DNA from: Richelia sp. SL_2_1
GTDB lineage: Bacteria > Cyanobacteriota > Cyanobacteriia > Cyanobacteriales > Nostocaceae
Direction of reading: 5' to 3'
DNA: 40,253 nt
Assembly: GCA_012033205.1 (NCBI GenBank)
Contig: JAAUSO010000051.1
Coordinates: 1-40,253 of the forward strand
Below are positions 1 through 40,253 of this stretch, one piece after another. The position numbers and the translations under genes are program-made. The notes beneath the pieces are model-generated. The model had not been told where the DNA came from, made no database searches, and worked only from the letters and a program-made list of their open reading frames with translations. Within the stretch, counting starts at the first letter, position 1. Every line of letters begins with the position of its first letter.

Positions 1-106
1 GGAGTTGGGAGTTAGGAGTTAGGAGTTAGGAGTTAGGAGTTAGGAGTTAGGAGTTAGGAGTTGGGAGTTTAGGAGTTGGGAGTTGGGAGTTGGGAGTTGG
101 GAGTTC
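1..106. repeat. Heptamer tandem array, GGAGTTA/GGAGTTG
   Basis: Ten perfect-length 7-bp units fill 1-70 (GGAGTTG, seven GGAGTTA, GGAGTTG, GGAGTTT). One extra A shifts the phase and five more units follow at 72-106. Short tandem heptamers of this kind are well known from heterocystous cyanobacteria. The array lies directly upstream of trmB and runs off the left edge of the window, so its full length is unknown. Confidence 0.95.
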
Positions 107-108
107 TT

Positions 109-130
109 ACCTTTAACCTTGAACCTTGAA
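109..130. repeat. Second heptamer type, ACCTTTA/ACCTTGA
   Basis: Three units (ACCTTTA, ACCTTGA, ACCTTGA). Read on the other strand they match the AAAGGTT/AAAGGTC array at the far right end of the window. They sit between the GGAGTTR array and the trmB ribosome binding site, so two heptamer families abut here. Confidence 0.75.
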
Positions 131-145
131 GCAAGGAGAAAATTA

Positions 146-784
146 TTGAATCGCGTTCGAGTTCGTCAGCACGTTAATCCATTAGGAATAAAATATCAAA
201 CACCTATCAATCCGATTGATTGGGAAAAAATTTATGTCGATAGGAATCAACCTTTACTTTTGGATATTGGTTGTGCTAGGGGTCAATTTTTAATGGAAAT
301 GGCTCAATTAGAACCCAATTGGAATTTTTTGGGTTTAGAAATTCGTCAACCTCTGGTAGAAGCAGCTAACAAAATGCGATCAGAGTTAGGATTAACAAAC
401 TTACATTATGTATTTTGTAATGCGAATAACTCGTTAAAACCGCTTTTATCTTCCTTACCAAAAGGAATTTTACAACGAGTAACAATCCAATTTCCCGACC
501 CTTGGTTTAAGCATCGTCATGCAAAAAGGCGTGTCGCACAACCGCAATTAGTTGCAGAATTAGCAGATTATCTAACACCTGGGGGAACGGTATTTTTACA
601 ATCGGATGTTAAATTTGTAGCAGTAGAGATGTGCGAACGTTTTGATGAAAATTCTGCTTTTCAAAGAGAAAAAAAAGAATGGTTAGCAGAAAATCCCTTA
701 AAAGTTGCAACGGAACGGGAATTATTTACTTTAGAAAAAAAAGAACCCGTTTATCGTGCTGTGTTTACAAGAGTTATCAGTTAG
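146..784 (+). CDS. trmB: tRNA (guanine-N7-)-methyltransferase TrmB
   Basis: Methylates N7 of G46 in the tRNA variable loop using S-adenosylmethionine. The sequence shows the SAM-binding motif [11 protein letters not shown], then [10 protein letters not shown], and the family signature [14 protein letters not shown]. The open frame reaches back to a TTG at 83 inside the heptamer repeat, but residues coded before 146 are only translated repeat. TTG at 146 is preferred: AAGGAG at 133-138 lies 7 bases upstream, and the resulting N-terminus ([13 protein letters not shown]) is how cyanobacterial TrmB proteins usually begin. Length is then 212 aa, normal for the family. The TAG stop overlaps a GGAATTA heptamer pair. 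Confidence 0.93.
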
Positions 785-797
785 GAATTAGGAATTA
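779..797. repeat. Short heptamer array GGAATTA at the trmB stop
   Basis: AGTTAGGAATTAGGAATTA: two GGAATTA units preceded by a partial one. The trmB stop codon TAG (782-784) lies within it. Confidence 0.7.
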
Positions 798-1190
798 AAA
801 ATAGACTGAAAGGCTCTGTGTACCTCTATCTATGAAGAAAGAGCCTCTAAGTAATGTATTCCCAGTTCTTTGGTTGGGAACCAGTCAATATGAGATAGTG
901 ATGATTTTTTTGTGCTGTTTTGTTTAACTATCAATAAAGATTAAGTTTTCAACTATTAGTAGTCTATTTTTGTTGTAGATAATGTAAGGTAAATGTGAAT
1001 TTTTACTTCAAATATGATGAATTATAATTCAAGGGAAAAAAATAGTATTAAAAGTTACACAAGTAGATAAATATTTTTAAAGATGTAATTTAAAGTAAAA
1101 GATTAAAAATGAGTAAATTACTGTATTTTAATGTGATTTTGTGCGAGATTAAATCTAAATAGATACTCTGATACTCAAAAAACAAATTTC
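785..1190. other. Intergenic region with one inverted repeat
   Basis: AT-rich stretch between trmB and the TPR gene. It holds an inverted repeat, AGGCTCT near 810 and AGAGCCT near 840, that could form a 7-bp stem with a loop of about 22 bases. There is no T-run after it, so it is not a clear terminator. No convincing ORF or RNA gene is seen. The promoter of the TPR gene must lie here, but no clear -35/-10 pair was recognised. Confidence 0.5.
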
Positions 1191-1661
1191 ATGGATTCTT
1201 TATTTATTAACTCATTACTTGAAGACTTGAAAAATCCCTCGGAGGTAGTGCGCGAAGAAGCGACTCGCAAATTATGGCGTTTATGGTTTCAGCAGAAGGG
1301 AGTTTATGGGTTAGAAAAAATAGAAACTAGCCAAAAACTATTGGATGCAGGTAAAATCGCCGAAGCCGAAGAAATGTTGACGCAGTTGATTGAAAACCAG
1401 CCGGATTTTGCTGAAGCTTGGAATCGTCGCGCTTTTCTTTATTACACTAATCATCAGTACGAAAAGTCTTTAGCTGATACTCAAGTAGCAGTGGAACTCA
1501 ATCCACTACATTTTGGCGCACTGCACGGCATGGGTTTATGCTATGCAGCTTTAGGAGAGTATGCTAGAGCGATAAATTGTTTTCAGCGTGCTTTGGAGAT
1601 TCAGCCTTATTCTTTAATCAACCAAAAATTAATTTTGGAATGTACTTTACGAATCAGTTAA
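1191..1661 (+). CDS. Small tetratricopeptide-repeat protein
   Basis: 156 aa, soluble, with no signal peptide or membrane segment. Residues about 5-30 are helical and charged (a HEAT-like PSEVVREEATRKLWRLW helix). Three TPR-like helical pairs follow at about 43-75, 76-110 and 111-145, recognisable by the W-N-R-A-Y, G-A-L-H-G-M-G-L-C-Y-A-A-L-G and A-I-N-C-F-Q-R-A-L-E-I-Q-P patterns. TPRs act as protein-binding scaffolds; the partner cannot be told. It stands alone, with about 400 bp free upstream and a convergent chelatase gene downstream. ATG at 1191 is the natural start. Confidence 0.85.
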   Translation: MDSLFINSLLEDLKNPSEVVREEATRKLWRLWFQQKGVYGLEKIETSQKLLDAGKIAEAEEMLTQLIENQPDFAEAWNRRAFLYYTNHQYEKSLADTQVAVELNPLHFGALHGMGLCYAALGEYARAINCFQRALEIQPYSLINQKLILECTLRIS

Positions 1662-1761
1662 AAGTTTTTACTTTCTTCAAATACTGTACTAATTGAAGGA
1701 TTTATTACTGTTTTTAGAGGGGAGAATTCTTTGAACAGCAGATAGGTAGGTTTGCTGGCGC

Positions 1762-1787
1762 AATTACGAATTACGAATTACGAATTA
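1762..1787. repeat. Heptamer array AATTACG at the chelatase stop
   Basis: Three AATTACG units and a partial fourth (AATTA). On the minus strand it reads TAATTCG repeatedly, and its first TAA (1785-1787) is the stop codon of the chelatase gene. Confidence 0.8.
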
Positions 1788-3084
1788 TTTGGTCACTCCT
1801 TCCAACTCCTCATCTGTCAACTCATACAACTGCCGCAACTTCTGTAATTTATCATCAGTAGCATCCCAAAAACCTCTTCCGTGAGCTTCCAACATTCTTC
1901 CCACAATATTTTTAAAGGCTTCCGGATTAGCTTTCCTCAATTTTTCCGCCATTTCGGCATCCAAAGCATAAGTATCTGCCGCTTGGTTGTATACCCACTC
2001 ATCCGTAAAATCCGCAGTACCACCCCAACCAATCAAAGCCGTCATCCGTTGCGATACTTCAAATGCACCACCGCTACCTTGATTTACCATCGCTTCAGCC
2101 CATTTGGGATTAAGTAATTTAGTACGATACTCCATGCGTAATAAATCATCTAAATCACGGGGAGTAGTATCTTGAGAAAAACTTTCCACAAAACTAGCTT
2201 TCACCTTCTTCCCTTGGGATTTTTCCGCAGCTTTTTTCAAACCACCTGTATTACCGTAATATTCTTGAATATCAGTTAAACCGTACTCTACTGAATCGAT
2301 TTCTTGAACAATCCGACTAGTACTTCCCAAAAGCTGATTTAACACTTCCGGGCGTGCTTCTCCCTTATCTTTTCTACCATAACTGAACACATTGCGACTT
2401 TTCCAAGTATTTCCTAACTCCTCCCCAGATTCCCAATTACCATCAATAACTTGATCATTCACCAACGAACCAAAATCACCCGCAGGATTAGAAAACAATC
2501 TTGCACAAATATTCTCCACACCTTTTTGTTTCAACTCCAAAGCGTGCTTGCGAATAAAATTTTGATCTAAAGGTTCATCCAATTCCGCAGCACGTTGAAA
2601 TAAATCATCCAATAACTCAATAATATTCACAAAACTATCGCGAAAAATTCCTGAAAGATTACCCAAAATATCAATGCGGGGATGTCCAACTTCTGCTAAG
2701 GGTTTCAATTGATAACGAACAATTCTACCCGTTGCTTCCTTCAAAGGTTCCGCACCCACTAACTCCAACAAAATACCCAAAGATTCACCCTTAGTCTTAA
2801 TTGCATCCAAGCCCCATAACATTACAGCCACCGTCTCCGGATAGCTGCCATTTTCTTGTAAATGCTGCTGAATAATCTTCCTGCCAACCTCCCTTCCCCG
2901 TTCATAAGCAGCAGGAGAAGGCATTCTATAGGGGTCTAAAGCATGAATATTCCTTCCCGTCGGTAACACACCAGCACCATCCCGTAACAAATCTCCCCCT
3001 GGTGCAGGTAAAATATACTCACCATTCAAACCCCGTAACAAATTACTCAACTCATCCGTACTTTGTCCCAACAAACTCCTAACT

Positions 3085-3127
3085 TCCTCTTCCTCTCTTT
3101 CTCTGCGTTCTCCGCGCCTCTGCGGTT
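3085..3127 (-). repeat. Dispersed GCAGAGGCGCGGAGAACGC repeat inside the chelatase gene
   Basis: On the coding (minus) strand this reads as a purine-rich repeat common in Nostocales intergenic DNA. A related core, CTGCGTTCTCTGCG on the plus strand, lies between two HEP genes near 25502. Here it is in frame and encodes a highly charged linker (QRRGERREREEEE) between AYFGKEEEEN and the conserved STDELSNLLRGLNG block. Confidence 0.65.
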
Positions 3128-3959
3128 GATTTTCTTCCTCCTCCTTGCCAAAATAAGCATCCAAATAACACCTCATCTCCTCGTCATTCGGTGCTTCCCC
3201 TAAAATATGTAACCCCGAAGAAAACAAGCGATTCTCCAAAACCTGTAAATATTCATACAACTTCACCAAATAATCATTAAAAGCGCGATCGCTAAACATT
3301 CCGATATTCTCAACCGTAAACTCAATTCCCAACTTCTTCGCTTCCGCAAACGGACAATCGACATCCAAACCAGCATCAATAATCTTTTTACAAATTGCTT
3401 CCTTGAGTAAATAATTCTTCTGCGGATCTTCCCGATACTCCGAGATTAAATCCCGCAAAGCCATCAACTCCTTATACAAACCGGCACGACCGTAAGGAGG
3501 TACATTATGAGAAATCAATACTCCATAACCGCGACGCTTTGCTAAAATCGACTCCGAAGGATTATTCGCTGCATAAATATAAAGATTCGGCAAATCTGCG
3601 AGTAAAATATCAGACCAAGAATAACCAGTATTACCCAAGGGCGAACCGGGCAACCATTCCACAGTACCGTGCATTCCAAAATGAACTAGTGCATCAGCAG
3701 CAAACTCATTTTGTAACCACTTGTAATAGGCTGCATACTGGGGATGAGGCGTTAAATCTCGTTCAAACATTAACCGCATCGGGTCTCCTTGAATCCCTAA
3801 CGGTGGCTGAACCCCTATCCAAACATTACCTAATTGAATCCCGCCAATCTGAAAATTATCACCATAAGTTTTGATACCAGAACCCGTAAGTGATTTCCAC
3901 TGTTTTTCAACGCGGGTTGTTTGGAGATATCCTAACCATTTTTGCAAAGTTTTGACATT

Positions 3960-3986
3960 TACAGACGCGAACCCTTGCGTCTCTAC
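3960..3986 (-). repeat. Palindromic dispersed repeat (TAGAGACGC...GCGTCTGTA) at the frameshift
   Basis: Perfect 6-bp stem AGACGC (3963-3968) with GCGTCT (3977-3982), an 8-base loop, and outer TA/TA pairs separated by a mismatch. The same arms, including the same G/G mismatch on the minus strand, occur in the intergenic hairpin at 8569-8597, so these are two copies of one family. It lies immediately downstream of the A6 run where the chelatase reading frame breaks. Confidence 0.8.
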
Positions 3987-5461
3987 ATTTTTTGGGGGAA
4001 TAATTCATCGGCTTCTTTGACTAAACGAATTAATTCTTCCCCATCTGCGGGTAATTCTCCCACGTTATAACCTTGCTCTTTTAAAGCCTGGAGAAACTTC
4101 AATAAACTGCGGGGAACATTCAATAAAGCAGCAGTTCCCGTTGCACCGTATCCCGGTGGAAAGCCGTAGAGAATAACAGCAATTTTGCGTTCCGATATCG
4201 GTTTTTTTCGTAAATTTACCCAACTTTTTACCCTACCAATTAATCGCTGTACCCTTTCGGGAACCAAGTAAATATCTTCTCCTACCAAACCACCCAAAGC
4301 AACTGTATCGATCGCCCCATCAAGTTCCGGTAATGCATATAAAACAACACTTTGCAAACCGCCAATACCTTGACGAGTCCAAGAGTGAATATCTTGAATT
4401 AACAGCGGTGCGGCAACAATATAAGGTACATTTTTAGCAGCGAGAATGGTTTTTGCAACATCAACTTGTCTTCCTGCTTCCATAGAACCCGCAGGCCCTC
4501 CTACCAAAGGAAATCCAATAGTAGAAACAATTGCATCAACTTGAACTGCTTCTGGGGAAAGAGAAACAGTTTGCAAATTACCTTGTTGACGTTGTTGGGT
4601 TTCGTAATCTGTAGTCATCCAATCACGAACAGCAACGTGTGCTTCTACACCGTTGATAAATATGGGTAAGGGAATTAAACCAGCTTTTTCAAAGTGTTTA
4701 ATTAATTGAGGAATATAAGGTTGTTTAGTAATAACGTGTTTTCTATACAAAAGAATTCCAATTACTGGACTATAAATATGTTCAATTCTTTTTTTGTACC
4801 AATCTAAATAAGCTTTCGGTGATTCAAAATAGCCATTGTAATCAGGATGAAGCAATCCCATATTCGGAGTTTCTAAAGGTGGGGGAATATCACCAACTTT
4901 TAAATCTAAATATTTTTCTGCTAAAGTCCAAAGTAGTGCAGCGACATTTTCTGAACCACCAGCATTCCAATAACCGTAAATAATCAACCAGTTGCGTAAA
5001 TCTTGAACCTTTTGTACTGGTATATATTTTAATAATTTGGGACCAATTTTTAAAAAACTAATATAACCAGCAAGTTTATCTTCTTCCCTTCCATTGCTGA
5101 ATTTATCTAAGATAAATTTTACTGGTTTAGGCATTCCTTTGGGTTTGTCACCAATTGCAAATGCACCAATTTGATTACAACTCATCAACTCCAAAGCTGA
5201 CTCGAACACCAAACGAATGGGAATCTTGCTGACTCGTTGCTTTAACCATACAACTTGGTCGTAATCGAATAGCAAACTACCAAAAAACACATCAGCATCT
5301 TTAAGTGCTGTTTCCACTGTACTTGGTTTGCTGTTGATATCGCGATCGCAAAATATGCGAATATCCAAATCGGAACAGCGAGATACAGCCATATCAGCAG
5401 CTTTGCGGTACAAACCAGCATTGAAAGATTCAAATCCTGCAATCAAGACAATGCGCTTCAT

Positions 5462-5931
5462 ATCCTAAACCCATAAAATGCTTCATTCTACAACTTTAGC
5501 GAAGTTCAAGACTCAAGCAACCTCGATTACTCGGTTTTCAGTAAAAGATTACTGATTAAAAAAGCTTCCAGAGGCGCTCGTACACAGAAGGAAGAGATTA
5601 GGAGAGAAAAGTACTTATAAATTGGGTGGGGAATAATAACTGTTTAAAAATAGAGATATTAATGCTTATGTCTATGAAAATAGATTTAAATTCAATATTT
5701 ATCTATTCTCAAATTAGGTTATTGAAAAACGATTTTATACTTGTTTATGTAAAATAAATAATTAATAATATAGTTGATTCTTAAATTAATCATTAATATC
5801 TTAAAAATAAAAACATGAATACAAATATTATTTTCATAATTAATTATTGTTGAATATAATGTTATCTAATTATCTTGACAATGACTATATTGAATGTTTT
5901 AAAAGTAATATTTAATGCTTGAGGTAAGTCA
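5462..5931. other. Divergent intergenic region, AT-rich
   Basis: Lies between the divergent chelatase and amidase genes and must carry both promoters. TTGACA at 5875-5880 is a possible -35 for the amidase, but the -10 (TTTAAA or TAAAAG around 5898-5905) is poor. A ribosome binding site GAGG at 5921-5924 is well placed, 7 bases before the amidase ATG. I saw no cobalamin-riboswitch-like conserved boxes. No ORF is supported. Confidence 0.45.
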
Positions 5932-6872
5932 ATGAGATTTGGAATTGATATTGGACACAATTCTCCTCCAGACACAGGAGCAAATGGAATCAAATTTGAA
6001 GATAATTTGACTTTGGATGTCGGCAATAGAGTTATGGGTAAACTGAAAGATTTGGGACACCAAGTTATAGATTGTAAACCAGCGAAATCTAATAGTGTGG
6101 GAAATTCCTTGCAACAAAGATGCTCGCGAGCTAATGCAAGTAAAGTTGATATTTTTGTTTCAATACATTTTAATGCGTTCAATGGATTTGCTAACGGTAC
6201 AGAAATATTTGCTATCAGCGATACAAGTAAAAAAATTGCTAAACCAGTATTAGATGAAATTCTGCAAATGGGGTTTTTTAATCGCGGAATTAAAAATGGT
6301 TCTCATCTATACGTTTTGAGAAATACAAATATGTCTGGAATTTTAATTGAATGTTGCTTTATTGATTCAGCAAAAGATATGAAATTGTTTGATTCGGAAG
6401 CCATGGCAAATGCGATTGTCAAAGGATTAACGGGCAAATTACCTACTGCTCCGGTTATCTCGGTACCTGATGAATCATTAAATCCTGATGTATCTTTATT
6501 GAGATTGCAAAAAGCTTTAAATCGTCTCAGAATCACCGACTCAAGGGTAATCCTTTAGATGAAGATAATATAATGGGTCTAGCGACTGTATCTGCAATCA
6601 CAAAATTTCAAGAAATAGTTGGTATTCAACAAACAGGAATCGCAGGTAATACGACATGGGATGCGATTAATCAAATTTTAGCAAAACCAGTAATTAGGAA
6701 GAACCATGCCGCCGGTATCGTCATGAAATATTTACAATACCGTTTAGGTGCTGAACCTGATGGTATATATGGTTCTGACACAGAAGCTGCAATTAAGCAA
6801 TTTCAACGAGCAAATGGTTTGTCTGCTGATGGAATTATCGGAAATATCACTTGGCAGAAATTGATAGGGTAA
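5932..6872 (+). pseudogene. N-acetylmuramoyl-L-alanine amidase with two peptidoglycan-binding domains, frameshifted
   Basis: Cleaves the bond between MurNAc and L-alanine in peptidoglycan. The N-terminal Amidase_3 domain (about residues 1-170) shows the zinc ligands: His9 in DIGHN, Glu23, His in VSIHFNAF and the catalytic Glu in ILIECCFID. Two PG_binding_1 repeats follow. The first (LLRLQKALNRLRITD) runs into a stop at 6558, but the next frame continues it exactly (KGNPLDEDNIMGLATVSAITKFQ) and carries the second repeat (DGIYGSDTEAAIKQFQ) to 6872. The break is at TCAAGGG (6541-6547); one more A would restore a protein of about 312 aa. There is no signal peptide, so export is unclear. Strong ribosome site GAGG at 5921. 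The surviving first ORF keeps a complete catalytic domain. Confidence 0.85.
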
Positions 6873-7035
6873 TTTTAAATAATCAGGGGTTAATAGTTAG
6901 GAGTTAAAGTTTTATATTTTGTAAATCCAGCTAAATAATATTGACAGTAATAATATGCCTTTTACTCCATTTATAAATTAAATTATATAATTTAAAAGGA
7001 CTATTTATAATTGTTTTTATACTTATAAATAATTC

Positions 7036-7112
7036 TAACTATTAACTCTTAACTCTTAACTCCTAACTCCCAACTCCTAACTCCTAACTCCTAACTCCTA
7101 ACTCCTAACTCC
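7036..7112. repeat. Heptamer array, TAACTCC
   Basis: Eleven consecutive 7-bp units (TAACTAT, two TAACTCT, then mostly TAACTCC with one CAACTCC). This is the reverse complement of the GGAGTTA array at the left end. Its inner edge overlaps the end of the Wzy-like gene and provides its TAG stop (7105-7107). An isolated GTTAGGAGTTA lies near 6896. Confidence 0.95.
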
Positions 7113-8535
7113 CAAATTTATTCTGCTCGTGTACATGATAATTATGTCCGGCTAAAGCAATACCCAAAAAGCCCCATAACACCATACCAGCAACACCTAA
7201 CATCCCACTGTTACCAGCTAAAGTTGATATCATACCGATACCAATACCCCGCGATGCAGCCATAAAAGAATCAAAACGACATTCATTAAATTGAAATATT
7301 TGAAAAACCAACAGTAGCATTCCACCTAAATAAAACACTGCTCCAAACCAACCTAAAGTAAAAAATGTATCGAGGAATCCACTATCAATTACAATTGGTT
7401 CTAAGATACCTTTTTCATTTACAACAAAAGTATTTCCGACTCCATTACCTAAACCGTTGGTAAGGGCTTGATTCAAACCTTCTTCGTAAATTTTTTGTCT
7501 AACTTGAGCGCTATCGTCTTTTTCCAGATTAGAAAAAGTTTCAAAACGTTGTGAAATTGTTTCCGAAAATGGCTCAATCGTTGTTAAAGGTACAACAAAA
7601 AGTACCATCAACAAAATAACTACAACCAAGCGCATTTGAGAGCGTGCTTTAAGAGAACCAAATAAAGTTACTAATCCTACTAACCAAGCACCCCATAATG
7701 TCCGTACTGATGTGAGCAAAAATGCCAAATAACCGGCAGCCGTCGCAGGAATATTCAGATAGTGAGCGTGAGTCAATAACAATAATAAACCAGCCATCAT
7801 TACAGCCCCAAAAGGTGCAGGAGAAGCCATTGTACTCCATACCCGCAATCCTAAAGGTTCTGGATCTCCCATACTTTTCAACTCGGTTTCTATCAGCCAA
7901 AATACATCCCATTCAGGTGCTACTATAAACTGCCAAACACCATAAGCACCCATCACCAGTACACCCCAAGTGAAGGTGCGCTGAATCACTTGACGATACT
8001 GAGGATATTCTCGCCATTTGATAAACAAAAAGAAAGCAAACACAATCGGGGGTAGCCAATCGAAAATTCCCCTAACCGCAGTCATTGGGCTAGTTTTAAT
8101 TAGTCCGATTAAAGAACCGTAAAACACACCTAAAAATGCCAAAATAAAAGGTAAACCACCTTGACTTAAGGACTTGGGAAGATATTTTAAAAAGGTATGT
8201 AAAGTAAATAAAGTGATTAAATATGGTGAAATCAGCATCAGACGACTGGGATCGAAACCGCTTTTTAAATCAACTAAGCGAGTTACAAATGGTGTAACGA
8301 ACCACATCCACCATGTAAACCCGATATAGAGGATAGGATATCGCAGATACAAAAACAGACCTACTGCAAGGGAGAGTGCTATATAGCTATTGCGAAGAAT
8401 AGCTGTAGCCCCTGAAAGAATACATAGTGCTGTGAACAATACCAATGCAAGTATTGCTGTCCAACCCAAAGGCGGCTCTAAACCAAAGGAAAATCCTTTT
8501 TTAGGAGTGTTATTTTGCGTTTGTATATAATTCAC
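7105..8535 (-). CDS. O-antigen ligase/Wzy-like polysaccharide polymerase of the HEP cluster
   Basis: A 476-aa integral membrane protein with about ten to twelve hydrophobic segments spread over the whole length. It has a long extra-membrane loop around residues 320-385 (ETISQRFETF ... GLGNGVGNTF), the arrangement of O-antigen ligase/polymerase (Wzy, WaaL) families. The presumed role is joining lipid-linked repeat units of heterocyst envelope polysaccharide at the membrane. It is the last gene of the cluster, in the position where I recall alr2841 in PCC 7120. It starts with GTG (8535), with no clear ribosome site. The last two sense codons and the stop (GGG AGT TAG) are heptamer-repeat sequence, so the C-terminus may have been set by the repeat. 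Confidence 0.85.
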   Translation of the reverse strand: MNYIQTQNNTPKKGFSFGLEPPLGWTAILALVLFTALCILSGATAILRNSYIALSLAVGLFLYLRYPILYIGFTWWMWFVTPFVTRLVDLKSGFDPSRLMLISPYLITLFTLHTFLKYLPKSLSQGGLPFILAFLGVFYGSLIGLIKTSPMTAVRGIFDWLPPIVFAFFLFIKWREYPQYRQVIQRTFTWGVLVMGAYGVWQFIVAPEWDVFWLIETELKSMGDPEPLGLRVWSTMASPAPFGAVMMAGLLLLLTHAHYLNIPATAAGYLAFLLTSVRTLWGAWLVGLVTLFGSLKARSQMRLVVVILLMVLFVVPLTTIEPFSETISQRFETFSNLEKDDSAQVRQKIYEEGLNQALTNGLGNGVGNTFVVNEKGILEPIVIDSGFLDTFFTLGWFGAVFYLGGMLLLVFQIFQFNECRFDSFMAASRGIGIGMISTLAGNSGMLGVAGMVLWGFLGIALAGHNYHVHEQNKFGS

Positions 8536-8544
8536 TGTTAAAAA

Positions 8545-8618
8545 GTTAGGAGTTAGGAGTTAGGAATTGTAGAGACGTAGCAATGCTACGTCTGTACGGG
8601 AGTTAGGAATTAGGAGTT
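8545..8618. repeat. GTTAGGA heptamers interrupted by a hairpin repeat
   Basis: Three GTTAGGA units (8545-8565), then the hairpin GTAGAGACGTAGC-AAT-GCTACGTCTGTAC at 8569-8597 (13-bp stem with one G/G mismatch), then more degenerate units (GTTAGGAATTAGGAGTTA). The hairpin appears to have been inserted into a heptamer array. The stop codon of the upstream glycosyltransferase (TAA, 8610-8612 on the minus strand) is inside the array. Confidence 0.9.
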
Positions 8619-9572
8619 ATAATTTATTAATGCTTTATTAATAATAGATTTAGAGGCTTGCCAAGTTTGTAAACCTTGCCAACGACCGCGTAAAGATGCA
8701 AATAACTTTTTACCTGCTAATAAACCTTGAGAAGGCACAAATCGTAACCACTGCATAAAACCCACCGCTTCTCTAGTGCCTACTGTTATAGCCCAGAATA
8801 AAAATGCTAGTTTTTGCAATGGTGAAAAGTATTCTAATAAAGCTAAAGTTTCATTATGTACAGCATTTGCAAAAGCGATTTGATTGAAACTTTGACGTTG
8901 ATCTTCGTCAAATCGTTTCGCAGGATAATGATTAACTGCTATTTTGGGATCGTAAATTAATTTCCAACCAGCCCGTTTTAATTTTAGAGAAAAAGCTAAT
9001 TCAAAGTGAACTTGAGCGCCGGTACCTCGCATTCTTTCGTCAAAATGCCATCCCTCAATCGCAGCCCGTCGAAAGCTCATGTTTACTCCTTTGAGTACAT
9101 CAACTTCCCGTGCTTCACCACTACCTATATGATGATTACCAATAACTTTACCGAACCAACGTACTTGTCCAACTGTTACCGAATTTCCATCTTCTAAGTC
9201 AGTACCATGATATACCCAATCGCGTCCGCCTACACCACCGACACGTTCATCTGCTAGATAATAACTTTCAATACGTGCTAACCAATCAGTATGAGGGGCT
9301 GCATCATCATCCGTAAAAGCCACAATATCAGTTGTTGCTGTATCAAGACCAGTATTCATGGCTGCAACTACCCCGCTAACGCTGACCTTTGCAGTGCGTA
9401 ATGGTAAATTTTTCGGTTCAAATGCTGCAAGGAATGACCAAGTTTCAGTATCCGTATCGCGAACTACTACTATCACCTCATCAGCCGATCGAGTTTGATT
9501 TTGCAGTGCTTGCAAACAGCGAGCCAAGTCTTGGCTACGTCGGTAAGTTGGTACGATAACCGCGATCGACAT
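8610..9572 (-). CDS. Family 2 glycosyltransferase
   Basis: 320 aa. GT-A fold glycosyltransferase: start IAVIVPTYRRSQDLARCL, nucleotide/metal site AFTDDDAAPHTDWL (about residues 87-100), and acceptor-side block RMRGTGAQVHFELAFSLKLKRAG. It transfers a sugar from a nucleotide donor, presumably to the growing HEP repeat unit on the cytoplasmic face; the sugar cannot be told. A C-terminal hydrophobic stretch (LQKLAFLFWAITVG) suggests membrane association. ATG at 9572 follows the stop of the GT4 gene by two bases, so translation is probably coupled; GAGGAG lies about 12 bases upstream, inside that gene. The stop TAA is supplied by the repeat array. Confidence 0.9.
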   Translation of the reverse strand: MSIAVIVPTYRRSQDLARCLQALQNQTRSADEVIVVVRDTDTETWSFLAAFEPKNLPLRTAKVSVSGVVAAMNTGLDTATTDIVAFTDDDAAPHTDWLARIESYYLADERVGGVGGRDWVYHGTDLEDGNSVTVGQVRWFGKVIGNHHIGSGEAREVDVLKGVNMSFRRAAIEGWHFDERMRGTGAQVHFELAFSLKLKRAGWKLIYDPKIAVNHYPAKRFDEDQRQSFNQIAFANAVHNETLALLEYFSPLQKLAFLFWAITVGTREAVGFMQWLRFVPSQGLLAGKKLFASLRGRWQGLQTWQASKSIINKALINYNS

Positions 9573-9574
9573 GA

Positions 9575-10723
9575 CTAATTGATCTCCTCAAATAAATCTA
9601 CATATTGTTGTGCCATATTTTTCCAGGTATGTTGGATGGCGATCGCTCTTGCCGTTTGACCCATTTTAATTCTTAAATCTGGATTGGTGCTTAATTTTTG
9701 CATCGCTTCTGCTAAAATTTTGCTATCGTCTGGGTCTGGTAAAACGATTCCGGCTTCGGGAGTGACTAAGAAAGCGGCTCCGGTACATTTAGCGGTAATT
9801 ATTGGTATTCCTGTAGCCATTGCTTCAGTAATTACTAAACCAAAAGGTTCGTACCGTGAAGGAAACACAAAGAAATCCACAACTTTCATAATCGAAGGGA
9901 CATCACGTCGGAATCCTAAAAAATGCACTCGTTCACTTAATCCTAAAGATGCTGCTAGCTGCGGATAAGGGCTACCATCGGTAACACCTACCACTGCTAA
10001 ATGCAAATCGGGAACTTGCACCAAAGCCCGTAGCACTGTGTCTAAATTTTTCCTGGGTAGTCTAATATCCCCAGCAAACATTGCCAAGGGAACTTTGGTG
10101 GGTAAATTCCATGTTTCACGATTACCACCGCTACCGGGTGAAAATTCTTCGATATCTACCCCATTACTAATGACTCGAATAGCATCTTGAGGTACGCCAA
10201 TTTCTCTTAAATCTTCAGCAACTTGATCGGAAACTGCAACTACTATTTTTGTGTTATCGAATGCTGATTTTTCCCAACGGGCGTTGAGTGTGGTATACAA
10301 CCACTGATAAAAATTATATATAAAAAGGCGTGGATTGAGGATATTGTTTTTTGCCGCAGGTGTAGCTTGTAAAGTAGAAAACTTCAGCCAGGAATTATGT
10401 ACAAAATGTACTGCATTCACATCTGAATTTGCCCAGGTAATAGCACCATTTGTTTTAATTAAATCGAGTTGATTGCCGTGTTTTTTTAACCACTTATTGC
10501 TTGCAAAAGCAAACTTAATGTTCCTAATTAATTCTGTTGGTAAACCTGCCACAGAAATCGGAACCCAATCAACTTGATGATGTTTTTCTAACTCTGGATC
10601 AATCTTACTTGCTAACACAGTCAAATGATGACCGCGCTTAATTGCTTCCCAAACAACTTCATAATTGACTCTTCCTTGACCATCACCTTTGATTAAACTG
10701 TGAGTAATAATGCAAAGCTTCAC
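9575..10723 (-). CDS. Family 4 glycosyltransferase
   Basis: 382 aa, GT-B fold. The N-terminal domain (MKLCIITHSLIKGDGQGRVNYEV) has the glycine-rich acceptor loop. The C-terminal domain has the donor-binding E-x7-E motif in EPFGLVITEAMATG and a preceding VDFFVFPSRY. A retaining transferase, presumably adding one sugar to the HEP repeat unit. The start is GTG at 10723. It lies 34 bp or so after the preceding GT2 and 2 bp before the next, within a five-gene run of transferases that must be one operon. The position corresponds to the fourth transferase after hepA in the PCC 7120 HEP cluster as I recall it. Confidence 0.9.
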   Translation of the reverse strand: MKLCIITHSLIKGDGQGRVNYEVVWEAIKRGHHLTVLASKIDPELEKHHQVDWVPISVAGLPTELIRNIKFAFASNKWLKKHGNQLDLIKTNGAITWANSDVNAVHFVHNSWLKFSTLQATPAAKNNILNPRLFIYNFYQWLYTTLNARWEKSAFDNTKIVVAVSDQVAEDLREIGVPQDAIRVISNGVDIEEFSPGSGGNRETWNLPTKVPLAMFAGDIRLPRKNLDTVLRALVQVPDLHLAVVGVTDGSPYPQLAASLGLSERVHFLGFRRDVPSIMKVVDFFVFPSRYEPFGLVITEAMATGIPIITAKCTGAAFLVTPEAGIVLPDPDDSKILAEAMQKLSTNPDLRIKMGQTARAIAIQHTWKNMAQQYVDLFEEIN

Positions 10724-10757
10724 GATATCAGCCTGCTGTAAAAATCAGGTACGAATT

Positions 10758-11669
10758 TCAAGAAATAATCACTGAAGAAGCAGATTCTGGTTGAGGAATA
10801 TTTTCCTGCTGCCATAATAGTTGAATGCGAGAACGACGAATAATTTCTGGCCAAGCTTGAATTGCTCCTCTTTTTAGTAAATACCCGCTCATATGAACAA
10901 AATATATAGTTAAAAAGGCTAGTAACTTAATCGGATTTGGGAATAGATTTTTATAGCGTTTAATGCCTACATAAAGTCTAGCAGCTTCTATGTGTAATTC
11001 ATAATTACTAATACCACTAATACCCGGTGCGTCAAGCACACTTTCAGTACTTTTAACATTTACTTGTAACTCTAGACAAGAAATTATTTTGTAACCGTAC
11101 TTAATAGCTCGCAAGCAAAGTTCTGCATCTTCATAACCGAAATATATATCTTCATCCCACTGTTCTTGAACAAAAAACTGTCTGGGAAATAATGCTGCAT
11201 GAATTACGACTGTTTCGGGAGTCTCTTCGGTGGCACAAAAATATCCTCGAAAAGTTAATTTTGATGGTAGTAATTTCTCTCCCTTAGTACCTGTACTAAC
11301 ACCCGTAATAATAGTATACTTTCTTTGCTCGTTTGACATTTGAGAATATCTCTCGATTGCATTAGCAATAAAGTCTGGTTCTACACAAATATCATCATCA
11401 ACAAAAGCCACAAAATCTGTTTCTAACACAGAAGTTGCATTGACTGCGTTATTACGGTTAGCACAAACACCGCGCTTGGGACCTGTAATATAAGTTGTTC
11501 CTGGATATTGTTGTACAACTTCTAAATTTGTTTGCTGAACTTCAATATCTTGCGAGTCATCAGAAACAATAACAGTATGGGGTTTAGCTGTAGAATTCCA
11601 CAAAGCTTTTAAACAATTATCAAGCTCTAGGGAACGATTTCTAGTTGTAATACAAGCTGCAATTCGCAT
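10758..11669 (-). CDS. Family 2 glycosyltransferase
   Basis: About 303 aa, GT-A. N-terminus MRIAACITTRNRSLELDNCL, metal site AFVDDDICVEPDF near residue 95, and FGYEDAELCLRAIKYG as the acceptor-binding block. The frame is open upstream to a TTG at 11696, but ATG at 11669 gives the typical N-terminus and has AGAAGG 11 bases upstream, so I take it as the start. Donor and acceptor unknown; HEP assembly is inferred from the neighbours. A hydrophobic stretch near the C-terminus (IKLLAFLTIYFVHMSG) suggests membrane attachment. Confidence 0.88.
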   Translation of the reverse strand: MRIAACITTRNRSLELDNCLKALWNSTAKPHTVIVSDDSQDIEVQQTNLEVVQQYPGTTYITGPKRGVCANRNNAVNATSVLETDFVAFVDDDICVEPDFIANAIERYSQMSNEQRKYTIITGVSTGTKGEKLLPSKLTFRGYFCATEETPETVVIHAALFPRQFFVQEQWDEDIYFGYEDAELCLRAIKYGYKIISCLELQVNVKSTESVLDAPGISGISNYELHIEAARLYVGIKRYKNLFPNPIKLLAFLTIYFVHMSGYLLKRGAIQAWPEIIRRSRIQLLWQQENIPQPESASSVIIS

Positions 11670-11735
11670 TTGTGTAAAACCTTCTTTGATTTTCAAATAA
11701 TATTGATTACGAAATATATGTGCTGTCAGTTACAA

Positions 11736-12707
11736 CTAAAATTTAGCTGCGATTTTTGGAGGAATAAAACTGAGTATGAGTGCCGCTATTGTCCGTAAAC
11801 TAAAGTTTCGACGTAAAGAATGCCAAAAACTAATACGTGCTTCTCTTAAGTTTTCACCCCGCATCAAGCCAATTCCTAAATTCGTACTAATATATCCCCA
11901 TTGTTTCTGAAAATAAGGATGTAATTCTTTTAATCTGTCATCTTTGATAAACTGCTCGTAACAGAAAAGGTCAGCTTTTGCTTTGCGGATTTTAGCCTGA
12001 AAATTGCGTCTTCCACTTAGCATTGTCTCTGTTTGTTCATGTTCGCGATACCTGGTCAATTTAGCAGGATAATAATAAGCACCATTCCCAGAACGACAGC
12101 ACAGATAATTCAGATAAATATCCCACGAACCACCGACTTCTGCTGGTATGCTATCCCAATCAATGATTTCTCGACGAATTACAGCCGCAGTCGCGCTGGA
12201 AACTGCTCTATCAATTAAGCTTAATTTATAAAAAGGTTGGTAAATTCCTTCTTTCAAATCTACACGTTTATAGAATTGAGAACACTTTTGTGTTGCAGCA
12301 ATATCTATTGTGCCATCTGCTTTGATAACGTAGTGGTCGCAGAAAGCTAAAGCTAAATCGGAATTAGCTTCTAATGCGGGTACAAGCTTAGCTAAAAAGT
12401 CTTTTTCCCACATATCATCGTCTAATAAACTTGCAACATATTTGCCTTGCGCTTGTTTAAAAGCATTCATTGTATTCACAAACATTCCGAGGTTGCTTTC
12501 ATTACGAAAAAAGCGAATTCTAGAATCTTTAAAATCCTCAATGATCGATTGCGGATTTTCAGAACTACAATTATCAGAAACAATAATTTCGATATTTTGA
12601 TATGTTTGTTGAACGGCACTTGTGAGAGCTACTTTGAGATATTCCGGACGATTGTAAGTAGGAATAATCACGCTGACTAAAGGTTGGTTTTGATAATTTT
12701 CTGTCAT
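11736..12707 (-). CDS. Family 2 glycosyltransferase
   Basis: About 323 aa. GT-A: PLVSVIIPTYNRPEYLKVAL at the N-terminus, IEIIVSDNCSSE, and the D-D-D metal-binding site in YVASLLDDDMWEKDF, all in canonical order. The frame reaches a TTG at 12722; ATG at 12707 is preferred, although neither has a good ribosome site (GAG upstream only). Its layout resembles the neighbouring 12846-13748 gene (same VSVIIPTYN/SVMIPTYN start and NVGM motif), so the two may be old duplicates. Role in HEP assembly is inferred from context. Confidence 0.88.
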   Translation of the reverse strand: MTENYQNQPLVSVIIPTYNRPEYLKVALTSAVQQTYQNIEIIVSDNCSSENPQSIIEDFKDSRIRFFRNESNLGMFVNTMNAFKQAQGKYVASLLDDDMWEKDFLAKLVPALEANSDLALAFCDHYVIKADGTIDIAATQKCSQFYKRVDLKEGIYQPFYKLSLIDRAVSSATAAVIRREIIDWDSIPAEVGGSWDIYLNYLCCRSGNGAYYYPAKLTRYREHEQTETMLSGRRNFQAKIRKAKADLFCYEQFIKDDRLKELHPYFQKQWGYISTNLGIGLMRGENLREARISFWHSLRRNFSLRTIAALILSFIPPKIAAKF

Positions 12708-12845
12708 CTCTTTAAATCTCAATACTTGTTTTATATCCGCCCGATTTTACCACTTTTTGTAGCAGACTAATCGTTCTATTCCAGAATAATATACGACTTG
12801 CTGACCTAATTACTTTGTAAGATTTACTATATTTTATTGCTGTTT

Positions 12846-13748
12846 TCAGTTGAAGCATACCTCCGGAGATATCGCCTTTTTAATTAAAAAATCAGCAGAT
12901 TCTAAAGCTAAAAAAGCACAATTTTGTTTCGCAGTTCTAGCAAGTTTATGATTATTCTCTTGAGAAAAATAAGAATTCAAGATAGTTTCTACAGTATTAT
13001 AATTTTCCTGAATGAAAATATTACTTTTGGCGTTAACATTGTTTGCAGAATTTAAATGTACTCGCCACATAGCCAAAGGTTCTGCTTCAAACCACATTGG
13101 ATAATGACTAAAAATTCTCACCCACATCTCCCAATCTCCACTGATACCACAGCGTCGGTCAAATCCTCCCAGATTTTCATAAACTTCACGCCGCACCACA
13201 GCCAGAGAAGGTACCGAAATACAACAAAGTTCGGCAATTCTATGCAACCAACTTTTAGGCAATATACCGCTAGTCGGCATCTCAAAATCTGATAAACCTT
13301 GCCATTGATTGTATTGATCGATCGCAATACTCCGGCAAAAAGCAGCACCTAGTTCTGGATGTTTTTCAAACGGTTGTGCCATCTTTTGATAAAATCCCTC
13401 TCTGACACCATCGTCACTGCACATTAAATGAATCAACTTCCCCCTAGATAATTCAAAACAGGTTTGAAAATTATTCATCATACCGACATTACTATTTTGA
13501 CGGTAAAATTCTATACGGTCTGCACCTAATTCTTTGACAACCGCTTCTGGGTTATCTTCCGTAGAGTGATTATCAACAACTACGATTTGCATCTGATCCA
13601 CTCCAGGGTCTTGTGCCAAAATACTCTTGAGTGTGTACCGTAAATATTCTGCACAATTATAAGTAGGAATCATTACAGACCACAGAGGACGTTTTACTTC
13701 TGGGGAAACTGGCAAAATGCTCGGACGATAAGGATTTAACTGACTCAT
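12846..13748 (-). CDS. Family 2 glycosyltransferase, first gene of the transferase operon
   Basis: 300 aa. GT-A: WSVMIPTYNCAEYLRYTL, IVVVDNHSTEDNPEAV, metal site LIHLMCSDDGVREGF, and CGISGDWEMWVRIFSHY as the acceptor block (the ED/DW motif). It is the first gene after the hepA terminator, with about 525 bp upstream of its ATG, so the promoter for the five transferases and the Wzy-like gene should be there. A GTA-N8-TAC palindrome lies about 155 bp upstream. Sugar specificity unknown. Confidence 0.88.
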   Translation of the reverse strand: MSQLNPYRPSILPVSPEVKRPLWSVMIPTYNCAEYLRYTLKSILAQDPGVDQMQIVVVDNHSTEDNPEAVVKELGADRIEFYRQNSNVGMMNNFQTCFELSRGKLIHLMCSDDGVREGFYQKMAQPFEKHPELGAAFCRSIAIDQYNQWQGLSDFEMPTSGILPKSWLHRIAELCCISVPSLAVVRREVYENLGGFDRRCGISGDWEMWVRIFSHYPMWFEAEPLAMWRVHLNSANNVNAKSNIFIQENYNTVETILNSYFSQENNHKLARTAKQNCAFLALESADFLIKKAISPEVCFN

Positions 13749-14274
13749 AGCTTATTTAACAAGGATTTTGCTTTAGGGAAAAAGTTTTATAGATTCGTAA
13801 TCCTGAGTACTTGTCTAAGTTAATACTCTCATTTCTGTTTTAAAGATTACAAGCTATCGAAGCCTAAATACATAAAAATACACGATTTGAAGTAGTGTAT
13901 GTAGTATTACTGTGATTGATAAGTTGTGACTATCCCGTAAGCAAGTTATTTACAGATAGTTGCCATGTGTATCTTTTGAATTGGTTATACCAAAATATAT
14001 GTATATTAGGCGAGAGCTTTGGCGTTATTTTTTGGAATCAAAATCTTAGAGCTAATCTTCTTTATAAAAGCTTTAAATTAGGGTTCGGTAATTACAAACG
14101 ATACCCCTAAAAAGCACTTTAAGTATTCAAAATATTCAGTAATTTACGTGGACGGCTTGAAGTGATTCCGAATCTAGTTAGTGAACAAACGATTAAGAAG
14201 TCGGGTTTTAATCAGCGTTACCTTATATTACAGATATTTCAGACAAAAACCCCGACTTTTCACTCCACTAACCT
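13749..14274. other. Intergenic region upstream of the glycosyltransferase operon
   Basis: Lies between the hepA terminator and the first transferase gene. It contains a GTA-N8-TAC site (13897-13910) and an imperfect inverted repeat AAGTCGGGTTTT (14198-14209) / AAAACCCCGACTT (14246-14258), a type of dispersed element seen in cyanobacteria. A 64-codon open frame at 13916-14110 shows no recognisable features and I do not call it a gene. Confidence 0.5.
13897..13910 (-). promoter_or_regulatory. Possible NtcA-binding site GTA-N8-TAC
   Basis: GTATGTAGTATTAC matches the NtcA consensus (GTA-N8-TAC) exactly. NtcA activates nitrogen-starvation and heterocyst genes, which fits a HEP operon. A TATTTT hexamer lies about 16 bases downstream in the direction of the gene, shorter than the usual 22-23. 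The six fixed bases occur by chance roughly ten times in 40 kb, so this is weak evidence. Confidence 0.3.
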
Positions 14275-14301
14275 AAAAAAAGGCTTGCCATTAGCAAACC
14301 C
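14275..14301 (-). terminator. Rho-independent terminator after hepA
   Basis: On the minus strand: stem GGTTTGC, loop TAATG, stem GCAAGCC (7 bp with one G-U pair), followed at once by seven T. It lies about 65 bp after the hepA stop, exactly where a terminator should be. Confidence 0.85.
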
Positions 14302-14366
14302 TATGATTAATATTTTGACTACTTATTAAGTATAATTTTTGTAAATTAACCAGCCATTTCTACTCT

Positions 14367-16208
14367 TTAATTTGTTTGACCGACTTCATTTTGTATTTGA
14401 TGATATTTCCATAACTTGCCACGTTGTTGTAGTAAGTCTTGGTATTTTCCTTGCTCGACAATATTTCCTGCTTCTAATACAACTACCTTATCGGCTTTAG
14501 CAATTGTAGAAAGTCTATGAGCGATCGCAATCACTGTTCTACCAACAGAAAGCTTTTCCAAAGAATCTTGAATCAGCCGTTCTGATACAGAATCCAAAGC
14601 ACTGGTGGCTTCATCCAAAATCAAAATTTGGGGATCGCGAAGTAATGCACGTGCGATGGCGATTCGCTGTCTTTGTCCCCCGGATAATCGGACACCGCGA
14701 TCGCCAAGTTGAGTATCAAAACCTTCAGGCATATCTTCGATAAATTCTAATGCATTGGCAAGTCTAGCAGCTTCTTTGATTTCAGCTTCGGAAGCGCTGA
14801 GTGTACCGTAAGCAATATTATTCCAAACTGAAGTATTGAAAATAAATGTATCTTGACTGACAACAGCCATGTTTTTTCGCAGCGAGTAGATGTCAAAATC
14901 TTTTAAATCGACTCCATCAACAAAAATATGCCCTTCTGTTGGATCGTAAAATCGAGGAATCAAATCTGCAAGGGTGGTTTTTCCAGCACCAGATGCTCCT
15001 ACCAAAGCAGTTGTTTTTCCCTTTTCAATGGTCAGGGTAATATTTTGTAGCACTAAATTACTGGGTTCGTAACCAAAATCAACAGATACTATGTCAATAG
15101 AACGATTCAACTGCTTAAATTCAGTATCGCCATTTTGGAAGTACTCTTGGTCATCGCTTTCAAGTAGTTTTGTGACATTATCTAAGGAACCATTTAAGGT
15201 ACTCATAAATGCTACCGTTCCATTGATGTCTTGAATACTGGGTACAAGACGAGTCATCACAAAGAAAAATGTTAATAAAGACTCAACTGGTAAGGTAAAT
15301 TTCGCAAAGGAAAGAATAATTAAACCAATCAGCGCGGTAGTTGCAATTGCTTCAGCTATTGGTTTTACCAAAGTCCAAGCTCTTGCAACTTTTATTGAAG
15401 CATGAAGTAATTTACCGCTAACGCTATAAAAACGCTCCCGTTCAAAATCTTGCGTACCTGATGCTTGAACTGTGCGGATACCATTAATAAACTCTGTGGC
15501 TGTTGAATGAAAAAGACCGTTAGCATTAGAAATTCCAAAGCTTGATTCTCGAACACGAGCATTAAGAGTTGAAAGTCCTACTCCTAAAAGGGTAAACAGC
15601 AACACTGAAACTATCGAGAGTTCCCATGATATCAAAAACATGGAGATAAAATAAACAGAAACTGCCATTCCCCTAGTAATCAGGAAAGCAGCACCACCAA
15701 AACCTTGCTTTAATCTCTCGATTTCAGTGGTTATCGTGTTTATTAGTTCACCGGAACGAGTTTTAACAAAATAGCTTAAGGGTAATGCTTGTAAATGTTC
15801 AAACATTCGTTTACGCAAACGGTCTGCTAGATGTAATTGTGCCGATTCGGTGTAGATTGCACCAAAGTAATTGAATGTAGAACGCAGCCAAGTACTTAAT
15901 AAAATTAATATTGATATTCTATATAAACGACTTGTTGCCGAAGTTTTGACTCCTAATATCCAGATATCAAACCAAGCAATACCCGTCTGAATCGGTTCTG
16001 CGTTGCTCCCGGCTGTGAGACGTTGTAAAAAAGTTAACAAAAAACCAATAGTAAAACCTTCAAAAGCCGCTGCTAGTATAGAAAACAATAAGGCAAAAAT
16101 AGTAATCCGACGAAAATGTTTAAATTCTCGTAATATTAAATAGTTATCCTTCCAGAAGTTAGTTGCTTTGAGTAAATTGCTCAATGGCTGGTATATTTTT
16201 CTCTGCAT
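14367..16208 (-). CDS. hepA: ABC exporter HepA, heterocyst envelope polysaccharide
   Basis: Half-size ABC exporter with a fused membrane domain (residues about 35-330, six hydrophobic segments) and ATPase domain. Walker A GASGAGKTT, signature LSGGQRQR, Walker B ILILDEATSALD and switch His in IAIAHRLS are all intact. In PCC 7120 HepA is required to deposit the envelope polysaccharide. Identity rests on the ABC type plus position between hepC and a run of transferases. The frame is open to a TTG at 16253, but ATG at 16208 gives about 613 aa, close to the roughly 607 aa I recall for HepA, and avoids a leader (SNSKKKIKLY) coded by an A10 run. Neither start has a clear ribosome site. A terminator follows. 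Confidence 0.9.
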   Translation of the reverse strand: MQRKIYQPLSNLLKATNFWKDNYLILREFKHFRRITIFALLFSILAAAFEGFTIGFLLTFLQRLTAGSNAEPIQTGIAWFDIWILGVKTSATSRLYRISILILLSTWLRSTFNYFGAIYTESAQLHLADRLRKRMFEHLQALPLSYFVKTRSGELINTITTEIERLKQGFGGAAFLITRGMAVSVYFISMFLISWELSIVSVLLFTLLGVGLSTLNARVRESSFGISNANGLFHSTATEFINGIRTVQASGTQDFERERFYSVSGKLLHASIKVARAWTLVKPIAEAIATTALIGLIILSFAKFTLPVESLLTFFFVMTRLVPSIQDINGTVAFMSTLNGSLDNVTKLLESDDQEYFQNGDTEFKQLNRSIDIVSVDFGYEPSNLVLQNITLTIEKGKTTALVGASGAGKTTLADLIPRFYDPTEGHIFVDGVDLKDFDIYSLRKNMAVVSQDTFIFNTSVWNNIAYGTLSASEAEIKEAARLANALEFIEDMPEGFDTQLGDRGVRLSGGQRQRIAIARALLRDPQILILDEATSALDSVSERLIQDSLEKLSVGRTVIAIAHRLSTIAKADKVVVLEAGNIVEQGKYQDLLQQRGKLWKYHQIQNEVGQTN

Positions 16209-16253
16209 ATATAATTTTATTTTTTTTTTACTGTTAGAGTAGTGGCTCGTCAA

Positions 16254-16604
16254 GGATTGATTCTTTTTTAACAGGATAGCAGTGTAAGATCAACAATCAT
16301 CCCTTTTACTACATAGTTAAGCAAAAATATTTAGCTATTTTTGAACAGGAATGAAATTGCGATATTTTCTGAATTTTTCTTGCAACTTGTGTAGTCGCGA
16401 GCTAGTATCCCTGTTACCTCCTCTAACTAAATAATTTATTTTGCACGACTATTTACCAGCATTTTTAAATTATTCTTCCAGGATGCAATGCCAACACGAA
16501 AGCTGAAATATAGTTTTTACAAGTGTTGGCAGTGATGCAGAAATGTTGAATTGCCAAGGTAAAGTATGAATCAGATTTATTAACATTTATAGACAACACA
16601 TCAA
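16254..16604. other. hepA upstream region
   Basis: About 350 bp between hepC and hepA, AT-rich with no ORF. In PCC 7120 hepA is developmentally regulated from sequences 5' of the gene, and this stretch is the matching position. I recognise no consensus NtcA site or clear -10/-35 here. Confidence 0.45.
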
Positions 16605-17377
16605 TTATGATACTTGGCTATCTAGATGTAAGACGCTTGATTCAGTCTCTACTTCCCACGAACTGATGATTCCTGGTAGATGATTCAGTTGTTTTTGTGC
16701 CTCCGGAGTTAACTTAATCGCATCTTCCAAAGTCCAGCAACGAGAACCAAATAAGCCTATTTCACCTCGAAGCACATTTAACAACTGTGGTAAGTTTTCT
16801 AAACCGGATTTATGCATCCACTTACCTATTTGTGTCGTATTTTGGTTGATTGCTTCTCTATTCGCAGATTTTGTCCGATATTTGATTATTTTGAATAATT
16901 TACCTCTTTCACCAACGTGCCAAGTACGTTCAAATATTGGTGCTTGAGTATCTACTTTCATGAATAAAGCTAATAGTAACATCAGCGGACTCAATACTAG
17001 TAGAAAAATACTGGCGATCGCCCACTCAATTAGCCGTTTGAAACCCCACAAAATACACTATTTGGCTTGGGCTGCTTGTTGTCGGCACTTATAGACAAAT
17101 ATATTGGTTTGGAAATGGACGCACAAGCATCTGCCCACAGTCTGACTTTTTCTTCACCCAATTTGGGATCTATGCGAACTAACTTAACGGCAGAATGTTT
17201 TAAGCATTCCTTCAAAGATTCATGATGATCTAATGAAGCCATATAAGGCTGCTTGATTGTACCCAAAGATTTAACTAATAATTGATTACGTCGCCATTGA
17301 AGGGTGCAGTAGCTCGAACTCTTAGATTCAAATCCACTGGGGTTATTGTATAAACTTGGAGCTATTGATATTGTCAT
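16605..17377 (-). pseudogene. hepC: HepC, sugar (priming) transferase, frameshifted
   Basis: Bacterial sugar-transferase family protein of the HEP cluster, thought to place the first sugar on the lipid carrier. The N-terminal frame (17377-17030) carries the HepC-like leader (YCTLQWRRNQLLVKSLGTIKQPYM ... LVRIDPKLGEEKVRLWADAC) and reaches NKQPKPNSVF. The next frame, open from just upstream of 17051, continues WGFKRLIEWAIASIFLLVLSPL (membrane helix) and the catalytic region VGERGKLFKIIKYRT ... GLENLPQLLNVLRGE ... GSRCWTLEDA to 16605. One missing base in a T4 (17050-17053) or G4 (17044-17047) run explains the split; the joined protein would be about 257 aa, a normal size for HepC. Because hepC is needed for heterocyst maturation in PCC 7120, a sequence error is a serious possibility. 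About 980 bp of non-coding DNA precedes it. Confidence 0.86.
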
Positions 17378-18356
17378 ATGAATTTTAATTTGTGTGGTGA
17401 TAGACAGCTTGTTTTATATACAACGCCGAAAAAATGCCTATTATCCGTAATTGTTGGCTTCACTTCCATCAAAAATAAATGATGTGGGCAATTAATAAAT
17501 AAAAAAGTGCTATTGCGGTAATTACATAACTTTTATCAATTCGGTAGAAAACCTACCTTCACAAAAGATACGAGACTACCGATAAATAGACTAAATCTTG
17601 CAATTACCTTTTTTTTTGCAACGGTATCCAATAAACAGGATATAGGAAACTATATGAATAATCCTATCTAAAATAAATTCTTTATTTGTTCTTTAAACAG
17701 TGACTGCTTTATTAGGCTTATTATCAAGGTACGATGAATTAAATTTGTGTAACACTTAATAACTATACTATGTTCAATTTTTAAGTAATTGTAACATACA
17801 TATTTTCACAACTTAATAAAGTTTTTTGATTTGCAGAGCTTTACCTAAAAAAAACAAATATACTAAACAATTCACGTAAAATTCATATATGCTTCGTTTG
17901 AACTACTGTCATTTCGTTTCACCTCAAATACCCTTTGAGATTATCTTAAGTAATACATATGACTTCCATAACCAAGTCTAATTGACAATATAAAAGGAAT
18001 ACGATTCAATTAAAAGTTTGCCTGAATAAATCAAATATTATTAATTATCTACTGTCACACCCACTTCTAAGAGTTGATAAGTCGAATTCTTAAAAGTTAT
18101 CAGTTATCAGTCACGTTTATATTTGGGAAAGTTTAAGTTGATATCTGTATTAAGGTGGTCGGCGTTGGTGACGCTTCTCAGTCCCCTAGCATACGCCCCC
18201 GTGTTTACTGTATGACGCTATCGCGTCACGAGTAAAGCTAACACTGATTACTGTTCACTGATTTTAAATCAGTATCTGTAAACACCCTGATAGAAATATA
18301 AACCCGACTATCTTAGATTGCTCTGTGGATTCCGTAGGGATACTCAGATTAAATAT
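17378..18356. other. Long hepC upstream region
   Basis: 979 bp without a supported gene. The first half is AT-rich and includes a perfect inverted repeat GGTAG-AAAAC-CTACC (17543-17557). The last part (about 18085-18270) is repeat debris: AGTTATCAGTTATCAGT, CTGATTACTGTTCACTGATT and GTGACGC inverted repeats. The promoter of hepC is expected here; no consensus site is certain. Confidence 0.5.
18168..18229. repeat. Nested inverted repeats of GTGACGC
   Basis: GTGACGC at 18168-18174, TGACGC at 18213-18218 and GCGTCAC at 18223-18229. The last two form a tight hairpin TGACGC-TATC-GCGTCA; the first and last can pair over 48 bases, so two alternative folds compete for the same arm. Confidence 0.7.
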
Positions 18357-20615
18357 CTACTCTTCCACGACTCCTTTGAGTGCAAGTTGCTGTTGTTTAA
18401 CATGGGGAACATAACTAAAACTAGAGTTTGATACTCCATTTGCGACAACCCCAAGTAAATTCAACTTACCAAGCATTGCAGTCGCTTGTGTAACTTGGGT
18501 ACGAGTTACCTTGCCAATACTTGCCACCATGATTACGCCGCGACAAGTTGATGCTGTGAGTAAAGCATCCACCAAACCAAGTACTGAGGAGCCATCCAAG
18601 ATGACTAAATCGTAGTTTTCTTCAAATGCACTCATTAATTCTTCCATACGAGGAGAGCTTAATAGATTCGCTGGGTCGTCGGGAATTGGTCCTGCGGTTA
18701 AGATATCTATATAAGATGAGCCTGAAGATTGAAGAGTTATCTGGTTAGGTAGAGCTACATCGCTTGTTAACAAAGTAGAAAGACCTTGTTCGTTGGGAAG
18801 ATTGAGATTTTTATGTACGCTAGGGTCGCGTAAATTGGCATCAATTAATAATACCTTTTTATGCAAGCGAGCCGCACTCATAGCTAAACCTAAAGCTAAA
18901 GCTGATTTACCTTCATCGGGCAAGGCTGAGGTTATCATCAAAGACTTGAAGGTAGAAACAGAATTGAGCAATTCGATATTTTTATAGATTAGGTCGAGGG
19001 ATTCCCAGCGTGGTGGTGATTGTAACACCTGAACCGTCCAAGGGGCAAGAACTTCTGGCTTGCCAAAGGGTAATCTAAACACCGGCTCTTTGGCTTTTGC
19101 AGAAGGTAATTTCGGAGTTGTCCCTAACAAGGGGATGGCAATTTGTTTTTCTAATTCAGCAGTAGTCCGAACTGCATCATCTCCGGCTTCACGAGCAAAA
19201 GCTGCGATCCCTCCTAACATCAAACCAACTACTCCACCCAACATCAGGTTTTGTTGCAGATTTGGACCTAAGTAGTTTCCTTCTTGGGGTTCTTCCACTA
19301 CTTCCCAGTTAAATCCACCTTTGTCCAGTTCTTGTTCTAATTCTTGCTCTACTTTTAAAAGCTGCTGCAAGCGTTGTCGAGTCAATTCTACCTGGGGCTG
19401 TAAGCGGTTATACTGAGCTAATAGGAGAGGAAATTTTCTCAATTCTTGGTTTAGCTGTTCTTCTCTTTGTGCTAAACTTTGGTCGCGAGCAGCTAAAGCA
19501 AACAGATTTGTTTGGGTTTCTGCTAAATTACTAGCAAGGTTGAGGTCTGTTTGAGAAAGCTGTCCTTGGTTAAGTATTTCACCGGAATCGATGGCGCTTG
19601 CATCCGTATTACTCCCTCCTAAAGCCCGTCCAACTTCTTGCTGTAGTAACTGTTTTTGTTCTACAAGCTGTTCTTTGAGCTTTAAAACGTCCGGATGACT
19701 TTCTGTAAACCGCAAATTGGCTTGGGCGATCGCTAGTTCGGTTTTTTGGATTTCGTTGAGCAAGGATTGGTAGCGAGTTGACTGACTCAAACGAGAAGAA
19801 ACCAGTGCATTTTGAGGAGTTTGTTTTAATTGTTGTTGTAAAGAGTTGAGCCGAGCTTGAGCTTCTTTATATTGATTACGAGTTGTGGTTCGTTCTTGCT
19901 GAATATTATTTAAAGCATCTTCATAAGCTTTAGCTTGTGTAGAAGGATCTGTTAAATTCTCAGTTTTGCGAAACCTTAATAACTGCGCTTCAGCTTTATT
20001 TAACTCGTCAGCGACATTTTTTTTCTGTTCTCTGACAACTCTCAGACCATTTCCTAAACGCTTTCTCTGCTGCTCTTTGTTGTAATCAAGATAAACTTGC
20101 CGTATAGCTTCTAATACTTTTTGAGTCTTTGCTGGGTCTTGACCTGTATACTCGATGCGGAATATTTTAGTTGCAGTATTATCTTCTTTTGACCTTAGTT
20201 GCTGTAAGGATAAAGCACTTTTGATATTATTTACGGTGATCTCCGGATATTCAGGCTTTAGTTTATCAACTGCTTCTTTTATAAGTGAAGAACTACCCAT
20301 TAAATTCAACTGAGTAGCGGTATCTATCTTCACATTCGAGTCCGTAAACTGATTTTTGCCTATTTCCGTTCCTTCTGCTTTTGCTTGATAATTTGGCTCT
20401 ACTAGCAGTTCCATGGAACTCTTGTATGTAGGCGGCGTTTTTTTATATACATAATAACCCGCTCCTACGGAAGCCAGAAATACGATCAAAAACCAAGGAA
20501 ATCGCCGGATTAATACCGCAAACAGTTGTCCGTAACCCGGTTCTGTATCAGCAGCTGGATTTACATGGGGACTTAGACTGGCTTGATTCACTTTATTAAT
20601 TTCCTCAGCTAACAA
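18357..20615 (-). CDS. Wzc-like polysaccharide copolymerase with BY-kinase domain
   Basis: 752 aa inner-membrane protein controlling polysaccharide chain length and export. Wzz domain with a membrane helix near residues 36-55 (FPWFLIVFLASVGAGYYVY), a long periplasmic coiled coil (about 190-440), a second helix near 455-475 (LMLGGVVGLMLGGIAAF), then a cytoplasmic P-loop domain: Walker A SALPDEGKSA, Walker A' VLLIDANLRDP, Walker B LVILDGSSVLG. No tyrosine cluster is present at the C-terminus (a single Tyr in SSFSYVPHV), so autophosphorylation of a Tyr tail is doubtful. TTG at 20615 overlaps the previous gene by 7 bases; GTG at 20591, with GAGGA upstream, is an alternative start. It occupies the position I recall for alr2833. 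Confidence 0.9.
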   Translation of the reverse strand: MLAEEINKVNQASLSPHVNPAADTEPGYGQLFAVLIRRFPWFLIVFLASVGAGYYVYKKTPPTYKSSMELLVEPNYQAKAEGTEIGKNQFTDSNVKIDTATQLNLMGSSSLIKEAVDKLKPEYPEITVNNIKSALSLQQLRSKEDNTATKIFRIEYTGQDPAKTQKVLEAIRQVYLDYNKEQQRKRLGNGLRVVREQKKNVADELNKAEAQLLRFRKTENLTDPSTQAKAYEDALNNIQQERTTTRNQYKEAQARLNSLQQQLKQTPQNALVSSRLSQSTRYQSLLNEIQKTELAIAQANLRFTESHPDVLKLKEQLVEQKQLLQQEVGRALGGSNTDASAIDSGEILNQGQLSQTDLNLASNLAETQTNLFALAARDQSLAQREEQLNQELRKFPLLLAQYNRLQPQVELTRQRLQQLLKVEQELEQELDKGGFNWEVVEEPQEGNYLGPNLQQNLMLGGVVGLMLGGIAAFAREAGDDAVRTTAELEKQIAIPLLGTTPKLPSAKAKEPVFRLPFGKPEVLAPWTVQVLQSPPRWESLDLIYKNIELLNSVSTFKSLMITSALPDEGKSALALGLAMSAARLHKKVLLIDANLRDPSVHKNLNLPNEQGLSTLLTSDVALPNQITLQSSGSSYIDILTAGPIPDDPANLLSSPRMEELMSAFEENYDLVILDGSSVLGLVDALLTASTCRGVIMVASIGKVTRTQVTQATAMLGKLNLLGVVANGVSNSSFSYVPHVKQQQLALKGVVEE

Positions 20616-21718
20616 ATCAGAGACTGCGATCGCTGTATTTGACTAGTTTGGTCGATAACTTGTTCGACTTTACTAAAAAATGCCTCTTCCGAAAAATTGG
20701 CTACAGCATGATTGCGGATGTTATCGTAATTCCAATAGATTTCCCTGGCTTCTAATAATGCGGTTTGTAGAGAATCAGGTGTTTGCCTTTTGAAAAAGAC
20801 TCCTGTTTTACCAGGTACCTGAGTGTCTAAAACTCCTCCGGCTCCGAAAGCTACTACTGGTGTTCCACTAGCATTTGCTTCTACCGGAACTAATCCGTAA
20901 TCTTCTAAGGCTGCAACTATTACTGATTTTGCCTTAGAAAACAATTGGGTACGTTCTAAATCTGATACGTGACCCACAAATTCGATATTTTTCAAAGCTT
21001 TTGATTGTAAGCGTTCTTTTTCTGGACCGTCACCTGATATTTTCAGATGCCATCCCAGCCAGTTAAAAGCTTCTACTATTATATCAAGTCGTTTGTAACC
21101 GATCATTCTTGCAGATGCAAGAAAATAATCGTCTTTGGAATCTGAATAAACAAATTTACTCGTATCAATCGGGTAGTTAATAACTATTGCTTTTTTACCA
21201 TAAGTACTTTTGATCCGTCGTGCAACAACACTAGAATTCGCAATGTACAGGTCTGGTTCTTGTGCATAAGTTAAGTCTACATTTCTCATTAACTGAAAAA
21301 CTTTTTCAATTAATGGAGAAAAATACTGATAGTCAGCATATTCTCTTAAATAAGTTTCTGTATCCCATAGAAACCGAGTCACATTATGACAAAAGCAAAT
21401 GTGCTGTGCTTTGGGGTTTTTTCGTACAGCTTTGGCAAAGCTAGTACTACTACTGATAATTAAATCATATTCTTGTAAATCTAAAGCCCGAAAAGCAGGA
21501 AAATACAAAGGAGCCATGAGGCGAAAGTATTTTGCAGCACCAGGAATATTTTGTAAATAAGTCGTGTTGACTATGCGTTCACCTAGATCAATAGTTTTTT
21601 GAGCATCGTATAAAGATGTAAAAATATCAGCTTCAGGAAAACGTTTACAAAGCAATTCAAAGACTCGTTCTGCGCCACCTTTTTGGGTTAAATAATCATG
21701 GACTAAAGCAACTTTCAT
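20609..21718 (-). CDS. Family 4 glycosyltransferase
   Basis: 369 aa from ATG 21718 (MKVALVHDYLTQKGGAERVF). The frame is open to 21751, but AGGGAA just upstream of 21718 and the canonical N-terminus settle the start. GT-B fold: N-terminal acceptor loop with GGAERV, donor-binding ARMIGYKRLDIIVEAF, ISGDGPEKERL, and the E-x7-E motif in EDYGLVPVEANASG. It resembles WbaZ-type mannosyltransferases, though the sugar cannot be known from this. It overlaps the Wzc-like gene by a few bases. An intergenic gap of about 155 bp separates it from the deacetylase gene upstream. Confidence 0.9.
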   Translation of the reverse strand: MKVALVHDYLTQKGGAERVFELLCKRFPEADIFTSLYDAQKTIDLGERIVNTTYLQNIPGAAKYFRLMAPLYFPAFRALDLQEYDLIISSSTSFAKAVRKNPKAQHICFCHNVTRFLWDTETYLREYADYQYFSPLIEKVFQLMRNVDLTYAQEPDLYIANSSVVARRIKSTYGKKAIVINYPIDTSKFVYSDSKDDYFLASARMIGYKRLDIIVEAFNWLGWHLKISGDGPEKERLQSKALKNIEFVGHVSDLERTQLFSKAKSVIVAALEDYGLVPVEANASGTPVVAFGAGGVLDTQVPGKTGVFFKRQTPDSLQTALLEAREIYWNYDNIRNHAVANFSEEAFFSKVEQVIDQTSQIQRSQSLIC

Positions 21719-21873
21719 GTTGTTCCCTATAAAATTACACTTCGACCGCAAGCAAGAAAAAAGTTAATTAAAAAAGTGTTTTTACATTTAAATCCTGAAC
21801 AATTATTAATTAATTATTACTGTTTTTTGTTTATTTAATAAATAATTTTTACTACTAATGGAAATAGATAAAT

Positions 21874-22635
21874 TTAATCTTTAAAAAATATTTCATGACT
21901 GGAAAACATTGCTTGCTTCAAGCTAGAAGGCAAATTTGGAGTTTGTGATTTGTAAACTGCAATTGCTTGGTGTTTTGTTTCTTTAAAATTGCCGATAAAT
22001 AATCGGTAAGCTTGACTTTTTTTCGGCAAATATTTATGATCAGATAAGGGGCTGCGCCACAACATCCAAATCGGATATTGTAAAAGTTCTATCGGCATTT
22101 TAGAAGCTGTAATCGCACTGTCAACTAAAGAGTAAGTTGCTTCATGATCTGGATGTCCATCGTGATGATGAGGAACGTAAACTTCTTGCGGTGCAAAAGA
22201 TTGAATAATTTCAACTAATTTATTAATTAATAAGTTGCGTTGTTCGGCAGATAATTGAGCCAGGCTTCCATCGGCTTCACCGAGGAATTGCGTTTGCGAT
22301 GGTTCAATTCCCAAAATATTTAAAGCGCTTGATGCTTCTTGTTGACGATATTCGATAATATTTTCTGGTTCAATCCAATTTGGTCTACCATAACGTCCAT
22401 CTGTGAGGAACACTACTTTGACTGGTATTCCTTGGGAACGCTTAAGGGCGATCGCTCCTCCACAACCGATAGTTTCGTCATCCTGGTGGGGAGAAAAAAC
22501 TATGGCTCGCTTGTTACTCACCTCAAGAGGTTTGCTTTTAAAACGTAAAAGCCAATTGTAATGTACATTGTAATTAGTATCTCTGACGGCGGCTCCTAAA
22601 CTAATTCGCAATTGATTTAAAGATACTTTAAACAT
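21874..22635 (-). CDS. PIG-L/LmbE family deacetylase
   Basis: 253 aa. Zinc-dependent N-deacetylase family: metal-binding motif SPHQDDETIGCGG (the P-H-x-D-D-E signature) around residues 48-60 and the third ligand region PHHHDGHPDHEAT. Such enzymes remove acetyl from GlcNAc-type sugars on lipid or small-molecule carriers. In this place it may deacetylate an amino sugar of the HEP repeat unit; that is inference. Its ATG overlaps the end of the frameshifted GT gene by 8 bases, so the two are probably translationally coupled. Confidence 0.9.
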   Translation of the reverse strand: MFKVSLNQLRISLGAAVRDTNYNVHYNWLLRFKSKPLEVSNKRAIVFSPHQDDETIGCGGAIALKRSQGIPVKVVFLTDGRYGRPNWIEPENIIEYRQQEASSALNILGIEPSQTQFLGEADGSLAQLSAEQRNLLINKLVEIIQSFAPQEVYVPHHHDGHPDHEATYSLVDSAITASKMPIELLQYPIWMLWRSPLSDHKYLPKKSQAYRLFIGNFKETKHQAIAVYKSQTPNLPSSLKQAMFSSHEIFFKD

Positions 22636-23835
22636 ATGTTAATAAATCTTGTTTTATACCTTGTTGTAACATAATTTTTTCAATCGTTTCTCGATAAACT
22701 TGAGCAAATCTATCTCTAGTATGATTTGTTCGGACAAATTGCCAAGATGTCCTCGCCATTTGTTGGAGTTGCGATGGATTTAATTTAGAAATATTTTGAA
22801 TACTTTGTTTAATTTCTTCTACAGTATTTTCTTTGAGAATAACTCCATAATCATCGCTAACATCTACACTTGATTCATAACTAACAATCGGAATCAGTCC
22901 TGTATGCATACAATTAATAACGCATCCGCCACCACCTTCGGAGCATGTTGGATAAACAATTCCTAGACAACTATTAACAATGTCTAAAAACTTTTGAGAT
23001 GTCACATCAACCCACCCAATTGTATGAATATTCGGAGTTTGATAAAGTTCTTGATAAAAAGCTGTTTTAAAATCGTCTTCTTTCTCAATTGGTCCGCAAA
23101 TAGTTAAATTATAATCTGGCATTTGGGAAAAGGCATCTAAAAGTAAGTCTAATCCTTTGTGAACCAAACCACCGCTACCAAACCAAAGAAAGTTTTTACG
23201 GCAAGCTGCAAAATCTTTATCTTCAGGAAAAGGATAAAGTTTGGGAGCAGAAATAGGAACTCGATACAGCGGTTTATTTGCGTATTTAAATGTGTTCAGA
23301 GTAAACTCGTTACCAAGAACTGTCGCGCAATCGGCGTATTCGATGGCTTGATTTGGTTGCTCGAATCTTTTCGGACTTAAAGTAATGCCGCGTCGTTGCT
23401 GTAATCTTAATAATCTATTTGCTTCAGCTGCATTGTGGAATAAAATATGCGCTGTATCGGAATGAAATATTTTGACACAATCTTGATTCAGAAACGGTAC
23501 ACATCTTTGTAAGTTCCAACGTGTTTCAATAAAAAAGGCATAATTTTTTTTGGAATAAATACATCGTTATAAAACCATATAACATCAACGTTGTAGCCGA
23601 AGTCTAAAAAAGTTTTAGCCATTTGCAAGCATTCCCAATGTTGAGTATGGGAAGTTGGAACGGGTTCACCTGGGTTCAAAGTAAATGGATTGACAACGTA
23701 AGAAATAAGTACGTTTCCAATTGCTGGTTTATCTGGTTGAATTGAAACCATACGCCGTCTTTCGAGACGACCTTGGATTTTATCTGCGACTAGAGTAATA
23801 TTATCTGCTACGCGCTTAACTAAATTGGTTTGCAT
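22628..23835 (-). pseudogene. Glycosyltransferase (GT4-like), frameshifted in an A8 run
   Basis: Starts at ATG 23835 with AGGGG five bases upstream. The first frame (MQTNLVKRVADNITLVADK ... VDVIWFYNDVFIPKK) stops near 23488. In the next frame the protein continues without a stop: NYAFFIETRWNLQRCV, then IFHSDTAHILFHNAAEANRL, GITLSPKRFEQPNQAIEYAD, FLWFGSGGLVHKGLDLLLDAF and GPIEKEDD to the stop at 22628. The break is in an A8 run (23544-23551); nine A would give one protein of about 402 aa. GT-B style C-terminal domain with EGGGGCVINCMHTGLIPIVS, lacking a textbook E-x7-E. An A8 run is long enough for RNA-polymerase slippage, so some full-length product could be made even if the sequence is right. 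Confidence 0.85.
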
Positions 23836-23885
23836 AAATACCCCTGGAAAAACTCTATTAAATTTTAACTAACTAAGAGAAATGG

Positions 23886-23928
23886 AGTGAAGGATATTTA
23901 ATATTTTAATTAACAAAAATCCTTCACT
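23886..23928 (-). promoter_or_regulatory. Perfect 10-bp inverted repeat between two HEP genes
   Basis: AGTGAAGGAT (23886-23895) and ATCCTTCACT (23919-23928), with a 23-base AT-rich loop that itself contains TTAAT/ATTAA. It sits in the 163-bp gap between the SAF oxidoreductase gene and the GT gene. There is no T-run after it on the minus strand, so it may be an attenuator or an RNA-stability element and not a full terminator. Confidence 0.6.
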
Positions 23929-23998
23929 ACCCAAATTATTTATTCTCTACTACTTCGGTCAACTTATTAGATAATCCATGATATGTTTTGTGGTTATT

Positions 23999-25312
23999 TT
24001 ATCTAGCTACTGCCAAAGTTTTGCTGTTGGCAAATATTGCATTTTGTTCTGCTCTCAAGTTGTCGCAAAGTCTACCTTGTGGTAATTCTACGTCATCGTA
24101 AGTCAGAACTTGGTCTTTAAGAATATCTCGCTTTAAACGGCATCCTTCTGCTAGACCCATTGGAAGTAGATTTTGTTCGCGAACAATTTCGGAATTTTCG
24201 CATTGCCCATAGGTCATGTAGTAGCCAATACCATCAAGGGTATCCCCGGCTTTAAGGTCAATTTTGGCAGTAGTTACCACATCGACTAGGGGCGCTCCCA
24301 AGGGAGACATCACAGCATCTTTAAATAGTACAGCTCTGGCTACTGATAAAGGTACTTCAAAATGGCATAAGTGATAAGGAGTATAAAAGCTGTAAAGGGG
24401 ACCTTCACCTAATTTATACAGATTGAGATAATGTTGCTGTTTGGGGTCATCGTGAGTTGCAAAAACAAATACTCCCGGACCGGGTTTAGCACCGACAACA
24501 TAATCAACAATACCGCCAAGTTGCTTTAATTGTTCCACATCATACATCGAGGTCATTTCATCAACATGACCTTTAAAGTCGTATCCCAGCATTCCCCGTT
24601 GAGCTACTTTCATTCCCGTAGCGTTAGCGACAATCGCTTGCTCAAAGGAAATTTTGCTTCCATCAGCGAAACTAGTCACCATGTGAGGCTTTTGTCCCCA
24701 ACGTTTAGCAAATGCTTCTTGAGTGGTAGGATTACGATAAGGGTCTTGTAGTCCCTTGATGTTTCCGCACAGTAATGGAGTTAAACCAATACTCTTAACA
24801 AACCGATAAAGGTTCATTTCCACCCCCGGTTGGTCTCCGTCACAAGCTGAGAGGATAACTCCGGCTTTATCAGCATAAACTTTCAAAATAGAACCGATAG
24901 TACCGTCAAGCTCCGCATTCATCATAATAATATGCTTGTGATGAGCAATAGCTTCCATCACAACATGAGCGCCAAACTCGATCGCCCCAGTTACTTCAAT
25001 AATTGCATCAATACCTTCAGCACGGCACAGTAACATTGCATCCTCAGTTACTGCATATCCACCTTGTCTGATCACATCTTCTAAATCCGTAACATGGGAA
25101 ATTTCTTTAACAGTTTCAATTCCCGCTTCTGTATAAGCCCTTTTAGCAGCATCTAAATTACGGTTAGAAATCGCCACTAATTCCATTCCAGGAACCGAAT
25201 TAGCAATTTGATTAGCAATTCCGCGACCCATAAAACCCGCGCCAATCATTGCGACTTTTACCGGATTTCCTGCTTCAGCGCGTGCTTGTAAAGCGCGGTC
25301 TACAATAATCAT
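23999..25312 (-). CDS. NAD(P)-dependent oxidoreductase with SAF domain
   Basis: 437 aa. N-terminal Rossmann fold (KVAMIGAGFMGRGIANQIA, residues about 19-37) resembling homoserine-dehydrogenase/Gfo-type enzymes; middle substrate domain with CDGDQPGVEMNLYRFVK; C-terminal SAF-like domain (about 340-400: DVVTTAKIDLKAGDTLDGIGYYM). The substrate is not known; in this cluster it presumably makes or modifies a nucleotide-linked sugar for HEP. The ATG has a strong ribosome site (AGGAGTT, 8 bases upstream). It lies between the rfbC-like gene and a glycosyltransferase gene in the same direction. Family placement is sure, the reaction is not. Confidence 0.8.
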   Translation of the reverse strand: MIIVDRALQARAEAGNPVKVAMIGAGFMGRGIANQIANSVPGMELVAISNRNLDAAKRAYTEAGIETVKEISHVTDLEDVIRQGGYAVTEDAMLLCRAEGIDAIIEVTGAIEFGAHVVMEAIAHHKHIIMMNAELDGTIGSILKVYADKAGVILSACDGDQPGVEMNLYRFVKSIGLTPLLCGNIKGLQDPYRNPTTQEAFAKRWGQKPHMVTSFADGSKISFEQAIVANATGMKVAQRGMLGYDFKGHVDEMTSMYDVEQLKQLGGIVDYVVGAKPGPGVFVFATHDDPKQQHYLNLYKLGEGPLYSFYTPYHLCHFEVPLSVARAVLFKDAVMSPLGAPLVDVVTTAKIDLKAGDTLDGIGYYMTYGQCENSEIVREQNLLPMGLAEGCRLKRDILKDQVLTYDDVELPQGRLCDNLRAEQNAIFANSKTLAVAR

Positions 25313-25468
25313 TAATTTAACTCCTGTGAGATATTATGTTCTAAATATGTACTTTAAGCAACTTTTACACTAGTCATTACTACTTAGGTAATCCCCGATC
25401 TACCTTTCACCCTTCTTGGTGCGATTCATCTCTCTTTTTCTCATTCCTCTGTCTTGAAAAGTTGTTAA

Positions 25469-25515
25469 TGGGGGAGACCCCCAAGACCACACTTTCCGCT
25501 GCGTTCTCTGCGTCA
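25469..25515. repeat. G5/C5 hairpin and CTGCGTTCTCTGCG repeat between HEP genes
   Basis: A perfect hairpin TGGGGG-AGA-CCCCCA (25469-25483) is followed by CTGCGTTCTCTGCG (about 25502-25515), which shares 13 of 14 bases with the repeat inside the chelatase gene (CTGCGTTCTCCGCG). Both lie in the 249-bp gap between the SAF oxidoreductase and rfbC-like genes. Confidence 0.65.
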
Positions 25516-25561
25516 AGCATCGGTTTTTTTTAATCAGTAATCTTCTACAGAAAGCGAGTAA

Positions 25562-26113
25562 TTAGGAAGCACCACCAACACTGATCATTCTCATCAGGGG
25601 CCAATTTTGATCTTTTTCAGACATTTCAGTTGCTTCGAGAGGCCATTGAATGTTAAAAAATGGGTCATCATAGCGTAAACCCTTTTCGTATCCGGGGGTA
25701 TAAAATTCACCTACCATATACATAACTTCACAGCCATCAGTTAGTGCTTGGTAGCCGTGAGCAAACATTTCAGGTACATACAAAGCACGATGATTGTCTG
25801 CTGTTAATTCCACACCGAAATGTTGTAAATAAGTAGGAGATTCGGGACGCATATCAATAATTACGTCGTAAATAGCACCTTTTGTGCAGCGAATTAACTT
25901 TGTTTCGGCTGCTGGAGCTACTTGATAATGCATTCCCCGTAAAGTACCTTTCTTATGATTAAAAGATAAATTACATTGGGCAACCGTTGACTTTAAACCA
26001 TGTGCTTCGAGTTCTTGAGCGCAGAAAGTACGAGCGAAGAAGCCACGAGTATCGTGTTTTTCTTCTAAGTCGATAATGTAAGCTCCTTGCAGTTCAGTTT
26101 CGGTAAAAATCAT
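25562..26113 (-). CDS. RfbC-like sugar-nucleotide 3,5-epimerase
   Basis: 183 aa cupin-fold epimerase of the dTDP-4-dehydrorhamnose 3,5-epimerase family. Catalytic features are present: His in LRGMHYQ, basic/acidic pair around YDVIIDMRPESPTY, and Tyr in GEFYTPGYEKGLRYDDP. Length and motif spacing are normal. In a cluster with a CDP-glucose-forming enzyme and no dTDP-sugar genes, the real substrate may be a CDP-4-keto sugar. ATG at 26113 with AGG just upstream. Confidence 0.88.
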   Translation of the reverse strand: MIFTETELQGAYIIDLEEKHDTRGFFARTFCAQELEAHGLKSTVAQCNLSFNHKKGTLRGMHYQVAPAAETKLIRCTKGAIYDVIIDMRPESPTYLQHFGVELTADNHRALYVPEMFAHGYQALTDGCEVMYMVGEFYTPGYEKGLRYDDPFFNIQWPLEATEMSEKDQNWPLMRMISVGGAS

Positions 26114-26211
26114 GGCAACCTATGAAAGAATAATTTAATGTTTGAATAGGGGTAAATAAACATCCCAATATTTGTTTGATTTCTTTTTGATTTGGATGAA
26201 ATATAGTTTGA

Positions 26212-27240
26212 TTATTTCTTAGCCCAGAAGAAATCTTTGTCAATTTGCTGCGTGCGAATCAAATACTCTAACTGTTTTAAACGAGTAAAACCTCTAGAGA
26301 AAAATATTTCCTCTGTCAGATCAATTTGACTAAACACATCAAATAATTGTTTAGCTCCCGAAGATGCATCCCAATCGCATTTAAAGCCAGGTAAAGTAGT
26401 ATTGATTTTTTCAAAAGAAACTCGATAGCTACGATTATCTGAACCACTATCACCAAAGCTCAATTTACATCCAGGAAAGGCTTGGGCAACAAATTCAGCT
26501 ATTTCCTTAACTCGATAATTATTCGCAGTATCTCCGACGTTAAATATTTGGTTGTGGACAATATCGCGAGGAGCTTCTATGGCACAAATAATCGCTTTTG
26601 AAATATCCAAGGCATGAACTAATGGTCTCCAAGGAGTACCATCGCTAATCATTTTGATTTCTTTGGTAGTCCAGGCTAAACCAGCTAAATTATTTAAAAC
26701 AATATCAAACCGCATTCTTGGAGAAGCACCAAATGCTGTCGCATTCCGCATGAAGGTAGGGGAAAAATCATCGCTAGCAAGCGGTTTGACATCTCGTTCT
26801 ACAAAAGTTTTACATTCTGCATAAGCAGTTTGCGGATTAACCGGGGATTCTTCGGTAACATCACCTTCTGTCGCAACACCGTAAACGCTACAAGAAGACA
26901 TATATACGAAGCGACGGACACCCGCTTGTTTCGCTAGTTTGGCAAGACGAACCGAACCAGCATGGTTGATATCGTAGGTAATATTTGGTGACAATTGTCC
27001 GGTAGGGTCGTTTGATAATTCAGCCATGTGAACTATGGCTTCGACACCTTGTAAATCTTCTACACTAATATGACGAATGTCTTTATTTAAAGTTTTAGCG
27101 GTAGTTTCGGTGCCGTTGTACAACCAACCAACTTTGTAATAACCAGTGTCTACACCAATAACTTCATGTCCTTTTTCAATTAACAAAGGAGCTAGCAAAC
27201 AACCAAGATAACCTTCAGTACCAGTAACAAGAATTTTCAT
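26212..27240 (-). CDS. Extended SDR NAD-dependent epimerase/dehydratase
   Basis: 342 aa from ATG 27240; the frame extends to a TTG at 27249, which adds only MKS and is not needed. NAD-binding motif VTGTEGYLG at the N-terminus, then SSCSVYG and the catalytic Tyr/Lys in TAYAECK. Family members epimerise, dehydrate or reduce nucleotide sugars. Here it lies between lhgO and rfbC-like genes and is a candidate for the step acting on CDP-glucose. It is not a recognisable RfbG-type 4,6-dehydratase, so the exact reaction is open. Confidence 0.87.
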   Translation of the reverse strand: MKILVTGTEGYLGCLLAPLLIEKGHEVIGVDTGYYKVGWLYNGTETTAKTLNKDIRHISVEDLQGVEAIVHMAELSNDPTGQLSPNITYDINHAGSVRLAKLAKQAGVRRFVYMSSCSVYGVATEGDVTEESPVNPQTAYAECKTFVERDVKPLASDDFSPTFMRNATAFGASPRMRFDIVLNNLAGLAWTTKEIKMISDGTPWRPLVHALDISKAIICAIEAPRDIVHNQIFNVGDTANNYRVKEIAEFVAQAFPGCKLSFGDSGSDNRSYRVSFEKINTTLPGFKCDWDASSGAKQLFDVFSQIDLTEEIFFSRGFTRLKQLEYLIRTQQIDKDFFWAKK

Positions 27241-27285
27241 TGATTTCAATACCTATTAACTATTAATAATTAACTTTTAAACCTA

Positions 27286-28503
27286 TTAGCAATTAACTGC
27301 TACTGATTTTAGATGTGCTTGTTCGGGAATTTCTGCGACTACAGCTTTACCAATTTCGATGGAAGAAGTAGCTGCTGGAGAAGGCGCATTGCACACATGA
27401 ACGGAGTTTTGACCTTTGACAATCAAAAAGTCGTCTACTAATTTACCGTCGTTCATCAAAGCTTGAGCGCGCACACCCGCATGAGTCGGAACTACATCTT
27501 GCGATCGCACTTCGGGAATCAAGTTTTGCAAGCTTTTCACAAAGGCTGCTTTACTAAACGAACGAATAATTTCTTTGATCCCTTCATCTGAGTGCTTTGC
27601 TGCTAGTTTCCAAAAGCCTGGATAACTCATTACTTCCGCAAAATCACGTAAATCAAAATCTGTTTTCTTATAACCTTCACGCTTGAGACTAAGTACAGCG
27701 TTCGGTCCTGCGTGAACTGTACCGTCTATCATCCGGGTAAAGTGAACACCAAGAAAGGGAAAATCTGGATTAGGTACGGGATAAATTAAGCCCTTGACTA
27801 AATGACGTTTTTCTGGAGTTAATTCGTAATATTCTCCCCGAAAAGGTACAATTTTGGCTTGGGGATCGACCTTACCTAATTTAGCTACACGGTCAGAATA
27901 CAGTCCAGCACAGTTAATTACAAAACGAGTTTCAAAGCTACCATTATTGGTTTCTAAAACCTGGGTTTCACCGCGATTAACTATTTTCTGAACTTTGGTA
28001 TTAAATTTAATTTCACCACCTTGTTTTTCGATGATTTGGGCGTATTTCTGGCAAACTTGCTTGTAATTTACAATACCAGTTGATGCTACCCAAATTCCCG
28101 CGACACTACTTACATGGGGTTCAATTTCTTTAACTTGTTCACTGGTAATTCTTTTAACTTCTATGCCATTTTCTAAACCTCTCTTATAGAGGTTTTCTAG
28201 ACGAGGAAGTTCTTGAGGAGAAGTTGCTACAATAACTTTACCGCATACTTCATGGTCGATACCGTGTTCTTGGCAAAACTGTACCATCGAACGACAACCT
28301 TCACGGGAAAATTTAGCTTTGAAACTACCAGGTTTATAGTAAATACCTGAATGAATAACGCCGCTATTATTACCAGTTTGGTGAAACGCTACTTCCAACT
28401 CTTTTTCCAAAACTAAAATTCTTGCTTTTGGATAGCGTTTACCTAAAGCCATACTGGTAGAAAGACCGACTATACCACCACCTACAATGATGAAATCATA
28501 CAT
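27286..28503 (-). CDS. lhgO: L-2-hydroxyglutarate oxidase-like FAD enzyme
   Basis: 405 aa FAD-dependent oxidoreductase of the DAO/LhgO family: dinucleotide motif DFIIVGGGIVGLSTSMAL at residues 3-20, the LhgO-typical HQTGNNSGVIHSGIYY, and C-terminal THAGVRAQ and APSPAATSSIEIG. The annotated family reaction is oxidation of L-2-hydroxyglutarate to 2-oxoglutarate. Its place inside a sugar-nucleotide operon suggests either a supporting role (regenerating 2-oxoglutarate) or a different hydroxy-acid/sugar substrate. The same gene is second in the PCC 7120 cluster as I recall it. GGGGAG lies 13 bases upstream of the ATG. Confidence 0.88.
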   Translation of the reverse strand: MYDFIIVGGGIVGLSTSMALGKRYPKARILVLEKELEVAFHQTGNNSGVIHSGIYYKPGSFKAKFSREGCRSMVQFCQEHGIDHEVCGKVIVATSPQELPRLENLYKRGLENGIEVKRITSEQVKEIEPHVSSVAGIWVASTGIVNYKQVCQKYAQIIEKQGGEIKFNTKVQKIVNRGETQVLETNNGSFETRFVINCAGLYSDRVAKLGKVDPQAKIVPFRGEYYELTPEKRHLVKGLIYPVPNPDFPFLGVHFTRMIDGTVHAGPNAVLSLKREGYKKTDFDLRDFAEVMSYPGFWKLAAKHSDEGIKEIIRSFSKAAFVKSLQNLIPEVRSQDVVPTHAGVRAQALMNDGKLVDDFLIVKGQNSVHVCNAPSPAATSSIEIGKAVVAEIPEQAHLKSVAVNC

Positions 28504-28610
28504 TCGTCAAATCTGCTCCCCTGTAACTAAAATAATCAAGCAATTTACAATCATCAATCTGAGTTTAGAAATTAAAAGTTAAAAAAACTCATAATTATTT
28601 ACCTTGCCAT

Positions 28611-29384
28611 TTACCAAACCTTCCAAGGAGCTTCGTTACTTTTCCACAAATTTTCTAAGTAATTTTTATCTCGCAAAGTATCCATCGGTTGCCAAAAGCC
28701 ATCATGTTTATAAGCTGATAACTGTTCCATCTCAGCTAACTTTTCTAATGGTTCTTTTTCCCAAACTGTGGAATCTCCTTCAATAAAATCAATGACTTGG
28801 GGTTCTAATATAAAGAAACCACCATTAATCCAAGCGTTGTCTCCTTCTGGTTTTTCTCGGAAGCTGGTAATTTTAGTTTGTTCTTGTCCTAGAACAATTG
28901 CACCAAAACGTCCTGGTGGCTGTACTGCGCTTAAAGTTGCTAAAGATTCTTGTTCTTTGTGAAATTTTATCAGGTTGGTGACATTAACGTTACTAACTCC
29001 ATCACCGTAGGTAAAGCAAAAAGTTTCGTTCCCAATATGCTCTTTAACTCGTTTCAATCGTCCACCTGTTAAGGTATGATCTCCTGTATCTACCAAGGTG
29101 ACGCGCCAAGGTTCTGCATAGCCTGAATGTACGTTCATCTGATTAAACCGCATATCAAAGGTCACGTCGGACATATGTAAGAAGTAGTTAGCAAAATACT
29201 CCTTGATTACGTACCCTTTATAACCACAGCAGATAATGAAGTCATTAATACCGTGAGCGGAATAGATTTTCATGATGTGCCAAAGAATCGGCTTACCACC
29301 AATTTCTACCATTGGCTTCGGTCTAACGCTGGTTTCTTCACTTAAGCGTGTACCAAGACCTCCAGCCAAAATTACTGCTTTCAT
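28611..29384 (-). CDS. rfbF: Glucose-1-phosphate cytidylyltransferase
   Basis: 257 aa. Makes CDP-glucose from CTP and glucose-1-phosphate. Nucleotidyltransferase signature [20 protein letters not shown] at the N-terminus (residues 7-26), then [22 protein letters not shown] and [13 protein letters not shown], typical of RfbF. It is the first gene of the HEP cluster, with more than 1.1 kb of non-coding DNA upstream, so the main promoter of the sugar-nucleotide operon should lie there. Good ribosome site GAGG, 8 bases before the ATG. Confidence 0.93.
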
Positions 29385-30526
29385 AAAAACTGCCTCTAAT
29401 TTTTGTCGGTAGGTAGATGATTAAATAGTTTTTCTATGATTCATATAGAGAAAATCTATTTATTTTTATTTTCTCAGTATATAATCTAACCGTATTTTTA
29501 CTGTAAATTATAAAGACAAGATAAATATAGTTGTTTTGTCTGTGAAAAAATCAAAAAGCTTGGTTGAATTAAAAGGTAGGTGTCGAAAATAAATAATTTT
29601 ACCAGAACAAAGCCTGTAAAATCTCTTTGTTTAGTTTAATCAAGTTAAGACTAAATAAATTTATTTTCATCAAAAACTAATATGACAAAAGACCGAAATA
29701 TGATTAATTAATTGCTGATAACTGTTACCCGGTAGTCGCCCGAATAGTTATCCAATTGCTGATAATTACGTATTATTCTCTGGTAAAAATTAAAAATCAA
29801 ATCCTTTATTTATGCTTAACCTTACCTTTAAGGGCGTTTTATCGTTAATTAACCTCATTTCTTGTACTTTTACTCGCAAAATCAAAGAATAATTAGATAA
29901 ACAAAGCAAAACCTATTTTATTTTAATTGCCGTTTTTATTTTTCACAATCTTCCTCTGAAATTTTGATATCAGTTACTCTCAACTACTCGTACTTTAGCT
30001 TTATTTGATATTGCAAATTTTACAGCCTTGATGAGGAACTAGTAGCTCGGAAAGACACAGTAGACAATATGCCATTCTTACATATTTGCGATGCAATGAC
30101 AAACAACATCACAAGTAATAAATCATCATAAATCGAAGAATATAGTAAATATATCTAGTTAATTGACATCAGTAATATAACTGATTAGCCATGAAAATAT
30201 ATATCAATTATTAGGTATTCGTATCAGTATTTTTGTCGTGACGAACAAGCAAAAGTTTGAGTAATCAGCTCTGTTCACTTAACTATAAAGTGCTGTATTT
30301 ATAGCGGTTTTCACTTGGGTGCAATACAAATTTTACCTCACCCCGCCCTCTTAACCCCTCTCCTTAGCAAGGAGAGGGGAAGGGGGTGAGGTTACGAGTG
30401 TATTCTATTCAACTGAAAATGGCTATATTACTGACTTAATCTTAATTACTCAGCAAAAATCATTAGCTTCTACTGTACTTGTAGCAGCTAACAACAACAA
30501 ATAAAAATTCGATATCCGAACTATTT
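29385..30526. other. 1.1-kb intergenic region upstream of the HEP cluster
   Basis: No supported ORF. It contains a 12-bp direct repeat AATTGCTGATAA (29710-29721 and 29754-29765) with a 7-bp inverted repeat GATAACT/AGTTATC between the copies, and a large palindrome at 30336-30391. The rest is AT-rich. It must hold the promoter of rfbF and the 3' end of the kinase transcript. Confidence 0.5.
30336..30391. repeat. 56-bp palindromic element, CCTCACCCC...GGGGTGAGG
   Basis: Outer arms CCTCACCCC (30336-30344) and GGGGTGAGG (30383-30391); inner arms CCCCTCTCCTT (30355-30365) and AAGGAGAGGGG (30369-30379) around a 3-base loop. All arm pairs are perfect. This matches a class of dispersed hairpin elements widespread in cyanobacteria. 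GC-rich against AT-rich surroundings, so probably inserted. It may also act as a bidirectional transcription barrier between the kinase operon and the HEP cluster. Confidence 0.85.
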
Positions 30527-32728
30527 TTATTGTGCGGTTACACTTGTGCTTTGAAATAAAGTATCGCATTTGTTATCAACAACAACGCAAATGCTGCTGA
30601 GGGCTTGCTGATAATTATCCATGTCATCTTGCTCCAGAGAGATTTTAGCTGCTTTTTGTAAATCTTCAATCGCTTGTTGACGATACAGATTAGATTCTCC
30701 TCCGCCATACTGTGCTAGTTCATAACGAACTAAACCTCGTTTGAGATAGACTTTTGGCAATTTAGAATTAAGCTGCAATGCTTGATTAAAATCTTCAAGA
30801 GCTTTTTTATATTCTTGGTCAAAGTTGCTGCTATATTGGGCTAATTGATAGCGAACTAAACCTCTTTGATAAAAAGCTTCCGGTCTTGAGGATTCAATTT
30901 GTAAGGCTCGGTTAAAATCGTCAATTGCTCGTAAATAATCTTTCTGGGAATCACCACTGAATTTAGCAATTTGAGAACGGACGATACCCCTTCTGACATA
31001 AGCTTCTACCTCGTCACTGTCAATTGAGAGCGCATGATTATAATCTTCAACTGCCAATTTATATTCTTTGTCTGGGTCGCTACTATATTCAGCAAGCATA
31101 TAGCGGACGTTACCACGATTGACAAAAGCTTTGACTTCCTTTGGATTTAACTTTACAGCATGAGTGTAGTCTGTAAGGGCTGCTTCATATTCTTTTAAGT
31201 TGTAATGGGAATTACCACGATTGACGTAAGCCTTGGAATTCTCCGGATTTTTTTGAATTTCTTGGGCAAAATTAGCAATAGCTTCTTCGTATTTCTGTAG
31301 TTTATAGGCAGCACGACCCTGCTTATAATAATCTGTGAAGCTGTTATTATGATCAATTTCTTTGGAACTAACCAAAGTTTGTCGAGCATATTGATTTTCG
31401 TCAACCGGGGAGCTTGTAAACTTTGTAACTATATCTAAGTAGCCCAATGTCAAAAATCCCAGCAAGCACAAAATCACCGGGTAAAATCTTGGTTTTTTAT
31501 TGGGTTGATAGTAGGAAATATTCTGAATAACTTGCGGGCTGCGATGATAAGTAACAGTTGTTGGTTTTGGTGCAGTTGCAGTTGCAGTTACAGTAGTAGC
31601 AGTGCGTCTTCTGGGAGTTGTGGCTGTACGCCTCCGTTTAGGCTTGGGACGAGGCTTCAAATGTTGTTTGGCTTCGACAGCTTGAATTGATGGAAAAGGA
31701 TCTCTTCCGCCTAATTTTGCACTGCGCTCGCACCAAGGACATTTATGCTGGTGGTTGCTGTGGAGATGTTGAGGATTTTTCTGGCATCGTACCAAAGAAT
31801 TTTCGGCTTCAGTTAATGCCAACAGCCAGGTTTGAGCATTCGGACGAATTTGGGGGTTATTATGACCATCTTCAAAACAACGGACGAAAAGCTGTTGTAG
31901 GGTAGGGTGAAGAACATTCCAAGATGGTGCAATGGGTGTAGGGCTATAAGGTACGTGACGATTCACACTGTAGGTAAAATGCCCTTTGGCAATCCGTGCT
32001 TCATAAGGTGGTGGTTCGCCTACACTTTGAAAAATTCCCGAAAATGGATGGGTACCTTCCATCAAAAGTTGAAATATTAGTACTCCTAATCCAAATAAAT
32101 CGTGAGGAATTGCGCGATCGCATTCGGAAAATGTTTTATTCTGTAGTTCTGGTGGGGTAAATTCTGGTTTACCTACGGGGGTGCGATAAACTATATTGGT
32201 TTGAGGGTCTCGCACTTGAAACGAATCCGTGTCTACCACCGTTACCAATGCCGTATCGCTGACTAAAATATTCGATTCATTGACATCACCGACGCAATAC
32301 CCACTTGCGTGCAAAGCAGCGAAAGCCGCAGCCAAATTACGAGCAGTGCGAAGCAGGTACTGATAGTTAAATAAAGGACAATGTTGACGGCGAGTTCTCG
32401 GATTATAAAAATCTATGATGGGACGCATTCCCCGAATACGCGGCATGGTAAAACCAATAATTTGGTTGCTACCGTCTGCTGCTCTGATCAATTCGGAAGG
32501 CCAAGCAATCGAGATATGTCCTAAAGATGCCGTGGGATTTTCTGGTGGATGAAGCACCATCGCTTCAAGCTTACGAGCTTTTTCCAGAGTAGGCTTGTGG
32601 TAAACTTTAGCGACTAGTTCGGCATCTGAATCTATTGTGTAGATGCACGCTTCACCACCACGCCCCAAACTGATGTTAAGGTCGATGGGAAGATTTTTTT
32701 GATTGCCAACAGAGCGTAGTACCTGCAT
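30527..32728 (-). CDS. Ser/Thr kinase of the TerY-P triad type, with zinc motif, membrane helix and TPR region
   Basis: 733 aa. Kinase domain (about 15-300): glycine loop GRGGEA (22-27), ATP-binding Lys41, catalytic Asp148 and Asn153 in GDVNESN, metal Asp166 in DTDSF. The usual HRD is VGD and DFG is DTD, as in kinases found beside vWA and PP2C genes. A Cys/His cluster (CQKNPQHLHSNHQHKCPWC, about 316-334) looks like a zinc ribbon. Then a Pro/Arg/Thr-rich linker, one membrane helix (VILCLLGFLTLGYL, about 420-435) and five or so TPRs to the C-terminus, so kinase and TPRs lie on opposite sides of the membrane. Third gene of an operon with the phosphatase (55-bp gap) and vWA protein. Targets unknown. 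Confidence 0.88.
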   Translation of the reverse strand: MQVLRSVGNQKNLPIDLNISLGRGGEACIYTIDSDAELVAKVYHKPTLEKARKLEAMVLHPPENPTASLGHISIAWPSELIRAADGSNQIIGFTMPRIRGMRPIIDFYNPRTRRQHCPLFNYQYLLRTARNLAAAFAALHASGYCVGDVNESNILVSDTALVTVVDTDSFQVRDPQTNIVYRTPVGKPEFTPPELQNKTFSECDRAIPHDLFGLGVLIFQLLMEGTHPFSGIFQSVGEPPPYEARIAKGHFTYSVNRHVPYSPTPIAPSWNVLHPTLQQLFVRCFEDGHNNPQIRPNAQTWLLALTEAENSLVRCQKNPQHLHSNHQHKCPWCERSAKLGGRDPFPSIQAVEAKQHLKPRPKPKRRRTATTPRRRTATTVTATATAPKPTTVTYHRSPQVIQNISYYQPNKKPRFYPVILCLLGFLTLGYLDIVTKFTSSPVDENQYARQTLVSSKEIDHNNSFTDYYKQGRAAYKLQKYEEAIANFAQEIQKNPENSKAYVNRGNSHYNLKEYEAALTDYTHAVKLNPKEVKAFVNRGNVRYMLAEYSSDPDKEYKLAVEDYNHALSIDSDEVEAYVRRGIVRSQIAKFSGDSQKDYLRAIDDFNRALQIESSRPEAFYQRGLVRYQLAQYSSNFDQEYKKALEDFNQALQLNSKLPKVYLKRGLVRYELAQYGGGESNLYRQQAIEDLQKAAKISLEQDDMDNYQQALSSICVVVDNKCDTLFQSTSVTAQ

Positions 32729-32783
32729 TTTAATTTAAAATTACACTTTATAGTTTAAATTTGACTGCGGTTCAACAGTATTG

Positions 32784-33563
32784 TTAATCGCTTAATGCTG
32801 CTATGATTAAAGTCAAGTCATCATCAGTACGTTGGGTGATTTTTTCGGAACGTAAAAATTTAACTAATTGTTCCTTAGCCCCTTTTAACTCTTCAGCATT
32901 GGCTACAAAGTCAAACAAAGGTAAAAAGAACGGCTTGTGGGGTAAACCTACAGCCATATTGATTGCTAGCATTTGCAGCCCATCGGTAAGAATCGCAATA
33001 TTGGTAATACCCTGCCGCCATACATTTACCTGCACTGAATCCAAAGCAGTGGGTGATGTCAAAAAGCTGGTTTCGTTGATGTATTCCCCACTGTCGGGAA
33101 CGGTTAAAGCTGTTAAATTACCTAGGCTATCTTTAACAACTGCAACACCATCCCCGATTTGAGCCACCACAGCGACATTAGGCGTAGCTACAACAATAAT
33201 TAAAGTTGTTGATAAATCTTTGGGTGGTCTATTTGAAGCTATTGCTTCTTCTTCAACTGCTGTTTTTGCTGCCAAAATGGCTTCGCTCAATAGGGCTTTC
33301 GCAGAGCTATCCGAAGCTAGGGTACTTTGGTTAACCTGCTTCACAGTTATATTTTCAATTGCTGCTTCTACAGCTACCATTGCTCCTACCTTGCCAAGAC
33401 TTGCACTCCCCGCACCATCTGCTGCGGCTGCCACTAAAATATTATCTGGCAACATCTGCCAGTGATGGGCATCCTGACAAAGCAGGGAGTTTTTGACGTG
33501 GCTCGTCCCACATACTGATGCACCCACTACCCGCCAGTGAAGCTTTTGTCTTGAACTGTTCAT
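32784..33563 (-). CDS. PP2C-family protein phosphatase
   Basis: 259 aa Mn/Mg-dependent Ser/Thr phosphatase. Metal-binding residues are visible: Gln30-Asp31 (LLCQDAHH), Asp49 in AAADGAGSAS, IGDGVAV, ILTDGLQ and the final DDDLTLI. It lies 51 bp after the vWA gene and 55 bp before the kinase gene, all on the same strand. By analogy with the described TerY-P triads it should oppose the kinase on shared targets, possibly the vWA protein; that is inference. No membrane segment. Confidence 0.9.
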   Translation of the reverse strand: MNSSRQKLHWRVVGASVCGTSHVKNSLLCQDAHHWQMLPDNILVAAAADGAGSASLGKVGAMVAVEAAIENITVKQVNQSTLASDSSAKALLSEAILAAKTAVEEEAIASNRPPKDLSTTLIIVVATPNVAVVAQIGDGVAVVKDSLGNLTALTVPDSGEYINETSFLTSPTALDSVQVNVWRQGITNIAILTDGLQMLAINMAVGLPHKPFFLPLFDFVANAEELKGAKEQLVKFLRSEKITQRTDDDLTLIIAALSD

Positions 33564-33614
33564 AAACTTACCTTTATTCTAGGGCTGTTTAATTATTGTT
33601 GTACTTGAACTATA

Positions 33615-34289
33615 TTAAACAGAACCCCAACCAATTGGCGGTAGAGCTACTTGTTCGTCTACTTTGGAATGAGAGACTGCTGACATACTAGCAGATAACC
33701 ATACAAACATCTCCACAAAATTTAATCCATTCAGTTTTAGAGGAGTACGCACGGTTAACTGACTCAACCGCGTCATGTTGGCATTTTCCACTCCCACAGA
33801 GAAAAAGGCTACACGTTTGTTTGATTCATCGCTTTGTAGACGTTGGGATGCTTGTTCGATTAATTCTTCGGGTTCTCCTTGTGGCTCACCGTCGGTAATC
33901 ATAAATATCCAAGGACGATAGTAAGCAACACCATTAGAACGATACTGAGCTTTTCGTTCTTGAATTAAGTCTAAAGATTTGTGAATACCAGCACCCATGG
34001 TAGTTAACCCTTGTGCTGTTAATATGGGCGGAGTAAATTGGTCGGCAGTCACAAAATCTTGTACTACATTTATATTGCTATCAAAAGTAACTATAGATAC
34101 TTCAACTCTTCTTGATGCTAAGGAATTTTTTGTTAATTCATCCTTAAAACTAAGCAAGCCTTGATTTAAAGCATCTATTGGCGCTCCTTGCATCGACCCA
34201 GATGTATCTAACAACAATACGCAAGGACAACGAGGTTCGGGGTTCTCCGCGAAATCAACTACTTCGTCTAGTCTTAAGGTATCGGACAT
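33615..34289 (-). CDS. vWA-domain protein, TerY type
   Basis: 224 aa consisting of one von Willebrand factor A domain. The MIDAS metal site is complete: Asp28-Thr-Ser30-Gly-Ser32 (LLLDTSGSM), Thr in GLTTMGAG, and Asp in MITDGEPQGE. TerY-like proteins of this length are known beside PP2C and kinase genes (TerY-P triad) and are thought to be metal-dependent protein-binding modules in stress signalling. First gene of the operon; the 620-bp divergent region upstream holds its promoter. No terD/terC-type gene is in the window. Confidence 0.9.
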   Translation of the reverse strand: MSDTLRLDEVVDFAENPEPRCPCVLLLDTSGSMQGAPIDALNQGLLSFKDELTKNSLASRRVEVSIVTFDSNINVVQDFVTADQFTPPILTAQGLTTMGAGIHKSLDLIQERKAQYRSNGVAYYRPWIFMITDGEPQGEPEELIEQASQRLQSDESNKRVAFFSVGVENANMTRLSQLTVRTPLKLNGLNFVEMFVWLSASMSAVSHSKVDEQVALPPIGWGSV

Positions 34290-34909
34290 AACTTTCGCTG
34301 CTATATGGAAGTTCTAAGATTGGATTTTGGGTTTGTCAAAGTATATAGTTTAATGCCGCAAATAAATCATAATTGTGGCACTTGAGACGATTGATAATTA
34401 TTTTATGGTTCGCTTTCTTACTAATGGATTATTACTTATATTATCCAACATATCTTTACTGTTATTTGATAAATCATAGGTATTTTTCTAAGACTTCGAT
34501 CGAGGATGGCTTTGAAATGTAAGGGTTTATATTATATACAGAATAAATCTAGAATACAATAAATCGGTGCTATCTATACGCACAATATTAAAGATTATGT
34601 GTAGAAAAAACTTAGATTAGATGAAATACTGACGGGCTGGAAATTATTTCTGATTAAAAAGAGAGTTAATTCACTTAAATCAAGAATAAATACTAAGTTT
34701 TCTTAAAGGTTCCGTTATGTATTGTTGACTAATATAGTCTAAAAACAAATGTAGCAATCAAGCTGTAATGTAACATTTTTAACTGGTAATATATTTATGT
34801 TAAAAAAGAACAAATTAATTCATGTAGAATATTTATTCTTTAATGCTTAACTAGATTCAATTGATGTTTACAAATATTTTGTCTTATTTACTGTAATTCT
34901 CCATGCTAT
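34290..34909. other. Divergent intergenic region, AT-rich
   Basis: 620 bp between the vWA gene (-) and the PATAN response regulator (+). Very AT-rich. I see no ORF, RNA gene or clear promoter consensus; promoters for both directions must be here. Confidence 0.45.
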
Positions 34910-36337
34910 ATGAATAATTTTGCAACTTTCACAAAATTGCCTCCCCTGAGTTTATTAAGACATTTATCTAGTTGCTTTGAGAATACTTGTTTACAAGTTC
35001 AAAGTAATTCAGTTAATTGGTGGATTTACTTGGAAGAAGGTAAAATTGCTTATGCTACTCATTCTGTAGAACCTTTTGATCGACTTGAGCGTCATTTGCG
35101 TCGGTTATCAGTTCAAATCCCCACTTTAACCAGCGAAATTCGCGTGCAGTTACGGATGATGTTTGAGCCGGATTCCCAGCGAAAGTCAGTCCAAACTACA
35201 GAAAATCTGTCAGAATCATTATCTTCTCAACAACCTCCAGATTATCAAGCAATTTGCTGGTTAATAACTCAAAGATATTTGAATCCAACACAAGCAGCTA
35301 TATTAATTCAAGAGTTAGTAAAAGAAGTTGTTGAATCATTTTTACTGATTAAAAAAGGTACATACGAATTTCATCAAAATTTAATTTTATCTCCGAAAAT
35401 TTGTCGATTGGATGCCGAAAAACTATTAGTAGTTTCTCAAGATAGATTGCAATCCTGGGAACATTTTGCGCCACGGATTACTTCTCCATTTCAACGTCCT
35501 TATTTATGGATTAATACAAAAACTCATATAGAAAAAATTTCCGAAATTCAACCAAATTTAGTTAATTGGATGAAGGGATTTAGTCTGCGTCATCTTGCTG
35601 TAATTATGAATCAAGATGAACTTCAGTTAGCACGTAGTTTATATCCTCATATCCAAAGTGGAGCGATTTTACTCCATGAACCAGATCCACCATTTGACAA
35701 ATTACCTAAAACTGATATTCAGATATCCCATACTAATAGTAAAATAACGCAATTTATCAATAAAGAAGTCGCTAACACCATAGAAATAGCATCACAAATA
35801 ACTACCAAATCACAGCCGACTATTCCTCCACAAAAGCAAATAATACCTGTCAATAAAGTAACTATTAAGCCTGTTGCTCAACCTTCTTCTCCAACCGCAG
35901 AAAAAGTTGAACAAGTAGCAAAACCGGATAATATTAAAGCTACTCCTCATGACTCAAGTTTACCACCAAGAAAAGTTTACAAAATTGTTTCGGTAGATGA
36001 TAGTCCAGTAATGCTCAAAGAAATTAGTCGCTTTTTGGAAGATGAGAGTTTTTCTGTTGTTACCATCGATAATCCCCTGAAAGCTGTAATGTCAATTATT
36101 CGACATCAGCCAGATTTAATTTTATTAGATTTAAATATGGAAGGAATTGATGGTTATGAATTATGTCGGATTATCCGCAATAACTCAAAGTTCAAAAATA
36201 CTCCGATTGTGATGGTAACGGGAAGTAAAGGATTTGTAGACAAGGTAAAAGCAAGATTAGTTGGAGCTAGTGGATATTTGACTAAACCTTTTACTCGTGC
36301 TGATTTACTCAAAATGGTGTTTATGCATTTGACTTGA
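34910..36337 (+). CDS. PatA-like response regulator (PATAN + receiver domain)
   Basis: 475 aa. Residues 1 to about 250 are a PATAN/DUF4388-type domain (start FTKLPPLSLLRHLSSCF, then WWIYLEEGKIAYATHS); about 255-350 is a Gln/Pro/Thr-rich linker; 355-475 is a CheY-like receiver with phospho-acceptor Asp407 (LILLDLNMEG), Thr437 (VMVTGSKG) and Lys459 (LTKPFT) all intact. PATAN regulators (PatA, PixG, HmpA types) control heterocyst pattern or pilus-based motility and phototaxis in cyanobacteria. Like PixG it is followed by a small CheY, but no CheW, methyl-accepting or CheA gene comes after. Which of these processes it serves cannot be told from sequence. Confidence 0.88.
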   Translation: MNNFATFTKLPPLSLLRHLSSCFENTCLQVQSNSVNWWIYLEEGKIAYATHSVEPFDRLERHLRRLSVQIPTLTSEIRVQLRMMFEPDSQRKSVQTTENLSESLSSQQPPDYQAICWLITQRYLNPTQAAILIQELVKEVVESFLLIKKGTYEFHQNLILSPKICRLDAEKLLVVSQDRLQSWEHFAPRITSPFQRPYLWINTKTHIEKISEIQPNLVNWMKGFSLRHLAVIMNQDELQLARSLYPHIQSGAILLHEPDPPFDKLPKTDIQISHTNSKITQFINKEVANTIEIASQITTKSQPTIPPQKQIIPVNKVTIKPVAQPSSPTAEKVEQVAKPDNIKATPHDSSLPPRKVYKIVSVDDSPVMLKEISRFLEDESFSVVTIDNPLKAVMSIIRHQPDLILLDLNMEGIDGYELCRIIRNNSKFKNTPIVMVTGSKGFVDKVKARLVGASGYLTKPFTRADLLKMVFMHLT

Positions 36338-36448
36338 TTAGTTAGATCAACATCAGTTATAAATTTCTCAAATATAAGTTAAGGATTATTTTTGCTACTG
36401 GGTTAGATTCGAGTAAATTACTAGTAAATGTGGATAGTGAGGATAAAA

Positions 36449-36811
36449 ATGGCTACAATTTTGGTTGTTGAAGATACTCCTTCTCAGTTGGAGTTAATGA
36501 ACATTTTTTTGCAGGAAGGTGGGTATACAGTAATTAGAGCAATTGATGCTAAAGATGGATTAGAAAAAGCACGATTACATCAACCAGATGCAATTATTAC
36601 AGATGTTGTAATGCCGGGAATGAGCGGATTTGAATTCTGTCGTAAACTGAAAAAAGATTTCACGACACAAAAAATACCGATTATTTTTTGTAGTTCTAAG
36701 AATAAAGATATTGACCGTATTTGGGGAATGAGACAAGGAGCTGATGCATATGTGACAAAACCTTTTACCAAACAGCAATTAATTCATGCGGTGAAATCTG
36801 TTGTTGTTTAA
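36449..36811 (+). CDS. CheY-like single-domain response regulator (PixH/PilH type)
   Basis: 120 aa from ATG 36449; the frame is open to ATG 36428, but GAGG at 36439-36442 is well placed for 36449 and the protein then starts MATILVVEDTPSQLELM, as the family does. Acid pocket Glu8-Asp9, phospho-acceptor Asp52 (IITDVVMPGMSG), Ser82 or Ser83 and Lys104 (VTKPFT) are present. One complete receiver domain and no output domain. It lies 111 bp after the PATAN regulator, the pairing found in pix/pil chemotaxis operons. Probably a phosphate shuttle or sink for the same histidine kinase. Confidence 0.9.
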   Translation: MATILVVEDTPSQLELMNIFLQEGGYTVIRAIDAKDGLEKARLHQPDAIITDVVMPGMSGFEFCRKLKKDFTTQKIPIIFCSSKNKDIDRIWGMRQGADAYVTKPFTKQQLIHAVKSVVV

Positions 36812-37313
36812 TTATTTTATCCAACTATTTTAATCTGATAGTAGTGTATCTACTTAAATACAATATTTTCATCAGAGTGCTTTTATGTTTTTGAATCAAG
36901 CATTATAAGTTGATGTTCAGTTAACAGTTTGCAAATAAAAAAATATCATATTTTTTACGTTTTAGTGTTATTAAAACAAAAATTTAACCCTTTGAGTGAT
37001 TTAAAATATTTAAAACTCACATATAGCTGATTTGTGAAATATTCCGTACTTTCTAAAGTTGACTATTAACAGTTAACAAGTAAAAAGTGAAATAGGATTG
37101 TGATGACATATATTATATTAAGAAATATCAGATACTCGATATTGCAATATAATCATGGTAATGGTATAAAAATCGGAAGATGGATTAAGTGCTTTCTGGA
37201 GTGCTGATATGTCCATTATCCAATTTGCCATTGCTAATAACCCATTCCCATTTAAAATAGTTTGTGCGTGTTGATTCAATCGCTATTTTTAATCGCATAA
37301 GCAAATATATTCC
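36812..37313. other. Intergenic region upstream of pheT
   Basis: About 500 bp, AT-rich. A perfect 12-bp palindrome ATATTGCAATAT lies at 37139-37150, about 165 bp before the pheT ATG. I recognise no T-box-type leader, ORF or RNA gene. Confidence 0.45.
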
Positions 37314-39749
37314 ATGCGTATTTCTTTAAATTGGCTACAAGAACTTGTAGAGTTAAAATTAAGTCCCGAAGACCTAGCAGAAACACTGACATTAGCAGGG
37401 TTTGAAGTCGAAGATATCGAAGACCGTCGGACTTGGGCTGATGGGGTTGTAATCGGGAAAGTTGTCGAACGCGAACAACATCCAAATGCTGATAAACTCA
37501 GCGTTTGTCAGGTTGATGTGGGTAAAGGCGAAATTTTAAATATTGTCTGCGGTGCTGCTAATGTACGTGCAGACATCTATGTGCCAGTTGCGACTGTCGG
37601 TACTTACCTCCCCAATAAAGATTTAAGGATTAAACCCGCGAAATTACGGGGAGTACCTTCTCAAGGGATGATTTGTTCTTTGGAAGAACTTGGTTTACCT
37701 ACCGATGTAGACGGAATTCATATTTTTACTGGGGAAAACCTACAGTTAGGTTCGGATGTACGTCCGTTGTTGGGGTTGGATGATGTAATTTTGGATGTCA
37801 CGGCAACAGCCAACCGTGCCGATGCTTTGTGTATGGTAGGAATAGCGCGGGAAGTTGCAGCCATAACTGGCGGAAAACTGAAAATTTCTCAACCACAAGA
37901 AGTATCGGTTCCTCAAGATGTAGGAAATTTAAGTATAGAAATTGATGAGACTCAAGCTTGTCCTGCATACATTGGAACGGTCATAGAACAAGTAAAAATC
38001 GCTCCATCTCCCGACTGGTTGCAACAACGGTTATTAGCGGCGGGAGTCAGACCGATTAGTAATATAGTTGATATTACTAACTATGTAATGTTGGAATGGG
38101 GACAACCACTACACGCATTTGACCGCGATCGACTCCAAGGAATTGCTGGTAGTGAAAATATTAAGATTGGGGTTAGATTTGCGAGTAACGGGGAATCTTT
38201 CAAAACCCTGGATGGAAAAACCCGTAAATTATCAACTCAAAATTTATTGATTACAGTTAACAACAAACCCATAACTTTAGCGGGAGTCATGGGTGGGGAA
38301 GAAAGCGAAGTCCATGATGGAACCGAAAATTTGGTTTTAGAAGCAGCGTTGTTTGATACAGTAGCAATTCGTCGTTCATCTCGTAGCGTTGGTTTGAGAA
38401 GTGAATCTTCTACTAGATACGAACGAGGAGTAAATCATGCGGAATTGGAAATTGCTTGTCGTCGTGCTTTATCCTTGATTGTGGAAATTGCTGGTGGAAC
38501 TTTAACAACCAGAAAAACTTCCGATACTCTTCCCAATATTTCAACTTGGACTCGTTCAATTGAGTTACGTTTAGATCGAGTTAATCAAATACTTGGTCCT
38601 GTAGAATTGGGAGAAGAAAGCGGAGAAATTAAGAGCCAAGATGTAGAGCGAATTTTAACCGCATTGGGATGTCGATTAACTGTTTCTGGTGACGGAACTT
38701 GGACAGTTTCCATACCAGCTTATCGTTATCGTGACTTAGAAAGAGAAATTGATTTGATTGAGGAAATCGCTCGTTTGTATGGTTATAACAACCTTTGCGA
38801 TACCTTACCAGAAAAAACAGAAATTGGTTATTTACCAGCAGATCAAGAATTAATTCGTAAATTACGAGCCGCATTTCGTGCTGCTGGATTAACAGAATTA
38901 ATGCACTACTCCTTGGTAAAACCGGGAGAAGAAAGACAGGTAGTATTGAGTAATCCTTTGTTTACAGAATATTCTGCATTGCGAACCGATTTGATATCCG
39001 GTTTGATTGATGCATTTCAATATAATATCGAACAAGGAAACGGTGCGCTTAACGGGTTTGAAATCGGACGAATTTTTTGGGAAGAAGAAGACGGTTTTCA
39101 AGAGACAGATATTGTAGCAGGAATCATCGGAGGTGATATTACTTCCAGTAAATGGATGAACAGTGGTAGTTCGCGATCGCTAAGTTGGTTTGAAGCCAAA
39201 GGTATTTTAGAAAGCGTCTTTCAAGTCATAGGATTGCAGGTAGAATATCAGCCTGATCGACGCAACGAGGGTTTGCATCCCGGACGTACCGCTTCACTTT
39301 GGATTAAAGGTAACAGATTGGGTGTATTTGGACAAGTGCATCCCCAAGTCCGTAGCGAAAGAGATTTACCGGATGATGTCTATGTATTTCAACTGAATCT
39401 AGATGTGATTTTAGATGAACTTGATAGTGATGAAATACAGACACCAGGATTCAAATCTTATTCTACCTATCCGCCATCAGATCGAGATATAGCATTTTTT
39501 GCGCCGATTAATTTAACAGTTGCCGAAATCGAAAAAGCAATTACTTCTTCAGCTAAAAACTTATTAGAATCCGTCGAATTATTTGATGAATATCGCGGTG
39601 ACAAAGTACCATCGGGACAAAGAAGTTTAGCATTTCGGTTGATTTATCGTTTGCGCGATCGTACTCTTACTGATGCAGATGTAGAGCCAGTACATCAAAA
39701 AGTTAGAGATACTTTGGTTGAGAAATTTGGGGTAAGTTTAAGAAGTTAG
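37314..39749 (+). CDS. pheT: Phenylalanine--tRNA ligase beta subunit
   Basis: 811 aa, full length for bacterial PheT. Pairs with PheS to charge tRNA-Phe. Domains in order: N-terminal [18 protein letters not shown]-like tRNA-binding domain ([21 protein letters not shown], about 45-150); B3/B4 editing domain ([21 protein letters not shown]); B5 domain (about 410-490); catalytic-like core ([18 protein letters not shown] onward); C-terminal anticodon-binding FDX-ACB domain ([15 protein letters not shown] to end). pheS is not adjacent, which is common in cyanobacteria. The stop TAG is the first part of a GTTAGGA heptamer array. Confidence 0.97.
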
Positions 39750-39772
39750 GAGTTAGGAGTGAGGAGTTAGGA
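39745..39772. repeat. Heptamer array GTTAGGA at the pheT stop
   Basis: Four units (GTTAGGA, GTTAGGA, GTGAGGA, GTTAGGA). The TAG at 39747-39749 ends pheT. Same family as the left-end array. Confidence 0.9.
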
Positions 39773-39835
39773 CTACCGGAGTTAGTTATTAATTATCCGT
39801 GTCATCAGCGTCATTCATTAAATCAACGAGCAATC

Positions 39836-40105
39836 ATGAATAAATATATAATGTGGGGCAGCTACTGCGAGAACGTTTTAGAAAAACGCGCACCTTATCG
39901 TCAAGAACATTTAGATGGATTAAAAAAGCAGAAGGAAGATGGTATTTTAGTTACACTAGGTCCAACAAAGGATGCTACTAAAGTTTTTGGGATTTACGAA
40001 GCACCTGATGAAGAGACAGTACGTCAGTTAGTAGAAAATGATCCTTATTGGAAAAATGGGATTTGGACTGAATATTTTGTTAAAGAGTGGGTTCAAGCTT
40101 TTTGA
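39836..40105 (+). CDS. YciI-like protein
   Basis: 89 aa, the length of a single YciI domain. Recognisable by YCENVLEKRAPYRQEHLDGL (with the conserved His), the GILVTLGPTKD strand and FGIYEAPDEETVRQLVENDPYW. YciI proteins have a ferredoxin-like fold with a putative His/Asp active site, and their function is mostly unknown. It stands alone, 86 bp after pheT and just before a heptamer array. Confidence 0.88.
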   Translation: MNKYIMWGSYCENVLEKRAPYRQEHLDGLKKQKEDGILVTLGPTKDATKVFGIYEAPDEETVRQLVENDPYWKNGIWTEYFVKEWVQAF

Positions 40106-40116
40106 TCATAATCGTA

Positions 40117-40243
40117 AAAGGTCAAAGGTCAAAGGTCAAAGGTTAAAGGTTAAAGGTTAAAGGTCAAAGGTTAAAGGTTAAAGGTACAAAGGTTAAAGGT
40201 TAAAGGTTAAAGGTTAAAGGTTAAAGGTTAAAAGGTTAAAGGT
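40117..40243. repeat. Heptamer array AAAGGTC/AAAGGTT
   Basis: About 18 units of AAAGGTC or AAAGGTT, starting with AAAGGTC copies and changing to mostly AAAGGTT, with occasional one- or two-base slips that shift the phase. Second heptamer family of this window; its complement is seen at 109-130. It may continue past the window edge. Confidence 0.95.
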
Positions 40244-40253
40244 TGGTAATCAA

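Follow-up and report, generated by a model that had tools for sequence, protein, structure and literature searches.

Single-base deficits throughout the coding DNA of a Richelia assembly are best explained by errors of the deposited consensus

We found that genes lacking exactly one base are scattered evenly over the sampled loci of the deposited assembly of Richelia sp. SL_2_1 (7.55 Mb, 359 contigs), and we consider it very likely that these deficits are consensus errors and not biology. The analysis started from one stretch of 40,253 nucleotides (contig 69 of the assembly, hereafter the window), which was compared with two relatives, G001 and G002, whose gene order matches it over almost its whole length (approximately 89-96% identity per aligned block). 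The assembly consensus would appear to drop single bases, mostly inside short A/T runs and at a rate of about 0.13 per kb where coding DNA is conserved. In the living organism the affected genes are very probably intact. Since our assessment rests on comparison with the sequences of relatives, the cause of the errors is one that we infer rather than see directly; it is presumably technical, i.e. an under-polished long-read or flow-based consensus.

Broken genes in the window

Three-way alignment of the window, G001 and G002, combined with frame tracking, bore out the claim of a first-pass annotation that four genes (chelatase, amidase, hepC and a GT4-type glycosyltransferase) are each one base out of frame when set against close syntenic relatives. 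That list was right for these four but incomplete, as it overlooked a fifth gene, encoding a family-2 glycosyltransferase, with a lesion near 12876. The five genes, named on the intact G001 proteins, are as follows.

1785..5461, minus strand: BchH/CobN-type chelatase subunit gene, in two frames (pieces 1785-3947 and 3983-5461), lesion at 3987-3998
5932..6872, plus strand: N-acetylmuramoyl-L-alanine amidase with a peptidoglycan-binding domain, in two frames, lesion at 6544, one base fewer than G001 and G002
12712..13748, minus strand: family-2 glycosyltransferase whose C-terminal part is out of frame; lesion near 12876, one base fewer than G001 and G002, the low end of the gene being an estimate based on the G001 ORF
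16605..17377, minus strand: hepC (heterocyst glycosyltransferase HepC), in two frames, lesion at 17049, one base fewer than G001 and G002
22628..23835, minus strand: group-1 (GT4-type) glycosyltransferase, in two frames, lesion at 23544, one base fewer than G001 and G002

Within the window, no ORF of 60 aa or more spans the chelatase, amidase, hepC or GT4 site. Of the relatives that cover a given site, all have an open frame across it, and this holds for all five sites. The chelatase (TIGR02025) is a whole ORF of 1225-1267 aa in five of five covered relatives, and the amidase (Amidase_3 and PG_binding_1) is likewise open in 5/5. The frame is open in 6/6 relatives for the family-2 glycosyltransferase (Glycos_transf_2), in 7/7 for hepC (NF045514, HepC) and in 6/6 for the GT4 gene (Glycos_transf_1), the family matches in each case being those of an intact relative.

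The exact positions proposed earlier required some revision. The one-base offset of the chelatase gene stands; its site, given as a C5A6 run (3988-3998), lies in a variable stretch with a dispersed repeat (3987-3998). G001 and G002 differ from each other in this stretch by multiples of three only and share the same frame, and the site is among the lesions supported by both relatives. For hepC, where the deficit had been placed in either a T4 or a G4 run, the three-way alignment points to the A/T run and not to the G run. The GT4 gene does lack one base; simple shortening of its A8 run, as had been suggested, does not describe the site, because the nearest relative also differs in the base beside the run.

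A near-palindromic short dispersed repeat lies within the chelatase coding sequence beside the lesion (3957-3993), and parts of it match three other contigs. The genome contains three BchH-like loci including this one; the best-scoring locus is whole, and the third is also found in more than one frame here while being whole in G001 and G002. The relatives are themselves affected, if rarely: G002 has its own one-base deletion near the end of the ORF corresponding to window 22017 (window 21874-22635). Two intergenic stretches (8552-8600 and 40138-40253) contain short tandem-like units of the GAGTTAG and AAAGGTT types and differ in length among the three genomes.

Rate, sign and sequence context across the assembly

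The comparison was extended to every 18th contig, starting from contig 5 (first 20 kb or the whole contig; n = 20, 251.7 kb), with the counterpart places in G001 and G002 located by short tags. Aligned coding DNA was obtained from 16 of these 20 contigs; the remaining four (L118, L119, L122 and L130) gave none and lie outside the rates. Five further loci were picked via rpoC2, rplB, psaA (two loci) and atpA. The core genes were looked for by their TIGR accessions, and the searches gave back the expected names.

Measured against the two relatives, the 245.5 kb of coding DNA that could be aligned contain 33 one-base-short lesions, or 0.134 per kb. Five of these fall within the window (33.9 kb), 23 within the sampled contigs (167.4 kb) and the other five at the core-gene loci (44.2 kb). 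The 33 lesions are spread evenly over the 22 loci, with no overdispersion (chi2 = 12.4, 21 df, p = 0.93), and the core-gene loci (0.113 per kb) are affected at a rate similar to that of the sampled contigs (0.137 per kb). The window shows no excess (0.147 per kb, against 0.134 for the genome sample), and decay specific to this region was rejected, as the other loci show the same rate. Extrapolated to the whole assembly, this would mean several hundred affected genes.

Both relatives support 21 of the 33 lesions; nine could be tested against one relative only, and in the remaining three the other relative aligned without the event. Before the picked loci were added, comparison with the ORFs of G001 gave 25 frame changes in this genome and comparison with those of G002 gave 26; of these, 22 and 19, respectively, were minus one. 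At the same stage the relatives compared with each other gave 3 (G001 against G002 ORFs) and 2 (G002 against G001 ORFs). In the reverse direction, G001 and G002 show 8 and 12 frame changes, respectively, against the ORFs of this genome, several of which mirror lesions located here. Among the relatives compared, the lesions are private to this assembly.

When changes in coding DNA were polarised by both relatives (176.0 kb), a marked asymmetry emerged. One-base coding deletions and insertions number 19 and 1 in this genome, 3 and 2 in G001, and 2 and 0 in G002. Per coding substitution, the deletion rate here is 12.7 times that of the relatives combined (p = 1e-8), which together have 5 coding deletions on more than three times as many substitutions. 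Coding substitutions themselves are not raised in this genome (2,686, compared with 3,575 in G002 and 5,403 in G001). The sign bias of 19:1 also differs from the 24:19 seen in the non-coding DNA of the relatives (p = 0.0015). One-base deletions and insertions in non-coding DNA, counted as a control, amount to 16 and 4 here, 18 and 10 in G001, and 6 and 9 in G002, so that non-coding deletions show no clear excess over G001 and are more numerous than in G002. Changes of the opposite sign include the one polarised coding insertion and three plus-one differences from G002, at places where G001 gave no coverage.

The lesions fall mostly in short A/T runs (2 to 7 bases), and sometimes in G/C doublets or at single bases. 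Run lengths, read by eye from the sequence contexts with the chelatase site added, were one (3 lesions), two (4), three (9), four (3), five (7), six (3) and seven (3), with one case unclear. As runs of length three number 10,936 in the coding DNA of this genome, those of length five 1,142 and those of length seven 66, the chance of a lesion grows with run length, from about 0.1% through 0.6% to 5% for these three classes (again with lengths taken by eye). The first-pass annotation had held in-frame A8 runs against an artefact. This argument carries little weight, since only about one in 20 runs of seven and fewer than one in 100 runs of five are affected, and with so low a chance even in long runs most of these are expected to be in frame. 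The motif AATGG occurs close to 7 of 32 lesions, where 1.1 would be expected; having been picked out post hoc from 11 motifs tried, it may hint at the sequencing chemistry or at a modified base.

Core genes, selection and the competing readings

Genes broken outside the window include several of central function. rpoC2, present at one locus, is split into two frames; infA, also at one locus, is likewise in two frames; and the single rplR locus (ribosomal protein L18) has its first 24 profile positions out of frame. All three are whole in both G001 and G002, and all three are known to be essential. Of the remaining two lesions at the picked loci, one affects a psaA paralogue and the other an ORF that matched no family; no lesion was found at the atp locus. 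One of two gyrA loci, glgC and genes for a PBP1A-family protein, a radical SAM protein and a Rubisco accumulation factor are also broken. A second psaA-psaB pair, which we take to resemble far-red-light photosystem paralogues, is present in all three genomes (L178, G000:C196:17500-26500), its psaA copy here being one base short. The notion that only dispensable genes have been lost was rejected, given that core genes are affected.

Selection was assessed in 20 of the 27 broken ORFs of at least 100 aa, namely those with enough three-way coverage. In these 20 genes, nonsynonymous and synonymous changes number 134 and 316 here, 196 and 434 in G002, and 303 and 691 in G001; for 127 other genes the corresponding figures are 516 and 1371, 653 and 1652, and 1042 and 2635. 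No relaxation of selection was thus detected in the 20 broken genes, the ratio being no higher than on the branches of the relatives. Nor was any excess of stops or other sign of decay found in 57,244 codons, in which this genome has 4 stops of its own, one of which sits at a deletion site, compared with 7 in G002, five of which lie at the start of one ORF.

These data bear directly on the readings in which the deletions are real. A lineage that is losing dispensable polysaccharide and chelatase genes through small deletions would leave lesions private to itself, as observed; the first four genes are plausibly dispensable, and the chelatase has a whole BchH-like counterpart elsewhere in the genome. 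Such recent inactivation would nevertheless be accompanied by relaxed selection or further damage and would spare core single-copy genes. Neither pattern is seen, as rpoC2, infA and rplR are broken, core-gene loci are hit at the rate found elsewhere, nonsynonymous changes are not raised and private stops are few. We consider this explanation highly improbable. The same low standing is given to a mutator lineage, in which a defect of replication or repair produces minus-one slips. Single-base changes that become commoner in longer runs would fit it, but its sign bias would have to be far stronger than that of the relatives' non-coding DNA, substitutions show no rise on this branch, and single-locus core genes are broken without evident loss.

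It was also proposed that the genome carries recent genuine lesions or relies on slippage, which our results do not support. If the frameshifts were real and tolerated, transcriptional slippage or ribosomal frameshifting would restore the frame, as has been suggested for certain Blochmannia genes; in the portion of the Blochmannia vafer study used here (PMC3017870), single indels likewise occur in otherwise conserved genes, core genes among them. The Blochmannia cases described there lie in poly-A/T tracts, whereas the lesions reported here, judged by eye, are outside homopolymers in some cases and mostly in runs of 2-5 in the others, and do not fall in long poly-A/T tracts. They are also not common to the relatives: no conserved frame change was found in any covered relative at the five window sites. 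With several hundred genes in need of rescue by extrapolation, we regard this reading as having next to no probability. It is similarly very hard to believe that the deletions are real as a whole, i.e. that a free-living cyanobacterium has undergone a recent, strongly minus-one-biased, genome-wide error and keeps a working RNA polymerase, IF-1 and L18 through a frame-correcting mechanism. This would be extraordinary if true, and none of our findings favours it.

Consensus error, in contrast, predicts an even spread, one dominant sign, independence from gene importance and the absence of relaxed selection, whereas gene loss, mutator activity and slippage rescue do not predict this pattern of spread, sign and selection, and it is for this reason that we prefer it. 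The lesions form one dominant, run-length-dependent class of change, evenly distributed and occurring at a rate unrelated to the importance of the gene. The suspicion of a systematic sequencing or assembly artefact, voiced when the window was first annotated, is thereby strengthened by minus-one dominance, even spread, equally affected core-gene loci and the lack of relaxed selection or of a stop excess.

Consequences and known parallels

Claims of gene loss drawn from this assembly (e.g. of hepC or of the window copy of the chelatase) are unsafe, and the assembly needs to be flagged or polished again before anyone uses it, considering that several hundred genes are affected by extrapolation. 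In more general terms, sign bias, evenness, the rate in core genes and selection on the broken genes together separate artefact from decay without recourse to reads. A survey of frame transitions, in the part considered here, expects sequencing errors rather than genuine indels behind isolated BLASTp-validated cases (PMC3711429), and a review, in the section consulted, recommends PCR or inspection of the assembly as a check on any frameshift (PMC6742220).

Comparable situations have been described, and the following rests on portions of the reports cited. In Blochmannia (PMC3017870), as here, single indels affect otherwise intact genes including core genes; there, eight genes with poly-A/T tracts are concerned, some of the cases being common to species, whereas our lesions extend over the whole genome sample, lie in short runs and are confined to one assembly. 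The Ion Torrent genome of C. pseudotuberculosis 316, as presented in the material used, initially had more than 400 pseudogenes, of which 64 remained after curation (PMC3917457). Its hundreds of apparent pseudogenes arose from homopolymer miscalls, a similar outcome to ours, although the strong deletion bias and the several lesions at doublets or single bases set our case apart. According to the excerpts of the Kastor study (PMC12007338) on which we draw, the indel errors of a long-read assembly were for the most part one-base false deletions; they lay in runs of two to eight bases, chiefly of A or T, and a few occurred at non-repeated bases. Our case differs in that substitutions are not raised and in that the parallel is drawn from the consensus only and not from reads; the two are alike in their one-base deletions, short A/T runs and many genes fragmented without other damage.
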